Source: Pontiella agarivorans (GTDB lineage Bacteria > Verrucomicrobiota > Kiritimatiellia > Kiritimatiellales > Pontiellaceae). From it: a stretch of DNA of 64,000 nt. Under the pieces are notes generated by a model, which searched no databases, had not been told where the DNA came from, and was given only the letters and a program-made list of their open reading frames with translations. The stretch spans positions 248,001 to 312,000 of the forward strand of contig NZ_JARVCO010000002.1 in the NCBI RefSeq assembly GCF_034531395.1, in the 5' to 3' direction. Below, piece after piece: positions 1-64,000 of the stretch. The position numbers and the translations under genes are program-made. Positions within the stretch are counted from its first letter, which is position 1; every line of letters begins with the position of its first letter.

Positions 1-1
1 C

Positions 2-118
2 TATGGACTGCTGTACATCAAAACGCGTGATATCTGGGCGGCAATTATCGCGCATGGAACGACTAATTTTGTACTGGGCCTCTACGTTTTGAAGTACGGG
101 CAGTATCACTTTTGGTAA
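2..118 (+). CDS. CPBP-family (CAAX/Abi) intramembrane protease, 3' end only
   Basis: Only the last 38 codons are in the window; the 5' part lies upstream. The visible peptide is hydrophobic and holds IIAHGTTN, which matches the HxxxN motif of CPBP glutamic-type intramembrane proteases, followed by one more membrane segment and a short polar tail. In the family this His/Asn motif lies near the active site in a late transmembrane helix, which fits its position here close to the C-terminus. The substrate cannot be inferred. The identification rests on one motif and on hydrophobicity. Confidence 0.55.
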   Translation, partial: YGLLYIKTRDIWAAIIAHGTTNFVLGLYVLKYGQYHFW

Positions 119-212
119 CCGTTTTTTCAAATGCTGGGATGAGGGTTGTTTTTGGCTAAAAACCGCTTGCAAAGCCCGGAGTGCTCATCTATCTTCCCTC
201 CTCACTTTTAGC

Positions 213-304
213 GGAAAGATGACTGAGTGGCTGAAGGTGCTGGACTGCTAATCCGGTGTACTCCTTACGGGGTACCGAGGGTTCGAATCCCTCTCTTTCC
301 GCCA
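213..304 (+). tRNA. tRNA-Ser (anticodon GCT), CCA encoded
   Basis: The 7-bp acceptor stem GGAAAGA/TCTTTCC closes the molecule, with discriminator G at 301 and an encoded CCA at 302-304. The anticodon loop C-T-GCT-A-A (245-251) puts GCT at 247-249, reading AGC/AGU. A long variable arm (about 258-277) marks it as class II, as expected for serine, and GTTCGAATCC forms the T arm. A T-rich terminator follows immediately. No repeat of the 3' end was seen elsewhere in the window, so there is no sign of an integrated element. Confidence 0.97.
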
Positions 305-312
305 TTATTTAA

Positions 313-340
313 ACCGCCGGTTTTGCCGGCGGTTTTTTTT
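313..340 (+). terminator. Rho-independent terminator of tRNA-Ser
   Basis: An 8-bp GC-rich stem (ACCGCCGG / CCGGCGGT) with a short TTTTG loop is followed by a run of eight T. It starts nine bases after the encoded CCA, so it ends the tRNA transcript. Confidence 0.9.
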
Positions 341-857
341 GTCTGCAGTTAACCGCCGATTAACGGAATCCCGCCGGATCTTCTTTCGTTTCTCGAAACT
401 CGACGTAATGTTCTGTGCCTTTATCCATTTCGCTCTGACAGTAGACATGCTCCCGTTTTGTTAACAGACCCCGGGAATAACCGGATGTCTTATGAACCGC
501 TGCAAACCTGAATATACCGAAAAGAGCGAATCTGAATGGAAAAAATATTATAATTAATAAGGAAATGACCATATTCCCCGTGGGGGGGCTCTTATAGCCT
601 GATAAGTCAAAAGTCATTTGTGTCATTAGAGCGGATGATTCGAATATTCGGGGGAGTGCAAGGCAAAGCTGTTTAATGTCGACGGTCTGTTTGGTGTCAA
701 AGAGCGCCGTATGGGCAATACAATGAACTTTCAAGAGATATAGATCCGGAAAATGCCTATGGGATTATAGTGCTGATGTAAGGGATTAAAATTAAGGATA
801 ATAGGCAGAATCTTTGTATCTTTGTACCATCAAGTTAAATAGAGCAGGAGGGTATCG
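341..857. other. Intergenic region, no convincing gene
   Basis: This 517-bp stretch is AT-richer than its surroundings. One open frame exists on the minus strand (734 down to 360, 124 codons, TTG start). It has no clear ribosome binding site and no recognisable motif, although one hydrophobic stretch is present, so I do not call it. The last 20 bases contain the strong AGGAGG ribosome binding site of the gene starting at 858. Confidence 0.5.
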
Positions 858-2720
858 ATGGACGTAAAGAGGGATGGAAAAGCCAAGGGAGTTGTCAAAG
901 GTGCGCCAAGCGGGTTTGTGATCAGTTTGGGCATCCATGCTGCCGCGTTTTTTCTGGCAGGGCTTTTTGTGGTGTTCACAGTGGTTCAGAAAGAGGAGAA
1001 AAAATTTGTTCCGCCAAAACCGGTGGATCGTCCGAAAATGAAGCTGAAGAAGCCGAAGGTAAATGTGAAGAAGTCATCGAAACCGAAGCAGACACAGCGG
1101 ATTGTGACTCAGGTTCGGAAGGCCAGTATGCCGGATATCCAGTTACCGGAAATGAGTGGAATCGGTGATGGGCTTGCGGGGGATATCGGCGGGTTTGAAA
1201 TTGTTCCCAATCTTGAAGAGGTAACGCTGTTCGGTGGTGGTCAGACAATTGGTAATGATTTCGTCGGAACGTTTTATGATTTTAAACGTGATCGGCAGGG
1301 GCGACCCAGAAACTCTACGGACACGGACAGCTTTAAAACAGATATCGCCAAATTCATTCGCAGTGGCTGGCGGACATCCGCGCTGGCTCAGTTCTATCGT
1401 TCTCCAAAAAAACTGTATGCTACCTCATTTATGGTGCCCACCGTACGTTCCTCCACGGCACCGACAGCTTTTGGGGAACCGGAGACCGGAGGCTGGTGCT
1501 GGATGGCGCATTATAAAGGTCAGCTGGTTCACAAGGACGGCATCACCTTCCGTTTCCGGGGGCAGGGCGATGATATTCTGGTGGTGCGTGTGGACGGCAA
1601 AGAGGTGCTGAATGCCAGTTGGCCGGGTACGGCCGAGGAAATTTCCAAGTGGCAGTCTAATGATTCAAAAAACCGGACCTACAAACTCGGAAATAATACT
1701 GCGGTTATCGGAGACTGGATTACGTTGGAACCGGGGGTTCCGCTCGATATGGAAGTCATTTGCGGGGAAGTGCCCGGTGGTCATTTTGATATGATGCTGG
1801 TGGTTGAAGAAGAGGGGGTGGACTATGAACTCAATTCGCAACAGGGGCCCATTCTTCCCATGTTTAAAACGGCGGAGCCGAATCATGATCTGCGGGACCG
1901 GATTTATGAACATTTAGTCGAGGGAGAATGTTTTATTGAGGGCGGTCCGGTGTTCAGCGATTTTACTTCGGGGGGAAATGTCGAAGTTTTGGATGCCCCG
2001 GCTGTGGATGTTGAGCCGGCTGTTGCTTCCTCTGAAAGCCCGGAAGAATCCGCGGTTCGGCTATGGTCGCTTAAAAACGGTGAAATTCTGGAGGGCATAT
2101 ATGTCAGTTCAATCGGCAAAAGCGTGGTGCTGAAAAGCCTTCAGGGAAAACAGATGAAAGTGCCGGTGGATGAGCTGAACGATGAAGATCTGGCATTCAT
2201 TACGCTCGCGAATCCGCCGGAGTTCGAGATTGGCTTCACGAAGCAGAGTTCTCAGCGAATCATCGAAACTTCTCCGTTTCTTAATGAAGAGGCTCCGCGT
2301 GTCTTTGACTGGACGTTTGGTTTGAAGATCCGGCAGGTCAATACCCGGGAATATCCTCATCCGCTCACCATCGAAATGTTTGCTGTCGGTGAGCAGTATC
2401 TTGATGATGATAAGTTTATTCTGCTGGATCGTCAGGTTACAGAATTTGTTCCGACAAAAGAAAACGACCGGGAAAAGGTGTTCAGGAGCAATAACGCCGT
2501 GGAACTGATGAATTACAATATGCATTCTCAGCAGTTCGGTCATAAGTATATGGGATATTTAATTACCGTAACGGATGCCCGTGGCGAAATTATTCAGTAC
2601 GAAGCATCGAACGACTGGCTTTTCCTGGGATTGGAAAATCTGAAGAAGGTTCCCTTGGGCGGATTTTTCGATAAAACTTGCCGGAGGGTTCATCCGTCGG
2701 GGCCGAAACGGGACTATTAA
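858..2720 (+). CDS. TonB-like anchored protein with PA14-like and SHD1-like domains
   Basis: 620 aa. The N-terminus has one membrane segment (about 19-43) with SLGIH, giving S23 and H27. TonB has the same S-x3-H spacing (S16/H20) in the helix that contacts ExbB/ExbD. A Lys/Pro-rich stretch (45-90) and a block MPDIQLPEMSG follow, the latter closely shared with the protein at 57572-58939. Residues about 125-330 resemble a PA14-type beta module. Residues about 395-450 (AVRLWSLKNGEILEG... VPVDELNDEDLAFI) look like an SLA1-homology (SHD1-like) repeat. No TonB C-terminal domain is visible. AGGAGG precedes the ATG. Function is unknown; an energised or structural envelope role is inference. Confidence 0.6.
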   Translation: MDVKRDGKAKGVVKGAPSGFVISLGIHAAAFFLAGLFVVFTVVQKEEKKFVPPKPVDRPKMKLKKPKVNVKKSSKPKQTQRIVTQVRKASMPDIQLPEMSGIGDGLAGDIGGFEIVPNLEEVTLFGGGQTIGNDFVGTFYDFKRDRQGRPRNSTDTDSFKTDIAKFIRSGWRTSALAQFYRSPKKLYATSFMVPTVRSSTAPTAFGEPETGGWCWMAHYKGQLVHKDGITFRFRGQGDDILVVRVDGKEVLNASWPGTAEEISKWQSNDSKNRTYKLGNNTAVIGDWITLEPGVPLDMEVICGEVPGGHFDMMLVVEEEGVDYELNSQQGPILPMFKTAEPNHDLRDRIYEHLVEGECFIEGGPVFSDFTSGGNVEVLDAPAVDVEPAVASSESPEESAVRLWSLKNGEILEGIYVSSIGKSVVLKSLQGKQMKVPVDELNDEDLAFITLANPPEFEIGFTKQSSQRIIETSPFLNEEAPRVFDWTFGLKIRQVNTREYPHPLTIEMFAVGEQYLDDDKFILLDRQVTEFVPTKENDREKVFRSNNAVELMNYNMHSQQFGHKYMGYLITVTDARGEIIQYEASNDWLFLGLENLKKVPLGGFFDKTCRRVHPSGPKRDY

Positions 2721-2746
2721 CCCGATCCATATCGGCTTTAAAATAC

Positions 2747-2775
2747 GGGGGTTCCGGTTTGTGGAGCCCCCTTTT
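2747..2775 (+). terminator. Terminator after the TonB-like gene
   Basis: GGGGGTTCC pairs with GGAGCCCCC (one G-T pair) around a 7-base loop, followed by TTTT. It separates the 858-2720 gene from hom. Confidence 0.7.
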
Positions 2776-2859
2776 AATGTCCTGAATTGGCTTGAGTCGA
2801 AAAGTCAAATCACTATGGTTGCGCTTCTCTTTTTTTGACCAGAAAGCAGGATATTATAG

Positions 2860-4161
2860 ATGAAAGAAATCAAAATCGGCATTCTCGGATTCGGCACAGT
2901 TGGGGCCGGTGTTGTGGAAGGGATTCAGAAAAATGGAAGCCTGATGGCCGAGCGTACCGGGATTACTCCGGTAGTTGCTAAGATTGCTGATCTCGATATT
3001 ACAACCGATCGCGGAATCACTGTGGATGATGGGGTGCTGACGACCGATGCGATGGCGGTAATTGCCGATCCGGAAATTGATCTGATTGTTGAGTTGGTCG
3101 GAGGAACCTCAATTGCGCGGACCTTCACGCTCGAAGCTCTGAAGCAGGGCAAGCCGGTCATTACCGCCAATAAGGCGCTTCTGGCGGATTACGGCGCGGA
3201 AATTTATAAAACTGCACGGGATAACAATACCGGGATCTATTACGAGGCGGCCGTCGGAGGCGGTATTCCGATTCTGCGGTCCCAGCGTGCAGGGCTGATT
3301 GGAAACCAGATTGAAAGTATCTACGGAATCCTTAACGGCACCTGCAACTATATCCTCACACGAATGGAGCGCGAAGGCCTTCCTTTTGATGAAATTCTGG
3401 CCGACGCACAAGCGCTCGGTTATGCTGAAACCCCGCCGGACCTGGATATCGATGGGATCGATACAGCACACAAGGCCGTTGTGCTGGCATCGATGGCCTA
3501 TGGCGCCCCCGTGCCTATGTCGGCCTGCCCGACCAGCGGAATTCGCGGACTCTCTGCCTCGGAAATCGAAAATGCCGATGAATTGGGTTATCAGATCAAG
3601 CTGCTGGCGATCATCAAAGACAATAACGGCGAAGTTGAACTTTCCGTGGAACCGGCACTGGTTCCGAAAGAGCATATGATTGCATCGGTTGCGGATTCCT
3701 TTAATGCCGTTTTTGTGAAGGGCGACATCGTTGATGATACCATGTATTACGGTCGTGGTGCCGGGCGTTTGCCGACTGGGTCGGCCGTCATCGGCGATAT
3801 TATGGAAGCAGCATCCGATACCCTGAACAGGGTCGGTCCGCCGGTCAGCGTTACCATGATGCTGCAGAAAACGGAGCTGAAATACTGTTCGGCCGATAAT
3901 ATTGAGAAGCGTTGCTACATTCGCCTTTGTCTGGAAGACAAGCCCGGAGCGATGGCCAAAGTGATGAATATTTTTGGTGAACATAATATCAGTATTGCAT
4001 CTGTGGTTCAGAAAGAGCGTCATGAAAGCGGTCGTGCGCCGGTGGTGATGCTGACGCAGAAAGCCAGAGAATCGGAATTCGTCGGGGCGATGAATGCGAT
4101 CCAGGCACTGGATGTGTCCTGCGCCGAACCGATCCGTATGCGCCTTGAAGACTTTGGATAA
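2860..4161 (+). CDS. hom: Homoserine dehydrogenase
   Basis: 433 aa, the usual length of monofunctional enzymes carrying a regulatory domain. It reduces aspartate semialdehyde to homoserine with NAD(P)H, at the branch to threonine and methionine. The Rossmann motif GFGTVGAGV is at residues 8-16, the family signature region GILNGTCNYILTRM near 157-170, and a C-terminal ACT domain (from about 350, CYIRLCLEDKPGAMAKVM) indicates allosteric control, classically by threonine. It lies 65 bp upstream of lysC in the same direction, so the two steps flanking aspartate semialdehyde are probably cotranscribed. asd is not in the window. Confidence 0.96.
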   Translation: MKEIKIGILGFGTVGAGVVEGIQKNGSLMAERTGITPVVAKIADLDITTDRGITVDDGVLTTDAMAVIADPEIDLIVELVGGTSIARTFTLEALKQGKPVITANKALLADYGAEIYKTARDNNTGIYYEAAVGGGIPILRSQRAGLIGNQIESIYGILNGTCNYILTRMEREGLPFDEILADAQALGYAETPPDLDIDGIDTAHKAVVLASMAYGAPVPMSACPTSGIRGLSASEIENADELGYQIKLLAIIKDNNGEVELSVEPALVPKEHMIASVADSFNAVFVKGDIVDDTMYYGRGAGRLPTGSAVIGDIMEAASDTLNRVGPPVSVTMMLQKTELKYCSADNIEKRCYIRLCLEDKPGAMAKVMNIFGEHNISIASVVQKERHESGRAPVVMLTQKARESEFVGAMNAIQALDVSCAEPIRMRLEDFG

Positions 4162-4170
4162 TTCATGATG

Positions 4171-4211
4171 AACCCCTAAACACAGACGATGAAGTCTGTG
4201 TGCGAGGGTTT
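4171..4211 (+). other. Hairpin between hom and lysC
   Basis: ACACAGAC / GTCTGTGT (4180-4187 and 4194-4201) form a perfect 8-bp stem with a 6-base loop. AACCC and GGGTT outside it can extend the pairing across a small bulge. No T-run follows, so it does not look like an intrinsic terminator. It could stabilise or process the hom-lysC transcript. It is too small for a lysine riboswitch. Confidence 0.4.
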
Positions 4212-4226
4212 GAAAGAAGGTAAGAT

Positions 4227-5573
4227 ATGAAAGTAGTTAAATTCGGCGGCTCCTCCGTCGCGAATGCAGAGCAGATTTCCAAGATTATTGACATTGTGGT
4301 ATCCGATGCTGATCGCCGCATGGTGGTGGTGTCGGCTCCGGGAAAACGTTTCAGCGAGGATACCAAAGTTACTGATCTGCTGATTGCGCTCGGCGAAACA
4401 GTGCTGGCCGGAGACGACTATGAACCGGCTTTGGAAGAAGTGGTCGGCCGGTACGGCGAAATCCGGCAGGAACTGGATCTGCCGGAAACGATCATTCAAA
4501 CCATCCGGGCCGATCTGCAGGGACGTATTGAGAACCGCAGCTCCAACGACTTGCAGTTTATGGATACGATGAAAGCCTCCGGTGAGGATAACAACGCCAA
4601 GATTATTGCTGAAGCATTCATCAAAAAAGGCTGCCCGGCAAAATATGTCAACCCGGGCGCTGCCGGAATGCTGCTTTCTGACGAATTCGGCAACGCCGAG
4701 GTGCTTCCCGAATCTTTCGAGAATCTCGCTAAATTGAAATACGAAGCGGAGATTATCATTTTTCCGGGATTTTTCGGTTGTACCAAAAGTGGTGAAGTGG
4801 CGACGTTTCCTCGCGGCGGTTCTGACATCACCGGGGCTATTCTTGCGGCCGCTGTGAAGGCTGAAGTCTATGAAAATTTCACCGATGTGGATTCGGTCTG
4901 TGCAATGGATCCGCGGATTATCGACAACCCGCCGGCGATCGATTGTATGACGTACCGCGAAATGCGGGAGCTGGCCTATGCCGGTTTCGGCGTTTTTCAC
5001 GATGAGGCCATTATTCCCGCCGTTCATGCCGAAATTCCGATCTGCATCAAAAATACCAATAATCCGTCCGCACCGGGAACCATGGTGGTCCCTTCTCGCA
5101 AGCCGGAGCTCGGTTCGGTGGTCGGCATTTCCAGTGCTGACGGATTCAGTGCGATTTACATCGATAAATATATGATGAACCGCGAAGTCGGTTTCGGCCG
5201 GCGTTTACTCCAGATCCTGGAGGATGAAGGGATTCCTTTCGAGCACACGCCATCCGGTATCGATAACATGTCGGTTATCCTCCGCACATCGACGCTGTCT
5301 GACAAGGAAGCTGCTGTGCTCAGCCGGATCGAAAATGAGCTGGATCCGGATAAAGTGGTGATTGATCACGGCCTTTCGCTGGTTATGGTGGTGGGCGAAG
5401 GCATGCACTATACGCCCGGGATGGCCGCGAAAGCCACAGAGGCTTTCCATGCCTCCGGCGTAAACCTGGAAATGATTAACCAGGGGGCTTCCGAAATCAG
5501 CATGATGTTTGCTGTGAAAGATACGGATCGCATCATAGCCATCCGTTCTCTGGGCGCAGCGTTTTTCGGTTAG
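4227..5573 (+). CDS. lysC: Aspartate kinase (monofunctional)
   Basis: 448 aa, the size of E. coli LysC. It phosphorylates aspartate, the first step toward lysine, threonine and methionine. The kinase signature KFGGSSV is at residues 5-11 and FPRGGSDITGA lies near 190-205. The C-terminal third holds the paired ACT region (VVGISSADGFSAIYIDK and LVMVVGEGMHYTPGMAAKAT) that normally binds the feedback amino acid. The start follows GAAGG. It is downstream of hom and is closed by a strong terminator at 5599. Confidence 0.96.
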   Translation: MKVVKFGGSSVANAEQISKIIDIVVSDADRRMVVVSAPGKRFSEDTKVTDLLIALGETVLAGDDYEPALEEVVGRYGEIRQELDLPETIIQTIRADLQGRIENRSSNDLQFMDTMKASGEDNNAKIIAEAFIKKGCPAKYVNPGAAGMLLSDEFGNAEVLPESFENLAKLKYEAEIIIFPGFFGCTKSGEVATFPRGGSDITGAILAAAVKAEVYENFTDVDSVCAMDPRIIDNPPAIDCMTYREMRELAYAGFGVFHDEAIIPAVHAEIPICIKNTNNPSAPGTMVVPSRKPELGSVVGISSADGFSAIYIDKYMMNREVGFGRRLLQILEDEGIPFEHTPSGIDNMSVILRTSTLSDKEAAVLSRIENELDPDKVVIDHGLSLVMVVGEGMHYTPGMAAKATEAFHASGVNLEMINQGASEISMMFAVKDTDRIIAIRSLGAAFFG

Positions 5574-5598
5574 ACATTTCCAATCGCTGGAAATGAAA

Positions 5599-5633
5599 AC
5601 GGGTTTCCAATCATTGGAAACCCGTCTTTTTTT
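5599..5633 (+). terminator. Terminator after lysC, built on the 15-bp palindrome
   Basis: A perfect 12-bp stem with a 3-base loop occupies 5599-5625 and is followed by C and eight T. Its core (5605-5619) is TTCCAATCATTGGAA, an exact copy of the dispersed palindrome. A second copy with a C-A mismatch sits just upstream at 5578-5592. The stem can act on transcripts from either side, and ppc converges from the right. Confidence 0.93.
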
Positions 5634-5668
5634 TCCGGCCGTTGGATAGGGCCTTTCTCGACAGAAAA

Positions 5669-8329
5669 TCAGCCGGTATTTTTCATCGCGGCGGAAATGC
5701 CGGCAATGGTCACCATCAGGGCGTCTTCCAGTACTTCGGGATGGTTTTCATCTTTTTTGATCCGTCGCAGCACTTCACCTTGCAACAGGTTCAGCGGGTC
5801 GGCATAGGGATTGCGGACGAGCACCGATGCTCGCAGGGTTTCCCGTTCAGTTTTCACCGGCAGGTTTTTCACAATGTGTTCTGCAGTCTGTTTGGTGAGT
5901 GCCAGTTTTTCGCGGAGTGTGCGGCCGAGCGGTTTCAGTTCATCTGATGCCAGGCAGTCGTCGTAGTATTCCGCAACACGTGCATCGGCTTTGCACAGGA
6001 CCATATCGAGCATATCCATGAAAAAATAAAAAAACGGCCACTGCTCAATCATTTCCTGAAGAACAGGTTCTTTTCCGTCATCCACGGCGGCTTTCAGGGC
6101 TTCTCCGATGCCCAGCCAAGCGGGCAGCATCAGGCGGATCTGCGTCCAGGCGAAGACCCAGGGAATGGCTCGTAGGCTTTCAATGCCCCTGCCGGTTTTC
6201 CGTTTAGCCGGACGGCTGCCGATATAGAGCCGTCCCAGTTCCTGTTCGGGGGTAACCTGCCGGAAATATTTCACGAAGTCAGGATGGTCCCGGACGATAT
6301 CGCGGTAGGCCGTGCACGAAATATCCGACATCCGGTCCATCAGTTCCCGCCATTCCGGGCGGGCAACGGGCGGCGGGGCCAGCGTGGCTTCCGTGACGGC
6401 GGCCGTATATTGCATCAGATTGAAAACGGCATTGTCCGGGATGGAATATTTCTGCTGAATCACTTCGCCCTGTTCCGTAACCCGTATACGGCCGTCAACG
6501 GTTCCCGGGGCCTGGGCGAGCAGGGCATGCTCAACCGGTCCGCCGCCGCGGCCCACTGAGCCGCCGCGACCGTGAAACAGGTTCATCCGGATGCCGAATT
6601 CCTTTGCCACACGGGTGAGTGTTTCCTGGGCTTTATACTGAGCCCAGCTGGCGGCCAGTTTCCCCGCATCTTTACCGGAATCGGAATAACCGATCATCAC
6701 TTCCTGATCGCCCTGAATATCCTGAGCATACCACGGAATGGAAAACAGGCGTTCCATCGTTTTTCCACAGTTTTCCAGATCGGCCAGCGTTTCAAAAAGC
6801 GGAACAACGCGCAGCGGGCGGGTGATGCCGGCTTCTTTCTGCAGCAAGCGTACCGCCAGTATGTCCGAAGGTGAACCGGCCATTGAAATGACGTAAGCGC
6901 CCAGTCCGTCACGCGGCAACGTGGCCACCACATCCAGAGTATTCATCAGTTCCTGCTGTTCCGGGGTGAAAGGCATATCGGCCGGAATCAGCGGGCGCCG
7001 GTTTTGGCATTCGGCAATGAGGAAGGTCTGGCGTTTTTCTTCGTCCCATTCTTTATAGGAACCAAGTCCAAGATATTCCGTAATGGCATTGATGGCCTCT
7101 TCATGACGCGGTGCTTCCTGCCGGATATCGAGGCGGGCGAGCGACAGTCCGAAACACGAGACGCGGCGGATCAGGCTGAGAAGGCTTCGGTCGGCGATCA
7201 GATCGCCGTTGTTTTCCTTGAGAGAGCGGTAGCAGATTTTGAGCTGCTCGAGCAGTTCATCGGTGTTGTAATAGATGTCGGTTTTCGGAATGCCCTTTTT
7301 GCCTGTCAGTCGGGCCTCGCACCATTTTTTGGTGAGACTCATTTTAGTGCGGATACCACGCAGAAATACCCGGTAGGGCTCGCGGGCATCGCCCACACAG
7401 CAGGCGCGCAATTCTTCGCTGCAGTTTTCCATGGAAAGACGCAGGATGAGTTTGTTGATTTCCCGGTGATAGAGATCGGCTGCCATCCAGCGCGAACGCA
7501 GAGAAACCTCTCGGGTCACTTCGGCGGTTACATTGGGGTTTCCATCGCGGTCGCCGCCCATCCAGGAGGCAATGCGGATCGGGCAGCAGTCGATCGGCAG
7601 CTTTTCGCCCAGTGTCTGTTCCGCGATACGGTCAAGGCTTCGCATGTAGCGGGGCACGGCCTCCCAGAGAATTTCCTCAATAATGGCCATGCCCCATTTG
7701 GCCTCTTCAACGGGGGTGGGGCGGGAGCGACGGATTTCATCGGTCTGCCAGATGGCGGTAATCAGGATTTCCAGATCGGAGCGCAGTTCGGCCTGTTCAA
7801 AGGGGGTGAGATTCAGTCGGTCCTGCTTGGCCAGCAGGCTGGATATTTTACTGTTTTTCTGAATCAGCGTGCGCCGTTTAACCTCGGTTGGATGGGCCGT
7901 CAGCACCAGTTCAATTTCCATGCGGCTGAGCGTTTCAAGAATCTCTTTTTTCGGGATGCCCTGTTCGACCAGTTCGGGCAGCAGCTCTTCGAGTTTGCTG
8001 TACTGTTCGCTCAAAGCGTCTTCGGCATGGTTGCGGTGACAGCGCATCGAGTGATAGTTCTCGGCAATGTTGGCCATATTCAGAAAGTGGCCGAATGCCC
8101 GGGCCAGCGTCAGGGTATCCTCATCATCCAGTCCGCGAATCAGTTCCCGCAGTTTTTGCGCCGCACCTTCATCCTGATCGTTGCGCGAAGCTTTTGAAAG
8201 CGCGCGGATTTCCTCGACCCGTTCATAGAGTCGCTCGCCCGCCTGAGCTTTCAGGGTGCGTCCGAGGATTTCGCCGAGTAAGCGGATATCTTTTCGCAAC
8301 GGGGTTTGTGTTTCGTCCAGTTTTACCAT
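5669..8329 (-). CDS. ppc: Phosphoenolpyruvate carboxylase
   Basis: About 886 aa from the start chosen here. It carboxylates PEP to oxaloacetate, refilling the C4 pool that also feeds the aspartate pathway next door. The catalytic His motif VLTAHPTEVKRR, the GGDRDGNP motif, GYSDSGKDAG, FHGRGGSVGRGGGP and the C-terminal NTG are all present, so the enzyme looks complete. An upstream in-frame ATG at 8383 would add 18 residues without family similarity. MVKLDETQTPLRKD at 8329 fits PEPC N-termini better. It converges on lysC and is divergent from the SDR gene. Confidence 0.96.
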   Translation of the reverse strand: MVKLDETQTPLRKDIRLLGEILGRTLKAQAGERLYERVEEIRALSKASRNDQDEGAAQKLRELIRGLDDEDTLTLARAFGHFLNMANIAENYHSMRCHRNHAEDALSEQYSKLEELLPELVEQGIPKKEILETLSRMEIELVLTAHPTEVKRRTLIQKNSKISSLLAKQDRLNLTPFEQAELRSDLEILITAIWQTDEIRRSRPTPVEEAKWGMAIIEEILWEAVPRYMRSLDRIAEQTLGEKLPIDCCPIRIASWMGGDRDGNPNVTAEVTREVSLRSRWMAADLYHREINKLILRLSMENCSEELRACCVGDAREPYRVFLRGIRTKMSLTKKWCEARLTGKKGIPKTDIYYNTDELLEQLKICYRSLKENNGDLIADRSLLSLIRRVSCFGLSLARLDIRQEAPRHEEAINAITEYLGLGSYKEWDEEKRQTFLIAECQNRRPLIPADMPFTPEQQELMNTLDVVATLPRDGLGAYVISMAGSPSDILAVRLLQKEAGITRPLRVVPLFETLADLENCGKTMERLFSIPWYAQDIQGDQEVMIGYSDSGKDAGKLAASWAQYKAQETLTRVAKEFGIRMNLFHGRGGSVGRGGGPVEHALLAQAPGTVDGRIRVTEQGEVIQQKYSIPDNAVFNLMQYTAAVTEATLAPPPVARPEWRELMDRMSDISCTAYRDIVRDHPDFVKYFRQVTPEQELGRLYIGSRPAKRKTGRGIESLRAIPWVFAWTQIRLMLPAWLGIGEALKAAVDDGKEPVLQEMIEQWPFFYFFMDMLDMVLCKADARVAEYYDDCLASDELKPLGRTLREKLALTKQTAEHIVKNLPVKTERETLRASVLVRNPYADPLNLLQGEVLRRIKKDENHPEVLEDALMVTIAGISAAMKNTG

Positions 8330-8477
8330 GATTTTTCCGTCCGTGAATTTCGGGAAAGGTACCGGGAATCCGGCGCGTTGCAATTTTAAATGGTATAAAA
8401 TTGGTCCGGTATCAAGGCGGGCCGGTCAGGGTGTGGTTCTTGACCTGCCGCGGCAATTCCGATTTTATGGCGGGCTT

Positions 8478-9332
8478 ATGAAAGCTGCCCAGGTAAAACA
8501 ACGTACCGTATTGGTGACCGGATGCTCGTCGGGAATCGGCGAAGCGACGGCGTATTTTCTACGTGATCAGGGCTGGACGGTTTTTCCGACGGCGCGGAAA
8601 GCCGATGATCTTCAGACGCTGAGAAATGCAGGCTTTGATGCACTGGAACTGGATCTCGGAAGCAGTGAGTCGGTGCAGTCCTGCGTGCATACGCTGCTGG
8701 AAAAAGTTCCGGAAGGGCTGGGCGGTTTGGTGAATAATGCCGGAATGGCGATGCCCGGTGCGGTGGAGGATCTAAGTCGCGATGCACTTCGACGGCAGTT
8801 TGAGGTGAATGTATTCGGATTGCAGGAGCTGACCAACGGCCTGATTCCGACTTTCCGGGCGCAGGAATGGGGGCGTATTGTGACCGTCAGTTCCATCTAT
8901 GGCGTGATTGCCGCTCCAATGGTTGGAAATTACTGCGCTTCCAAATTTGCGGTTGAAGCGCTGGCCGACGCCCAGCGGGTTGAACTTTCCGGAAGCGGGA
9001 TTTCGCTGAGTCTGATTGAGCCCGGTCCGATTGTGTCTGCATTTCGGCGCAATGCTGCGGCCGCGCTGGAAGAGAATGTGATTTCGGATGATGTACGTTA
9101 TGCGGAAAATTACCGCAAAGAGGCGGCACGGCGGAAGAAGCAGTATAAAAAAGTCGATTTTATCAACCGTCCGCCGGAAGACGTGGCGAAGAAAGTTTTC
9201 CATGCGCTGGAAAGTTCACGTCCGAAACGCCGCTATGTTATCACTCTGCCGGCGTACCTTGGCGCGTTTATGGCGCGTTTTGTTCCGACGGCGCTGGTTG
9301 ACCGGGTGATGGCTCGGGAACTTCCTCGATAA
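8478..9332 (+). CDS. Short-chain dehydrogenase/reductase (SDR)
   Basis: 284 aa. The cofactor motif TGCSSGIGE (residues 14-22), NNAG near 85 and a YCASK active site with an upstream Ser (VSSIYG) define a classical SDR using NAD(P)H. The substrate is not predictable. The open frame extends upstream to 8256, but that part is antisense to ppc and lacks SDR similarity, so the ATG at 8478 is preferred. The last 65 bp overlap the end of the convergent acyltransferase gene, so both C-termini are encoded by the same DNA. Confidence 0.85.
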   Translation: MKAAQVKQRTVLVTGCSSGIGEATAYFLRDQGWTVFPTARKADDLQTLRNAGFDALELDLGSSESVQSCVHTLLEKVPEGLGGLVNNAGMAMPGAVEDLSRDALRRQFEVNVFGLQELTNGLIPTFRAQEWGRIVTVSSIYGVIAAPMVGNYCASKFAVEALADAQRVELSGSGISLSLIEPGPIVSAFRRNAAAALEENVISDDVRYAENYRKEAARRKKQYKKVDFINRPPEDVAKKVFHALESSRPKRRYVITLPAYLGAFMARFVPTALVDRVMARELPR

Positions 9333-10227
9333 AGGGATCGAGCACCCAGCGCTTATTATACCAGAAATACTGCTCCGGCCGTTTCCGGATTTCGTTTTCA
9401 TACATGGTCATGGTCAGCTGGGTCATGCGCTGCCAGTCGTCTTCGCGGCTGAGTGCGAAATCCGGTTCGATGGGATCAAAAAGAATGCAGCGGTGCTGAG
9501 TCCAGGATTCGCGGTAGACCACCATCGGAAAAATCGGCACCTTGGCCTGCCGCGCAAACAGGGCCATACCTCCGACCATGTTGGCTTCCTTGCCGAGAAA
9601 CTGAACGGCGATACCCTTTGTTCTCGAGCGCAGATCATTGGTCATGGCCAGCACCTGACCGGTTTTCAGTTTTCGCATGACCTTTCGCAGCAGCATCGGG
9701 TCGTCGCGCGGCAGGGCCTGTTCACCGGTGCCGCCGCGTAGGCGGTTGATGAATTGATTGAAGAGCGGGTTGCGTTGTACGCCGACAATAAAAAAGAGCG
9801 GAACATCAAATACCTCCGAGGCACGTCCGCCGAGTTCCCAGCTGCCCATATGCGGTGTGGCGCAGACGGCACCCCGACCGCTTTTCAGAAATTCATGCAG
9901 CCGGTCGGATGCGAGCTGGAAATCGGTATATTTCCGGAAACGCGCCTGGGTCCAGAATCGGTAGCGCAGGACATCGACCATGTTGAAAAACATATATCGC
10001 ATGGAGAGGAAGGCGATGCGGTTGACCTCCCGGGCGGGCAGATCGCTGCCCAGTACTTCGCGGATGCGTTCTTTTGCATTTGCGACACGCCAGCGGACCA
10101 CGTAGAAGGCCAGCCAGCCAAGGCCGGCCCCCAGGGCCAGAGCGAGGCGGTAGGGCAGGATATTGAAGCAGAACTGAAAAAATTTCAGTGCGGCATATTC
10201 AGCGATGTGTTTGGGGCGATAGTTCAT
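9268..10227 (-). CDS. Lipid A biosynthesis acyltransferase-like protein (LpxL/HtrB family)
   Basis: 319 aa. An N-terminal membrane segment (about 25-45) is followed by the HX4E acyltransferase motif HMGSWE near residue 128. The later QHRCILFDPIEPDF and a conserved end (KRPEQYFWYNKRWV) are typical of the LpxL/LpxM family, which transfers secondary acyl chains onto Kdo2-lipid A at the inner membrane. Which chain is added cannot be told. The last 25 residues (EVPEPSPGQPAPSEQNAP) look like a low-complexity read-through tail and coincide with the overlap with the SDR gene. Confidence 0.85.
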   Translation of the reverse strand: MNYRPKHIAEYAALKFFQFCFNILPYRLALALGAGLGWLAFYVVRWRVANAKERIREVLGSDLPAREVNRIAFLSMRYMFFNMVDVLRYRFWTQARFRKYTDFQLASDRLHEFLKSGRGAVCATPHMGSWELGGRASEVFDVPLFFIVGVQRNPLFNQFINRLRGGTGEQALPRDDPMLLRKVMRKLKTGQVLAMTNDLRSRTKGIAVQFLGKEANMVGGMALFARQAKVPIFPMVVYRESWTQHRCILFDPIEPDFALSREDDWQRMTQLTMTMYENEIRKRPEQYFWYNKRWVLDPFIEEVPEPSPGQPAPSEQNAP

Positions 10228-10290
10228 AGGCGAAGGATAGTAGGTGAGCGCCGGCTTGTTTTCAATCTAACAGGAAGATAGCCTTTGCCT

Positions 10291-10938
10291 ATGAAAAAAA
10301 GATGGAACACCTCGCTGTGTATACTGCTGGTTCTGGCCGGATGCCGGTCTTATCAGCCCGCATCGGTTTCCGATGGGGCGATTTGCAATCCGAATGTCGG
10401 CTGGAACGGATATTCCATACGCGTTCCCGACGGCGTTCAGAGGCTGCGTTCGTCGGCCGACGAAAATGTGCCGGACCGTGAAGAGGAGATCCGCGAACGT
10501 TATCGGGAAGCGAACGAACGCTATGTGGCTGATTATCACACGTCCTATTACGAACAGTTTCTTTTTCAAAATTCGGCGCGGTCTTTTTATCTCAGTTTTA
10601 TCTCGGAGACCTATAATTTTTCCAGAGGTTGGAACAGTCTGACATCCGTTGATAAACAATATATTATACAGAAAATGATCAATCGGAAGAAGGTCATCAT
10701 CAACGATACTGCGGCGTATTCCGAACAGCTTGAAATCAATGGGCAGCGCGGGTGGTATATCAGCGGAAGCCGCAGGCCCTATTTCCAGAAAAATGCCGAG
10801 CCGACAGCGTATGAGGGGATATTTCTGATCGGTAATTTGAAAGAGGCGTTCTGGATCGAGGCCTTCGGGGAAATCACTGCACGTGCGGAGATGAAAACAC
10901 GTGTTTTTGAAATGGCGGAGAGTCTGGAGGTGCAGTAA
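10291..10938 (+). CDS. Predicted lipoprotein, unknown function
   Basis: 215 aa. A lipoprotein signal peptide ends in LVLAGC (Cys about residue 18), so the mature protein is probably lipid-anchored. The rest is polar with no family I recognise and contains charged helix-prone stretches (DREEEIRERYREANERY). A TTG six bases upstream is in frame, but AGGAAG at 10272 and the MKKR signal-peptide pattern are also compatible with ATG 10291. It is the first of a run of small envelope genes ending with tatA. A copy of the dispersed palindrome lies 6 bp past its stop. Confidence 0.6.
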   Translation: MKKRWNTSLCILLVLAGCRSYQPASVSDGAICNPNVGWNGYSIRVPDGVQRLRSSADENVPDREEEIRERYREANERYVADYHTSYYEQFLFQNSARSFYLSFISETYNFSRGWNSLTSVDKQYIIQKMINRKKVIINDTAAYSEQLEINGQRGWYISGSRRPYFQKNAEPTAYEGIFLIGNLKEAFWIEAFGEITARAEMKTRVFEMAESLEVQ

Positions 10939-11046
10939 CTGTATTTCCAGGATTTGGAATGCGGGCGAGGGGTTAAACATTGTTTAGCATGTCTGTTTGG
11001 CCTACATTCCGGCGTCACTATTTTGTATGGAAACAGGTTGGGAAAG

Positions 11047-11259
11047 ATGATGAAACGATTGCTGCTCCTGATTTTATCTGCAGCGGTATTCACCGGTCGG
11101 GCTGGCGAAAAGAAGGATGATTCGGGCGGGGAAGGTATCCGTCGGCCGGCCCCGTATGTTTTCCAGCGTTTGGAAAACTGGCGAAGAACAGCAACAGCCC
11201 GATTATCGGTGATGTGGAGCACTGATTCGTGTGGAGGAACAGAAGCACGGATTCCCTGA
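11047..11259 (+). CDS. Small predicted secreted protein, possibly degenerate
   Basis: About 70 codons. GGGAAAG precedes ATGATG, and MMKRLLLLILSAAVFTGRAG is a credible signal peptide. After about residue 45 the composition becomes irregular, at the point where a copy of the palindrome (11161-11175) lies in the frame. Another frame just downstream reads NSNSPIIGDVEH before a stop. This could be a short real gene or a frame-disrupted remnant. No homology is recognised. Confidence 0.35.
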   Translation: MMKRLLLLILSAAVFTGRAGEKKDDSGGEGIRRPAPYVFQRLENWRRTATARLSVMWSTDSCGGTEARIP

Positions 11260-11290
11260 TCGTATTGAAACGATCATATAGGAGAAGTAG

Positions 11291-11734
11291 ATGAGGTATT
11301 TATTTTTGGTAGTTTCGGTTTTGCTGCTGGCCGGTTGTGCTGCACCTGAGCCTCCGGCTGAACCGGTGGTGGATCCCGCTGCCTCCATGGAGTTTCTGCA
11401 ACCCGGATTGCGTCCGGATGTGCTGCTGTTTCCGGAGTATATGCTGATGGAAGAGTACGAGCTCAATCAGCACGGCCGGATTCCCCAGACGGAGCTGATC
11501 GGGGCCGGATTGCGGACAAAGCTCAGTTTGGCCACCGTGCGGAAGGAGTACAGTGATGTTCTGGCCGACAAGGGGTGGAGTATTTCCACTATGGAAATTG
11601 ACCGGCAGGCCTTTCGGCTTATCGCGCAACTGAACGATCAGACTGTTGAAATCCGGGGGGTTCAGGGACGGGGGCCGACGGAAGTTTTTATTCTATACAG
11701 GTCCGGATCTGCTGTCGGTGATGAAGAATTTTAA
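11291..11734 (+). CDS. Small predicted lipoprotein
   Basis: 147 aa with a clear lipobox, LLLAGC (Cys about residue 16), followed by a Pro/Ala-rich linker (APEPPAEPVVDPAAS) of the sort that spaces lipoproteins from the membrane. The C-terminal half is a compact alpha/beta-looking region with no recognised family. AGGAG lies 7 bp before the ATG. tatA starts 12 bp after the stop, so the two are probably cotranscribed. Confidence 0.7.
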   Translation: MRYLFLVVSVLLLAGCAAPEPPAEPVVDPAASMEFLQPGLRPDVLLFPEYMLMEEYELNQHGRIPQTELIGAGLRTKLSLATVRKEYSDVLADKGWSISTMEIDRQAFRLIAQLNDQTVEIRGVQGRGPTEVFILYRSGSAVGDEEF

Positions 11735-11746
11735 CGGAGATTGATT

Positions 11747-11992
11747 ATGAATATATTAGCCCTTGGTATGCCGGGCGGTTCAGAACTGCTGGTTATTTTA
11801 TTTATTGTGCTTCTGCTTTTCGGGTCGAAAAAACTGCCGGAACTTTCCCGCTCGCTCGGTCGCAGTCTCGGAGAATTCAAAAAAGGGAAAGAAGATCTCG
11901 AGCATGAGTTGCGCACGGTTGAAGAAGATCTGAAAAAATCGACTGATATTCAGGAAGAGCTTGCCGCTGAAAAAAAGGAACATGCTGAATAA
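11747..11992 (+). CDS. tatA: Sec-independent translocase subunit TatA/TatE
   Basis: 81 aa. A short N-terminus, one membrane helix (about 10-26), FGSKKLPELSRSLGRSLGEF with the hinge FGxKKLPE and amphipathic helix, and a long charged tail (about 45-81) are the TatA/E pattern. It forms the variable pore that lets TatC export folded proteins. The secreted oxidoreductase at 53474-54847 has a matching twin-arginine signal. tatC is not in the window. ATG 11747 is preferred over an upstream TTG because of the ACGGAG spacing. Confidence 0.9.
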   Translation: MNILALGMPGGSELLVILFIVLLLFGSKKLPELSRSLGRSLGEFKKGKEDLEHELRTVEEDLKKSTDIQEELAAEKKEHAE

Positions 11993-12022
11993 AGCGGCCG
12001 GTTTGCCGATACTGATTTGCAG

Positions 12023-13207
12023 CTAAATCAGCGAGCGAACGAGAGGGACCGGATCGTTCATAATGGCGTCGAGGACCAGACAGGCGGCACCGAAAACGGA
12101 GTCGTTATCGCGGCCGGAGACTTTGATGCGGACATTTTTTCGCGGCTGTTTCAGAGCACGCTCATCGACGACGGATTTGGTTGTTTCGAGCATATAGGGA
12201 AGAACGGGGCGCATGGCACCGCCGAGCACTACCGTGTCTAAATTGAACAGATTCACCAGATTGGCAATGCCCAGTCCGAGCATTTCAGCCATTTCATCGA
12301 CGACCGGAATCAGTTTTTCATCCTGATCCCGGAGTGCTTTCGAAATCTGCTCCAGATCAATGGACTGCAGGCCGGCTTTGCGGGCGAGGGCGGTGATGCC
12401 GACTTCGGTCACCCAGCATCCCCGGTCACCGCAGGTGCAGGTTTCGCCGTCCGTCCTGATTTTCATATGTCCGGCCTGTCCGGCAAATCCGGAGCTTCCG
12501 TGGAAGAGCCGTTCTTCGAGCATGAGTCCGGCGGCCATGCCGACGCCGATGCTGAGATAGGCCAGGTTCCGGGCTTTGGAACGGTCGGAGTAGGTGTGAT
12601 ACCCAAGCGCGGACGTATTGGCCTCATTGTCGAGATAGACCGGAATGCCGAAATTGTTTTCCCAACGTTTTTTGAACGGGACATCACTCCAGTTGAGGGT
12701 CGGAGCATAGGTGAGTACGCCGTTTTCTGAATCGACGAGTCCAGCAAGGCCGAGGCCGATGCCCAGTGGATTGAGTCCTTCGCCACGGCCCCAGTTGAGG
12801 GCATCCTGCACCAGCCGTTCGGCCAGCTGGATGCTTTCGTCCTGCGGTTGGGCGGCTGAAATTCCGGCGGACTGTTCCCAGAGAATTTTTCCGTTGAAGT
12901 CGGCCGCGATGACGATGATGCGGTTGATGTCGATTTCAGCTCCGACGGCAAAACCGCCGTTGGGGGCGAGTTCAAGCAGAAGTCCGGGGCGTCCGGCACC
13001 GGTGCGACGGAATTCGGTTTCCACCACGAGCCCGGCGCTGAGCAGGTCGGTGACAATGTTGGAGGCCGTATTACGGGTCATGCCGAGTTCTTTGGCCAGG
13101 TCGGCGCGGGCCAGCGTTCCGCGTTCGCGCAACAGTTTAAGAATGGCTGACATATTCAGCCGTCGTACCGTAACCTGATCCGCTTTTTTGTGGTTTGCCC
13201 GCTGCAT
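12023..13207 (-). CDS. ROK-family transcriptional regulator (NagC/XylR type)
   Basis: 394 aa. An N-terminal winged helix (about 15-75, LARADLAKELGMTRNTASNIVTDLL) binds DNA. A ROK sugar kinase-like domain follows, with YLDNEANTSALG near residue 200 and the zinc motif CTCGDRGCW near 260 after GFAGQAGH. ROK repressors of this type usually sense sugars or sugar phosphates. No sugar operon touches it here, so the target is unknown. It lies 99 bp downstream of the PhnA-like gene in the same direction. The nearby imperfect stem CTGATTT/AAATCAG (12011-12030) overlaps its stop codon. Confidence 0.88.
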   Translation of the reverse strand: MQRANHKKADQVTVRRLNMSAILKLLRERGTLARADLAKELGMTRNTASNIVTDLLSAGLVVETEFRRTGAGRPGLLLELAPNGGFAVGAEIDINRIIVIAADFNGKILWEQSAGISAAQPQDESIQLAERLVQDALNWGRGEGLNPLGIGLGLAGLVDSENGVLTYAPTLNWSDVPFKKRWENNFGIPVYLDNEANTSALGYHTYSDRSKARNLAYLSIGVGMAAGLMLEERLFHGSSGFAGQAGHMKIRTDGETCTCGDRGCWVTEVGITALARKAGLQSIDLEQISKALRDQDEKLIPVVDEMAEMLGLGIANLVNLFNLDTVVLGGAMRPVLPYMLETTKSVVDERALKQPRKNVRIKVSGRDNDSVFGAACLVLDAIMNDPVPLVRSLI

Positions 13208-13306
13208 ATCAACTCCATCTGTGAACGAAAGCCGGAATATAGGCTTTTTTATGAAGTGATGAGAAGCGATTTCCGGAAATTGGAAGAGTGGGCGGGGTGT
13301 TTGGGG

Positions 13307-13708
13307 CTATTCCGCGGCGTTGGCCCATTCTTCCACCTCGGGGTCGAGGTAGGCGTATTCCATCAGTTCTTCGGCCCAGTGTTCCCCCATGCCGGCCACG
13401 TGCCGGAGCATGCGGAATGCGATGACCTGTACCGCAGGGACCTCGGAATAGAGAGAATTGTTGAGACAGCGCCAGTGTGAAGGAACAATTTTTCGTGGAT
13501 CGTCAACCTGTCGGTGGCAGCCTTCGCAGATGAATACACAACCTTCAACGCTGGGTTCTTCATCCAGCGGAGGGACTTCGTGGACCTCGAGTTTAACACC
13601 GCTTTTCCCGCAGAGTTCGCAGTGGGAACGGGAACGGCGGACGAGGTCTTTTGCATAGCGCGCCAGCATGTTCTGGCGGTAGAATTTTCCCTTGAATCCC
13701 GTGGACAT
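13307..13708 (-). CDS. PhnA-like zinc-ribbon protein
   Basis: 133 aa. Two Cys pairs (CELC about 30-33 and CEGC about 60-63) form a zinc site. Conserved HWRCLNNSLYSEVPAVQV and a C-terminal helix ending LDPEVEEWANAAE match the long PhnA-domain proteins seen in Bacteroidetes and relatives. Despite the name, this family is not part of C-P lyase and its biochemical role is unclear. No phosphonate genes are nearby. It precedes the ROK regulator. An exact copy of the 15-bp palindrome lies just upstream (13757-13771). Confidence 0.75.
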   Translation of the reverse strand: MSTGFKGKFYRQNMLARYAKDLVRRSRSHCELCGKSGVKLEVHEVPPLDEEPSVEGCVFICEGCHRQVDDPRKIVPSHWRCLNNSLYSEVPAVQVIAFRMLRHVAGMGEHWAEELMEYAYLDPEVEEWANAAE

Positions 13709-13908
13709 GGTTTTTCCTTTTCAACAGATGAAGCGGGTAAAGATAAGGGATATTTTTCCAATGTCTGGAAAAAAAGCGTATTTTCCTCAGCTAGTTACCG
13801 CGAAAAAACAGTTGCGGACGCTTACTAATCCTTTAATACTGGCCGCCGTACAACAGTGTGTGTGGAACGGGTGTTCCGATAACTGGAAATTACACAGGAG
13901 ACAGAGAA

Positions 13909-14481
13909 ATGAAACAACTCGCCCTTGGCCTTTTGGCTCTCGCCGTAAGCATCGGATTCACCGGTTGCAAATCCGCCCCGAAAGCAGATTCGGATAAAAC
14001 CATGTTTGATTACATGCAGGAAGAAGTCGGTAAAATCACGGAAAAAGGCGGTATGGCGTCTGTCGGTCTCGGTGAATCCCGCAACACCCAGCTGGCCATC
14101 ACCAAAGCAAAAGTCGAAGCGCGTAAAAATCTGGCGCAGTTGGTTCAGGTGAAAATTGAAAACCTGGAAAAAGCGTTCATCGAAGAGGTGGGAGAAGCCA
14201 GCGGTTCTGAAATCAACGAGCTGTTCAGTTCGGCCACCAAGCAGATCACCGCACAGGAACTGCAGGGCACTGTGCCGAAAATGCAGAAATATGAAGCCAA
14301 CGACGGTGTCACCACGGCTTATGTGCTGATGGTGCTCAATCCGGATGTTATTCCGGCCACACTTCAGAAAAGCGGTAATAAACTCTACGAGCGCTTCCGT
14401 GCATCAAAAGCTTTCGAGGAGCTTGATCAGGAAATCAAGGAATTCGAAGAGGCGGAACGCCAGGGTATGCTCGGCATGTAA
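13909..14481 (+). CDS. LPP20-like lipoprotein
   Basis: 190 aa. A signal peptide ends in IGFTGC (Cys about 21). The mature part has the pattern GLGESRNTQLAITKAKVEARKNLAQ, typical of LPP20-type outer-membrane lipoproteins, in which a Gly-rich strand precedes a long helix of Ala-spaced residues. The C-terminus is a charged helix. The frame is open further upstream, but ACAGGAGACAGAGAAATG with the lipoprotein signal fixes the start at 13909. A hairpin follows the stop. The role is unknown; envelope integrity is a guess. Confidence 0.65.
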   Translation: MKQLALGLLALAVSIGFTGCKSAPKADSDKTMFDYMQEEVGKITEKGGMASVGLGESRNTQLAITKAKVEARKNLAQLVQVKIENLEKAFIEEVGEASGSEINELFSSATKQITAQELQGTVPKMQKYEANDGVTTAYVLMVLNPDVIPATLQKSGNKLYERFRASKAFEELDQEIKEFEEAERQGMLGM

Positions 14482-14505
14482 TCCGCAAAAAAAGCTAAAG
14501 TTTGA

Positions 14506-14540
14506 AAACGGGGCTTGAATCTCAGATTCAGGCCCCGTTT
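14506..14540 (+). terminator. Long hairpin between the LPP20-like gene and tsaD
   Basis: AAACGGGGC with TTGAATC pairs against GATTCA and GCCCCGTTT, giving about 15 bp with one bulge and a 3-base loop. The T-run is only three long, so termination may be partial. The tsaD ATG is 11 bp further on and has no clear ribosome binding site, so the stem could also affect tsaD translation. Confidence 0.6.
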
Positions 14541-14551
14541 AACTACCCGCT

Positions 14552-15607
14552 ATGAAAATCCTAGGAATTGAAAGCTCGTGCGATGAAACTGCAGCGGCCG
14601 TGGTTGAAAACGGTCGGCATGTTCTCTCCAATGCCATTTACTCCCAAATTGCCAAGCACCGTCCTTACGGCGGAGTGGTGCCCGAAATTGCATCGCGCAA
14701 CCACGTGGCCAAACTGCCTTCGATCATTGAAGAGGCGCTGGAAAATGCAGGCGAGACCTACGATTCCATTGATGCGATTGCCGTGACTTACGGTCCGGGG
14801 CTGGCGAGTTCGCTGCTGATCGGTTATTCCGCAGCAAAAACGCTGTCGCAACGGCTGGATAAGCCGCTGATCGGAGTGAATCATCACGAAGGGCATCTGC
14901 ATTCGGTTTTCATGATTGAAAATCCGCCGGCCGAGGAGGACGCCTATCCTATGCTGGGACTCCTTGTTTCCGGTGGTGACAGCAGTATGGTGCTGATGAA
15001 AGCGCCGGGTCATTATGAAATCATCGGCAGTACCATCGACGATGCTTCCGGCGAAGCGCTCGATAAAGCGGCGGCCATTCTGAAGCTGGGGTATCCCGGC
15101 GGACCGATTATTCAGAAAACCGCCGAGGGCGGAAACCCGAAGGCGATTCGTTTTCCACGCGGGCTGGAGAGTGTTGATCGGGGGAAGTGGGTGTATAAAT
15201 ATGCCCGCGACCTTTGCTTCAGTTTCAGCGGATTGAAGACCTCGCTGCTGACGTATGTGAAAAATCTTGATCATGAGCCGGAGGGTCAGGAGCTGGCTGA
15301 TATTGCGGCCAGTTATCAGGAAGCTGTAGCTGATGCGCTGACGATGCGCGTGGAGCGAGCGCTTGACCGGTTCGAAATTAAAAGCTTCTCCTGTGCCGGC
15401 GGGGTTTCAATGAACCGGGTGCTGCGCGAAAAACTGGCGGCCCTTTCTGAAAAAACCGGTGTTACGCTGCTGCTTTGCCCGCCGCCGCTCTGTACGGATA
15501 ATGCCGCGATGATTGCCGGCGCGGCCTATGAAAAGGTGCGGCTGGGCAAAGCTGCCAATGAGCCGATCGATGTAAATCCCAATCTGCGCCTGGCCGATTG
15601 GGAATAG
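14552..15607 (+). CDS. tsaD: tRNA N6-threonylcarbamoyladenosine transferase TsaD
   Basis: 351 aa, normal length. With TsaB and TsaE it moves threonylcarbamoyl from TC-AMP to A37 of ANN-decoding tRNAs. GIESSCDET at the N-terminus, the metal-binding NHHEGHLHS near residues 110-118, YGPGLASSLLIG, SGGDSSMVLM and the late CAGGVSMNR all match. Start ATG 14552 gives the canonical MKILGIESSCDET N-terminus. It is followed by lysS after a promoter-like spacer. Confidence 0.97.
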   Translation: MKILGIESSCDETAAAVVENGRHVLSNAIYSQIAKHRPYGGVVPEIASRNHVAKLPSIIEEALENAGETYDSIDAIAVTYGPGLASSLLIGYSAAKTLSQRLDKPLIGVNHHEGHLHSVFMIENPPAEEDAYPMLGLLVSGGDSSMVLMKAPGHYEIIGSTIDDASGEALDKAAAILKLGYPGGPIIQKTAEGGNPKAIRFPRGLESVDRGKWVYKYARDLCFSFSGLKTSLLTYVKNLDHEPEGQELADIAASYQEAVADALTMRVERALDRFEIKSFSCAGGVSMNRVLREKLAALSEKTGVTLLLCPPPLCTDNAAMIAGAAYEKVRLGKAANEPIDVNPNLRLADWE

Positions 15608-15691
15608 TTTTTTTACCGCAGAACACAGACACCGTTAGAGATTCCTGAATGGAGGGGCTTTGCATTCTTCCGTTTAAAATTTTTCTGTGCA

Positions 15692-15719
15692 TTGACTTGG
15701 GGGCGGGGAATGCTATGGT
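15692..15719 (+). promoter_or_regulatory. Candidate sigma-70 promoter for lysS
   Basis: TTGACT (15692-15697) and TATGGT (15714-15719) are separated by 16 bp and lie 28 bp before the lysS start. The -35 is one base off consensus and the -10 weaker. The assignment is by pattern only. Confidence 0.5.
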
Positions 15720-15746
15720 TTGCGGCCAATTTTTCAGGAGAAAATC

Positions 15747-17189
15747 ATGAGCGAAGAAGTTTCCGGAAACGAATACCGCCAACAGCGTATTGAAAATATG
15801 AAAAAGCTTGAGGAGGCCGGTTTCCCAGCCTTTGGAAAAGCATTCGAGCGCACGGCGCGCCTTGCGGATCTGCATGCGGACTTTGAATTGGATAAAACCG
15901 TGAAAGCCTGCGGCCGGATTGTGGCGATTCGAAAAATGGGCAAAATGGCGTTTGCCCACATTTCAGACGGCTCGGCCAAATTTCAGCTCATGGTGAAAAA
16001 GGATGTGCTCGGCGAGGATAACTTCGCGGCGTTTAAACTGCTCGATCTCGGCGATTTTGTGGGGGTGGAAGGCGAGCTTTTCATTACCCGTACTGAAGAG
16101 GAAACGATTCGGGTAAGCAGCTGGACGCTGCTCTCCAAAGCCCTGCTTCCGCTTCCGGAAAAATTTCATGGTCTTACTGATGTGGAAACCCGCTATCGTC
16201 AGCGTTCGCTCGACCTGATCTCCAATGAGGAAGTGATGGACCTCTTCAAGAAGCGCACGCAGATCGTGAAGGAGATTCGTAATTTCCTGGACGGGCGCGG
16301 TTATTTTGAAGTGGAAACTCCGATGATGCATCAGATTGCCGGCGGGGCCTCGGCCAAGCCGTTTAAAGCGCACTATAATGCACTCAGTACCGATGTTTAT
16401 ATGCGGATTGCTCCAGAGCTGTATCTCAAACGGCTGATTGTGGGCGGTATGGATCGCGTATATGAAATGAACCGGAATTTCCGCAATGAAGGGCTCGATC
16501 GCACGCACAACCCGGAATTCACCGCGTTGGAAATCTATGAGGCCTTCGGCGACATGCGCACCATGCAGGAGCTGATTCAGTCGATGTTCACTCATCTGGC
16601 CGAAACCGTATTCGGTAAAATGGAATTTGAGTGGATGGGGAACACCATTAACCTGACGGCGCCCTGGCGTGAAGTGCCCTACTATGATCTCATTAAAGAG
16701 CACCTCGGCGAGGACTGGTTTGATAAGACGCTCGAAGAAGCCAGGACCAAAGCCGAAGAACTCGAAGTGCACATTGAAGACGATATGGACTTCAAGCAGG
16801 TGACTCACGAGATTTATGATAAGACTATTGAAGGAACACTGATCCAGCCGACCTTTATCACCCGTCTGCCGAAAGAACTGGTTCCGCTGGCCAACCACTG
16901 TGCCGACGATCCGGAACTGGTCGATGTATTTGAGCTGATTATCGGCGGTAAGGAAATTGCGCCGGCCTACAGTGAGTTGAATAATCCTGTTGAACAGCGA
17001 AAACGCTTCGAGGAGCAGGCCGCAGGCGATGGCTCAAAAATCGATGAAGATTTCCTGGAAGCGCTCGAATATGGAATGCCTCCGACCGGTGGAATGGGTA
17101 TTGGCATCGACCGCCTGGTTATGCTGTTGACCGGCTCGGATGCCATTCGCGATGTTATTCTGTTTCCGCAGCTCAAGCCGCGCATATAG
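15747..17189 (+). CDS. lysS: Lysyl-tRNA synthetase, class II
   Basis: 480 aa. The N-terminal OB fold (about 50-150) binds the anticodon and the class II core follows, with motif 2 FRNEGLDRTHNPEFT and motif 3 GGMGIGIDRLVMLLTG. It charges tRNA-Lys. The frame runs nine codons further upstream, but CAGGAG six bases before ATG 15747 and the family pattern set the start here. It ends about 170 bp before a convergent gene; hairpins at 17225-17244 and 17320-17339 lie in between. Confidence 0.97.
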   Translation: MSEEVSGNEYRQQRIENMKKLEEAGFPAFGKAFERTARLADLHADFELDKTVKACGRIVAIRKMGKMAFAHISDGSAKFQLMVKKDVLGEDNFAAFKLLDLGDFVGVEGELFITRTEEETIRVSSWTLLSKALLPLPEKFHGLTDVETRYRQRSLDLISNEEVMDLFKKRTQIVKEIRNFLDGRGYFEVETPMMHQIAGGASAKPFKAHYNALSTDVYMRIAPELYLKRLIVGGMDRVYEMNRNFRNEGLDRTHNPEFTALEIYEAFGDMRTMQELIQSMFTHLAETVFGKMEFEWMGNTINLTAPWREVPYYDLIKEHLGEDWFDKTLEEARTKAEELEVHIEDDMDFKQVTHEIYDKTIEGTLIQPTFITRLPKELVPLANHCADDPELVDVFELIIGGKEIAPAYSELNNPVEQRKRFEEQAAGDGSKIDEDFLEALEYGMPPTGGMGIGIDRLVMLLTGSDAIRDVILFPQLKPRI

Positions 17190-17224
17190 ACGTGTGCTGA
17201 TCTGTTTATAATGGGTGGGTCGGG

Positions 17225-17339
17225 CTCCGGGTCAATGCCCGGAGTGACGGCAGCACGCATACAGAGTCCGTGATTTTCCCATTAACGACGGTCTGTTTTC
17301 TCGGGGGTTCTTTGCGGAAAGTCCGTGGGCTTTCCGTCA
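17225..17339. other. Two hairpins between convergent lysS and the PEP-CTERM gene
   Basis: CTCCGGG (17225-17231) pairs with CCCGGAG (17238-17244), and CGGAAAG pairs with CTTTCCG around 17319-17339. Neither has a strong T-run. They may end transcription from both sides, or be short repeat units. The first motif was not found again in intergenic DNA of this window. Confidence 0.4.
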
Positions 17340-17361
17340 TCATTTCCTGAGCCCGAAGCGA

Positions 17362-18027
17362 TTAGATGATAAGCTGACGTCGGATAATCAGGATGGAAAT
17401 TCCCGTCAATGAAATCATGATTATGGATCTGGGTTCGGGAATAACGGATGCATTCAGGTTGTCGAGTTGCACGCCGAACATGGCATCTGCAGAGCCGCCG
17501 TTATCATAGTAATTTCCCTGTATTCCATAAGCGGTGATGGCCGTTAGATCCAATCCGGGGGTTGTTCCGGCCGTTGACGTGATTCCATCGTTGAAATCGA
17601 CCCACGCAGAGGAGAATGTACTGGTGTTGAAGTCGGAGCTGGAAAAGTTGAATCGTTCACGGGTTCCGTCTGCATCCAACAGCAGCACTTGAATTACGTT
17701 TGCTCCATGGTCGGGCAGAAGGCGCGCTGTAAGTTCCAGAGCGATGGTTCCTGATAGGTTTAAATTCAGTCCGAGCGTTTCCGCACCTCCACTTACGGTT
17801 GGATTTCCGCCTTCCAGCGGGAGCACTTCCTGTCCGGAAACACTGCCGTCGGTGAAGGACTGAAACTGGTCAACCGGGGAAGCCCATGTGGATCCCGTAT
17901 ACGAGGATACGAGTGGATTTGTTGTTTCGAAATCTGAAATCAGTACATCGGAGGATGCTTCGACTGTGCAGCATGCAACTATAATGAGTACGGGGCTCAG
18001 CGACTTTATCGGAAGCCTGAATTTCAT
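17362..18027 (-). CDS. PEP-CTERM sorted secreted protein
   Basis: 221 aa. It has an N-terminal signal peptide (MKFRLPIKSLSPVLIIVACC), a Ser/Thr/Gly-rich beta-type exported domain, then IPEPRSIIMISLTG, a hydrophobic helix and a basic tail (IIRRQ). This tripartite end is the PEP-CTERM signal recognised by exosortase, which implies an EpsH/XrtA-type enzyme elsewhere in the genome. The frame continues upstream to 18174, but a perfect AAGGAGG seven bases before ATG 18027 fixes the start. Homologs usually go to the surface or extracellular matrix. The domain function is unknown. Confidence 0.85.
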   Translation of the reverse strand: MKFRLPIKSLSPVLIIVACCTVEASSDVLISDFETTNPLVSSYTGSTWASPVDQFQSFTDGSVSGQEVLPLEGGNPTVSGGAETLGLNLNLSGTIALELTARLLPDHGANVIQVLLLDADGTRERFNFSSSDFNTSTFSSAWVDFNDGITSTAGTTPGLDLTAITAYGIQGNYYDNGGSADAMFGVQLDNLNASVIPEPRSIIMISLTGISILIIRRQLII

Positions 18028-18514
18028 GTTAACCCTCCTTTGATATATTAGCTTTCTGAATAAGCATTTTTTATACCTTAGCTGAATGAATATTAAGTCC
18101 TTATCATCCGTTTTCGGTGAAGGGTAGCGAAGCGCTTCGGAGAGTGGTGGGCGGTATTTGCAGACCCGCTGCACCGCGAAAGAATGTATTGGAGCATAAG
18201 GGCGGTTTTGTTGCGGTTAGGAGAGAGGCGATGATTTTGACGGTTTCTATTAAGGGATCATGATCTGGAAATTTTTGGCAACGGTGGATCTGTGGGTCTG
18301 AACGGTGATCATTATTCTCAATTTGTCAATAAGGAGAAAATGTTGTGCTTTCGGAGAAGCTTGCCGACGCGGCCGTCAATCTCGTGTTTCATTACGTTTG
18401 TTTTCATTTAGACAGAATATCTTTTATCAAAATTCCTGTCGGTTCAATCGGCTGATCCTGTTATGAAAGCGCGCTCTTTAACCCGAATTTTTGATTAAAC
18501 AGGATTTCTTATCT
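18028..18514. other. Divergent intergenic region with a tiny possible ORF
   Basis: 487 bp separate two divergent genes, so it should hold both promoters. A 23-codon ORF at 18340-18411 (plus strand) has a textbook AAGGAGAAA ribosome binding site but no recognisable peptide. It could be a leader peptide, a small protein or chance. No repeats, tRNA or strong hairpins were seen. Confidence 0.4.
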
Positions 18515-20107
18515 ATGATTGCGACATCGAATATAACCATGCGCTTTGGTAAAGACGCCCTTTTTGAAGACGTCTCCGTCAAGTTTACCCCCGGCAACCG
18601 CTACGGCCTGATCGGAGCAAACGGTTCCGGAAAATCGACCTTCATGAAAATTCTGACCGGGCAACAGCAGCAGAGCGAAGGGGAAGTGGTCATCGGGAAT
18701 GACTGCACATTGGGATATCTCCGGCAGGATCACGCCGCATTTGATGAATTTTCAATCATTGATACCGTGTATCAGGGTAATCCCGAACTTTGGAAAATTC
18801 ATTGTGAGCGGGAATATCTCTACAATAAAGACGAGCTGACCGACGAAGAAAATGACCGGTGCGGCCATATTGAAGATGAGTTTGGCGAAGCCGGCGGATA
18901 TACCATGGAGTCCGAGGCGGCGACGCTGCTCGTGGGCCTCGGATTTACGGAAGACCTGTTTGAACAGAATATGACCGTGCTGCAGGGCGGCTTTAAACTG
19001 CGGGTGCTGCTGGCGCAGGTGCTGTTCGGGCAACCCGATATTCTGCTGCTTGACGAACCGACCAACCACCTGGACATGGAGTCGATCGAGTGGCTGGTGG
19101 ATCTGCTGAAGCGCTACACAGGGACCCTGATCACGATCTCGCATGACCGCTTTTTCCTGAACCAGGTCTGTACCCATATTGCTGACCTCGACTATCACGA
19201 AATCCGCATGTTCCCCGGGAATTATGACGACTTCACCATCGCGGCTCTGGATGCACGCGAGCAGCAGGAAAAGGCGAATAAGAAAGTCGAGAAACAGGCC
19301 AATGACCTGAAGGCGTTTATTTCGCGTTTCAGCTCCAATGCGTCCAAAGCCAAACAGGCGACGTCCCGCAAAAAACAGCTCGATAAGCTCGAAGTCACCA
19401 AAATCAAACCCAGCAGCCGCGTTTCGCCTTTTATCCGCTTTAATCCGAAAAACCGGCTGGGTGACAAAGTGATCGAGGCGAAGGATCTCTCCAAAACCTA
19501 CGATGAAGTGTTATTTAAGGATTTTTCCTGCACCATCGGGCCGGAAGAACGCGTGGCGATTATCGGTAAAAACGGCATTGGAAAAACGACGCTGCTGAAA
19601 ATTCTGTGTGATGAGCTGAAGAGTGATACAGGATCTATTATTTTCGGCGAAACCGTTGAAATCGGCATGTTTCCGCAGGACACGGCGGATCTGCTGGATC
19701 CGGCGGTCAGCGCACTGGAATGGCTCGGCCGTTTCGGTGACGGCGAATATAACGAAGTTGAGCTGCGCTCCTTCATGGGCCGCATGCTGTTTCGCGGCGA
19801 AGACGTGCTGAAAAAAGTGGGCGTTCTGAGCGGCGGCGAAAAGGCCCGTCTGGTTATTTCTAAAATGACCATGGAAGGGGGGAATGTGCTGGCGCTCGAC
19901 GAGCCCACCAACCACCTCGACCTTGAATCCATCGAGGCGCTCAACTTCGGCCTGTCGCTGTTTCCGAATACACTGCTGTTCGTCTCCCACGACCACCGCT
20001 TTATCGCCACCCTCGCCACCCGCATTCTCGAAGTCACCGAAACCGGCATCATCGATTATCCCGGCACACTGGATGATTACGAAGCCATGAAGCGCAACCG
20101 GAAATAA
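18515..20107 (+). CDS. ABC-F family ATPase (YbiT type)
   Basis: 530 aa, the length of E. coli YbiT. Two ABC domains have Walker A GANGSGKST (about 35-43) and GKNGIGKTT (about 350). Both carry LLLDEPTNHLD or ALDEPTNHLD Walker B regions. The signature is degenerate in the first domain (LQGGFKLRV) and canonical in the second (LSGGEKARL). There is no membrane domain, so it is a soluble ribosome-associated factor, not a transporter. ATG 18515 has AGGA ten bases upstream and starts MIATSNITMRFG, a typical N-terminus. A REP-type repeat begins 13 bp after the stop. Confidence 0.9.
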   Translation: MIATSNITMRFGKDALFEDVSVKFTPGNRYGLIGANGSGKSTFMKILTGQQQQSEGEVVIGNDCTLGYLRQDHAAFDEFSIIDTVYQGNPELWKIHCEREYLYNKDELTDEENDRCGHIEDEFGEAGGYTMESEAATLLVGLGFTEDLFEQNMTVLQGGFKLRVLLAQVLFGQPDILLLDEPTNHLDMESIEWLVDLLKRYTGTLITISHDRFFLNQVCTHIADLDYHEIRMFPGNYDDFTIAALDAREQQEKANKKVEKQANDLKAFISRFSSNASKAKQATSRKKQLDKLEVTKIKPSSRVSPFIRFNPKNRLGDKVIEAKDLSKTYDEVLFKDFSCTIGPEERVAIIGKNGIGKTTLLKILCDELKSDTGSIIFGETVEIGMFPQDTADLLDPAVSALEWLGRFGDGEYNEVELRSFMGRMLFRGEDVLKKVGVLSGGEKARLVISKMTMEGGNVLALDEPTNHLDLESIEALNFGLSLFPNTLLFVSHDHRFIATLATRILEVTETGIIDYPGTLDDYEAMKRNRK

Positions 20108-20120
20108 AACCGGGGCGTTG

Positions 20121-20260
20121 GGTAGGGCGCGACCGCCGGGCGCGCCGCATGTCCGCGGAGCCTGAAGTAGAGCTGGCAGTTCGTGCATGCTGAGCGTGCG
20201 GCGGACGGCTCGGCGAGCCGTCCCTACCTTTCGGACCGCCCGGCGGACGGTCCCTGCCTT
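20121..20260 (+). repeat. REP/BIME-type repeat, left copy (R1)
   Basis: It begins GGTAGGGCGCGACCGCC and ends near GGACGGTCCCTGCC. Three successive hairpins can form: GGCGCG..CGCGCC, GGACGGCTC..GAGCCGTCC (20213-20223 region) and GGACCG..CGGTCC. It matches R2 (20775-20912) along its full length with scattered substitutions, including the shared GCTGGCAGTTCGTGCATGCT. Confidence 0.85.
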
Positions 20261-20300
20261 TGGGCTTGTCCGGCGCTTTTCTCGCATTTAATATTCTTTC

Positions 20301-20747
20301 ATGCTTCCTGAAAGAAAAGGGCTTCCGCATGGCATTCCGTATTGGGTTGATTCCGGTTCGGAATATTTCATTACGATCTGCGCGAAACCCAGGGGCGTGA
20401 ATCAGCTCTGCCAGGAAAGCAGATTTGAATGCTTACGTGATTCCCTTCAGTTTCGGCAGGATCGCGGGGACCTGTGGGTTCATCTCTGTTTGCTGATGCC
20501 CGATCACCTGCATGCGATCATGAGTTTTAACCGCGATGTCGGCATGCAGAAATCTATTACGGACTGGAAGCGGTACACCTGCACACAGTCCGGTATCCAA
20601 TGGCAGCGCGACTTTTTCGATCATCGTCTCCGCGCCGATGAATCCTATATCGAGAAAGCGCATTATATCCGGATGAACCCGGTCCGCGCCGGGTTGTGTG
20701 AACAGCCCGAAGACTGGCTTTACGTTTGGGAAAACCGAAGCTGGTAA
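20301..20747 (+). CDS. REP-associated tyrosine transposase (RAYT, Y1/HUH family)
   Basis: 148 aa, compact for the family. Residues about 50-75 (VHLCLLMPDHLHAIMSF) contain the HUH metal-binding pair H-L-H. The late region FDHRLRADESYIEKAHYI, RMNPVRAGLC and a terminal DWLYVWENR are RAYT hallmarks; the catalytic Tyr is probably in the ESYIEKAHYI helix. It acts as a single-strand nuclease on REP hairpins. The gene looks intact. No ribosome binding site is obvious before ATG 20301, which suggests low expression. Its flanking repeats are the likely substrates. Confidence 0.88.
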   Translation: MLPERKGLPHGIPYWVDSGSEYFITICAKPRGVNQLCQESRFECLRDSLQFRQDRGDLWVHLCLLMPDHLHAIMSFNRDVGMQKSITDWKRYTCTQSGIQWQRDFFDHRLRADESYIEKAHYIRMNPVRAGLCEQPEDWLYVWENRSW

Positions 20748-20774
20748 CGTGCGATCGCCAAGTGATGCGACAGT

Positions 20775-20912
20775 GGTAGGGCGCGACCGCCGGGCGCGCC
20801 GCGAGTCTGCGGGGGCCGGAATATAGCTGGCAGTTCGTGCATGCTGAGGGTGCAGTGGACGGTTCGGCGAGCCGTCCCTGCCTTTCGGACCGCCCGGCGG
20901 TCGGTCCCTACC
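20775..20912 (+). repeat. REP/BIME-type repeat, right copy (R2)
   Basis: The same three-hairpin unit as R1, in the same orientation. Its right end GGTCGGTCCCTACC runs into mfd: reading leftwards, the TAG stop of mfd (20910-20908) is part of the GGTAGGGACCG terminus of the repeat. Confidence 0.85.
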
Positions 20913-23900
20913 ACTCTTCGGCTACGAGGGATATGATCTCTTTGAGCATGGGCGTGGTTTTGTCGCGGTTGAGGGTGGGGTGACGTCCGCCGTAGGTTTT
21001 GTACTTTTTCTCTTTGGACATCATGACCTGGAAATTACGGACGATGATCGATTTGAGGTCGTGTTCGGCGGCGGTGATGCGCAGTTCGGCGATGAGCATG
21101 AGACGCTGTACCTCCGGGGGCAGTTTGCCGAAGCGGTCTTTGATCTCGCGTTTCATCCGGGTGATTTCCTGTTTGGTGGCGAGAGCGGAAATCCGCTGGT
21201 AGAGGCGGAGCCGGAGGTTTTCATCCTCGATGTAATCGTAGGGAATAAAGGCGCCGTTTTCCCGGTTTCCAGACTTTGGAGAAAGGTCGAGGAAGTCGAT
21301 TTTCACGGTGACGTCCATGAGCGGCGGCGGTTTTTTGCCCTGCAGGATGGCGATGGTGCGTTTGAGCAGCTGGCAGTAGAGGTCGAAACCGACGGCGGAG
21401 ATATGGCCGCTTTGTTTGGCACCGAGCATATTGCCGGCACCGCGCAGTTCGAGGTCGCGCAGGGCGAGTCGGAAACCGGAGCCGAGGCCGGTGTAGCGCT
21501 TGATGGCGTTCATGCGGTCGCGGGCGGCGTCGATGAGGTCGCCGCCGGGGGTAAGCATCATGAAGACAAAGGCTTTGTGGTTGGAACGTCCGACGCGGCC
21601 GCGGAGCTGGTAGAGATCGGAGAGGCCGAAGCGTTCGGCGTTTTCAACGATCATGGTGTTGCAGTTGGGAATATCGACACCACTTTCGATGATGGTGGTG
21701 CAGAGCAGGATATCGAACCGGCCTTCGACAAAGGCGTGCATAATTTCGGAAAGTTCTTTTTCGCCCATCTGCCCGTGAGCGACGGCAATGCGGGCTTCGG
21801 GGACGAGGGCCATCAGTTTGGTTTCGACGGTATGAATGGTTTTGACGCGGTTGTGCAGATAGAAGACCTGTCCATTGCGGTGGAGTTCAGCGCGAATGGC
21901 TTCGGCGATGATTTCCTCGTCGTAAGGAATGACGTTGGTATCGACCGGTTGGCGTTCCTGCGGAGCGGTTTTGATGGTGCTGAGGTCGCGAACACCGGTG
22001 AGGCTCATATAGAGCGTGCGCGGAATCGGCGTGGCCGACATGGTAATGAGATCGACCTGTTTCCGCAGTTCTTTGAGGTGCTCCTTGGCGGTGACGCCGA
22101 AACGCTGCTCTTCGTCAATGATGACGAGGCCGAGGTTTTTAAAGTTTACGTCTTTGGACAGAATGCGGTGGGTGCCGATGAGGATATCAACTTCGCCCTC
22201 CAGGGTTTTTAAAAGGGTTTTGTTCTGCTGTGCTTTGGTGCGAAAGCGGCTGACCATATCGACGGTGACCGGAAATGCAGCCATACGTTCAGCACATGAG
22301 TCAAAATGCTGCTGGGCGAGCACGGTGGTGGGCACGAGTACCGCGACCTGCATGCCATCCATGACCGCTTTAAAGGCGGCGCGCATGGCGACTTCGGTTT
22401 TTCCGAAGCCGACATCGCCGCAGAGCAGGCGGTCCATGGGGCGCAGTTTTTCCATATCGCGTTTAAGTTCTTCGGCAGCAGTCAGCTGGTCGGCCGTTTC
22501 GGTATAGGGAAAGGCGGCTTCGAATTCGGCCTGCATGGCGGTGTCTTTGGAAAAACGGAATCCGCGTTTGGCCTGACGTTCGGCCTGGGTTTGCAGCAGC
22601 TGGGCGGCAATATCCTTTACGGCTTCTTCGGCCCCGGCCTTGTCGTTCCGCCATTTCCGGCCGCCGAGGGTGTGTGGTTTCGGCGCATTTTTTCCCATGC
22701 CTTTATAGCGGGTGAGCAGGTGGGCCTGGGTGACGGGAAGGTAGACTTTTTCGCTTTTAGCATATTCAATGGCGAGCACTTCCATGCTTTTGTCGGAAAA
22801 GGTGGTTTCAACGATGCCGAGATATTTACCGACGCCGTGCTCGACGTGCACGACAAAATCGCCGGGCTGGATGTCGGCCGCCTCGTTGACGCGCTCCTGT
22901 TTCTGAAAGCGTTTGGCCGTTCGGGCGTGGGCGCTGCGGTTGGTGTGGTAGGCATAGAAGTCGGCTTCGGTGATCAGCAGAATTTTCCGATCAAAATCCA
23001 CCGCACTTTCATGGATTACGCCTTTGTGGAGTTCCAGGGATTGGAAGCCTTCGAGGTCGGAATAAAGTTCCGTGAAACGATTGAGCGTGCCTTCGGTTTC
23101 AAAAAAGAAATGGATATTCCAGTCATTGGATGCTTCGGCACAGCGTTGATCGACAAAGCGTCGGCGGGATTCTTCCGCTTCTTTGGGATGGGTGTCGTAT
23201 GAAACGGCGACGAGCCCGGTATCGTAAAAGCTGAAACCGGTTTCTACAGGGCGATGCCGGGTCGATGATGTGACTTGTACGTCGTTAACGGTGAGCGTGT
23301 TTTCCGGAAGCAGGTCGGTGAGCGGGCAGGTTTCGTCGCCTGCAAAACCGAAGTCGAGCTGAGGAAGCTGGACGGATTCGGTTTTTTCGATGGAGCATTG
23401 GGTCTGGTCGTCGAAATAGCGGATAGAGTCGATTTCGTCGCCGAAGAATTCGATACGGACGGGGCGGGGCGAGCCGGGCGGCCAGCAGTCGAGGATGCCG
23501 CCGCGCAGGGCGGCTTCGCCCTGGGCATAGACTTCGATGCCGAATTCGTACCCGGCTTCGGTCATCCATGCGCAGAGTGTTTCAGGGTTGTGTTCTTCGC
23601 CGAGTTTCAGGGTCTGAACAGCCTGTTCCGATTTTCCGGAGATTGGAACGTCCTGCTCCATGGCCTGGGGGCAGGTGATGATGATGAAGCGTTGTTTCTC
23701 GGAGAGGAGTTGAACGAGTTTGAGGTGTTCGCCGAAGACCGCGGGGTCTTTTTCCATAGGTTGGAATAAGCAGGGGCGGGCGGATTCCGGTGATGCGGTG
23801 CCGCCTGTTTGCAGTAGACGCTGCAACGAAAGGAGTGATTCGTGGAGACGCTCCATTTCGCGAACGTCGGCTGCGATCCAGAGTACATTTTTTTCCAAGG

Positions 23901-24036
23901 TCTGGAACAGGTCGGCGCAGAGCAGAGCCTGAGCGCTGATCGGGGTGTCTGTCAGCTGAATGGAGCTGGTTGAAACGCCTTTAAGCACCTCTCCGTTTAC
24001 CCGGAGGGTGCTGATTTTCTTCTCTTGAAATGACAT
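20908..24036 (-). CDS. mfd: Transcription-repair coupling factor Mfd
   Basis: 1042 aa, about 100 shorter than E. coli Mfd, mostly in the N-terminal UvrB-like module. It removes stalled RNA polymerase and recruits UvrA. The CarD-like polymerase-interacting domain (about 390-460, GDFVVHVEHGVGKYLG) precedes the SF2 translocase with Walker A GDVGFGKTEVA, the DEEQ box, SATPIPRTL and TIIESGVDIPN; the C-terminal D7 region follows. The N-terminus MSFQEKKISTLRVNG has no close alternative start. The gene holds two exact and at least two near copies of the 15-bp palindrome. Its last codon and stop sit at a REP boundary. Confidence 0.95.
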   Translation of the reverse strand: MSFQEKKISTLRVNGEVLKGVSTSSIQLTDTPISAQALLCADLFQTLEKNVLWIAADVREMERLHESLLSLQRLLQTGGTASPESARPCLFQPMEKDPAVFGEHLKLVQLLSEKQRFIIITCPQAMEQDVPISGKSEQAVQTLKLGEEHNPETLCAWMTEAGYEFGIEVYAQGEAALRGGILDCWPPGSPRPVRIEFFGDEIDSIRYFDDQTQCSIEKTESVQLPQLDFGFAGDETCPLTDLLPENTLTVNDVQVTSSTRHRPVETGFSFYDTGLVAVSYDTHPKEAEESRRRFVDQRCAEASNDWNIHFFFETEGTLNRFTELYSDLEGFQSLELHKGVIHESAVDFDRKILLITEADFYAYHTNRSAHARTAKRFQKQERVNEAADIQPGDFVVHVEHGVGKYLGIVETTFSDKSMEVLAIEYAKSEKVYLPVTQAHLLTRYKGMGKNAPKPHTLGGRKWRNDKAGAEEAVKDIAAQLLQTQAERQAKRGFRFSKDTAMQAEFEAAFPYTETADQLTAAEELKRDMEKLRPMDRLLCGDVGFGKTEVAMRAAFKAVMDGMQVAVLVPTTVLAQQHFDSCAERMAAFPVTVDMVSRFRTKAQQNKTLLKTLEGEVDILIGTHRILSKDVNFKNLGLVIIDEEQRFGVTAKEHLKELRKQVDLITMSATPIPRTLYMSLTGVRDLSTIKTAPQERQPVDTNVIPYDEEIIAEAIRAELHRNGQVFYLHNRVKTIHTVETKLMALVPEARIAVAHGQMGEKELSEIMHAFVEGRFDILLCTTIIESGVDIPNCNTMIVENAERFGLSDLYQLRGRVGRSNHKAFVFMMLTPGGDLIDAARDRMNAIKRYTGLGSGFRLALRDLELRGAGNMLGAKQSGHISAVGFDLYCQLLKRTIAILQGKKPPPLMDVTVKIDFLDLSPKSGNRENGAFIPYDYIEDENLRLRLYQRISALATKQEITRMKREIKDRFGKLPPEVQRLMLIAELRITAAEHDLKSIIVRNFQVMMSKEKKYKTYGGRHPTLNRDKTTPMLKEIISLVAEEW

Positions 24037-24134
24037 GGCGGAAATGTAGGGGAAGAAATGGGATATGGGAAGGGTGGACTTTACGATCCGTCGCGCTATG
24101 ATTACCCACTTGTTTTCGGAAGAAGGAAGAGATC

Positions 24135-25202
24135 ATGGCTGATGTGAAAAATTTAAGTGATATTTCGTGGAAGGCATTCAAGACGTTGTCGTTGGCGGAG
24201 AAGGGCAGCTATTTTCGGGGAAGACACACGCTGATTGCCCAGCAGTTTACGCGCAGTGAGATTGAAGAGCTGTGTACACTGGCAACACGGATTAAACGGA
24301 TCAATAAGCGGCGGGCCGGGGCCAACTTCCTGAAGGGGCTGCTGTCCGACAAGCGCGCAATGCTTTATTTTGCGCAGCCGTCATCGCGTACCTATCTTTC
24401 TCACAATGCGGCCTGTCAGATTCTGGGGCTGGATACAATGGATGTGCGCGACCAGAAGACGTCGAGTGAGGTGAAAGGCGAAACGCCTGAAGATACGATC
24501 CGGACCTTCAGTTCGTATGCCGATATGATTATCATGCGCCATCCGGTGGGGGGGTTCGCAGAGCGCGTGGCCTGGATGATGGCGCATACGAAACGGGAAA
24601 TTCCGATTCTGAATGCGGGGTCCGGTGCGGATCAGCATCCGACGCAGGCGCTGCTGGATATCTACACGCTGCAACGAAGTTTTGAAAAGATCGGCGGGAT
24701 TGACGGCAAGCATGTGGCCTTTGTGGGGGATCTGGCGCGTGGGCGTACGGTGCGTTCGCTGGCCTGGCTGCTGACCCTTTATAAGGATATGACGCTTTAT
24801 TTTATTGCGCCGGACTCGCTGCAGATCGGGCAGGATATTCTCGATCAGCTGGACGAAGCGGGTACAAAATATGTGGTGACAGAGGATTTTGAATCCGTCA
24901 TGCCGAAGGCCGATGCCATTTATATGACCCGGATTCAGGATGAATGGGATGTGGATGGTGACGGCAGTACCACGGAGGCTTCGGATTATTATATCGGTGC
25001 GGAGCATATGGATATCATCAAGGATACGACGGTGATTCTGCATCCGCTTCCGCGTCGGCAGGAAATCAGCACGGAGATTGATAATGATCCTCGTGCGGTT
25101 TACTGGCGGCAGATGCGTAACGGGATGTGGATCCGTGCGGCGCTGATTCTGAAAACATTCGGCCGCGAAGATGAAGTGAACCGTTATTACGACGACTATT
25201 AA
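24135..25202 (+). CDS. pyrB: Aspartate carbamoyltransferase catalytic subunit
   Basis: 355 aa, longer than the roughly 310 aa enteric chain, because of an N-terminal extension (about 1-45) and internal insertions. It makes carbamoylaspartate for pyrimidines. The carbamoyl phosphate loop reads QPSSRTYLS (STRT-type with Ser for Thr). KGETPEDTIRTFSSYADMIIMRHP, ADQHPTQALLDIYT and ILHPLPRRQEIS complete the active site. No pyrI regulatory gene is adjacent. It is 71 bp upstream of a second carbamoyltransferase, so both carbamoyl phosphate users may share a transcript. Confidence 0.93.
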   Translation: MADVKNLSDISWKAFKTLSLAEKGSYFRGRHTLIAQQFTRSEIEELCTLATRIKRINKRRAGANFLKGLLSDKRAMLYFAQPSSRTYLSHNAACQILGLDTMDVRDQKTSSEVKGETPEDTIRTFSSYADMIIMRHPVGGFAERVAWMMAHTKREIPILNAGSGADQHPTQALLDIYTLQRSFEKIGGIDGKHVAFVGDLARGRTVRSLAWLLTLYKDMTLYFIAPDSLQIGQDILDQLDEAGTKYVVTEDFESVMPKADAIYMTRIQDEWDVDGDGSTTEASDYYIGAEHMDIIKDTTVILHPLPRRQEISTEIDNDPRAVYWRQMRNGMWIRAALILKTFGREDEVNRYYDDY

Positions 25203-25273
25203 TTTGGATGAAAAATGAGGATGGAGGCGCGAAAGGTCGCGGCTCACATTTGACGAATCACGAGGAAAATACG

Positions 25274-26206
25274 ATGGAACATTTAATTTCTCTAAAACTG
25301 TGGAGTCCCGAGAAGATTCGCGAAGTGCTGGATCTGGCGAAGGATGTGAAGGCGAATCCGGAAAAATATTACAACGCCATGGCGCACAAAAATCTGCTGA
25401 TGATTTTTGAGAAGCCCAGTCTGCGCACCCGTCTATCCTTTGAATCAGGGATGACTCAGATGGGCGGGCATGCGATTTATTATGATATGTCCACGTCGCC
25501 GATGGGCAGTGGAAAAGAGACCATCAGCGATTCCATGCGGACCGCTTCGCGGTTTGTCGATGTGGTTATGGCGCGGCTTTTTAAGCATGAAGATCTGCTG
25601 GAAATGGCTGAGTATTCCACCGTGCCGGTCATCAACGCGCTGACGGATGACAGTCATCCGTGCCAGATTCTGGCCGACCTCCAGGCGATTGAGGAGAAAA
25701 AGGGAAAAGTTGCCGGGCTGAAATTGGCCTATCTGGGCGACGGGTTCAATAATGTGACGCATTCGCTGATGTATGGCGGAACCAAAATGGGGATGCATGT
25801 TTCGGTGGGATCGCCGGCCGGCGAGGAGTTTTCTCCGCGGGCGGATGTGGTTGCGGATTGTGAAGAATTTGCAAAGGAATCCGGCGGATCTGTTTTTGTG
25901 ACTGATGATCCGGTGGAAGCGGTACGGGATGCTGATGTCGTCTACACAGATTCGTGGATGAGCTACCATATTCCGAAGGATCAGGAGGAAGCCCGCATTG
26001 CTAAATTTATGCCCTATCAGGTGAACAGCGCGCTGATGGCGCATGCAAAACCGGACGCGATTTTCATGAACTGCCTTCCGGCGATCCGCGGTTGCGAGCA
26101 GACTGCGGAAGTGATCGACGGTCCGCAATCCATTGTTTTTGATGAAGCGGAAAACCGGCTGCACGCGCAGAAAGCGGTTGTTCTTACGCTTTGCGGGGCG
26201 GCGTAA
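25274..26206 (+). CDS. Ornithine carbamoyltransferase-like protein with altered substrate motifs
   Basis: 310 aa, the usual length for ArgF. The carbamoyl phosphate site is standard: FEKPSLRTRLSFE, MARLF and DDSHPCQILADL. The amino acid side differs. The SMG loop of ornithine enzymes (usually D-x-W-x-S-M-G) reads DSWMSYHIP, and the C-terminal HCLP motif reads MNCLPAIRG with Asn replacing His. It may still be ArgF for arginine synthesis, or use another amine. GAGGAAA before ATG 25274 fixes the start over an earlier in-frame codon at 25208. Next to pyrB; no other arg gene is in the window. Confidence 0.8.
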   Translation: MEHLISLKLWSPEKIREVLDLAKDVKANPEKYYNAMAHKNLLMIFEKPSLRTRLSFESGMTQMGGHAIYYDMSTSPMGSGKETISDSMRTASRFVDVVMARLFKHEDLLEMAEYSTVPVINALTDDSHPCQILADLQAIEEKKGKVAGLKLAYLGDGFNNVTHSLMYGGTKMGMHVSVGSPAGEEFSPRADVVADCEEFAKESGGSVFVTDDPVEAVRDADVVYTDSWMSYHIPKDQEEARIAKFMPYQVNSALMAHAKPDAIFMNCLPAIRGCEQTAEVIDGPQSIVFDEAENRLHAQKAVVLTLCGAA

Positions 26207-26215
26207 GTTTCGGTG

Positions 26216-27187
26216 ATGCGCATCCTGATCGTCAAAACCAGTTCGCTGGGGGATCTGTTTCATGCGCTGCCGGCGGTGCATCTGCTGAAAGCCGCAATGG
26301 ATGCCGAAATCGACTGGGTTGTAAACACGCAGTATGTCGGGCTTGCGGAGTGTTTTTCCGATGTCCGGAAGGTGATCCCTTTTCCGCGTCAGGGCCTGAT
26401 TTCAAACCTTGGAGCATTCAGGGCGGAGCTGCGGAAGGAAACCTATGATCTGGTGGTGGATCTGCAGGGACTCCTGAAGAGTGCGCTGATCTGCCGGATG
26501 GCGAAACGGGCGAAACGGGCAGAAATTCTCGGTCCGTCGTTTCAGCGGGAAGGTGCGCGGTTTTTTTATTCTGCGGTTGTCGGGAAAAAAAACAAACAGC
26601 GCCACGCGGTGGAGGAAAATCTCGATGTACTCCGTTTTCTTGGAAAACCGGATTTCCCGGTTGAATTCCCGATCCGTTTTCCCGATGTTGACTTCCAGTG
26701 TCTGGAAAAAAAGCCGGTGGTGGTTTTTGCGCCATGTTCGCGGCATGCAGCTAAAAACTGGCCCTGGAAACGGTTTGTTGAGTTAGGGGAGCATCTGGAT
26801 TGCCAGGTGATCCTTGTGGGGGCACCGACCGATGTGGAAACGTGTGAAAAAATTGAAAATCACCTGCCGGAGGGGGCCTGCACCAACCTGTGTGGAAAAA
26901 CCTCGCTACTGGAACTCGGTGGTGTGCTGCAACGGGCGGATCTGGTGGTGACGGTGGATTCGGGGCCGATGCATATGGCTTCGGCAGCGGGTACACCGTG
27001 CCTTGCGATTTTCGGGCCGACCGATCCGACGCGCGTCGGCCCCTTTGGCGATCAGCATCGCGTGGTGCGTGTTTCCGGTGTCCGGACGTATTCAAAGCAG
27101 GATTTAGACAGTATCAGAATGGTAAAAGCCATCGATGTTATTCAAACAGCAAAGGGTATGCTGAACGATGAAACTGTGGGATTATGA
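26216..27187 (+). CDS. Glycosyltransferase family 9 (heptosyltransferase-like)
   Basis: 323 aa. The N-terminus MRILIVKTSSLGDLFHALPA, the nucleotide-sugar motif VTVDSGPMHMASAAGTPCLAIFGPTDP (about 240-265) and the mid-region VVVFAPCSRHAAKNWP are those of GT9 enzymes such as WaaC/WaaF, which build the inner core of lipopolysaccharide from ADP-heptose. Acceptor specificity cannot be assigned. GTG at 26213 is an alternative start just before ATG 26216. The end overlaps the next gene by 20 bp, indicating one operon. An exact palindrome copy encodes FQCLE inside it. Confidence 0.88.
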   Translation: MRILIVKTSSLGDLFHALPAVHLLKAAMDAEIDWVVNTQYVGLAECFSDVRKVIPFPRQGLISNLGAFRAELRKETYDLVVDLQGLLKSALICRMAKRAKRAEILGPSFQREGARFFYSAVVGKKNKQRHAVEENLDVLRFLGKPDFPVEFPIRFPDVDFQCLEKKPVVVFAPCSRHAAKNWPWKRFVELGEHLDCQVILVGAPTDVETCEKIENHLPEGACTNLCGKTSLLELGGVLQRADLVVTVDSGPMHMASAAGTPCLAIFGPTDPTRVGPFGDQHRVVRVSGVRTYSKQDLDSIRMVKAIDVIQTAKGMLNDETVGL

Positions 27188-27824
27188 CGCCTTTATTCTG
27201 GATCTGGACGGCACCCTGATTGATTCAGGGAAATACCATGCGCAAGCGTTTGCTGATGCGGTGCTGGCGCAGAGTGGATACCGTTTGAAACCATATGAAC
27301 ATCATGAGTTTTTCGGTAAGCACAGCATCTGGTTTGCGGAAGATCTGAACGAGCGCTATGGATTGTCTTTGGATCCGCAGGAGGTGCTGAAGCACAAGCG
27401 CGAAAGGGTGCAGGAAATTTTTGTGGCGGAGCTTTTTGCCGGTGCACAGGCGTTTCTTGAATTCTGGTGCGGGAAAAAAACGATGGCGCTGGCAACCAAT
27501 TCTCCGCTGGAATTTGTGGAGCCCGCGCTGCGGGATGCGCAGATTTTCAATTGTTTTGATGTGATTACCACAGCCAGTGATGTGAAGCGGCGTAAACCTG
27601 ATCCGGAGATTATTGAGATCACGGCGGAGCGGCTGGATGTGGAGCCTGAACATACGCTGGTTTTTGAGGATCAGCTGATCGGCATCAAAGCGGCGAGGGC
27701 GGCCGGGGCCAAGGTGATTGCGGTGGATAACGGCCAGCCGGTGAACTATCCCGTCGATGTGGCGGTGCATACGTGGAATGATCTTTTAAAACTTTCGGAG
27801 CTGCATCGATGGAATCCCAATTGA
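27168..27824 (+). CDS. HAD-superfamily phosphatase (phosphoglucomutase-like)
   Basis: 218 aa. Motif I DLDGTLIDS (about 12-20) with the nucleophile Asp, motif II TNS near 110, motif III Lys in KRRKPDPEI and motif IV VFEDQLIGIKAARAAG form a full HAD active site with a C1-type helical cap. This subgroup includes beta-phosphoglucomutases and sugar-phosphate phosphatases such as YqaB. The substrate is unknown. It overlaps the heptosyltransferase by 20 bp and the next HAD gene by 16 bp. A role in sugar-nucleotide supply is possible but unproved. Confidence 0.85.
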   Translation: MKLWDYDAFILDLDGTLIDSGKYHAQAFADAVLAQSGYRLKPYEHHEFFGKHSIWFAEDLNERYGLSLDPQEVLKHKRERVQEIFVAELFAGAQAFLEFWCGKKTMALATNSPLEFVEPALRDAQIFNCFDVITTASDVKRRKPDPEIIEITAERLDVEPEHTLVFEDQLIGIKAARAAGAKVIAVDNGQPVNYPVDVAVHTWNDLLKLSELHRWNPN

Positions 27825-28444
27825 TTATTTTTGACCTCGACGGCACCTTGATTGATGCGCGCGGGGATTTAACGGCGGCCGTTAACCGGATGCGCAAGCA
27901 TTTCGGGCTTGGACCGCTGGATTTTGAAACGGTCAGCAGCTACATCGGAAACGGGATGGCCAAACTGGTGGAGCGTTCACTGCAGGATTCTGATATTCCG
28001 CTCGATGATGCGATGAGCATTTATCCCGGATTTTATTATGAAGACCTGACGACGCACACGGTGCTTTATGACGGAGTGAAACAGGGTATCCCGGAGCTGG
28101 TTCAGTCTGGGCACCGTGTGGCGCTGTTGACGAATAAACCCGGCGGTCCAAGCCGGGCGATTCTCGAGCATTTTGGTCTTTCAGAATTTTTTACGGCCAT
28201 TATCGGCGGCGGAGATGTGCCGAACCTGAAGCCGGAACCGGATGGGATTTTCCGGTGCCTGGAATGTTCCGGAATGGAAAAAGCCAGGGTCTGGATGGTG
28301 GGGGATCACTATACAGATCTGGCCGTGGCGGAAAATGCGGGGGTTCGCAGTGCCTTGGTGGAATATGGTTTCGGGGAGGCGCGGGGCTATAAACCCGATG
28401 CACAATTTGCTTCGTTTCCGGAGCTGGTCGGGTACTTTGTCTAG
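27809..28444 (+). CDS. HAD-superfamily hydrolase (phosphoglycolate phosphatase-like)
   Basis: 211 aa. Motif I FDLDGTLIDA (about 6-15), TNKPGGPSR (motif II), NLKPEPDGI (motif III) and MVGDHYTDLAVAENAGV (motif IV) match the Gph branch of HAD phosphatases, which remove phosphate from 2-phosphoglycolate or similar small compounds. It is translationally coupled to the HAD gene before it, and queE starts 4 bp after its stop. The exact substrate is open. Confidence 0.85.
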   Translation: MESQLIIFDLDGTLIDARGDLTAAVNRMRKHFGLGPLDFETVSSYIGNGMAKLVERSLQDSDIPLDDAMSIYPGFYYEDLTTHTVLYDGVKQGIPELVQSGHRVALLTNKPGGPSRAILEHFGLSEFFTAIIGGGDVPNLKPEPDGIFRCLECSGMEKARVWMVGDHYTDLAVAENAGVRSALVEYGFGEARGYKPDAQFASFPELVGYFV

Positions 28445-28447
28445 CCT

Positions 28448-29197
28448 ATGAAAACGTACCTGTCAGAAATTTTCAGTTCGATTCAGGGCGAGGGGCCGTA
28501 TGTCGGTGAACGCCATCTGTTTGTGCGTTTCTGCGCCTGTCACCGGAAATGTATTTATTGCGACACCGATACGTCGCTTTCGGACTATTGTATTGTGGAA
28601 CGCCGGCCGGGTTCCGGTGAGTTTGAGCAGATCAAAAACGCGATGTCTGTGGAACAGGTTTTCGACCTGGTTCAGGAGGTCGATGCCAAAACTCGCAATA
28701 ACCGGATTTCGATCACGGGCGGAGCCCCGTTGATGCAGCATCGGTTTCTGCTGAAGCTTCTGCCGATGCTGAAAAATGCCGGGCATAATATTTATCTGGA
28801 AACGGCGGGCGATCTGCCGGGCCCGTTGAAAGCGATTATTGAGTTTGTGGATGTCATTGCCATGGATGTGAAACTCGAAAGCGTGACGGAGGAACCGGCA
28901 ACGTATCCGGCACACTGGCAGTTTTTGAAAATCTGTCGCGATTACAAGGTGGAGACCTTTGTGAAACTGGTGCTCTCGGCCAATACGCATGAAGGCGAGC
29001 TGATCGAAGCGGCCAAGGGGATCAAAAAGGCCGGCGGCGAAGATACCTTGGTGGTGATTCAACCGATGACCAAAGCGAGTAAAACGGATGCTGTACCCTC
29101 TGGAGAGCAGCTTTTCCGCTGGCAGGATAAAGTGGCGTCGGTATTGCCGAATGTGCGGGTTATTCCCCAGACCCATAAAATGTTGGAGATGCTTTGA
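28448..29197 (+). CDS. queE: 7-carboxy-7-deazaguanine synthase (radical SAM)
   Basis: 249 aa. It rearranges CPH4 to CDG, the ring-contraction step of queuosine precursor synthesis. The N-terminus [20 protein letters not shown] is the QueE substrate region, and C-x3-C-x2-C (CHRKCIYC, about 31-38) binds the Fe4S4 cluster. The SAM-contact GGE motif reads ITGGAPLMQ, with Ala for Glu, which is unusual. Later ETAGD and QPMTK segments fit. It is followed directly by queC and queD, which supports the assignment strongly. Confidence 0.93.
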
Positions 29198-29883
29198 TGG
29201 CGAAAAAAGCGGTGGTTTTGCTGAGCGGCGGGTTGGATTCCGCTACAGTCATGGCGATGGCGGTGGCAGATGGATTTGATGTTTATGCGGTTTCCTTTCG
29301 GTATGGCCAGAGGCATTCCGTGGAGCTCGACTGCGCGGTGGAACAGGCGGCTGAAGGTGCAAAACAGCATAAAATTGTCGATATCGATTTGAGTTCGTTC
29401 GGCGGCTCGGCACTGACCGATGATATTGATGTGCCGAAACACGAATCGGTGGACGATCTGACCGAAGAAATTCCGGTGACGTATGTCCCCGCACGAAATA
29501 CCGTTTTTCTTTCTTATGCGCTGGCCTGGGCCGAAGTACTTGAGGCAGATGATGTTTTTATCGGCGTCAATGCGCTCGATTACAGCGGCTATCCTGATTG
29601 TCGGCCGGCATTTATTGCAGCCTATGAAAAAATGGCCAATCTTGCCACGGTCGCCGGAGTGCAGGGCCGGAAGCTTACGATTCATACGCCGCTGATTGAT
29701 CTGACCAAGGCGGAAATTATTCAGCGCGGACTTGAATTAGGAGTTGATTACGCTAAAACGACGAGCTGCTATGACCCGGCGCCGGATGGAAAAGCGTGTG
29801 GGCATTGCGATTCCTGCCTGTTGCGCAAAAAGGGATTTGCCGATGCCGGAACCTCCGATCCACGCCCGTATATTGAGGACTGA
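29197..29883 (+). CDS. queC: 7-cyano-7-deazaguanine synthase
   Basis: 228 aa. It uses ATP and ammonia to convert CDG to preQ0. The ATP pyrophosphatase P-loop SGGLDSAT is at residues 11-18, and the zinc-binding Cys set [17 protein letters not shown] lies near 190-206. [15 protein letters not shown] and [12 protein letters not shown] are also conserved. The start ATG shares its A with the queE stop, so translation is coupled. A TTG three bases earlier is less likely. Confidence 0.97.
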
Positions 29884-29886
29884 TTT

Positions 29887-30252
29887 ATGCCGAAAATGAC
29901 GATTTCAAAAGAGTTCAAGTTTGATTCTGCGCACTTTCTGCCGTATGTGCCGGCGGATCATAAGTGTGCAAATATGCACGGACATACCTATTATATTGAG
30001 ATTCACTGCGAAGGGGAACTGGATCCGAAACTCGGCTGGGTGATTGATTTCAACGCAGTGAAAAAAGTGGTCGATCCTCTGATTGATCAGCTGGATCATA
30101 AAGTGCTGAACGATATCGAGGGGCTGGAAAATCCCACAGCTGAAATGATTGCGGTCTGGTTCTGGAACAAAATCAAGCCGGATCTTCCGAAACTGGCCAA
30201 AGTGGTCGTGAAGGAAAATCCCACTAACGTCTGCATGTACGCCGGCGAATAG
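29887..30252 (+). CDS. queD: 6-carboxy-5,6,7,8-tetrahydropterin synthase
   Basis: 121 aa, normal length. It makes CPH4 from dihydroneopterin triphosphate, the substrate of QueE. The zinc ligands are in SAHFL (about 15) and MHGHTY (about 31-36), and the active-site Cys is in HKCANMHGH. The C-terminal ENPTNVCMYAGE is conserved. It starts 3 bp after the queC stop. GTP cyclohydrolase I, which feeds the pathway, is not in this window. Confidence 0.96.
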   Translation: MPKMTISKEFKFDSAHFLPYVPADHKCANMHGHTYYIEIHCEGELDPKLGWVIDFNAVKKVVDPLIDQLDHKVLNDIEGLENPTAEMIAVWFWNKIKPDLPKLAKVVVKENPTNVCMYAGE

Positions 30253-30332
30253 GTTTAATCGAAAAGGCTCTGAATATTCCGGAAGTTACCGGGATGAAAC
30301 TCAGCGTTTTTAATCTCTTTGCGGTTGATTAC

Positions 30333-30749
30333 TTATGCTTCCGCAGAGTCGATTTTTACGGAAGAGGTAATGCCGCCGCGTGCGGTGAAGTCGCCGTTCA
30401 CGATGAGCCGCAACGGTTGCAGCTCTTTTTCAAGGTCCGTATAAATGCGGTTTACGATTTCCTCGTAGAACGTACCGGTCTGACGGAAAGAAAAGAGGTA
30501 GAGCTTCAGCGATTTGCTTTCGACGCAGATTTTATTCGGAATGTATTCGATCGTGATGGTTGCGAAGTCGGGCTGGCCGGTGATCGGGCAGAGTGAGGTG
30601 AATTCCGAGGTCTGGAAAGAGATTCGGTAGTTTCGGCCCTGATTCGCATTTTCAAAGGTTTCCAGTTTTGCTTCATCCGGGGAGGTCGGATAGCGCGTTT
30701 CGCCTTTTTTCAGCAAGGTCAGTCCGGTCAGTTTGGTTTCGTCAGTCAT
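30333..30749 (-). CDS. queF: NADPH-dependent 7-cyano-7-deazaguanine reductase
   Basis: 138 aa, the short unimodular (YkvM-type) form. It reduces the nitrile of preQ0 to preQ1. The thioimide-forming Cys is in TSLCPITGQPDFA (about 50-62), with ESKSLKLYLFSFR and a late RGGITSS following. It is convergent with queD rather than in its operon, but together the four genes make preQ1 from dihydroneopterin triphosphate. A near copy of the palindrome (30754-30768) lies just upstream of its start. Confidence 0.96.
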   Translation of the reverse strand: MTDETKLTGLTLLKKGETRYPTSPDEAKLETFENANQGRNYRISFQTSEFTSLCPITGQPDFATITIEYIPNKICVESKSLKLYLFSFRQTGTFYEEIVNRIYTDLEKELQPLRLIVNGDFTARGGITSSVKIDSAEA

Positions 30750-30917
30750 AATGGTCCAATCGTTGGAAAAATGTGCGCGTCATCCTATCCAAACCCAGAA
30801 AACGGGCAAGCCCCATTTTCAACGGTTTGTGTCTGGCGGGGTCGATAATTTAGACGACGAGCAAGATTGACCGGATTCACCGGTTTTGGTCTTCTCTGCG
30901 GAATTCGAAAGGGAAAG

Positions 30918-31733
30918 ATGTATAATCGCCAAGCACAGAATATCGGGGGGATTGCCCGAATCACGCCATCGGTAAAGTTTCTGCTGATTGTGAATGTTGT
31001 TGTTTACTTCATTGATTCCTTCACGTCCTCCGTTCCGGAATACCGTTTTCTCACGAACACGTTTGCTCTGCAGGCCAGCTGGTGGACCACGCCGTTCGGT
31101 TTCGGCGAGCTGTTCACTTATATGTTTATTCATGCCAGTATCGGCCATTTGCTGATGAATATGATGGGGCTTTATTTTCTGGGGCCCACCTTGGAGCGGG
31201 GTTTGGGGCCGTACCGATTTTTTATTCTGTATTACACCAGCGGTATTCTCGGAGGACTCGGCTGGTCGCTTCTGGCCGGGCCGGGGCAGATCTGTGTCGG
31301 GGCATCCGGTGCGGTGATGGGGGTTTTAGGTGCTTTTGCCATGCTGTATCCCAATACAGAAGTGGCCCTTATCTTTCTGCCCAACGTGCCGTTCAAAGCC
31401 TGGAAATTTGTTTTGGTGCTGATGCTGTTTGAATTTTTTCAGACGTTTGTGCATCCCCTCATCGGCGGCATTGCCAACGCGGCTCACCTTGTCGGAGGCC
31501 TTGCCGGGATGGGCTATGCGATGACCATCCGTCATCCGCATATTATCGAACGTCTGAAAACAAAACTTCCAGACCTTGGAAAAAAGAAGGCGAAGCCCCG
31601 TGCAAAATCGTCGGCGCAGCCGACGCTCTCGAAAGCTGAGGTCGATGCCATTCTTGATAAAATCGGGAAAGAAGGCATGGGGGCTTTGACGCCGCGTGAA
31701 CGGGAAATGCTCAAGCGCGCAACCCGCGGGTAG
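30918..31733 (+). CDS. Rhomboid-family intramembrane serine protease
   Basis: 271 aa, six predicted membrane helices. The catalytic Ser is in CVGASGAVMGVLGAF and the His in NAAHLVGGLAGMGYA; HASIGHLLMNMMGLYF is the conserved helix 2. It cleaves membrane proteins within or near the bilayer. The C-terminal 60 residues are a cytosolic Lys-rich linker and an LSKAEVDAILDKIGKEG helix pair found in PVC/Bacteroidetes rhomboids. GGGAAAG before ATG 30918 excludes the upstream in-frame starts. An exact palindrome copy encodes LPDLGK. Confidence 0.93.
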   Translation: MYNRQAQNIGGIARITPSVKFLLIVNVVVYFIDSFTSSVPEYRFLTNTFALQASWWTTPFGFGELFTYMFIHASIGHLLMNMMGLYFLGPTLERGLGPYRFFILYYTSGILGGLGWSLLAGPGQICVGASGAVMGVLGAFAMLYPNTEVALIFLPNVPFKAWKFVLVLMLFEFFQTFVHPLIGGIANAAHLVGGLAGMGYAMTIRHPHIIERLKTKLPDLGKKKAKPRAKSSAQPTLSKAEVDAILDKIGKEGMGALTPREREMLKRATRG

Positions 31734-31744
31734 AGTACAATCCC

Positions 31745-31776
31745 GGTGCGGGCCGCTCCGGCGGCCGGTTCTTACC
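31745..31776 (-). repeat. Solo REP-type element between rhomboid gene and uvrB
   Basis: Read on the minus strand it is GGTAAGAACCGGCCGCCGGA then GCGGCCCG, closely matching the terminal hairpin of R2 (GGTAGGGACCGACCGCCGGG then CGGTCCG). The stem GGCCGC/GCGGCC is 31751-31766. The uvrB stop TAA (31774-31772) is the TAA within GGTAAG. It may also act as a bidirectional transcription stop between two convergent genes. Confidence 0.65.
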
Positions 31777-33748
31777 CTTGTTTTTCCTGCAAGGCCTGAA
31801 TCTGGTCGCGGAGGGTGGCGGCGCGTTCGAACTCGAGTTTTTCAGCCGCTTCCATCATTTCCTGCTCCAGCTGATGGAGTGTCTCGGCCACGGAATATTC
31901 CACGCCCGCTTCCGCGACGGCGGCTTCGACCGTTTCTTCTGCAGTTTCGTAGATCGTTTTCAGGCTGTCCTGAATGTCTTTTTTGATGGCCTGCGGTACA
32001 ATGCCGTGTTCTTTGTTGTAGAGAGTCTGTTTGCGCCGTCGGTGGTCGCATTTGTCGAGCATGCGCTGCATGGAATCGGTGATTTTTTCGGCATACATTA
32101 TGACCCTTCCGTCGATGTGCCGCGCTGCACGTCCTGCGGTCTGAACCAATGCTGTTTCTGAACGAAGGAAGCCTTCTTTGTCGGCATCGAGGATGGCGAC
32201 GAGTGAAACTTCGGGGAGATCGAGCCCTTCGCGCAACAGGTTGATTCCGATGAGGCAGTCAACCGTTCCGCTGCGCAGTTCACGCAAAATATCCACGCGT
32301 TCCAGCGCATCGATGCCGGAGTGGAGATAAGATACTTTCAGTCCGGTTTTTTCCAGATATTCAGTCAGGTCCTCTGCGGTGCGTTTGGTGAGGGTGGTCA
32401 CCAGCGTGCGTTCATTTCGTTCGGCGCGGATACGGATTTCCTCCATCAGGTCGTCGATCTGGTTTTTGAGCGGTCGCAGTTCGACCGGTGGATCGACAAT
32501 TCCGGTCGGCCGGATGATCTGTTCAACGGGTACGCCGCCGTGTTCCAGTTCATAGGGGCCGGGGGTTGCGGAAAGAAAGATGATCTGGTTGGTGATACTG
32601 ATGAATTCATCAAAATTCATCGGCCGGTTGTCGAGTGCGGATGGTAGACGAAAACCATGGTCCACCAGCGTGCGTTTGCGCGACTGGTCGCCGTTGTACA
32701 TGCCGCGGACCTGGGAGAGGGTTACGTGGGATTCGTCGATGATGGTGATGAAGTCATCGGGAAAATAGTCGAGCAGGCATTCCGGCCGGTCGCCCGCATT
32801 GCGACCGGCGAGATGGCGGGAATAGTTTTCAATACCGCCGCAGAACCCGATTTCCTTGAGCATTTCGAGATCATATTCGGTGCGCATTTTTATGCGCTGG
32901 GCTTCAATAAGCCGGTTTTCCCGTTCAAATACGGCTACTTGCTGTTCCATTTCCTGGCGAATGGCAATGAGCGCGGCATCGATTTTTGTCTGCGGCATCA
33001 CAAAATGTTTCGCCGGTGACACCATGATGTGATCGTAGGCTTCGATGGTATCCCCGGTCAGAGGATCGATTTTTTTTATATTTTCAATCTCATCGCCCCA
33101 GAATTCGAGGCGAAGGCCGTAGTCTTTGGCGTAGGACGGAAAGATGTCGAGTGTGTCGCCTCGGACCCGGAATTTTCCGGGGCCGGGTTCGTAGTCGTTC
33201 CGCTCATATTGAATTTCGACCAGTTTTTTCAGGATGGCATCGCGATTGAGCTCTTCGCCCACATTGGCGCTGACGACCATTTCTTTATAATCTTCCGGCG
33301 ATCCCAGACCGTAGATGCAGGAGATTGAGGCGACGATTATGACGTCGTCGCGGTTGAGCAGAGCATCTGTGGCGGCGAGGCGCAGGCGTTCGATTTCTTC
33401 ATTGATGGAGGAATCTTTTTCGATGAAAGTATCGGTCTGCGGAATGTAGGCTTCGGGCTGGTAGTAGTCGTAATAGGAAATGAAATATTCGACAGCGTTG
33501 TTCGGGAAAAAGGTTTTGAGCTCGGCGTAGAGTTGGGCGGCGAGGGTTTTATTGTGCGATAATACGAGGGCGGGGCGTCCGTGGCGAGCAATCGTGTTGG
33601 CGATGGTGAAGGTTTTTCCTGAGCCTGTAACGCCTTCCAGGGTCTGGAACTTTCGTCCTTCGGCAAGGCCTTTGACGAGTTTGCTGATGGCCTCCGGCTG
33701 GTCTCCGGTGGGTTGAAAACCGGCTTCGATCTGAAATGATTTGTCCAT
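31772..33748 (-). CDS. uvrB: Excinuclease ABC subunit B
   Basis: 658 aa. It verifies DNA damage with UvrA and loads UvrC. Walker A GVTGSGKTFT (about 38-47), the beta-hairpin region SYYDYYQPEAY, the helicase motifs RGDTLDIFP and NLLREGLDLPEVSLVAILDADKEG, and a C-terminal UVR coiled coil (LEQEMMEAAEKLEFERAATLRDQI) are present. MDKSFQIEAGFQPTGDQP at 33748 matches family N-termini; an upstream in-frame ATG at 33772 is unlikely. One palindrome copy encodes FQTLE next to Walker A. The stop lies in a REP-like element. Confidence 0.97.
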   Translation of the reverse strand: MDKSFQIEAGFQPTGDQPEAISKLVKGLAEGRKFQTLEGVTGSGKTFTIANTIARHGRPALVLSHNKTLAAQLYAELKTFFPNNAVEYFISYYDYYQPEAYIPQTDTFIEKDSSINEEIERLRLAATDALLNRDDVIIVASISCIYGLGSPEDYKEMVVSANVGEELNRDAILKKLVEIQYERNDYEPGPGKFRVRGDTLDIFPSYAKDYGLRLEFWGDEIENIKKIDPLTGDTIEAYDHIMVSPAKHFVMPQTKIDAALIAIRQEMEQQVAVFERENRLIEAQRIKMRTEYDLEMLKEIGFCGGIENYSRHLAGRNAGDRPECLLDYFPDDFITIIDESHVTLSQVRGMYNGDQSRKRTLVDHGFRLPSALDNRPMNFDEFISITNQIIFLSATPGPYELEHGGVPVEQIIRPTGIVDPPVELRPLKNQIDDLMEEIRIRAERNERTLVTTLTKRTAEDLTEYLEKTGLKVSYLHSGIDALERVDILRELRSGTVDCLIGINLLREGLDLPEVSLVAILDADKEGFLRSETALVQTAGRAARHIDGRVIMYAEKITDSMQRMLDKCDHRRRKQTLYNKEHGIVPQAIKKDIQDSLKTIYETAEETVEAAVAEAGVEYSVAETLHQLEQEMMEAAEKLEFERAATLRDQIQALQEKQG

Positions 33749-33798
33749 AGCACGCAAACTATACACGTCCATTCGTGAAAAGCCAAATGAAGGGAAAG

Positions 33799-35322
33799 AT
33801 GATGAGGAGATTTATACTGTTGGGCGGCCTGATTTGGGCGGGTGTTGTGTTGGCCGCGGAGCGGCCGAATGTGGTGATTCTTTATACCGATGATATGGGA
33901 TTCGGCGATGTGGGGGCGAATAACCCGGAGTCAAAAATTCCGACGCCGAATTTTGACCGGCTGGCCGCCGAGGGTATGCGGTTTACGGACGGTCACAGTT
34001 CGTCGGGCATCTGCACGCCCAGCCGGTTTGCGTTGCTGACCGGAATGCATCACTGGCGGCGGTTTCACGGAATTACGCAGAGTTTCACCGATTCGGTGTT
34101 CAAGCCCGGTGATTTTACGCTGGCAAAAATGTTCAAGGCCAGCGGGTATAATACCGCCGCCATTGGGAAATGGCATCTGGGCTGGGGATTTGATGCGATT
34201 AAACGGGCGAATGCCAGGCCGGTGACGGTGGAACAAGACGGACGGAAAAAGAAGGCGTATACACCAGACGCTTTTGACTGGAGCAAGCCGGTTCCGAGGG
34301 GGCCGCTGGATCAGGGGTTTAACTATTATTTCGGCGATGGAACCATCAATTTCGCCCCGTATTGTTTTATGGAAAATGACCGGGTGGTTGAGCCGCCGAC
34401 GGTAATGATGAATACGGAAACCTTTAAAACAATTCCGGAGGGCAATTGGGAGTTCCGGCCGGGGCCGATGGTGAAAGGGTGGGATCCTTATCGGGTTCTG
34501 CCGACGCTGGTCGACAAGGCGGTGGAGTGGATCGGGAAGCAGGATAAGGAAAATCCCTTCTTTTTATACCTGGCTTTTCCATCGCCGCATGCACCGATTA
34601 TTCCTAACGATGAATTCCGCGGAACTTCTCAGGCGGGTCCCTATGGCGATTTTGTTTGCGAAACGGATGCTATGGCCGGGAGAGTTCTCCAGGCATTGGA
34701 AAAGAACGGTTTTTCAGAAAATACAATCGTTGTTTTTACGGCCGATAACGGTCCGGAAAAATATGCGTTTGAACGTTACCGGAAATATGGTCACTGGAGC
34801 TCCGGTCATCTGCGCGGGCTGAAACGCGATGTGTGGGAGGGCGGTCACCGGGTTCCTTTTGTGATCAAATGGCCGGGGCGTGTGCAGGCCGGAGCGGTGT
34901 CGGACGAAACGGTGAGTCAGGTGGATCTGGCGGCAACGTTTGCTGCGATGCTGGATTATGAGCTGAAATCAGACGAAGCGATTGATAGTTATGACCTTTC
35001 CCCGGTGCTGGATGGAAAAGTGCTGAATACGCCGCTTAGGGTTGCCACGGTTCAGAATACCAAGCCTCAGGTCTATGCTCTGCGCAAAGGCGACTGGGTG
35101 TTGATTGACGCTAAAAGCGGGACCCATTCGATGCCGCCGGAGTGGTATGATGAAGAAATGGGGTACCGACGTGCGACTACGCCGGGGCTGCTCTATAATT
35201 TAAAAGATGATCCGGAGCAGAAGCATAACCGGTATGAAGAGTATCCTGAAAAAGTGGAGGAAATGAGGGCGTTGCTTCAGCGTTACCGCAGCGGTAAAGG
35301 CTGCGCCCCGCATGCGGAATAA
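33799..35322 (+). CDS. Secreted sulfatase (formylglycine type)
   Basis: 507 aa. A signal peptide ([20 protein letters not shown]) precedes the sulfatase domain. C72-T-P-S-R76 is the CxPxR motif whose Cys is converted to formylglycine, GKWHLG is the second signature, and metal ligands are in YTDDMGFGD and [10 protein letters not shown]. It hydrolyses sulfate esters, probably of a polysaccharide, outside the cytoplasm. AAGGGAAAG before ATGATG sets the start, although the frame is open to 33775. The maturase is not in the window. It lies next to a secreted glycosidase, 185 bp apart and codirectional. Confidence 0.93.
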
Positions 35323-35506
35323 GAGGGCATCTGTACCGTCAGCACTTCTTTTAAGGTTTGCGGCCGTGTTCGGCCGAATCCGGAGGATTGTGAGTGGCGG
35401 TGTTTCGGGTGTGCTTATTGGTCGTATATAATTGACGCAAACCCCGATATTTCTTCCGGTTGGGGTGTGGCATGTTGATGCTGTGAATATATCGGAGGCT
35501 TTTCGG

Positions 35507-38044
35507 ATGCGTAAATTTCTTTTGCTGTGGCTGTGTGTGTTTGCCGGACTTCAGGTTCGGGCGTCTACCTATGTTGATGATCAGGGGGTGATGCGCTGGA
35601 AGGAGACGCAGAAGGAAGTCTGTGTTTTCGGGATCAACTATGCTCCGCCGTTTGCCTATTGGGAAAGCCGTTTGCCAATCGGTTACGATCAGCATCAGGC
35701 GATCGACGAAGATGTGTATCATATTGCCCGACTGGGCATTGATGGGTATCGCGTGCATGTCTGGCCGTCATATATCAGCGATGAAGACGGAAATCTGGTC
35801 TACAATGAACATTTTGAGCTTTTTGACTATCTGTTGTTTAAGCTGAAAGAGCGCGGCATTAAAATTTTTATTACGCCGATGTATCTGTCCGGAACCCATG
35901 ACGGGTTTCCGAAAAAATTCGGGGGCAAGGTGGGTTGCCTGTCAAATCCGGAAGCCTTTCCGGCTCAGGCCAATTATCTGGCCCGGTTTGTGTCACATGT
36001 GAATCCGTATACGGGAGTGGCTTATCAGGATGATCCTGACATTCTCGGGTTCGAGATTGTCAATGAGCCGGCGCATTGGAAACGCCCGGATCTGATTGAG
36101 GGGTATATCAACCGCATGGCCGATGCCATTCGCACGGCCGGATGCGATAAGCCGCTTTTTTACAATATGACCACCAGTGCCATGCATATTGATGAAATCC
36201 TCAAAGGGAAAATTGATGGCGGTACGTTTCAGTGGTATCCGACCGGTCTGACGTCCAATCACGATCTGAAGGGAAATATGCTGCCGAATGTGGATCGATA
36301 CGTTATTCCTTTTGCGGATCGGCTGGACGGGCGGTTTGCAAAGTTCGGGTATGAATTCAGTCCTGCGGATGTCGGGGCATCGTCGCACCTGTATCCGGCG
36401 ATGGCTCGCAGTTTTCGGGAGGCTGGATTTCAGTTTGCGGCACATTTTGCTTATGATCCGATGCATGCGGCCTACTGTAATGTGGCCTATCGTACGCACT
36501 TTCTGAATTTGGCCTATACGCCGAAAAAGGCCATCGGCATGCTGATTGCTGCGGAGGCCTTTCATGCTGTTCCGCGGAACAGGGGGTATGGCCGTTATCC
36601 GCATAACAACCGCTTTGAAGCGTTTCGGCTGAGTTATCCTGATGATCTTGCCGAGCTGGTGACCGAGAAAAAGTTTCTTTATTCCAATGATACGGAAACG
36701 GAGCCGCCGACGCCCGCGCTGCTGGAGAAGGTGGCAGGTACAGGGTGTTCGCCGGTGGTGCGCTATGACGGAACCGGAGCTTATTTTTTTGATAAACTGG
36801 AAGACGGGGTGTGGCGGATGGAGGTTATGCCGGATGCTGTCTGGGTGGAGGACCCGTTCTTTGTTCCCTATATTGAGCGGGAAACGGCGGTTGCGGTGTG
36901 GAGGGAACGAGCGGTTGAACTGTCTCTTCCGAATCTTGGCCGACGTTTTTCGGTTTGCGCTTTGAATAAGGGAAATACAATACAGAAAATGGCGGAAGAC
37001 GGAGGGTTTACGATTGAGCCTGGAAGTTACCTGCTGGTGCGGGAAGGGGTGAAAACCGACTGGGATGCCGATGATTGTTGGCAGAATATTCGACTGGGAG
37101 AATTTCAGGCACCGCATCGCGGTGTGACGGATAACCGAATGTTACACACGCCGCCGGCGGAGGTGGATGCTGGAAAAATGCTGCGCCTTTCGGCCCGGGT
37201 GGTTTCGGAAGAAGCACCTGAAGCTGTGGAGTTGCTGGTGCATGAGGTGGGGCGTTCCGCCCGTCGGATTCCGATGAAAAAACAGCGGGGGTTTGATTAT
37301 GAGGCTGAGCTTCCGGCAGATCTGCTGCAGCATTCCGGGGTATTACGCTATTACATCTGTGTGAAGCGGAAGGCGGATTGGAAAACATTTCCATCGGGCA
37401 CGGTGGGTGGACATCCGCTCGAACGCAGGGTTTATGGGGACGATCGACTGATTGATAAAGAGTCGTATAAGATTCGTGTGGTCGAAAAAAATATACCGGT
37501 CTGTCTTTTTGATGCGGAGAGGGACTGGCGCGATATCACCAAAGCGCATCGAAAGCATCGGTTCGATCTCTACCCCGCACCGATTTCCGGCAAGAGCCTT
37601 ATTCGCCTGAATGTGCAGGCCAAAAAAGATGAAATGCAGGATTTTTCTGTACGTATGTATTGCCGGCCGTATCTGAAAAACCGGGAGGAAACCCTTAAAT
37701 CCCGGAAAACTCTTTCGCTCTACGGGCATGCATTGAATGATAAATCATGCACTGTTCAGGTAGGACTGTTGATGGAAAATGGGGGGTGTTACGGGGCAAC
37801 GATGACCGTTTCGCCGGAATTGGAAACATATAGGCTGCCGTTGTCGGCATTGAAGCCGGTGAAGAATGTATTGCTTCCCCGGGCGTATCCCAGTTTTCAG
37901 AGTTATTGGTTTGAGTCGGCCGAGGTGTCTGAGTTTGACCTGACCAAAGTCGAAAGCCTGCAGATATCGATCCGTCCTGAAACCGGAGAAAAGGAACTGC
38001 CGGCAGGAAGTGGTGTGGCTGTCGGCTGGGTAACCCTCGAGTAA
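35507..38044 (+). CDS. Secreted clan-A glycoside hydrolase (GH5-like), multidomain
   Basis: 845 aa. A signal peptide (1-19) is followed by a TIM-barrel region (about 30-400). It has the acid/base pair N186-E187 in GFEIVNEPAHW and a candidate nucleophile E283 in FGYEFSP, with HVWPSY, QWYPTGL and AHFAYDPMHAAY around the site. Residues about 400-845 are beta-rich accessory domains, the last of carbohydrate-binding type. The exact CAZy family and substrate cannot be told; it resembles Bacteroidetes proteins often labelled membrane or secreted protein. GGAGG 8 bases before ATG 35507 fixes the start. It probably works with the sulfatase upstream. Confidence 0.75.
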   Translation: MRKFLLLWLCVFAGLQVRASTYVDDQGVMRWKETQKEVCVFGINYAPPFAYWESRLPIGYDQHQAIDEDVYHIARLGIDGYRVHVWPSYISDEDGNLVYNEHFELFDYLLFKLKERGIKIFITPMYLSGTHDGFPKKFGGKVGCLSNPEAFPAQANYLARFVSHVNPYTGVAYQDDPDILGFEIVNEPAHWKRPDLIEGYINRMADAIRTAGCDKPLFYNMTTSAMHIDEILKGKIDGGTFQWYPTGLTSNHDLKGNMLPNVDRYVIPFADRLDGRFAKFGYEFSPADVGASSHLYPAMARSFREAGFQFAAHFAYDPMHAAYCNVAYRTHFLNLAYTPKKAIGMLIAAEAFHAVPRNRGYGRYPHNNRFEAFRLSYPDDLAELVTEKKFLYSNDTETEPPTPALLEKVAGTGCSPVVRYDGTGAYFFDKLEDGVWRMEVMPDAVWVEDPFFVPYIERETAVAVWRERAVELSLPNLGRRFSVCALNKGNTIQKMAEDGGFTIEPGSYLLVREGVKTDWDADDCWQNIRLGEFQAPHRGVTDNRMLHTPPAEVDAGKMLRLSARVVSEEAPEAVELLVHEVGRSARRIPMKKQRGFDYEAELPADLLQHSGVLRYYICVKRKADWKTFPSGTVGGHPLERRVYGDDRLIDKESYKIRVVEKNIPVCLFDAERDWRDITKAHRKHRFDLYPAPISGKSLIRLNVQAKKDEMQDFSVRMYCRPYLKNREETLKSRKTLSLYGHALNDKSCTVQVGLLMENGGCYGATMTVSPELETYRLPLSALKPVKNVLLPRAYPSFQSYWFESAEVSEFDLTKVESLQISIRPETGEKELPAGSGVAVGWVTLE

Positions 38045-38064
38045 TCTGAGGAATGTCGGGCAGG

Positions 38065-38622
38065 TCAGGGACGTTCGGTTTTCGGATTTACCCAGATTTC
38101 GTCGGGAATGCCGTCCAGTTTCGAGGCATAGCGCGCGAGCACGAAAAGGGTGTCCGACAGGCGGTTGAAATAGGCGAGCAGGGTGGGGTTGACATCTGTC
38201 GTTTCGCGCAGAGTGACGAGGCGCCGTTCCACCTTGCGGGATGCGGCGCGGGCGATATGCAGGTGAGCGGCCGCTTTTCCGCCGGCCGGCAGGATAAAGT
38301 GGGTCAGCGGTTCGAGTTCTTCTTCGGTTTTATCAATCAGGGTTTCGAGTGCGGTAATGTTATCCTCCGAAATATACGGCAAACGCCGATCCATGCTGAC
38401 GTTGGTGACTTCGGATCCGGCGACCAGCAGCAAGCTCTGAAAGCCTTTCAGGATGCTGTCCAGCGGTTTGTCGGTAATGTAGGCGCGGGCCAGGCCGATG
38501 GCGGAGTTGCATTCGTCGATCGAACCTTGCACCTCCATCTGCGGATCATTTTTCGGTACGCGTGTTCCGTCAAAGCGCCCCGTTTCTCCTTTGTCCCCTG
38601 TCTTTGTGAAAATCTTCGGCAT
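38065..38622 (-). CDS. Cob(I)alamin adenosyltransferase, PduO type
   Basis: 185 aa. It converts cob(I)alamin and ATP to adenosylcobalamin. The N-terminus MPKIFTKTGDKGETGRFDG is the ATP-binding loop of PduO enzymes, and RRLVTLRE with NRLSDTLFVLARYA near the C-terminus are the other conserved blocks. No B12-dependent mutase or riboswitch is visible nearby. It is last in a minus-strand set with the DUF1456 and desaturase genes (30-bp gap). Confidence 0.94.
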   Translation of the reverse strand: MPKIFTKTGDKGETGRFDGTRVPKNDPQMEVQGSIDECNSAIGLARAYITDKPLDSILKGFQSLLLVAGSEVTNVSMDRRLPYISEDNITALETLIDKTEEELEPLTHFILPAGGKAAAHLHIARAASRKVERRLVTLRETTDVNPTLLAYFNRLSDTLFVLARYASKLDGIPDEIWVNPKTERP

Positions 38623-38652
38623 ATCATTTCTCCTTGAAATTAAGAAGGTGAG

Positions 38653-39102
38653 CTAAACACTCAGACCGTGAATGAATTTGCGCAGGACCTGTTCGGGAAC
38701 TTTGCGGTAGTTGCGGTGGCCCTCTTTGCGGAAAAAAGAGCCGAGTTCAGCGCTGGTGACTTTGAAGTCGGCTTTATTGAATACGGAAAGCATGCCGTCT
38801 TCTTTGAGCTCAAGGGCAATGCGGAGTTTTTTCAGAATCTCGTTGTTGGAAACAAACTCCAGCGGTTCCGGAATTTTTCCGGAGGGATGCGGGCCGCGTT
38901 TTTTGATGATCAGGCCGTCGAGAAAGCGGCAGAGATCAGGATCGCTGAGCGGGGAATAGCCCGGCTCATCTTCGCGTTTAAGCCAGTTTACCACTTCTTC
39001 GGAGGTGGTGGTCCGGCCGGTCAGAGCCATGATTTCGGCTACGGTTTCATCGTTGATATTAAGGGCGTAGCGAAGGCGGCGCAGGGAATCGTTATTGGTC
39101 AT
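38653..39102 (-). CDS. DUF1456 (YehS-like) protein
   Basis: 149 aa made of two similar halves: DSLRRLRYALNINDETVAEI with a following KREDEPGY loop, and NEILKKLRIALELKEDGMLSVF with FRKEGHRNY. This two-repeat pattern defines DUF1456. The function is unknown. The first codons overlap the desaturase 3' end by 11 bp, so the two are coupled. Confidence 0.88.
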   Translation of the reverse strand: MTNNDSLRRLRYALNINDETVAEIMALTGRTTTSEEVVNWLKREDEPGYSPLSDPDLCRFLDGLIIKKRGPHPSGKIPEPLEFVSNNEILKKLRIALELKEDGMLSVFNKADFKVTSAELGSFFRKEGHRNYRKVPEQVLRKFIHGLSV

Positions 39103-40147
39103 TGGAAGGGGCTTTCTTTCGACGGGCCTTGCGGATGAGATTCATGGCTTTAAAGCTGATGAGTTTTCTGGACTCTTCATCCCAGAGGTGGATGCGGAGC
39201 GATTTCAGGCTTTTGCGCACGCCGAGCGGTTCGATGTGCTGGAGCTTCTGGATCTCATCGTGGCAGGGCTGCAGGTTATAGTTAGGAATGGAGGGGTTCA
39301 AATGGTGAATATGGTGCAGGCCGATGTTGCCGGTGATCCACTGGGCGACCTTGGGCAGTTTGTAGTAGGAGCTGCCTTCCAGAGCGGCTTTGAGGGAATC
39401 GCGGACATCGTTTCGGGCCCAGTAGACTTCTTCGTACTGGTGCTGCACATAAAACAGCCAGACGCCGAGCGTGGCGGCAATGATGGTGATGGGCAGGTAG
39501 ATCGACAGGAATGTCGTGTAGCCGATGGTCATTCCGCCGATCAGCAGGATGATCAGCAGGGCGAGGTTGGTGATGTAGACGCTGAGTCGGCCTTTATGCT
39601 GGATGCCTTTCTGGGAAAAGCGGTGGAAGACGAGGAAAACGTAGGAGGGGCCGACGCCCAGCAGGAAGAAGGGGTTGCGGAAAATCCGGTAGATGATCCG
39701 TTTGATTTTCGGGGCTTCGATATATTCATCGACGGTGAGGGTCCATATATCGCCGACGCCGCGTTTGTCGAGATTGCCGGCGGTGGCGTGGTGTTGGATG
39801 TGGGCTTTTCCCCAGTCGCGGAAGGGGGTGGAGCAGAGTATGCCCGTGATATAGCCGACGAGGGTGTTGGCCCAGCTGGATTTAAAATAGGAGGAGTGGC
39901 AGCAGTCGTGAAAGATAATAAAAATCCGCACGAGCAGCGGGCCGGCGATCAGGATGGCCAGAATGCCGGTCCACAGGGGCAGTGCGGTGGTGAAGGCGGC
40001 GATGGCCAAGGCCCAGAGCAGGGCATAGGGGATCAGTGTGTTGATCATCTGCCATGCGGCTTTGCCGCGGCTGGGTGTGGTGAACTGGAGAATAATCCGG
40101 TTCAGTTGCTGACGGGTGATAGGTTCGCTGGATAGTTGTTCGGTCAT
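39092..40147 (-). CDS. Membrane fatty acid desaturase
   Basis: 351 aa with four hydrophobic helices and the three histidine boxes of di-iron desaturases: HDCCH (80-84), HIQHH (116-120) and HHIHH near 280 (in GLHHIHHLNP). It introduces a double bond into acyl chains using O2 and an electron donor. An O2-dependent enzyme is notable beside the PFOR-type fermentative genes and suggests exposure to oxygen. The start is set at MTEQLSSEPITRQQ; the open frame continues 14 codons upstream without support. Confidence 0.9.
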   Translation of the reverse strand: MTEQLSSEPITRQQLNRIILQFTTPSRGKAAWQMINTLIPYALLWALAIAAFTTALPLWTGILAILIAGPLLVRIFIIFHDCCHSSYFKSSWANTLVGYITGILCSTPFRDWGKAHIQHHATAGNLDKRGVGDIWTLTVDEYIEAPKIKRIIYRIFRNPFFLLGVGPSYVFLVFHRFSQKGIQHKGRLSVYITNLALLIILLIGGMTIGYTTFLSIYLPITIIAATLGVWLFYVQHQYEEVYWARNDVRDSLKAALEGSSYYKLPKVAQWITGNIGLHHIHHLNPSIPNYNLQPCHDEIQKLQHIEPLGVRKSLKSLRIHLWDEESRKLISFKAMNLIRKARRKKAPSNDQ

Positions 40148-40350
40148 GTGTTTTGCTCGTTTAAACGGGGCCCTCAATTCATTAGGCAATAAAATGGGGG
40201 AATATGTTCAGCCGCGTAAACTACAATATCGAGCCGTCGGTGCGAGATTATTTAAGGAATATTGGTTGGGGGGTTTTTTGGTTTTGCCTCACCGAGGGCT
40301 TTCCGCTTAACTCCACGGCTCGATTAACACTTAAATGAGACCGGATTCCC

Positions 40351-41694
40351 ATGTTTGAAAATTTAAGTTCTGCCCTGCAGAAAACATTCAAAGACCTGCG
40401 AGGCTATGGCAAGCTGACGGAGAAAAACGTCAAGGATTCGATGCGCGAGGTGCGCATGGCGCTGCTGGAGGCGGATGTCAATTTTAAGGTGGCGCGCGAC
40501 TTCGTCAAAAAAGTGCAGGAAGATTGCATGGGCGAAGAGGTGATGGGCAGCATTACGCCCGGTCAGCTCGTCGTCAAACGGGTGCAGGATCACCTCGAAG
40601 AACTGCTTGGCGGCGCGCATAAGGATTTTGACCTCACCGGTAATCCGGCCTCTGTAATGATGATGGGCCTGCACGGTTCCGGGAAAACAACGTCGTCGGG
40701 TAAACTGGCGCTGCGCTGGAAAAAATCGGGCCGCCGGGTATTGCTTGTGGCCTGCGATATCCGTCGTCCGGCCGCGGTGGAGCAGCTGATGATTCTGGCG
40801 GGGCAGGTAGGCTGCGATGTGATCGGCCCCGAGCCCGGTGAAACGGTTCCAATGCTTGGAAAACGCGCGGCGGAGCATGCCCGGAATGCAAAGTATGATG
40901 TAGTGATCTATGACACCGGCGGCCGTTTTCAGGTGGATGATGAGCTGGTGCAGGAGCTGAAGGAATTCAGCGAATTTACGCAGCCGAAAAACCGGGTTCT
41001 GGTGCTGGACGCTGCCATTGGGCAGGAATCGGTCAATGTGGCGGAAACGTTCCGCGATGCGGTCGGTCTGACGGGCCTGATTCTCACGAAGCTCGATGGC
41101 GATGCGCGTGGCGGTGCGGCACTTTCGGTTCATGCTGTGACGGGCTGTCCGATTCTGATGACGGGGTCCGGGGAAAAGATGGAGGATCTGGAGCCGTTCT
41201 ATCCAGACCGCATGGCCTCGCGTATTCTGGGCATGGGCGACGTTGTCAGCTTTGTGGAGAAAGCACAGGGGCTGATCGATGAGAAAGAAGCCTTGAGGAT
41301 GCAGGAGAAGCTTTCGAAGAATCAGATGGACCTGGAGGACTTCCTGAGCCAGATCCAGCAGATGAAAAAACTGGGTCCGATGAGTAATTTGTTTGATATG
41401 ATGCCCGGTGATGCCATGAAAATGGACCAGAAAAAGAAGGATGCCATCGCCTCCGCTTCAGAGCTGGAAATGAAGAAGTTTGAGTCGATCATTCAGAGTA
41501 TGACGCCGTGGGAGCGGCGGAATCCGAAAAAAATCGATCGGTCGCGCCGATTGCGTATTGCGGCGGGATGCGGGCGCAAGTTCCAAGATGTCAACCAGTT
41601 GCTTAAACGGTTTGATCAAATGGGAAAAATGGGCAAGCAGTTCAAAAAGATGGAAAAAAGGTTGCGGCACCTGAAGAAGTTCACTACAAAGTAG
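40351..41694 (+). CDS. ffh: Signal recognition particle protein Ffh
   Basis: 447 aa. The N domain (1-90) and GTPase domain with G1 GLHGSGKTT (about 107-115) are followed by G3 DTGGRFQVDDE, where DTAGR would be usual, then TKLDGDARGGAALS. The C-terminal M domain (about 325-440, SMTPWERRNPKKIDRSRRLRIAAG) binds SRP RNA and signal peptides. It targets membrane proteins co-translationally. It heads the ffh-rpsP-khpA cluster, a widespread gene order. A palindrome copy encodes VPMLGK in the G domain. Confidence 0.97.
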   Translation: MFENLSSALQKTFKDLRGYGKLTEKNVKDSMREVRMALLEADVNFKVARDFVKKVQEDCMGEEVMGSITPGQLVVKRVQDHLEELLGGAHKDFDLTGNPASVMMMGLHGSGKTTSSGKLALRWKKSGRRVLLVACDIRRPAAVEQLMILAGQVGCDVIGPEPGETVPMLGKRAAEHARNAKYDVVIYDTGGRFQVDDELVQELKEFSEFTQPKNRVLVLDAAIGQESVNVAETFRDAVGLTGLILTKLDGDARGGAALSVHAVTGCPILMTGSGEKMEDLEPFYPDRMASRILGMGDVVSFVEKAQGLIDEKEALRMQEKLSKNQMDLEDFLSQIQQMKKLGPMSNLFDMMPGDAMKMDQKKKDAIASASELEMKKFESIIQSMTPWERRNPKKIDRSRRLRIAAGCGRKFQDVNQLLKRFDQMGKMGKQFKKMEKRLRHLKKFTTK

Positions 41695-41741
41695 CCCCTT
41701 TATCCGGAAAACCGGTTAATTTTCTTTAGGAGAGATAACAA

Positions 41742-42101
41742 ATGGCAGTAAAAATTCGACTTCGCAGAATGGGCAGCCGCAACGCTGCGTTCTACCGTGT
41801 AATTGTTCAGGACGGTCGTTATGCACCGACCGGCCGTTTCATTGAAACACTCGGCTGGTATGACCCGAAACAGCAAGGCAACAACTTTTCGCTGAATATT
41901 GATCGTGTAAACTACTGGCTCGAAAACGGTGCGCAGCCTTCCGATACCGCAGCAAGCCTGATCAAAAAAGCGGAAGCGCTTCCGGCTGAAAAAGCGGTTT
42001 CCGGTGAAGTTACCGAAGAAGAAGTCCCGGCAGCAGCCGTAGAAGCAGAAGAAACTTCAGAAGAAGCGCCTGCCGCTGAAGAAGCGGAAAAAGCCGAGTA
42101 A
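41742..42101 (+). CDS. rpsP: 30S ribosomal protein S16 with acidic C-terminal extension
   Basis: 119 aa. Residues 1-80 are canonical S16 (VKIRLRRMGSRNAAFYRVIVQD, GRFIETLGWYDP, RVNYWLENGAQPSDT). Residues 85-119 are a Glu/Ala-rich tail absent from short S16 proteins and likely disordered. TTAGGAGAG is a strong ribosome binding site. The stop overlaps the khpA start (ATG at 42101). Confidence 0.97.
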   Translation: MAVKIRLRRMGSRNAAFYRVIVQDGRYAPTGRFIETLGWYDPKQQGNNFSLNIDRVNYWLENGAQPSDTAASLIKKAEALPAEKAVSGEVTEEEVPAAAVEAEETSEEAPAAEEAEKAE

Positions 42102-42331
42102 TGAAACGGATTCTCGAAACTATCGCCAAATCGCTGGTGGATGCGCCGAACGAGGTGCAGATCACGGAAGTTGACGGCGAAAAGACCCTTATCTTCGAGC
42201 TGCGTTGTAACGCTAAAGACGTGGGTAAGATTATCGGAAAGAGCGGTAAGACGGTGGGGGCCATGCGCACCATCCTCAATTCCATGGCTGCAAAGCAGGG
42301 CCGCAAAGCCATGCTCGAAGTGGTCGACTAG
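42101..42331 (+). CDS. khpA: KH-domain RNA-binding protein KhpA
   Basis: 76 aa. One KH domain with the GxxG loop IIGKSGKTVGAMR (about 46-58). KhpA proteins act with KhpB/EloR as small global RNA chaperones. Between rpsP and the trmD-rplS genes is its usual place, which supports the call. The start overlaps the rpsP stop. A terminator follows 23 bp after the stop, where many genomes have rimM. Confidence 0.93.
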   Translation: MKRILETIAKSLVDAPNEVQITEVDGEKTLIFELRCNAKDVGKIIGKSGKTVGAMRTILNSMAAKQGRKAMLEVVD

Positions 42332-42353
42332 AAATCTTCCCGTGCTTGGAAAT

Positions 42354-42384
42354 AAAGGCGTTCTGTAATGGGACGCCTTTTTTA
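42354..42384 (+). terminator. Terminator after khpA
   Basis: AAAGGCGT / ACGCCTTT form an 8-bp stem around an 11-base loop, with T6 directly following. It splits rpsP-khpA from trmD-rplS. A near copy of the palindrome (42337-42351) sits just before it. Confidence 0.85.
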
Positions 42385-42468
42385 TTTCTGAACAGAAGGT
42401 GGTCAGGGAATTCGATGGATTGAGCGCCGTTCTTTGCATACCTTACGGTCTTCTATTGGATGATTGAT

Positions 42469-43185
42469 ATGAGTGAAGCGCTTCAGATTGATGTGATTAC
42501 GCTGTTCCCCGGAATGCTCAAAGGGTTTCTGGAGGAGAGTATGATGAAACGGGCGGCCAAGGCCGGGCTCGTGGAGTTCAATCTCATTAATCCGCGTGAT
42601 TTCACAACCGATAAGCATAATACGACAGATGACCGTCCGTTTGGTGGCGGCCCGGGGATGGTAATGAAATGCGAGCCGTTGTTTTCGGCGGTTGAGTCTG
42701 TCAGGACGCCGGAGAGTCGCGTGATCCTTATGACACCTTCCGGCAGCCCGTTTAGGCAGAACGACGCAGAGCGGATTTCCAAAGAGTGGAAACACCTGAT
42801 TTTTATCTGCGGGCATTATGAAGGCGTGGATCAGCGGGTGATTGATGCACTGGTGGATGAGGAAATTTCGATTGGCGACTATGTGCTGACCAATGGAGCG
42901 CTTTCAGCGGTTGTGGTGATTGATGCGGTGGTTCGGCTGCTTCCCGGTGCACTGGGGGCAGGAGAGATTGCCACCGAGGAGGAATCCTTTTCTTCCGGAT
43001 TGCTGGAATATCCGCAGTACACCCGTCCGCCGGAGTTTCGGGGATTTGAGGTGCCGAAAATTCTGTTTTCGGGGGATCATGGAAAAATTGAACAGTGGCG
43101 TCATGAACAGGCGCTGAAGCGCACGAAAGAGCGCCGGCCGGATTTGCTGAAGCATTCCGGTGAAAAGGACGAAAACAACACTTGA
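42469..43185 (+). CDS. trmD: tRNA (guanine-N1-)-methyltransferase
   Basis: 238 aa. It methylates G37 of tRNAs reading CNN and some others, to prevent frameshifting. Trefoil-knot SPOUT features are present: [10 protein letters not shown] (about 57-66), [21 protein letters not shown] and [14 protein letters not shown], plus LEYPQYTRP near 180. An in-frame ATG also exists at 42460; 42469 has GGA at a better spacing. It is usually preceded by rimM, which is missing here. rplS follows after 63 bp. Confidence 0.96.
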
Positions 43186-43248
43186 CCGAGCGGGCCAGTC
43201 ATATATTATCTGGCGCTCTTTGAATAAATCCAGAAGCGAGAGAGTTTT

Positions 43249-43596
43249 ATGAACACTGTAGAAAAAATAAGCCGCGAACAGGCTAAGCAGGATCGTTTTC
43301 CGAAGTTCCAGATCGGTGATACCATTAAAGTTCACTATTGGATTAAAGAAGGCGGAAAAGAACGTATTCAGATCTATTCCGGTACCGTGATTGCCCGTAA
43401 GGGTGGTGGCGTAATGGAATCCATTACCGTTCGTCGTGTTTCCTATGGCGAAGGCGTTGAGCGTATTTTTCCGCTGAACAGCCCGAACATCGATAAGATT
43501 GAAATCGATCGCCACGGTAAAGTACGTCGTGCAAAGCTGTACTACCTGCGTGATCTGGCCGGTAAGAAAGCCCGCATTAAAGAACGCCGAGTCTAG
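43249..43596 (+). CDS. rplS: 50S ribosomal protein L19
   Basis: 115 aa, normal length. The core [40 protein letters not shown] and the end [21 protein letters not shown] are diagnostic. L19 sits at the subunit interface. It is in the conserved trmD-rplS-rnhB order. The AATC-rich spacer after it contains an inverted repeat at 43612-43645. Confidence 0.97.
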
Positions 43597-43663
43597 TCAT
43601 TGCTGATTGATGATTGCCGATTTCAGATTTGTTAAATCGGTAATCTAAAATCAAAAATCGACA
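43597..43663 (+). other. AATC-rich spacer with inverted repeat
   Basis: GATTGCCGATTT (43612-43623) and AAATCGGTAATC (43634-43645) pair at 11 of 12 positions around a 10-base loop. The whole spacer is built from reiterated GATT/AATC units. It may mark the rplS mRNA end or be a short repeat. No T-run follows. Confidence 0.5.
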
Positions 43664-44311
43664 ATGAAAAATCCCGATGTCCTGCTTTATGAAGAAGAAG
43701 CTTGGGCGTCGGGTTTTTTGCGTCTGTGTGGAGTTGATGAAGCGGGCCGCGGGCCGTTGGCCGGACCGGTTGCGGCGGCGGCAGTGATTTTTGATCCCGG
43801 TTATATCCGTGCCGAGCTGGTTCCAACTTTTGGAAAGCTTACGGACTCCAAGATGATGAGCGAAAAGCGGCGTGAGGAATTTTTCCAAATTCTGGAAGCC
43901 TGCGATCATGCGCGAATCGGGGTGGGCATAATCGGCCCCGCAGAGATTGATGAAATCAATATTTTAAAAGCGACTCATAAAGCGATGGGGCTTGCGATAA
44001 AACAGGTTGATGCCGATTTTGCGCTGGTTGATGGTTTGCCGGTGAAAGGGTTGCCCTGTGGGCACAGAGCCATTGTGAAAGGCGATGCGCTCTCGATCTC
44101 TATTTCTGCTGCGAGCATAATAGCTAAAGTCACCCGCGACCGTATGATGGTTGAGCTTGATGCACAATATCCGGAATACGGATTTGCCGGGCATAAAGGT
44201 TACGGCACCAAAAAGCATCTCGAAGCGCTTCAGCGGTTTGGGGCCACGCCGGTGCATCGTCAGTCATTCCGGCCTGTAGCGGAGCTGAGACAGGGCGAAT
44301 TATTCGAATAG
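43664..44311 (+). CDS. rnhB: Ribonuclease HII
   Basis: 215 aa. It cuts the RNA of RNA-DNA hybrids, including single embedded ribonucleotides. GVDEAGRGPLAGPV (about 19-32) carries the first Asp-Glu pair, VDGLPVKG the next Asp, and VTRDRMMVELDAQYPEYGFAGHKGYGTKKH the rest of the active site. Two exact palindrome copies lie within 77 bp (43821 and 43883), encoding VPTFGK and FQILE. The 3' end overlaps the convergent ybeY by 12 bp. Confidence 0.96.
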   Translation: MKNPDVLLYEEEAWASGFLRLCGVDEAGRGPLAGPVAAAAVIFDPGYIRAELVPTFGKLTDSKMMSEKRREEFFQILEACDHARIGVGIIGPAEIDEINILKATHKAMGLAIKQVDADFALVDGLPVKGLPCGHRAIVKGDALSISISAASIIAKVTRDRMMVELDAQYPEYGFAGHKGYGTKKHLEALQRFGATPVHRQSFRPVAELRQGELFE

Positions 44312-44761
44312 GTTGCTGATGGCTTCCTTGCCGATTTCTTCAATCCATGCGGTTTCGGTATCGAGCATGGCTTTTTTCTTTTCGGGGGTGTTGTCTTCGG
44401 CGCCGGAGAGATGGTCGAAGCCGTGGGCAATATAGAGGGCGAGCTCGTAGTCGGCGCCCTTTTCTTCCGGTCCACGCTGGACGGCGCGATCGATGTTGAT
44501 GATCAGATCGCCGGTATAGCCTTCATCTTCGCCGGGAATCGGGTCGTAGCGGAAGCTGATGACGTCGGTGGGACGCTCTTTGCCGAAGTATTCCAGATTG
44601 GCCGGAATAATCCCGGGGTCATCGGTCAGTACGACGCAGACTTCGTTCCAGGGTTCAGATGTTCTCGGGGCCAGACGTTTACCGAGCCATTCAGCCAGCT
44701 TTTGAATTTTTTCCAGATTCAGGGGATGGCGGGTCTGTTGGTTTAGCAGTGTTATTATCAT
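44300..44761 (-). CDS. ybeY: Endoribonuclease YbeY (rRNA maturation)
   Basis: 153 aa from the start chosen here. Family elements present are TDDPGIIPANLEYFGKERPTDVISF and IAHGFDHLSG. The normal zinc set is H-x3-H-x5-H; here the first two His are present but the third position is Asp (GFDHLSGAED). It functions in 16S rRNA 3' processing and quality control. MIITLLNQQTRHPLN at 44761 fits best; an in-frame ATG at 44788 is possible. Either start lies inside the 3' end of the upstream pgpH-type gene, a 71 to 98-bp overlap. Confidence 0.88.
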   Translation of the reverse strand: MIITLLNQQTRHPLNLEKIQKLAEWLGKRLAPRTSEPWNEVCVVLTDDPGIIPANLEYFGKERPTDVISFRYDPIPGEDEGYTGDLIINIDRAVQRGPEEKGADYELALYIAHGFDHLSGAEDNTPEKKKAMLDTETAWIEEIGKEAISNLFE

Positions 44762-46997
44762 CGTCTTTAGGGTAGGGGATTCGGCCATGGAGCATGTTAG
44801 ACAACGAGAAAATGAAGGACTGCTTCACTACGTTGATCTGCGCCATGGTGAGGTTGGCATAGTCCATCTGTCCGTCGCGGATTTTCATGGCGAAGATTTC
44901 GTCCATCAGATTGGAAATTTTCTGCGGGGTCGGTTTTTCGATTGAGCGGGCCGCGGCTTCCGAGGCATCGGCCAGCGAAAGGATAGCCATTTCCGGGGTG
45001 ACGGCGGGGGCGCCGCCGTAGCGGAAGTCGGAATCGTTGATGACTTCGCTCATGGAGCCGCCGGATCCTTCTTTGGCAGCCTGTTTGGCCTTGTGATAGA
45101 AGAACGAGATCAGGCCGTTTCCGTGGTGCTGTTCGATGGCGTCTAGAATCGGCTGCGGCAGTTTATGACGTTTGGCCAGCGTGAGCCCTTCTTTCACGTG
45201 TGAGGAGATCACCAGGGCACTCATGTGCGGGGAAAGCTCGTCATGCGGGTTTTCTTTGTGCTGGATGTTTTCGGTGAAAAATTCCGGCTTGGCCATTTTT
45301 CCGATGTCGTGGTAATAGGCGCAGACTCGGATGAGCAGGGAGTTGGCGCCGATTGCTTCGGCGGCATTCTGGGCGAGTGTGGCGACCATTAGGGAGTGGT
45401 GATAGGTTCCCGGTGCCTGTATGGCCATTTTCTGGAGGAGCGGGTGTCCCATATCGGAGAGTTCGAGGAGGGTGATATCGGTTGTGATTTTGAAGAGTTT
45501 CTCAAATAGCGGGATAAGCAGGAGGGTCATCACTGTGACAATCAGGCCGGATATGACGGAGGTAATGATTTCCTTGATCATGACGGGCATATCCGGTCGG
45601 TTCAGGATGGCGGAGGCGAGCACAAAGAGTACTTTTACCGCGCAGATCCAGATGCCCGCACGGAACAGGCTGGAGCGTTTGTGAATATTTCGTACGCAGC
45701 TTGCGGCCGTGATGGTTACAATCATACCGAGTGCAAAAATATTGAACTGTTCGCCGTAGAGCACAGCGGATGCAAAGCTGCACCAGAACCCGAGGGTTAT
45801 GGCGGCGCTGCCTCCAAGCAGAATGCCGGCCAGAAGAACCGCGAGGCCGAAGGGCACGGCATACATCAGCAGCGAGTGGGAGAATAGGCCGTAGGAGATG
45901 GACAGATAGGTAAGCAATCGGGCAATGCCCAAAGTGATCGAGGAGAGGATGATGAGCAGAAGCACTTTGTCAGGTTGGTGAATGAGCGGTGCGTTGGTGG
46001 TACGCAGTATGACGGCTGTGGCAATGAGACCTGCAAGCAGCATGATGCTGCTGCCGAGTACTTCCAGAGCCCGTTCCCAGAGGTCCTGTTCAGCAATCCG
46101 CTGTTTGGTGTGTTCGTTTAAGAGCATCAGCGTCTGTTCCGTGGCTTTTTCCCCTGCCCTTGCAATTGTCTTTCCTGCCGGGATTTTCTGAATAACCGGC
46201 GGGACAAGATCGGCTGCGGCTTTACGCGCTGTTTCTGTGGCTTTGCTGTCGTAGTGAAGATCCTCTTCAATAAAATAGGGGAGGACGCGATTGAGAATTT
46301 TCCGTTGTGCGGCATTGTTGAGGTTTTCGGTGACTGTCCAGACGGCCGTGCGGGTGGAATAGATGTCCTGCTGCATGGCTGTGCGAGTCTGGTTGCCGGG
46401 GCTGGAGACGATGGTCAATGTGTTTCCGTTTTTATTGTTGAACAGATTGACGCGTGATTCGTCGGAAATCACCCCGGCGGCCATGACACTGCGTATGCCG
46501 TTTGCTATCTCCTCCTTCAGTGCGGGGATGCCGTTGGTCGGGAAGCTGGAAATTAGGTCCTGAGTTTTTATTTTGGTGCCGGCGATTACTTCTTCGAGCT
46601 CAACGAAAATTTCAGCTTGCCGGTTGGAACTGGCGGTGTGGTATGCGGTGAGCAGGTTGAAGAAATTATCGGTATTCTGCACGGCCTCTTCAATCGTGTT
46701 TTCTTCAAGAATGAAAACGCCGGGCACCGCATCGGTTGCGCTCTGTTTGTTAAGCGCGGTTTCGTTGAGGTTCTCGCAGTAGAAATCGACAACGGCAACG
46801 ACCGGAGTGGTGATTTCGTGGCCGGAGCTGATCATGGGGGTGTGCACAACGCCCTGACCGTAAAAGAGCCAGGTGATGCCCAGCCAGAGCAGCAGGCCCA
46901 AACCGACGGATTTATAAGGGATCTCCTGTTTGCGTTTGACTTCAGTCTTACGCTCGGCGATCCCTTTCTTTTTTTTATCTTTGAAGCGTTTTTTCAC
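44691..46997 (-). CDS. pgpH: 7TM-HD membrane phosphodiesterase (PgpH/YqfF type)
   Basis: 768 aa. One N-terminal helix (about 28-48) precedes an extracellular 7TMR-HDED domain (about 60-310), then seven membrane helices (about 315-525) and a cytosolic HD domain with GTYHHSLMVATLAQNAAEA, YYHDIGKMAKP and AIEQHHGNG. Characterised members hydrolyse c-di-AMP. The tail is Pro/Ser-rich. The phoH-pgpH-ybeY gene order is conserved across many phyla. No c-di-AMP cyclase is visible in this window. Confidence 0.94.
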   Translation of the reverse strand: MKKRFKDKKKKGIAERKTEVKRKQEIPYKSVGLGLLLWLGITWLFYGQGVVHTPMISSGHEITTPVVAVVDFYCENLNETALNKQSATDAVPGVFILEENTIEEAVQNTDNFFNLLTAYHTASSNRQAEIFVELEEVIAGTKIKTQDLISSFPTNGIPALKEEIANGIRSVMAAGVISDESRVNLFNNKNGNTLTIVSSPGNQTRTAMQQDIYSTRTAVWTVTENLNNAAQRKILNRVLPYFIEEDLHYDSKATETARKAAADLVPPVIQKIPAGKTIARAGEKATEQTLMLLNEHTKQRIAEQDLWERALEVLGSSIMLLAGLIATAVILRTTNAPLIHQPDKVLLLIILSSITLGIARLLTYLSISYGLFSHSLLMYAVPFGLAVLLAGILLGGSAAITLGFWCSFASAVLYGEQFNIFALGMIVTITAASCVRNIHKRSSLFRAGIWICAVKVLFVLASAILNRPDMPVMIKEIITSVISGLIVTVMTLLLIPLFEKLFKITTDITLLELSDMGHPLLQKMAIQAPGTYHHSLMVATLAQNAAEAIGANSLLIRVCAYYHDIGKMAKPEFFTENIQHKENPHDELSPHMSALVISSHVKEGLTLAKRHKLPQPILDAIEQHHGNGLISFFYHKAKQAAKEGSGGSMSEVINDSDFRYGGAPAVTPEMAILSLADASEAAARSIEKPTPQKISNLMDEIFAMKIRDGQMDYANLTMAQINVVKQSFIFSLSNMLHGRIPYPKDDDNNTAKPTDPPSPESGKNSKAG

Positions 46998-47018
46998 GGC
47001 AGTTCTCCGTTAAAGCGG

Positions 47019-47969
47019 TCAGGCTTTCCGTTTTTTCTGATAAGCCTCGATAACCTTCTGTACGAGCGGGTGGCGTACCACATCGCGTTCGCTGAGTTCA
47101 CAGACTTCCAGATCCTGGATATTTCCGAGGATGGAACGGGCTTCTTTGAGACCTGAAGTTTTATTGCTGGGCAGGTCGATCTGAGTGAGGTCGCCGGTGA
47201 TTGCGCACCTGGAGTCGAATCCGATACGGGTGAGAAACATGAGCATCTGCTGCGGGGTGGTATTCTGGGCTTCGTCCAGAATAACAAACGCATGATTGAG
47301 TGTGCGTCCGCGCATGTAAGCCAGCGGAGCAACTTCGATGATGCCGCGCTCGATGTAGGTTTCGATGGCTTCGGCCGGAAGCATGTCGTGCAATGCATCA
47401 TACAGCGGCCTGAGATAGGGGGCCACCTTCTGCTGAAAATCGCCGGGCAGGAAGCCGAGGTTTTCGCCGGCTTCAATGGCCGGGCGGGTCAGAATAATCC
47501 GGCTGACATCTTCGCGCAGGAGGGCCGCCACGGCCATGGCCATGGCGAGATAGGTTTTTCCCGTTCCGGCAGGACCGATGCCGAAGGTGATCGTGTTCTT
47601 CAGCATGGCACTCAGATAGATCTGCTGGCCGAGAGTTTTAGGGAATACCGCCGGTTTTCGGGGACTGACGTCGATGCGGATGCTCGCCAGTTTTTCAAAA
47701 ATCTGTTCCTCGCCGTGCGTGAGTGCGTTGTAGGCATAGCCGACAGCATGGCTGTCGAGAGGGCTGCGGTTTCGTGCTTCGCGCAGGTTTTCAATAAATT
47801 GGGCGATGCGGACGGCCTGTTCTTCGGGGCCCTGAACCGTGGCATCCCGGTCGCGCAGTATCAGCTGGAGGTTGTGTTCTTTTTCGATGAGATCGGCGAG
47901 GGGTTCCAGAGCGGCGCCGATTTCGCGGGCTTCGCTGGAATTGTTAAAATGTATGGTAAGCGTATTCAT
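47019..47969 (-). CDS. PhoH-family ATPase (YbeZ type)
   Basis: 316 aa. The P-loop [16 protein letters not shown] (about 130-145) and Walker B VILDEAQN, with [17 protein letters not shown] and [16 protein letters not shown], define PhoH. It is a predicted RNA-associated NTPase acting with YbeY. An in-frame TTG at 47975 is possible; ATG 47969 starts [10 protein letters not shown]. The gap to pgpH is 21 bp, so phoH, pgpH and ybeY form one operon. Confidence 0.94.
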
Positions 47970-48230
47970 ATACAAAAAGGGGACGAGGGCCGGATCATTG
48001 TTCGGGGCCCGGAAGGGGTGGGGTTAAAACCGGCCTAATCGGCTGGCGGCCATGTCTTATTCGAAGTCATTGCCCGGGAGTTAAGGCGATTTCGCGCATG
48101 CCGTCAACCCTATTGGCAGAGTTCCGGAGGGTGGAAATAAGATCAATTATTCCAAGGGTTGGAACGATTTATGCTTTAAATTCTGGAACTTGTTTTGAAC
48201 GGAAATCTATGAATCAAGGGGTATGAGAAA

Positions 48231-49577
48231 ATGAACCGAAAAACAGCTGTGAAAGTAAGTTTTGCTGTGGGGGCGCTCCTGTCGTTGCTCCTGTCTGGAT
48301 GCGCGCCTGTGACGTTGTCGAGTGAACCGTCTGGTGCCTATGTATACAATAAAGGTCATGAAGAGACCGCGTTGGGAATGACACCTTTTAAAGTGAATCT
48401 GGTTGCAAATCAAAAAGAACTGATTGTTCGCAAGAACGGCTATTTTTCTAAAACGGTCGTCATTTCTCCGACCGACCCGGAAAGTATAAATGTTGAACTG
48501 CAGCGTCGCGATAAAGTGTTGTTACGTTCGAATCCGGATGGTGCCGAGCTGTATGTGGATGGCAGGCGTGTCGGACGCACGCCGTATCGTGTGGATTACA
48601 AAAAGGCGTGGCGGACCTTTGAGGTTCGCTCGGCGGGTTATGCTTCGCAGATCTGCACGATACCGGAGGATCCGGAAGGAGACGTGATGGTGGATCTGGA
48701 ACGGGATAATTCACTGATGATTACAAGTAAGCCAAGAAATGCAGCCGTTTTTACAGAGGAAGGTGATTTTCTGGGCCGGACGCCCTTAGGGGTTCCGGCG
48801 GGAGATACTCTGATTCTGGAAGTGCGAAAAGAAGGCTATTATTCCACATCATTTACAGTGGATGAAGAAACGGCCGGTCCGTTTGTGGTTGAACTGGAGC
48901 GCGAGCCGATTGTGATTGTTTATTCAGAGCCTGAGGGAGCGCTGGTGAAACATCGGGGTGTGACGCTGGGCGTTACGCCGTTCCGTCGCCTTGTTGAAAA
49001 TGATATGGACATCGAGCTGGTCTACAACCGGTACAAAACCGCTGAAATCACCATTGCGCCGGATTCGCCCCGGGAAGTGCGCGTTGAACTCGAAAAAGAG
49101 CCGTATGTTACGATTAACAGTAATCCGGCGGGAGCCATGCTCTATCGTTCCGGAGGTGTTGAGTTGATCGGAACCACGCCGGTAGAAGTGCTGATGAGTA
49201 AGGATACCGCGTTTGAAATGCACAAGCCAGGGTATGATATCAAGTCGTTTACCCTTTCTCCGCAGTCGAAAAGCGAGGTCACGGTTCCGCTTAAGCAGAC
49301 GGTCGGTAATCAGGAAAAAATTGTTAAAATCGACAGCACGCCCAGTGGTGCGAAAGTTTACCGCCCCGGGGGGGCAGAATTTATCGGAACAACTCCGCTC
49401 GAGCAGCCGGTACGTGGGGAACGTACCTTTGAGCTTCAGCTGGACGGATTTGAAACCAAGATTGTAACCGTTGCGCCGGATTCGGCTGACAACGTAACCT
49501 TTGCATTGGCTAGGGATGAATCGGCGAGGAATGTCACGGTCAGCGACCCCTTGTTGAATACCCCTTCATCCTTCTAG
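48231..49577 (+). CDS. PEGA-repeat lipoprotein
   Basis: 448 aa. A lipobox LLLSGC (Cys about 24) is followed directly by six PEGA-type repeats of 60-70 residues, beginning near 29, 97, 162, 225, 289 and 356. Each has an (S)xPxGAxVY core, a (G)xTP turn and a final charged strand. PEGA domains resemble surface-layer or peptidoglycan-associated beta modules. A Thr/Ser-rich tail ends the protein. Likely a surface-exposed or periplasmic anchor; partner unknown. An exact palindrome copy lies 67 bp upstream. It is monocistronic, with its own terminator. Confidence 0.85.
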   Translation: MNRKTAVKVSFAVGALLSLLLSGCAPVTLSSEPSGAYVYNKGHEETALGMTPFKVNLVANQKELIVRKNGYFSKTVVISPTDPESINVELQRRDKVLLRSNPDGAELYVDGRRVGRTPYRVDYKKAWRTFEVRSAGYASQICTIPEDPEGDVMVDLERDNSLMITSKPRNAAVFTEEGDFLGRTPLGVPAGDTLILEVRKEGYYSTSFTVDEETAGPFVVELEREPIVIVYSEPEGALVKHRGVTLGVTPFRRLVENDMDIELVYNRYKTAEITIAPDSPREVRVELEKEPYVTINSNPAGAMLYRSGGVELIGTTPVEVLMSKDTAFEMHKPGYDIKSFTLSPQSKSEVTVPLKQTVGNQEKIVKIDSTPSGAKVYRPGGAEFIGTTPLEQPVRGERTFELQLDGFETKIVTVAPDSADNVTFALARDESARNVTVSDPLLNTPSSF

Positions 49578-49598
49578 CCAATGCACTTATCTAAATGG

Positions 49599-49623
49599 AA
49601 AGCCCCGCTTCGGGGCTTTTTTT
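49599..49623 (+). terminator. Terminator after the PEGA lipoprotein gene
   Basis: AAAGCCCCG / CGGGGCTTT form a 9-bp perfect stem with a 3-base CTT loop, followed by more T. A standard intrinsic terminator, 22 bp after the stop codon. Confidence 0.95.
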
Positions 49624-49839
49624 ATGTGTTTGTGTTAAAAATACTATTGATATTGAGTATAAATAACTGAAACGCAATGAATTATCGTAAAAATTAGCAG
49701 CAAAAAAACTTTCAATCGGGACGCTTTGTGGGATTATTTGTTGATTCTCCGGCGCAAGCTGGAGGCTGAAGTGTGAAATAGGTAATATTTTCGTACTTTT
49801 TAAAAATTAGGGATGTTAACAATCAAGGAGTAATCTCAC

Positions 49840-52800
49840 ATGAGCAAGAACATGGTTACCATCGATGGTAATACTGCTGCGGCGCATATTGCATATGCGT
49901 TTTCTGATATCGCGGCCATTTATCCGATCACCCCTTCCTCCAATATGGGTGAGTATTCGGACGAATGGGCAGCACAAGGGAAGAAAAACCTTTTCGGTAA
50001 AACAGTGGATGTTGTGGAAATGCAGTCCGAAGCCGGAGCTGCGGGCGCGGTTCATGGTTCTCTGAGCGCAGGTGCTCTGACCACTACCTTTACAGCATCG
50101 CAAGGTCTTCTGCTGATGATTCCGAACATGTATAAGATTGCCGGCGAAATGCTGCCGACTGTTTTTCATGTTTCCGCCCGCTCGCTGGCGGCGCAGTCGC
50201 TCTCAATCTTTGGAGATCACTCCGACGTAATGTCGGTGCGCAATACCGGCTGGGCGATGACTTGCGGAAATTCCATTCAGGAAACGATGGATATGGCTAC
50301 CATTGCTCATTTGTCGACTCTGAAGGCGCAGGTTCCTTTCCTGAACTTTTTCGACGGTTTCCGTACCTCCCACGAGCTGCAGAAAGTTGAAAACATTGAA
50401 TATGATGATCTCAAAGAACTGATTGAGCCGGAATACATCGAACGTTTCCGTGCCCGTGCGTTGAGACCGGAAAAACCCACTGTAAAAGTGGCGGCGCAGA
50501 ACCCGGATGTTTATTTCCAGGGTCGGGAAACCTCCAATAAATATTATGATGCAATTCCTGAAATTGTTCAGGAATACATGGATGTGTTTGCCGCCAAATT
50601 CGGCCGTAAATATAATCTGTTCGACTATGTCGGTGCAGCAGATGCTGAAAAAGTGATCATTGCCATGGGTTCCGCCTGCGATACTGTTGAGCAGACGATC
50701 GAAAAACTGAATGCCAAAGGTGAAAAACTCGGCTTGGTTAAAGTACGCCTCTACCGTCCGTTCTCTGCAAAAGCTTTTGTGGACTGCATTCCGGAAAGTG
50801 CGAAAAAGATCATCGTACTTGATCGTACGAAAGAGCCGGGCGCACTGGGTGAACCGCTTTACCTCGACGTGGTAACTGCACTGGAAGGTAAAGGATGCAA
50901 AATTATCGGTGGCCGCTATGGCCTCTCCTCGAAAGAGTTTTCTCCGGCCATGGTGAAGGCGGTTTATGACCATGCTGATAACGGGGCCTGGCACAACTTT
51001 ACGGTCGGCATCCACGACGATGTGACCAATCTTTCCATTCCGGTTGGCGAAGAGTTTAATATTGAACCCGACGATGTAAAGTCCGCCGTTTTCTGGGGCT
51101 TCGGATCAGACGGAACGGTCGGTGCATGTAAAAACACCATCAAAATTATCGGTGACAACACCGCAATGACCGCTCAGGCCTATTTTGTGTATGACTCCAA
51201 GAAGTCCGGCGGTGTAACGACTTCTCATCTGCGTTTCGGGGAAAGTTCGGTCAACTATCCGTACCTGATTCAGAATGCCGGCTATGTGGCCTGCCATAAT
51301 GTTTCGTACATCGGCCGCTATGACATGCTCGGCGCGGTTGCTGAAGGCGGAACGTTTGTGCTCAACTCGGAAATTCCGACCTCGGAAGTGTTCAATCATC
51401 TGACGAAGGAAGAACAGCAGATCATAATCGATCGGAAGATCAATTTCTACAACGTGAATGCGTTGAAGATCGCTCTTGAGGTGGGGCTCGGCTTCCGCAT
51501 CAACACGGTCATGCAGACGGTATATTTCAAACTTTCCGGGGTACTTCCGGAAGATGAAGCCATTCAGCTGATCAAAGACTATGCCAAAAAGACGTTTGAG
51601 CGTAAGGGCATGGACATTGTTGAAATGAACTGGAAAGCCATCGATGCTGCCGCGGCGGCGATCGAAAAGGTTGAGGTTCCTTCCGAGATCACCGAGTCGT
51701 ACGTACTGCCGGATCTCATTCCGGCCGATGCATCGGACTTCACTAAAGATGTGATTCTGCCGACTATGCAGCAGAAGGGGGACAGCATTCCCGTCTCTAA
51801 GATGACTTTTGACGGAACACTTCCGACCGGTACCACCAAGTTGGAAAAACGAGGAATCGGTCCGCGTGTTCCGAAGTGGCTCAGCGATAACTGCATTCAG
51901 TGCAACCAGTGTATTATGGCTTGTCCGCATGCTGTAATCCGTGCCAAACAGATCAATCCGGCGGAACTTGAAAAAGCTCCGGAAAGCTTCAAAACCGTAA
52001 AATCCAAGACCAAGAACGAAAGTGACCTGGAATACAAAATTCAGGTTTACATTGAAGATTGTACGGGTTGCGGGGTCTGTGTGGAAACCTGCCCGGCGAA
52101 AACCAAGGCGCTGGAATTCACGACGCTCGACGATGAGCGCGCTGCAGGCGAAGTGGAAAATACCACGTTCTTCGAAAACCTTCCGGATAACAACCTTGAA
52201 GGCGTTAAGGTTGAGACGGTTAAAGGGATTCAGATGAAAAAGCCGCTGTTCGAGTTCTCCGGGGCCTGTGCCGGTTGCGGAGAAACGCCGTACGTGAAAC
52301 TCGTTTCGCTGGTGTGCGGTGAGCATATGCTGACGGCGAATGCGACGGGCTGCTCCTCCATTTACGGAGGTACGTTCCCCACCATTCCGTACTGCACCAA
52401 CAAAGACGGCCGCGGTCCTGCCTGGGCGAACTCGCTCTTCGAAGACAACGCCGAATACGGTCTGGGCTTCCGCATCGCGGTCGACAATAACCGGGCTCTG
52501 CTCCGCAATGCGGTGGCGGCTCTGCTGGAAGTCGGCACTACGGTCGACCTCAAAGCTGCACTCGAAAAAGCGGTGGAAATCTGCCAGGACAATGTGATTA
52601 CCGACGAAGCCATCGCTGCGCAGAACGCGGTGAAAATTCTGCTCGACAGTGCCATGGCTGAAGCTTCTGCCGAAGCTGCTCCGCTGGTTCGCAAAATCAA
52701 GGAACTCGAAGATTACTTTGTAGACAAAGCGGTCTGGATCTTCGGTGGCGACGGCTGGGCCTATGATATCGGTTACGGCGGCCTCGACCATGTGGTGGCT

Positions 52801-53364
52801 TCCGGCAAGAATGTAAACATTCTTGTCCTGGATACCGAAGTATACTCCAATACCGGCGGTCAGGCCTCCAAGTCCACCCCGATCGGTGCGGTGGCCAAGT
52901 TCGCCACGGGCGGTATGCGTGCCGGTAAGAAAAACCTCGGTTTCATGTGCATGAGCTACGGTACGGTTTATGTGGCTCACATCTCCATGGGAGCCAATCG
53001 TGTCCAGACGCAGAAGGCCATTCAGGAAGCGGTTGCCTATGAAGGGCCGTCCATCATCATTGCTTACGCTCCGTGTATTGCACACGGCATCGATATGATG
53101 AAGACGCAGACCATTGCGAAGGAAGCTGTTGAGTGTGGCTACTGGCCGCTCTACCGCTATAACCCGGCTGCCGAAGAGGGTTCAAAGTTCACCTGGGATG
53201 CGCGTCCGCCGAAGGGCGATTTCCAGACGTTTATTCGCAATGAGCGCCGCTACAGTACACTGCTGAAGACCGCGCCGAATGAAGCTGAAGACCTGTTCGC
53301 TCTGGCAGAAAAAGATGCGAAGAGACGCTGGGACTTCATGCAGGCTGTGGGCCCGCTGATGTAA
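49840..53364 (+). CDS. nifJ: Pyruvate:ferredoxin (flavodoxin) oxidoreductase
   Basis: 1174 aa, the usual single-chain homodimeric form. It oxidises pyruvate to acetyl-CoA and CO2 and reduces ferredoxin. IYPITPSSNMGEYSDEWA and EMQSEAGAAGAVHGSL open domain I. Two 4Fe4S motifs are present (CIQCNQCIMACPHA near 687 and CTGCGVCVETCPAKT near 743). ACAGCGETPY supplies the proximal cluster Cys, and GGDGWAYDIGYGGLDHV with YSNTGGQAS forms the thiamine site. It signals an anaerobic, ferredoxin-based metabolism and fits the hydrogenase-like genes at the window end. AAGGAG precedes the start. Confidence 0.97.
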   Translation: MSKNMVTIDGNTAAAHIAYAFSDIAAIYPITPSSNMGEYSDEWAAQGKKNLFGKTVDVVEMQSEAGAAGAVHGSLSAGALTTTFTASQGLLLMIPNMYKIAGEMLPTVFHVSARSLAAQSLSIFGDHSDVMSVRNTGWAMTCGNSIQETMDMATIAHLSTLKAQVPFLNFFDGFRTSHELQKVENIEYDDLKELIEPEYIERFRARALRPEKPTVKVAAQNPDVYFQGRETSNKYYDAIPEIVQEYMDVFAAKFGRKYNLFDYVGAADAEKVIIAMGSACDTVEQTIEKLNAKGEKLGLVKVRLYRPFSAKAFVDCIPESAKKIIVLDRTKEPGALGEPLYLDVVTALEGKGCKIIGGRYGLSSKEFSPAMVKAVYDHADNGAWHNFTVGIHDDVTNLSIPVGEEFNIEPDDVKSAVFWGFGSDGTVGACKNTIKIIGDNTAMTAQAYFVYDSKKSGGVTTSHLRFGESSVNYPYLIQNAGYVACHNVSYIGRYDMLGAVAEGGTFVLNSEIPTSEVFNHLTKEEQQIIIDRKINFYNVNALKIALEVGLGFRINTVMQTVYFKLSGVLPEDEAIQLIKDYAKKTFERKGMDIVEMNWKAIDAAAAAIEKVEVPSEITESYVLPDLIPADASDFTKDVILPTMQQKGDSIPVSKMTFDGTLPTGTTKLEKRGIGPRVPKWLSDNCIQCNQCIMACPHAVIRAKQINPAELEKAPESFKTVKSKTKNESDLEYKIQVYIEDCTGCGVCVETCPAKTKALEFTTLDDERAAGEVENTTFFENLPDNNLEGVKVETVKGIQMKKPLFEFSGACAGCGETPYVKLVSLVCGEHMLTANATGCSSIYGGTFPTIPYCTNKDGRGPAWANSLFEDNAEYGLGFRIAVDNNRALLRNAVAALLEVGTTVDLKAALEKAVEICQDNVITDEAIAAQNAVKILLDSAMAEASAEAAPLVRKIKELEDYFVDKAVWIFGGDGWAYDIGYGGLDHVVASGKNVNILVLDTEVYSNTGGQASKSTPIGAVAKFATGGMRAGKKNLGFMCMSYGTVYVAHISMGANRVQTQKAIQEAVAYEGPSIIIAYAPCIAHGIDMMKTQTIAKEAVECGYWPLYRYNPAAEEGSKFTWDARPPKGDFQTFIRNERRYSTLLKTAPNEAEDLFALAEKDAKRRWDFMQAVGPLM

Positions 53365-53387
53365 TCTGCGAAGGTTAAAACGGGAAC

Positions 53388-53456
53388 GCCCGCCGGTAAC
53401 GGCGGGCATACTTTCCGGATTCCTGCACCGGCGGACGTGTCCGCCGGTTTTTTTTG
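53388..53456 (+). terminator. Tandem terminators after nifJ
   Basis: GCCCGCCG/CGGCGGGC with a GTAA loop (53388-53407) precedes a perfect 10-bp stem ACCGGCGGAC/GTCCGCCGGT (53427-53448) followed by eight T. The second is the clear intrinsic terminator and may also serve the convergent gene. Confidence 0.93.
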
Positions 53457-53473
53457 TATCCAGTCTCTGGAAC

Positions 53474-54847
53474 TTATTTCCAGAGTTCTTCGCCGTATTC
53501 CCATCCTTTGCGTACCGGTTCTTTCAGAAAGCGGTTCAGTTCCGGCCGGTTGGTAATTTTCATATTCTTTGAATCCCACTCGATTTTTCCGCCGTGGTTG
53601 GCGGCAATCAGACCGAGCAGCATAATTTCGGTGAACGGTGCGGCGTAATCAAAATTGGCTCCGCATGCAGGGATGTTTCCTTTGACCGCTTCGACGAGTT
53701 CTTTGATCGGGCCGCCTTTTACGCGCGGGATGACTTCGTCCGGATAGCCCGAGGCCTTAAACTCGATTTGCGCTTCTTTATTGGCGAGGCGCGGATTGTT
53801 GGAGCGGTTATCGGTAAAGCCGTTATTTTTTGTTCCGAAATAGTAGGTCCCGGCTGCGGGCGGATTGCCGGGCCAGCTCCAGTCGGCAGGGGCTTTCGGT
53901 TTGAACTCATCGGTGACGCCGTTGTGCCAGTAGAACGTGCAGGGTGATTTATCACCACGGTGTCTGAATTCAAATTTAATGCTGCAGCCATCGACGACCA
54001 GCCACTCATTCCCGCCGGCTGTATTTACTGCTTCAACGGAAACCGGTTCGTAGAGGTCGAGCAACCAGACGGGGGCGTCGGCGACATGGCAGAACCAGTC
54101 GCCGAATGTGCCGGTTCCGTAACGGTTGAATCCTCGCCAGGTTTTGGGATGGTAGCGGTGATGGAAGGGGGCGGGACCTGTGGGACCCTGCCAGAGGTTC
54201 CAGTCCAGCGTTGCGGGAACCGGGTCTTGGGTTGGAGGAAGTGTTTCCGGCCGGGAAAAAAACGGGTTCCCCCAATGCGGTCCGCCGATGAAGCTGTGGG
54301 CTTCGGTAATCTGTCCGAAAATGCCGTGATCATACCACTCTTTCAGCTGTCGAATGCCGTTAAAGGTGTGGCCCTGATTGCCCATATTGGTAAGCACCTG
54401 ATATTTTTCTTTGGCTTTTTTCAGGGTGCGCGCTTCCCAGATATTATGCACGAGCGGTTTCTGGGTGAAGACGTGGAGGCCGCGCTGCATGGCTTCCATG
54501 GTAGCGGGAAAGTGGGTGTGGTCGGGGGTGTTGACGCAGACCATATCAAGGTCGTTTCCGATTTTGTCCAGCATGACGCGGAAATCGGTGAAGGTTCGGG
54601 CGTTGTTGATGGACGGGAATTTTCCGGCATGCTGACCGAATTGGGCGGTGTCTACATCGCAGATTGCCACCAGGTTTTCATTCCGTGTTCCGCTGTAAGC
54701 CTGTGCTGCGATATTACCTGCGCCGATCATGGCCACATTCACTTTGCTGTTTGCTGATTGTCCGGTTTTTCCGATGCTGAACAACGGAATAGCGGTGGAT
54801 GCCGCTGCTGCGGTTTTCTGAAACGTGCGCCTGCTCAGATTTTTCAT
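53474..54847 (-). CDS. Tat-exported Gfo/Idh/MocA oxidoreductase
   Basis: 457 aa. The N-terminus has a twin-arginine signal (SRRTFQK at 5-11, then an Ala-rich helix). The Rossmann motif MIGAGNIAAQAY follows. The EKP motif of the family reads TQKPLVHN, keeping the key Lys. Secreted members with bound NAD(P) are common in PVC and Bacteroidetes and act on sugar derivatives; the substrate is unknown. GGAG six to seven bases before ATG 54847 fixes the start over an in-frame codon at 54943. It is probably last of a minus-strand group starting at 57250. Confidence 0.88.
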   Translation of the reverse strand: MKNLSRRTFQKTAAAASTAIPLFSIGKTGQSANSKVNVAMIGAGNIAAQAYSGTRNENLVAICDVDTAQFGQHAGKFPSINNARTFTDFRVMLDKIGNDLDMVCVNTPDHTHFPATMEAMQRGLHVFTQKPLVHNIWEARTLKKAKEKYQVLTNMGNQGHTFNGIRQLKEWYDHGIFGQITEAHSFIGGPHWGNPFFSRPETLPPTQDPVPATLDWNLWQGPTGPAPFHHRYHPKTWRGFNRYGTGTFGDWFCHVADAPVWLLDLYEPVSVEAVNTAGGNEWLVVDGCSIKFEFRHRGDKSPCTFYWHNGVTDEFKPKAPADWSWPGNPPAAGTYYFGTKNNGFTDNRSNNPRLANKEAQIEFKASGYPDEVIPRVKGGPIKELVEAVKGNIPACGANFDYAAPFTEIMLLGLIAANHGGKIEWDSKNMKITNRPELNRFLKEPVRKGWEYGEELWK

Positions 54848-55080
54848 GGGGTCTCCTGTTACATTTTCTTCCGGATAAAGAGCGCGCAGATTGTTTCGGT
54901 TTTGATTGCTTTCGTCCGACCTGCAGCGGTGTGCCCGGCTCAATCAGAAAACGTCTGGCTGTTTCGTGGCTGGACAGGGCCTTTTGGCCAGGGCCTTAAA
55001 AAGACGCATTGGGAAATGCGACCCCGTTGAAACGCGGCGGCCATTTTTTTAATCATGGCTGATGTGGATGGGGTGCACGC

Positions 55081-56031
55081 TTACCGTTGTCCGGAAAGCC
55101 GTTCCGTTAATGCTGCAGGAGGGGGATCCAGTTCCGAAATCGATGCGGTCGGGGAGGCTCCGGATGCAATCCACCAGCTCACCAGTGCAGTTTCTTCATC
55201 CGTCAGCGGGGGGCGGCCATTCGGCGGCATGAAGGCGTTAGAGGAGGGATCAAGGGTGATGCGGTAATGCACTTCGCTGCCTTGCAGGCTGCCCGGCTCA
55301 ATGCCGGGCATTCCTCCATCACCGCCGGCCATAAGACGTTCAAAAACATCCATGCGGAAGCCGCCCATTTCCATGGCTGCGCTGTGGCAAAAATAGCAGT
55401 TTCGTTCAAATATCGGTTGAATGACAGCTTCATAGGCGGATGCATCGGCCGTGATGTCGGCAGGTTTGGGGAGCTCTGTGTTGAACAGGTTTTGGAAAGC
55501 TGTCGGAAGTTTGGCGTAAAGATAATCTTCTCCATGAACCATCGAGGCGCCGTGGTGACTGCCGGCGACAAGTACGCTGATTGACAGCAGCAGGGCGGAA
55601 AGGTAGAGCACGCCGGAGCCGTGGCAGGGCCGGTCGAGATGCAGCACTTTTAATATCAAAGTGAGGGCCATCAGCACCGTTGCTGTTATTTCATTCTGCA
55701 TATGAGTTTGAAGCAGTTCGCCTGCTCCGCCGTCGCCGAGGGCCAGCGCATAGCCGAAAATGCATGTCGTGATACCGAAGAGCAAACAGAGGAAAAGGAT
55801 GACCAAATTTGCTTCCCGCAGATTGTTCAGTGTCGTAAACCGGCTGAGCAGTTCAAGCAACGGGACAATCAGCAGAAGTGCAATAGGAAAATGGAGGATC
55901 AGGATATGAAACCGGCCGACTGCCGCAACGGCGTCACTGCCGGGGTTTCCGGAGAGCGGAAAAACAAAAGGAAGAGGCAGCAGGATGAGAACGGTCAGTG
56001 AGCCGAACAGTAGAGTCAGTTTAAAACGCAT
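55081..56031 (-). CDS. DUF2231 membrane protein fused to planctomycete-type cytochrome c
   Basis: 316 aa. A signal-like helix and four membrane helices (about 7-160) match DUF2231, with conserved HFPIAL and a His pair GSHHGAS. The periplasmic part has a haem motif C212-Y-F-C215-H216 and a late Met in AFMPPNGRPPLTDEETALVSWWIASGA, the pattern of planctomycete PSCyt1 domains. It could carry electrons to or from a secreted oxidoreductase; the Gfo/Idh gene downstream is a candidate partner. Haem attachment implies cytochrome c maturation genes elsewhere. Confidence 0.8.
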   Translation of the reverse strand: MRFKLTLLFGSLTVLILLPLPFVFPLSGNPGSDAVAAVGRFHILILHFPIALLLIVPLLELLSRFTTLNNLREANLVILFLCLLFGITTCIFGYALALGDGGAGELLQTHMQNEITATVLMALTLILKVLHLDRPCHGSGVLYLSALLLSISVLVAGSHHGASMVHGEDYLYAKLPTAFQNLFNTELPKPADITADASAYEAVIQPIFERNCYFCHSAAMEMGGFRMDVFERLMAGGDGGMPGIEPGSLQGSEVHYRITLDPSSNAFMPPNGRPPLTDEETALVSWWIASGASPTASISELDPPPAALTERLSGQR

Positions 56032-56131
56032 AAGCCCATCGATTATCCTTTCAATCTGTGTTTATTGCGTGCTTCTTACGGAGGCTGCTGCAATCATTCT
56101 GTCGGTCCGTTTTGCAGGGCGGTCTGTTTGA

Positions 56132-57250
56132 TTATAAACGGTCGGCATATTTGGTGTGGAAGGCCTTCACCTCGGCCATCTGGGCTTCGGGAAGTTCGTG
56201 CTCTTTCAGGAAATTGTAAGCGCGTCGGCCGATCAGGAATGATTCGCTGTTGAGCAGTGGGATGGTGTTGGAAACCACCAGTTCGGAATCAAAATTGTGC
56301 TCGGTCATCAGATTAAGCATGAGATGCACTTCGTAATAACTTCCAAGGTTTGGAAGCTGGGCGCTGAGGAGGTCGTAGAATCCTTCTGGAGCCGCCAGAT
56401 CGGTGGAGGCCAGTGACGAGAGGTAGAGCACCTGCTTTTTGGAATCACCCTGCGGAAAGAGTTCAGCCATGGTTTGATAGTAGGTTTCAGGGCCCTGGCT
56501 CTGAAAATATTCAATAGAGGCGCTGGCGAGTTCGGTCGTGCCGTCAAGCGCCAGTGTTTTGATCTGTTTTTGCACGGCGGGGTCGGTGATATTTCGTTTA
56601 GAAAGGGCTTCTACAGCAAAGGCCACCTCAGAACTGTTGCTGTTTTTCAGCATAGTGAGCAGCTGTTCTGTTCCGATGGTTTCAGCGGTAATGTTCTGAA
56701 TTTCCGTCTGCATGTCGCCGTGAACCCAGTGCCAGAGGGTATAGCAGGTGTATACCGCACCAGCCACAAAAGCGGATTTATCGGAGAGCAGTGTCGCGCT
56801 GGAAGTTCCGTCAGTATCCGATTCTTCATTCATCATGGCATCGGCGGGCGAAACAATGTCTGCGGCACTCACATCGGCCAGAGTGGAATGTTCGTCGTTC
56901 AGGATTTTTATAAGTTTGGCGTGATCAGCTTGGGTAAACTGCTCATGCCCCATTTTGGTGAGGTTTCCGCCCTTTGGAAATTCATAGCGTATAAATCCGC
57001 CGTGCACATCCCAGAGGAGTCGGACGGTGATGATTTCGCACTGGCCGTCTCCGCAGATGACGGAATCGACGTCGGTATAGTATTCTTTGATAAATCCGTT
57101 TGCGTTCAATACCTGAAAAACCGGCTGGATACGAGGTTCCTGAACTTCAAATCCGGGATGGAGAACCAGCGCTTCAAAAGAAGCCGCCGCGTATGCGGCG
57201 GAGGCCAGTGTGCCGGCGACCAGTAATGTGAAAATCGTTTTCATATTCAT
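56132..57250 (-). CDS. Secreted protein of unknown function
   Basis: 372 aa. The signal peptide (MKTIFTLLVAGTLASAAYA) is clear. The middle region looks alpha-helical with repeated short helices (SSEVAFAVEALSKRNI, TELASASIEYFQSQGPETYYQTM, KKQVLYLSSLAST), compatible with HEAT-like repeats, but no family is certain. The first domain has a CGDGQC pair. An ATG at 57244 is an alternative start. It is 100 bp upstream of the DUF2231-cytochrome gene and may be cotranscribed. One palindrome copy encodes LPNLG. Confidence 0.6.
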   Translation of the reverse strand: MNMKTIFTLLVAGTLASAAYAAASFEALVLHPGFEVQEPRIQPVFQVLNANGFIKEYYTDVDSVICGDGQCEIITVRLLWDVHGGFIRYEFPKGGNLTKMGHEQFTQADHAKLIKILNDEHSTLADVSAADIVSPADAMMNEESDTDGTSSATLLSDKSAFVAGAVYTCYTLWHWVHGDMQTEIQNITAETIGTEQLLTMLKNSNSSEVAFAVEALSKRNITDPAVQKQIKTLALDGTTELASASIEYFQSQGPETYYQTMAELFPQGDSKKQVLYLSSLASTDLAAPEGFYDLLSAQLPNLGSYYEVHLMLNLMTEHNFDSELVVSNTIPLLNSESFLIGRRAYNFLKEHELPEAQMAEVKAFHTKYADRL

Positions 57251-57571
57251 GCACTTAATTTACGGGTAATTGAAAATAAAAATATACTACTTTAGTCCTA
57301 TATTATGCACAATAACGTCATGCCGCGTCATAATTGGACTTCTTTTGTCCGCAAACTGAAGCCCCGTTTGAAATGAGAGGCCTTTAACTGCGAAAACTGA
57401 GCGGGAAACCATCAGGAATATCAATAAAAGGATTGCGGATTATCGGCCGAAAGTTAGTATGAAATCTGATTGTTGTACAAAAGTACCATAGTCGCCCGAA
57501 TTGATGATGAAACAAAGCGGGTGCTTCAATTTGATGGAGAAATCCATCCGCGAACGAGATGAGGAATTATA
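57251..57571. other. Divergent intergenic region
   Basis: 321 bp, AT-rich near 57270-57310 (AATAAAAATATACTACTTTAG), where the leftward promoter could lie. GATGAGGAATTATA directly before 57572 is the ribosome binding region of the rightward gene. No repeat of the 15-bp palindrome and no RNA gene was seen. Confidence 0.4.
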
Positions 57572-58939
57572 ATGCAAAAACGCTTTTTTGCTAAACATGC
57601 AAAGTCGAGTGCGGCTTTGGTGAGTCTGGGAATTCATGCGGTCCTGATTGTGATTGCTTTGTCCTTTGTTGCGGTGACCGTAATCAAGAAGGAAGAGCAG
57701 AATTTTGAGGCCAAGCCGGTGAGCCGGCCGAAGATGAACCTGAGGAAGCTTCAGGTCCCGGTTAATATCAAAAAGAAAAAAGTTCAGAAGCCGAAGCTGC
57801 GTAAACGCATCGTCGTGCAGCCGAAGCTGAACCAAAGCGTTCCTGATATCAAAATGCCGGAAATCAGCGGGGTTAAGGGCGGCTTGGGCAATGCGGCGGC
57901 CGGCGGCCTGGGCGGTGCCGAAGCGCTGGGTTTTTCCATGCCGGAAATTGAAATTTTCGGGGTAAAGGGAAAAGGCGAAAAGATCATTCTGATTCTCGGG
58001 GCCGATGCAGACATGATGTCGGATGAAATGGGCGGTATCCCGGCATTCACCATCATCAAAAATGAAATGATTCGTATTGTGGAGGAGCTTCCGCCGACCG
58101 CGTTGTTTAATGTGATGATCTATGACTGGAAAGAGGTGACTATGGCCTTTCCTAACATGGTGCCGGCAACCGATTCCAACGCTCAGAAAATGCAGGGCTG
58201 GCTGGAGCCGCTCAATGCCGTAACTAAAGGAATGGGTGATCGCGACTTCGGTATGCATACGCTCGGACCGGGCGGTACGGTTTCCTCGGAAAGACTTATG
58301 TATGGAAAATTTGCGGATCCCAGCGAAGTCGGGGCCAAAAAGGGGACTAAGGTTGATACTCGGTCTTGGTACCAGGCAACAATGCTGGCGCATAAAATGG
58401 GTGCAGATACCATTTTCGTGCTGACCGATGGCTGGGATCTCCAACGTGTGGCAATTTCCTCCAAAAACCTGTCGCGTGAAGAGTGGGATAAAACATCGGC
58501 AGGGAAAAAATGGGCAGAAGCTTATAAAAAAGGTCTGAAGCTACTCGATGAAGAGAATAAGAAAAGGCGGGAAGCCGGCAAGCCGCCGAAGGTGCTCAAT
58601 CGTAATGAGTGGTCGGTAAACAAAGAGTACTTCCCTGGATTAGAACGACCGCCGACACCGGAGTGGTATAACTATACTCCGAAAGATTTTGCTGAAGCCT
58701 TTGTGCTGAACCGTGCGGATCATGAAAAAGACGAAGTTTCGATGACGAGCGGTTTGAAGAAGAAAAGGGGTAAGATTGATTTTTCATTCAATGTGATTCA
58801 GTTTGTTCCGAAAGGAAAAACTGCGAGTGCTAGCTCCGCAAATAACTTCAAGAAACTGACCAGCCTGTGCAAAGGTGAGTACAAGACGGTTGCCGGTATG
58901 GACGAAGTTCAGAGCTATGTGACAGCTGATCCTGAATAA
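57572..58939 (+). CDS. TonB-like anchored protein with VWA-like domain
   Basis: 455 aa. One N-terminal membrane helix (about 14-38) with SLGIH gives S18 and H22 at TonB S-x3-H spacing. A basic linker follows (KMNLRKLQVPVNIKKKK, then RKRIVVQPK) and the block VPDIKMPEISGVKGGLG, shared with the protein at 858-2720. Residues about 125-280 resemble a von Willebrand A fold (IILILGADADMM, VMIYDW, TIFVLTDGWD), but the MIDAS DxSxS motif is altered. The C-terminus is Lys-rich. No TonB C-terminal domain. An envelope sensor or energised structural protein is inference. GAGGAAT precedes ATG. Confidence 0.6.
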   Translation: MQKRFFAKHAKSSAALVSLGIHAVLIVIALSFVAVTVIKKEEQNFEAKPVSRPKMNLRKLQVPVNIKKKKVQKPKLRKRIVVQPKLNQSVPDIKMPEISGVKGGLGNAAAGGLGGAEALGFSMPEIEIFGVKGKGEKIILILGADADMMSDEMGGIPAFTIIKNEMIRIVEELPPTALFNVMIYDWKEVTMAFPNMVPATDSNAQKMQGWLEPLNAVTKGMGDRDFGMHTLGPGGTVSSERLMYGKFADPSEVGAKKGTKVDTRSWYQATMLAHKMGADTIFVLTDGWDLQRVAISSKNLSREEWDKTSAGKKWAEAYKKGLKLLDEENKKRREAGKPPKVLNRNEWSVNKEYFPGLERPPTPEWYNYTPKDFAEAFVLNRADHEKDEVSMTSGLKKKRGKIDFSFNVIQFVPKGKTASASSANNFKKLTSLCKGEYKTVAGMDEVQSYVTADPE

Positions 58940-58964
58940 AGAGCTCTTCAGAAGTCTGTTGATA

Positions 58965-58996
58965 ACACCGGCCGGGTTCGGCCGGTGTTTTTATTT
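58965..58996 (+). terminator. Terminator after the VWA-like gene
   Basis: ACACCGGCC / GGCCGGTGT form a 9-bp stem with a GGGTTC loop, followed by TTTTATTTAT. Confidence 0.93.
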
Positions 58997-59008
58997 ATCA
59001 CCTAAAAC

Positions 59009-60163
59009 ATGGGTGTAAGCCTATATAAGAGAATGTCTAAAACCGTCGAAATCGCACTGGCCATGAACTATGCGAATCCTTTTGTCCGCAAAGCGGTTGA
59101 AGGGATAGCCCGTTATACCTTTCATCGGGGAAACTGGCGGTTTTTCGCTCCGCATGGAGCCCCCGAGGTGACGTTGGCGGAACTCAGCGAATGGAAGGGC
59201 GGCGGCGTAATCGGTATGCTGGATCGTCAGTCGGTCTCCGGCTTGCGTAAACGCGGAATTCCCGCGGTTAATATATTCGGCCGTTTCAGTGAACTTCCTG
59301 AAACCTCTGTGGTGGTGGATAATCAGGAAATCGCCCGAATGGCGGCTGAATATTTTATCCATAAGGGCATTCGTCGATTTGCCATTACCGGGCGTCGGGT
59401 TTTCGGCGATGCAACACTGAAATATCAGGCCTATCTCGGAACACTGGCTGAATATGGGTTCCAATGTCTGGAACTCAAATCGCGTCAGGCCATTCAGAAT
59501 CTCGGGGCGGAAATCCAGACTTTGGAAGGCGACGGACCGGTCGGGGTATTCGCCACGGAAGATCCGGTGGGACGCGTGGTGATCGATGCCTGTTCTGATC
59601 ACGATTTGCGGGTGCCGGAGGAGGTTTCTGTGCTGGGGGTGAACAACGATCTGTTTGCCTGCGAAATGCTGCACCCGCAGATGTCGAGCATTGAACTCAG
59701 TCCGGAGCGCATCGGCTGGCAGGCGGCAAAAATGCTCGATGAATTGATGCAGGGGGGGCGTCCGCCCGAGGAACCGGTCCGGATTTCTCCGGAACGCATC
59801 GTAGAGCGCCATTCAACGGATCTGGTGGCCGTGGGCGACCGGGTGGTGGGCGATGCGCTGCGTTTTATTCGTGATCATGCCCATCAGTCGATTCTGGTCG
59901 ATGATGTTGCCCGAGCTGTTCACGTTGCGCGCCGCACGCTTGAGCATAAATTCCGTAATCTTCTTTGCATAACCGTTCATGATTCCATTCGCCGTGAACG
60001 CATTGCCCGGGCCTGCCGCCTGCTTAAAGAGACCGATATGCTGGTGGAAGAGCTGGCCGAGTCCTGTGGCTATACTACGCGCGAGCGTTTCAATCAGGCA
60101 TTTAGAACCGAAACGGGGACCACGCCCTCCGGCTACCGAAAACGATACCGTTTCACCGATTGA
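59009..60163 (+). CDS. XylR-like transcriptional regulator (sugar-binding domain plus AraC HTH)
   Basis: 384 aa. The N-terminal 280 residues resemble a LacI-type periplasmic-binding fold (VEIALAMNYANPFVRKAVEGI, GVFATEDPVGRVVIDACSDHDLRVPEEVSVLGVNNDLFAC). The last 100 are an AraC/XylS double helix-turn-helix (HQSILVDDVARAVHVARRTLEHKF, then VEELAESCGYTTRERFNQAF). It is probably an activator responding to a sugar acid or related sugar, since kdgK and eda follow. An inner in-frame ATG at 59033 (MSKTVEIALAMN) may be the true start; neither has a strong ribosome binding site. A palindrome copy encodes FQCLE. Confidence 0.88.
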   Translation: MGVSLYKRMSKTVEIALAMNYANPFVRKAVEGIARYTFHRGNWRFFAPHGAPEVTLAELSEWKGGGVIGMLDRQSVSGLRKRGIPAVNIFGRFSELPETSVVVDNQEIARMAAEYFIHKGIRRFAITGRRVFGDATLKYQAYLGTLAEYGFQCLELKSRQAIQNLGAEIQTLEGDGPVGVFATEDPVGRVVIDACSDHDLRVPEEVSVLGVNNDLFACEMLHPQMSSIELSPERIGWQAAKMLDELMQGGRPPEEPVRISPERIVERHSTDLVAVGDRVVGDALRFIRDHAHQSILVDDVARAVHVARRTLEHKFRNLLCITVHDSIRRERIARACRLLKETDMLVEELAESCGYTTRERFNQAFRTETGTTPSGYRKRYRFTD

Positions 60164-60234
60164 ATCAGCAGTCCTGTTGGTTATGTATTTGCTCGAAGGC
60201 TCGATTGTGTGTGTAAAGGGATGAATGTCTTTTT

Positions 60235-60259
60235 GCGCATAATGGCCGTTATAATGCGC
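60235..60259 (+). promoter_or_regulatory. Candidate operator/promoter upstream of kdgK
   Basis: GCGCAT (60235-60240) and ATGCGC (60254-60259) are inverted repeats with a 13-base centre. The -10-like TATAAT (60250-60255) lies in the right half. A weak third ATGCG unit follows at 60263. A regulator bound here could control kdgK-eda transcription; the gene immediately upstream encodes a plausible regulator. Confidence 0.45.
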
Positions 60260-60330
60260 GATATGCGTATTTACCGATTGAGAGAGGATACGTAGAGTGT
60301 TTCTGCATTTATTAAACATGGAGAGACAGT

Positions 60331-61431
60331 ATGAGTAAGCTTGAACTGAAGCCGGCCGAAGCCTGCCGCTATGATATTCTTTCTCTGGGCGAAGTGATGC
60401 TTCGCCTTGATCCGGGAGAGGGCCGGATTCGTACCGCCCGTCAGTTCCGTGCCTGGGAGGGGGGCGGAGAATATAATGTTGCGCGGGGGCTGCGCCGTTG
60501 TTTCGGTCAGCGTGCCGGTGTGGTGACCGCTTTTGCGAAGAATGAAGTGGGACTGCTGATGGAGGATTTTATCCTGCAGGGCGGCGTGGATACATCGCTG
60601 ATTAAATGGATGGACTATGACGGTATCGGCCGTTCGGTTCGTAATGGGTTGAATTTTACGGAGCGGGGATTTGGTATTCGTGGCGCGGTGGGCTGCTCAG
60701 ATCGCGGTAATACGGCGGCATCACAGTTAAAAGCCGGCGATATTGACTGGGAATATATCTTCGGCACATTGGGCGTGCGCTGGTTTCATACCGGCGGCAT
60801 CTTTGCGGCCCTTTCTGAAACGACCGGAGAGGTCGTGATTGAAGCAGCCAAGACGGCGAAGAAATACGGAACGATTGTTTCTTATGATCTGAACTACCGT
60901 CCTTCGCTTTGGAAAGGTTTCGGCGGTCTGGAAAAATGCCGGGAGATTAATCGCGAAATAGCGAAATATGTGGATGTCATGATCGGAAACGAAGAGGACT
61001 TCACCGCCTGTCTCGGTTTTGAGGTGGAGGGTGCTGATGAAAATCTCACCGATCTCGAGGTGGATGCCTTTAAGAAAATGATTGCTAAGGCTGTTGCGCA
61101 GTTCCCGAATTTTAAGGCCACCGCCACAACGATGCGCGGCGTGAAAACCGCAACGGTGAATGACTGGGGTGCGATGTGCTGGGTGGACGGTGAATTCTAT
61201 ACGTCTACGCATCGGCCGGAACTGGAAATTATGGATCGGGTCGGCGGGGGCGACAGTTTTGCTTCCGGTTTTATTTACGGCATGATGAATCTGCAGGATC
61301 CGGAAAAAGCCATTGAATACGGCGCAGCACACGGTGCGCTGGCGATGACGACGCCGGGCGACACCACGATGGCGTCGCTCGCTGAAGTTGAAAAAATCGT
61401 GGCCGGAGCCGGTGCGCGGGTAGATCGGTAA
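60331..61431 (+). CDS. kdgK: 2-dehydro-3-deoxygluconokinase (PfkB family)
   Basis: 366 aa, longer than the roughly 310 aa E. coli enzyme. It phosphorylates KDG to KDPG. LSLGEVMLRLDP and WEGGGEYNVARGLRRCFG form the substrate site, SYDLNYRPSLW is a family mark, and DRVGGGDSFASGFIYGMM carries the catalytic Asp of PfkB kinases. The eda gene follows after 42 bp and completes the lower Entner-Doudoroff step. GGAGAGACAGT lies before the ATG. Confidence 0.92.
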   Translation: MSKLELKPAEACRYDILSLGEVMLRLDPGEGRIRTARQFRAWEGGGEYNVARGLRRCFGQRAGVVTAFAKNEVGLLMEDFILQGGVDTSLIKWMDYDGIGRSVRNGLNFTERGFGIRGAVGCSDRGNTAASQLKAGDIDWEYIFGTLGVRWFHTGGIFAALSETTGEVVIEAAKTAKKYGTIVSYDLNYRPSLWKGFGGLEKCREINREIAKYVDVMIGNEEDFTACLGFEVEGADENLTDLEVDAFKKMIAKAVAQFPNFKATATTMRGVKTATVNDWGAMCWVDGEFYTSTHRPELEIMDRVGGGDSFASGFIYGMMNLQDPEKAIEYGAAHGALAMTTPGDTTMASLAEVEKIVAGAGARVDR

Positions 61432-61473
61432 GGGCGACATACATGTCACCCGTATGGGAAAAGGAGAAATAGA

Positions 61474-62109
61474 ATGCTGAATGAAATTTTAAAACGCCCG
61501 GTTATTCCGGTGATTGTTATTGATGACGCCAACGATGCGGAACCGTTGGCGGAGGCGTTGCTGAAAGGCGGTATGGATGTCATTGAGGTCACCTGTCGTA
61601 CAGCGGCGGCACCCGAGGCACTGGCGCGGATTAAAAAAGCCTTTCCAGAAATGCTGCTCGGTGCCGGGACGGTTGTAACGTCAGACCAGGCAAAGATGTG
61701 CATTGATACCGGGGTGAGTTTCGGTCTGGCTCCGGGACTGAATCCGGATACGGTTGAATTTTTTCAGGAAAACAACACGCTTTTTATTCCGGGGGTTATG
61801 ACGCCATCCGAGATTGAAGCCGGGCTGGCGATGGGCCTGAACATGCTGAAGTTTTTCCCGGCCGGTGCAGCCGGCGGCGTAAATATGCTGAAAAATCTCG
61901 GTGCACCGTATGCGCCGCTGGGCGTACGGTTTTGTCCGACAGGCGGACTGAATCTGGATAATATGAACGATTATCTTGCCCTTCCGGTCGTGAGCGCTAT
62001 CGGCGGATCCTGGCTTGCGACGAAACAGCAGATTGCGGAGAAACAATGGAATGTGATTACCGCACAGGTTAAAGAAGCATTGGCCAAAGCGGCTGAAGTG
62101 AGTGCATAA
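61474..62109 (+). CDS. eda: KDPG/KHG aldolase
   Basis: 211 aa, normal length. It splits KDPG to pyruvate and glyceraldehyde-3-phosphate. The Schiff-base Lys lies in LKFFPAGAAGGV (about 128-139), the proton-shuttling Glu in VIEVTCRTAAA, and PTGGLNLDNMNDYL follows. Pyruvate made here feeds NifJ. AAAAGGAGAAATAGA precedes ATG. With kdgK it gives the end of uronate or gluconate degradation; the preceding dehydratases and isomerases are elsewhere. Confidence 0.96.
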   Translation: MLNEILKRPVIPVIVIDDANDAEPLAEALLKGGMDVIEVTCRTAAAPEALARIKKAFPEMLLGAGTVVTSDQAKMCIDTGVSFGLAPGLNPDTVEFFQENNTLFIPGVMTPSEIEAGLAMGLNMLKFFPAGAAGGVNMLKNLGAPYAPLGVRFCPTGGLNLDNMNDYLALPVVSAIGGSWLATKQQIAEKQWNVITAQVKEALAKAAEVSA

Positions 62110-62130
62110 CGCAGTACGCAGTCTGGAAAC

Positions 62131-62168
62131 AACCGCCGTTCTCTTTTGTTGCGTTCGGCGGTTTTTTC
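62131..62168 (+). terminator. Terminator after eda
   Basis: AACCGCCG / CGGCGGTT form an 8-bp stem around a 17-base loop, followed by T6 minus a few bases (TTTTCG). A long loop but otherwise typical; it lies 22 bp after the stop. Confidence 0.8.
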
Positions 62169-62259
62169 GTGAAATTGCGGCGTTTATTTTATGCTGCGCA
62201 CGGATGGTCTGGAGGTGGGGCTGACCGTATTTTTTCGCAGATTTGCGGTGGCGAAGCGG

Positions 62260-62928
62260 TCATTCAAAGGCTGTTTTGAATGCTTCGAAGGCTTCTTTCA
62301 GGTCGGCCAGTTCCTGTTTGAGGTCGGAGACTTCGTCTTCCAGGGTTTGGATGCGTTCAAGGCGGCTGGGTCCGGTCTGCATTTCGGGGACGGCGATTTC
62401 TTCGGGTTCTTCTTCCTGGATTTCGGGCGCGGCGCCGAATAGGTGTGCCCAGCGCCGTTCGCGTTTTCCGGGCTGGCGGGGGAGCTGGACGACAAAGCAG
62501 CCTTCTTCATGATTTTTGAGTTCGTGGAGCAGCATTTCAACCTGGTTGGAATCTGCGAGGGCGTGGAGGCGGGAGCAGTGGGCGCGCAGATCCCCGGGTG
62601 TTTGCGGGCCGCGGATGAAGAGTTCGCAGAGGATGGCCATCTGGGAGAGTGAAAAACTCCAGTGCTCGGCAACGTTGTGACGGTATTTCATGACGCGGCT
62701 TCCGGATGCGGAGACTTCGACGGCGAGTTTGTGCTCGGTGCGGAGTTCAAAGAGCGTTTGTTCCACTGTGGCGGAATCGAGCTCCATGACGGGATAGCGG
62801 TTATTCTTCTGATTGCAGGCGTTAACGAGTGCGTTGAGGGTCAGCGGATAGTGATCCGGTGTGGCCATCTCTTTTTCGATGAGGCATCCCAGGACGCGTT
62901 GTTCGACGGGGCTGAGTTCAAATTCCAT
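62260..62928 (-). CDS. YceH-like (DUF480) protein
   Basis: 222 aa. The N-terminal two winged-helix modules (ELSPVEQRVLGCLIEKEMATPDHYPLTLNALVNACNQKNNR and later LSQMAILCELFIRGPQTPGDLR) are diagnostic of DUF480. Acidic linker and a C-terminal coiled coil (LERIQTLEDEVSDLKQELADLKEAFEAF) follow. YceH function is not established; nucleic-acid binding is suggested by the folds. GGAG seven bases before ATG 62928 sets the start; the open frame reaches 62949. Confidence 0.88.
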   Translation of the reverse strand: MEFELSPVEQRVLGCLIEKEMATPDHYPLTLNALVNACNQKNNRYPVMELDSATVEQTLFELRTEHKLAVEVSASGSRVMKYRHNVAEHWSFSLSQMAILCELFIRGPQTPGDLRAHCSRLHALADSNQVEMLLHELKNHEEGCFVVQLPRQPGKRERRWAHLFGAAPEIQEEEPEEIAVPEMQTGPSRLERIQTLEDEVSDLKQELADLKEAFEAFKTAFE

Positions 62929-62985
62929 TTCGGGTCTCCAATCGGTCAAAATTTAACGGTTCAAAATAGGGGATGCGTGGTGTTA

Positions 62986-63017
62986 TTTCAATGGTTGGAA
63001 ACTTCCAATCATTGGAA
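62986..63017. repeat. Side-by-side pair of palindrome copies
   Basis: A one-mismatch copy (62986-63000) and an exact copy (63003-63017) are separated by two bases in the region between the divergent yceH-like and DRTGG genes. Both palindrome centres are 17 bp apart, so the arms could face the same side of a bound protein array. Confidence 0.7.
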
Positions 63018-63185
63018 AAGAAACGGTAGGCTCAAAAACTGGAGATTCCGGACGTACTGTTCGACGTTGAAGCCCTTAGAAAGAAATGAATCTAAATTGG
63101 CGGGCGGGTCGCATTTCGATTGAACGCACGGGAAAAAACCATTTCAATCCGGAATCGTTCTATAAGTATCGAATTTTGGAGAGTC

Positions 63186-63527
63186 ATGGAACTTTTACGC
63201 ATAGCACATGCTCTGGATGCCGAGTTGATCTGCGGTCCCGATGACTGGGAGAGTATGCAGATTGAGACGGTTTTTGCTTCGGACCTCATGAGTGATGTCC
63301 TGATGAGCGAACGGGAACAGATGCTGCTGATCACCTCGCTGTCGACTGAGCAGTCGATCCGCTCTGCAGGTATTGTCGGATCGGAAGCGGTGGTGATTGC
63401 CAATCATAAAACGGTGACGGAGGGCATGATTGAACTGGCGAAAGAGCAGGATATGACCCTGTTGGTTACCCGCCATCCGAAATATGAAGCTTCGGTGTGC
63501 ATCGGGCGCATTATGGAGCCGCAATGA
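63186..63527 (+). CDS. DRTGG-domain protein
   Basis: 113 aa. The fold-like pattern MELLRIAHALDAELICGP, then VFASDLMSDVLMS, QMLLITSLSTEQSIRSAGIVGSEAVVIANHKTVTEGMIELAKEQDMTLLVTRHPKYEAS, matches the DRTGG domain, a ligand-sensing module seen with CBS domains and in HprK-like proteins. GGAGAG directly before ATG 63186 fixes the start; the frame is open from 63120. The stop overlaps the next ATG (ATGA), so both are coupled. In Clostridia and Thermotogae, such genes lie in [FeFe]-hydrogenase operons. Confidence 0.75.
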   Translation: MELLRIAHALDAELICGPDDWESMQIETVFASDLMSDVLMSEREQMLLITSLSTEQSIRSAGIVGSEAVVIANHKTVTEGMIELAKEQDMTLLVTRHPKYEASVCIGRIMEPQ

Positions 63528-64000
63528 GTCCTGAGGAAAACAGGCAGCCGCTGCAGTCATCGCTTCGGGTTCAGGAGCTGCTGTATGGTCTGCGCATCAG
63601 CGAAGTGATGACCAATAAGGTTTTTGCGGTTTCCAAAAACTGTACGATGCGCGATGTCCGCGTGATTATGCGGAATAATGAAATCAGCGGGGTCCCTGTT
63701 GTGGACAGCAAACGGGTGGTCGGCATTGTGACGATGAACGACCTTATGAATGCGCTCGAAGAGGGGCGGCTGGACGACTGCGTGGTCTCCTGGATGTCGG
63801 GCGAGGTTCAGACGCTGGCCGAAGACATGCCGCTCTCGTTCGCTATTTCGGCGTTCGGGAAATTTTCATTCCGCCAGTTTCCGGTGGTTAATAAGGCGAA
63901 TGAACTGACCGGTATTCTGACGTTTCGGAACATCAACCATGCGTTGATTCGCGAGCTTTCCCGACAGCTGCGTGAAATGGAACAGCAGAACGAAAATCCG
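63524..64000 (+). CDS. CBS-pair protein, 5' part only
   Basis: The first 159 codons are visible; the gene runs off the window. Two CBS motifs occupy about 24-80 (RISEVMTNKVFAVSKNC, SGVPVVDSKRVVGIVTMNDLMNAL) and 85-150 (DCVVSWMSGEVQTLAEDMPL, RQFPVVNKANELTGILTFRNIN), followed by the start of a coiled coil (LIRELSRQLREMEQQ). CBS pairs bind adenosine nucleotides. A catalytic domain, such as an HATPase or kinase, may follow downstream. Coupled to the DRTGG gene by a 4-bp overlap. Confidence 0.85.
   Translation, partial: MSPEENRQPLQSSLRVQELLYGLRISEVMTNKVFAVSKNCTMRDVRVIMRNNEISGVPVVDSKRVVGIVTMNDLMNALEEGRLDDCVVSWMSGEVQTLAEDMPLSFAISAFGKFSFRQFPVVNKANELTGILTFRNINHALIRELSRQLREMEQQNENP

Follow-up and report, generated by a model that had tools for sequence, protein, structure and literature searches.

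A gapped palindrome, TTCCARNNNYTGGAA, is repeated about a thousand times in the genome of Pontiella agarivorans and in comparable numbers in some of its relatives within the class Kiritimatiellia, both between and inside genes. Here, we use genome counts, shuffled and codon-preserving nulls, alignments, spacing spectra and protein searches to weigh what such a motif could be for. The reading we prefer, with a probability of roughly 0.5, is that the motif is the site of a putative homodimeric, cooperative protein acting chromosome-wide.

The DNA analysed in detail is a 64-kb stretch of this genome (the window), which holds 18 exact copies of TTCCARNNNYTGGAA between positions 5578 and 63017. An earlier note on the window had counted at least 17; among 100 dinucleotide shuffles the mean is 0.02 copies and the largest count 1, and 18 is reached in none. 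Dropping the R/Y rule gives 21 occurrences of TTCCA-N5-TGGAA, the relaxed copies in which the rule is unmet being TTCCATGCGCTGGAA (9198–9212), TTCCATAGGTTGGAA (23752–23766) and TTCCAAAGAGTGGAA (42777–42791), and all other gaps from 0 to 15 between the half-sites return 0 or 1 copy each, indicating a single gap length. The whole genome (G000, 4.44 Mb) contains 1006 copies versus 3 for a reversed-pattern control; the window is therefore typical, and the outcome that the note had named as a refutation, occurrence in this window only, does not apply. TTCCA-N5-TGGAA occurs 52 times in 224 kb of G000, versus 1.4 expected from an order-3 Markov model (5 runs). The motif is preceded by T-rich and followed by A-rich DNA, with no conserved surroundings beyond these flanks in G000 or G012. 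Its centre base is G/C in ~90% of G000 copies, and its near-misses concentrate at the outermost base and at position 5.

By home-made gene calls, on which the coding or intergenic status in the window rests, 10 of the 18 copies are coding and 8 intergenic, in agreement with the spread over both kinds of DNA described in the earlier note. The first copy, TTCCAATCGCTGGAA (5578–5592), begins at the fifth base past the stop codon of an amino-acid kinase gene with ACT domains (4227–5573), and 27 bp from it TTCCAATCATTGGAA (5605–5619) lies within a hairpin resembling an intrinsic terminator (acgggt-site-acccgt), with a T run after it. Further intergenic copies are TTCCAGGATTTGGAA (10945–10959), a few bases past a predicted stop (10938), TTCCAGCGTTTGGAA (11161–11175), TTCCAATGTCTGGAA (13756–13770), and, each between divergent genes, TTCCAAGGGTTGGAA (48150–48164) and a second TTCCAATCATTGGAA (63003–63017). 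TTCCAAGGTCTGGAA (23893–23907) is placed just ahead of mfd; should the longer open reading frame 20908–24036 be correct, it would fall within the part of mfd that encodes the N terminus. Among the coding copies, TTCCAGGGATTGGAA (23032–23046) lies within mfd (transcription-repair coupling factor), TTCCAGTGTCTGGAA (26693–26707) within a family-9 glycosyltransferase gene, TTCCAGACCTTGGAA (31567–31581) within a rhomboid-family gene and TTCCAATGCTTGGAA (40847–40861) within ffh (SRP54). TTCCAGGGTCTGGAA (33635–33649) is located in uvrB, and the best G029 match of this gene, 71% identical in protein sequence, carries a site at the same codons. The ribonuclease HII gene holds two copies, TTCCAACTTTTGGAA (43821–43835) and TTCCAAATTCTGGAA (43883–43897), 62 bp or ~6 turns apart, and a second TTCCAATGTCTGGAA (59459–59473) is found in a regulator gene encoding a Peripla_BP_3 sensor and an AraC-type HTH_18. 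Two predicted coding sequences without a Pfam match, 10468–10938 and 56132–57250, contain TTCCAGAGGTTGGAA (10620–10634) and TTCCAAGGTTTGGAA (56341–56355), respectively.

Inside genes, the motif exceeds what protein sequence and codon choice predict. The 224 kb of G000 contain 27 strict coding copies versus 3.05 ± 1.3 (maximum 5) in 20 protein-preserving codon shuffles, and in G029, where 90 of 121 sites are coding, the shuffles give 19.4 ± 3.7. The second outcome that the earlier note had named as a refutation, a genome-wide count no higher than a dinucleotide- or codon-preserving null, therefore does not apply either. Proteins are affected as well: the encoded peptide FQxLE occurs 78 times in G029, ~17-fold enriched over 23 permuted peptides (mean 4.5, maximum 10). 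In alignments at 68–86% DNA identity, all ten fixed bases are kept at 7 of the 9 G029 sites that were not selected by sampling, versus 1.39 expected (P ~3e-5, a small sample), and at the 10 conserved sites the spacer, with 58% identity, drifts. Gain and loss are nonetheless common, as 9 of 28 sites of named loci (35 of 117 loci) aligned to G029 are exact there, 5 more having one mismatch; when coding sites of G000 were aligned to G029, a comparison between families, 1 of 10 proved exact there. The centre base has no clear orientation relative to genes. Judged from sequence, the motif is a DNA-level site and seems to be actively kept in genomes, and this apparent upkeep suggests docking sites for a chromosome-wide protein.

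Across 288 genomes sampled from the phylum, counts of 51–2106 per genome are confined to some members of the window's class, with 1764 sites in G012, 370 in G115, 191 in G148 and 60 in G050. The motif can be on or off between species of one genus. Five genera include both site-rich and site-poor species (the poor species in one still has 17 copies), so that the responsible gene should be mappable by comparison. Copies along G029 follow a Poisson scatter, and 200 kb of atypical G029 DNA (<65% called coding, a proxy for foreign DNA) have 5 sites versus 13.4 expected (P 0.006). A scan for replacement palindromes with 5-base halves and gaps of 0–24 in 60–100 kb of each of five site-poor genomes returned none comparable, and none at all in three; the strongest, in G084 and G118, have 6 copies versus 0.38–0.9 expected. 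We rejected AAGGTYNNNRACCTT in G061 as a second system, since among the matches listed it resembles a single repeat whose centre is fixed.

Neighbouring copies tend to sit 2, 3 or 4 helical turns apart (21–23, 31–32 and 41–44 bp). At 117 loci, 161 of the 203 consecutive spacings of at most 150 bp fall at 31–32 bp and 20 at 21–23 bp, and the best period of the spectrum is 10.4 (R 0.92); the scan did not select for spacings above 50 bp, and the 87 pairs in that range give R 0.85, although sums of neighbouring steps are among them. G012 has 724 pairs at 31–32 bp among its 1764 sites and G000 has 11 among 1006, where ~0.5 are expected (the pair counts, like the ComEC, Y1 and binder-candidate counts below, rest on sequences passing the candidate step of the search). 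Phasing in G000 is weak, the spacings below 150 bp among its first 100 sites being 21, 53, 79, 27 and 62. Where sampled, arrays are intergenic and closer to gene ends than to gene starts, in convergent, tandem and divergent gaps; the pairs in G242 and G035 are mostly away from gene starts, and several intergenic copies closely follow stop codons. On the phage contigs L050, L051 and L061, arrays lie upstream of the terminase gene, and one array in G087 has two identical spacers, as a tandem duplication would give. When the 931 proteins predicted near arrays at 153 loci were clustered, grouped by locus and not by genome, the widest family covered 7 loci, and 3 of its 7 members had a site no further than 700 bp upstream; another family, spread over 5 loci, had such a site in 6 of its 9 members.

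What reads the motif? We propose that TTCCARNSNYTGGAA is the duplex-DNA recognition site, in some Kiritimatiellia, of a putative homodimeric protein that would occupy from hundreds up to thousands of chromosomal positions. The symmetry and fixed 5-base gap of the site suggest that each subunit contacts one half-site, the two lying one helical turn from each other, and the spacing spectrum suggests that dimers on neighbouring same-face sites, 2, 3 or 4 turns apart, may cooperate. The role would most likely be chromosomal and not promoter-specific, in nucleoid architecture, segregation or occlusion. Same-face arrays and the lack of a clear orientation of the centre base favour such a cooperative duplex-DNA-binding protein, and among the options raised in the earlier note, a HIP1-like, uptake, methylation or chromosome-organising site, the last appears to fit best. 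Palindromic dimer sites tolerated within genes are familiar from matS (MatP), SlmA, Noc and parS; those sites, however, number in tens per genome, compared with up to 2106 here, Poisson-scattered in G029.

The main rival is an uptake sequence, which we consider unlikely though worth keeping: a surface receptor for natural transformation would prefer DNA with the motif, and biased uptake with recombination would spread and preserve it, in the manner of the DUS and USS found in Neisseriaceae and Pasteurellaceae. To our knowledge, no described uptake sequence is a symmetric dimer site, whereas the Kiritimatiellia motif is symmetric with a free spacer and forms helically phased arrays in many lineages; same-face arrays at 31–32 bp, intergenic where sampled, would be unexpected for uptake. 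The very high copy number in and between genes, the reshaped peptides, the conservation above surroundings and the rarity in acquired or atypical DNA parallel the behaviour described for DUS (PMC2397512), and we retain the rival because conservation and depletion match uptake sequences too. Patchy loss of the motif would follow loss of competence, and ComEC (PF03772) has matches in 51 of 53 genomes; it is, however, present in site-poor G047 and G084 and not detected in G115 with its 370 sites, and being found in rich and poor genomes alike it does not discriminate. We regard it as rather improbable that one global regulator uses the sites as its operators, in pairs like ComK boxes and as a large transcriptional regulon. 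The K-boxes of Bacillus are paired AAAA-N5-TTTT AT-boxes that lie on the same helix face at separations of 8, 18 or 31 bp (PMC3536758); they share with our motif the gapped palindrome with a 5-base gap and the pairing at whole helical turns (2, 3 or 4), with start-to-start equivalents of 21, 31 and 44 bp compared with 21–23, 31–32 and 41–44 bp here. The terminase arrays of the phage contigs would also suit a regulon. The half-site differs from that of ComK, however, and PF06338 matches 0 of 11 genomes (among 14 control genomes, B. subtilis only). Up to thousands of copies, many of them intragenic (mostly so in G029), arrays closer to gene ends in gaps of every orientation, and few recurrent families near arrays (at most 7 of 153 loci) argue against operators.

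It is quite improbable that a DNA methylase with associated repair makes or keeps the motif as a HIP1-like site. Ten fixed bases would be long for a methylase site, the motif is longer than HIP1 and gapped, and the nested core CCA-N5-TGG is by itself hardly enriched: once sites matching at 9 or more of the 10 positions are set aside, it occurs 46 times versus 38.0 expected in G000 and 130 times versus 121.5 in 600 kb of G029. Nor did the samples of five site-poor genomes contain a comparable replacement palindrome (strongest 6 vs 0.38). What speaks for this reading is that HIP1 of cyanobacteria is likewise a clade-specific, highly iterated palindrome which some lineages lack (PMC4390886), and that near-misses at the outermost base and position 5 resemble those at HIP1's outermost bases. 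The comparison with HIP1 drawn in the earlier note stands for a genome-wide, coding-tolerant, class-restricted iterated palindrome but is not supported for a nested short CCA-N5-TGG core. Mobile repeats of the REP type, dispersed by RAYT (Y1) transposases, would explain a palindrome that is arrayed in many lineages and often placed right after stop codons, and Y1 transposases (PF01797) match in 32 of 37 genomes, to which the twice-used spacer in the G087 array may be added. We nevertheless think this very improbable: only the T/A-rich flanks are conserved around the motif in G000 and G012, coding sites retain their fixed bases while the spacer drifts, and PF01797 does not covary with sites, with 0 matches in G148 (191 sites) and G050 (60 sites) and 21 in site-poor G015. 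The lowest probability of all goes to RNA hairpins that would terminate transcription or stabilise mRNA. The terminator-like hairpin at 5605–5619 and the intergenic copies just past stop codons would suit them, as would the centre most often seen in G012 and G087, which could pair: positions 6 and 10 are A-T in 20 of 28 G012 sites and 7 of 7 in the G087 stretch, a palindromic centre that a hairpin would also show. In G000 and G029, however, these positions lack pair covariation (of 48 strict G000 sites, 16 have complementary bases there; for the 90 coding G029 sites the number is 50, with ~47 predicted for independent positions), and helical phasing, the unoriented centre base and the many intragenic copies speak for duplex DNA.

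The earlier note had also suggested a co-varying DNA-binding protein, and here the search came out negative among the matches listed for 14 single-protein candidates. A rough home-made HTH matrix was used to rank 1336 predicted proteins of at least 50 aa from 82% of the G029 genome, and the candidates were tested as single proteins, with AraC, LacI, NtrC, RhuM and Bro-type proteins left out. Of seven proteins searched in 14 genomes, none separates site-rich species from their site-poor congeners by its presence and absence, and none of seven further proteins covaries in nine genomes among the matches listed. A MerR-like protein with an upstream site was found only in G032 among 14 genomes. Lrp/AsnC sites are 15-bp odd palindromes with ~31-bp phasing and so resemble the motif in length, symmetry and phasing, but the AsnC-type HTH (PF13404, searched in 53 genomes) has no match at E ≤ 0.001 in site-rich G000, G124, G157, G245, G003, G029, G032, G203 and G212.

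The earlier note knew of no description of this motif, and open-access papers likewise yielded none; Kiritimatiellia have few cultured members (PMC7356697). It is rare for a word in bacterial DNA to reach such numbers and to be tolerated in genes to this degree. Chi, DUS/USS and HIP1 are examples, each pointing either to a major process or to a question still under study, and the present motif joins the abundance of an uptake sequence with the helical phasing of transcription-factor sites. In conclusion, and with slightly less confidence than an even chance, the sequence record may point to an undescribed chromosome-wide address system in Kiritimatiellia: one palindromic word, selected even in housekeeping genes and strongly enough to alter proteins, which would be read by a putative cooperative protein coating same-face intergenic arrays in certain lineages and isolated sites in other lineages, and which would have been lost whole in several species.

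The 15-bp interrupted palindrome TTCCARNNNYTGGAA is over-represented in the window, as the earlier note had claimed, with 18 exact copies against a mean of 0.02 in 100 shuffles. The motif extends genome-wide, with a whole-genome count of 1006 copies, compared with 3 for the reversed pattern, in the window's genome (G000; 4.44 Mb in 12 contigs, of which the window is C2:248001-312000). Relaxed sites, TTCCA-N5-TGGAA without the R/Y rule, exceed a Markov null (52 seen against 1.4 expected under an order-3 model, 224 kb of G000), and coding sites exceed a codon-shuffle null in which proteins are held constant (27 seen against 3.05 ± 1.3 in G000). Only a gap of five is enriched in the window, where TTCCA-N5-TGGAA occurs 21 times and every other gap from 0 to 15 gives 0 or 1. 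The spacing of sites along G000 is near random, with a coefficient of variation of 1.06 for the first 100 sites listed. A second gapped palindrome, CTGCA-N17-TGCAG, is present in 9 copies against 0.61 expected (224 kb of G000, the window plus L031-L038) and is possibly a repeat of tandem or family type.

How widely is the motif distributed? In a sample of 288 genomes from the phylum, one of which is G000, counts of at least 51 are confined to the window's class, and the highest count outside it is 16. We take this class to be Kiritimatiellia because of the labels of the close-pair loci and the matches to them of G029, a genome of the same order as G000. The close-pair scan of named species genomes returned at least 117 stretches, labelled mostly Kiritimatiellae, Kiritimatiellales, Pontiellaceae, Lentisphaerae, Verrucomicrobia or plain uncultured bacterium, with a minority labelled Plebeiobacterium, Parabacteroides, Prevotellaceae, Firmicutes or Spartobacteria; protein identity between G029 and such loci reaches 94%. 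Site counts switch inside genera: genus g1 has 2106, 2088, 1406, 1006, 134, 11 and 10, g3 has 60, 6 and 4, g14 has 178 and 3, g46 has 110 and 3, and g8 has 159 and 17. The contrasting species within these five genera are G047 and G084 against G157, G225, G245 and G000; G007 and G020 against G050; G264 against G071; G239 against G253; and G035 against G171. Samples of the site-poor genomes G047 and G084 contain little excess of exact sites (1 and 2, with 0.2 expected in each) and 6 and 7 one-mismatch sites against 4.6 and 4.0 expected, respectively; since their whole-genome counts are 11 and 10, compared with 0 and 1 when the pattern is reversed, a remnant is possible. No comparable replacement palindrome was found in samples of five site-poor genomes. 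As the same half-sites occur in distant families, the simplest history would be an old system with several losses. G061, from another family in the phylum, is enriched in the reversed control pattern AAGGTYNNNRACCTT, with 55 copies; among the matches listed, nearly all copies are AAGGTCAGCGACCTT or its complement, often close to contig ends; with counts of 0-5 in 59 other searched genomes of that family, it looks like a single dispersed repeat.

About 90% of the 52 relaxed G000 sites have G or C as centre base, and the flanks of these sites are biased to T on the 5' side and A on the 3' side. T/A flanks are strong in G012 (80 kb, 28 sites), where AGSCT is the most frequent centre, and ATSAT is the most frequent centre in G087 (19 kb read, 7 sites). 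Of the 28 G012 sites, 20 carry A-T at positions 6 and 10, as do all 7 G087 sites, so the usual centre in both is palindromic. In the window's order, complementarity at these positions is seen at 16 of 48 strict G000 sites and at 50 of 90 coding G029 sites, for which about 47 are predicted under independence, indicating that a folded hairpin is not the thing kept. One window site does lie in a terminator-like hairpin, which is not the general pattern. The centre base has no clear orientation to genes (coding sites, C 42 and G 32 in G029, G 12 and C 11 in G000; intergenic sites, 5 and 5 in both). These features favour a DNA-level over an RNA-level site. One-mismatch sites are also enriched (67 against 14.8 expected in G000, 344 against 98.6 in G029), the outermost base and position 5 accounting for most of the mismatches, and two-mismatch sites are near background (161 against 143.4 and 1099 against 949.9, respectively).

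Neighbouring sites are phased. The 117 named loci contain 203 consecutive spacings no longer than 150 bp, of which 161 are 31-32 bp, 20 are 21-23 bp and 5 are 41-44 bp; most of the rest fall close to a further multiple of 10.4 bp (Rayleigh R = 0.92); R is 0.85 for 87 pairs more than 50 bp apart, a spacing unselected by the scan, sums of adjacent steps included. Across 30 genomes, pairs at 31-32 bp are most numerous in G012 (724 among 1764 sites) and absent from G047 and G084. The other families have 0.17-0.72 such pairs per site, f1 and f2 just 0.01-0.09. The low pair rate, together with 11 pairs among the 1006 G000 sites where about 0.5 are expected, indicates that most sites in the window's order stand alone, with phased pairs still in excess. 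From nine locus sets we placed 176 clusters, 130 intergenic, 35 coding and 11 at locus edges. The intergenic clusters lie closer to gene ends than to starts and occupy 80 tandem, 26 convergent and 24 divergent gaps, whose length shares are about 57, 21 and 22%. Pontiella sulfatireligans F21 carries one or more arrays, among them that of locus L177. Phased arrays also occur on three IMG/VR tailed-phage contigs (L050 3034-3164, L051 2786-2946 and L061 650-767) that carry terminase, portal or head genes, the same-face arrays standing upstream of the terminase gene but not immediately before it; phages of presumed site-bearing hosts may exploit or respond to the putative protein that reads the motif. 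In a protein family of median length 441 aa, 6 of 9 members have a site at most 700 bp upstream (5 loci, several of L068-L184).

With genes called by a home-made codon model, 90 of the 121 strict G029 sites with called neighbours are coding (1.83 Mb), against a codon-shuffle expectation of 19.4 ± 3.7, and site counts per 20 kb are Poisson (mean 1.35, variance 1.41). Reading frame 0, which encodes FQxLE, is preferred (49 of 90 coding sites in G029, 13 of 27 in G000). This peptide occurs 78 times in G029 and uses exact-site codons in 49 of these, the 23 permuted peptides averaging 4.5 and reaching at most 10; the count is 14 against 1.1 in G000, 2 against 0.83 in site-poor DNA taken together and 0 in 80 kb of G012. 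The enrichment indicates that the motif has altered proteins in the window's order. One site each is borne by uvrB (window 31772-33772) and mfd (20908-24036), both of nucleotide-excision repair, which is possibly coincidence; the uvrB site is common to the window genome and its distant relative G029. G029 contig 3 at about 340-440 kb (C3b 100-200 kb) combines a poor codon-model fit, lower GC and 1 site in 100 kb, which may reflect an acquired island or repetitive genes of very large size.

When the 117 named loci were aligned to G029, 12 G029 sites aligned without gaps, every one of them in coding DNA; 3 were set aside as lying in the pairs that brought their locus into the sample. All ten fixed bases are kept at 7 of the remaining 9, a small sample for which windows matched for identity give an expectation of 1.39 (P about 3e-5), the R/Y rule being broken in one of these seven. 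Identity in the five-base spacer is only 58% (10 conserved sites). Of 155 further N5 palindromes in these alignments, 15 are conserved. In the reverse view, G029 has an exact match at 9 of 28 named-locus sites and a one-mismatch version at another 5 (35 loci, chosen for sites), so sites are also gained and lost. G000 is more distant from G029, and of 10 coding sites aligned between the two, the uvrB site alone is exact and 1 other has a single mismatch.

What might recognise such a site? A palindrome whose half-sites lie one turn apart across a free spacer would suit a homodimer, and sites placed on one helix face, 2, 3 or 4 turns from each other, would suit cooperation between homodimers. The nearest published geometry that we found is the ComK box, AAAA-N5-TTTT with 8, 18 or 31 bp separating boxes (PMC3536758), which shares the N5-gapped palindrome and set spacings; the ComK protein was found in 0 of 11 genomes searched. 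The reading of the motif as an uptake sequence has the motif's symmetry and its phased arrays counting against it. Open-access PubMed Central yielded no paper on uptake sequences in Verrucomicrobia and, in listings and abstracts, no description of the present motif; exact motif strings matched no paper there. The presence of AsnC-type regulators, Y1 transposases and ComEC shows no covariation with sites. Nor does any of 14 predicted single-protein DNA-binding candidates, drawn from 82% of G029 and searched by concatenated queries, covary with sites among the matches listed. Three G029 proteins named by inspection, RsfS-like (C3b 267932-268435), DksA-like (C3b 291564-292196) and main-sigma-factor-like (C5 266189-268153), have Lys/Ala-rich, histone-H1-like N-terminal tails.

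Taken together, the chromosome-wide scatter of the sites, their conservation in coding DNA and the finding that no neighbour gene recurs widely favour a role that is chromosomal rather than regulatory.
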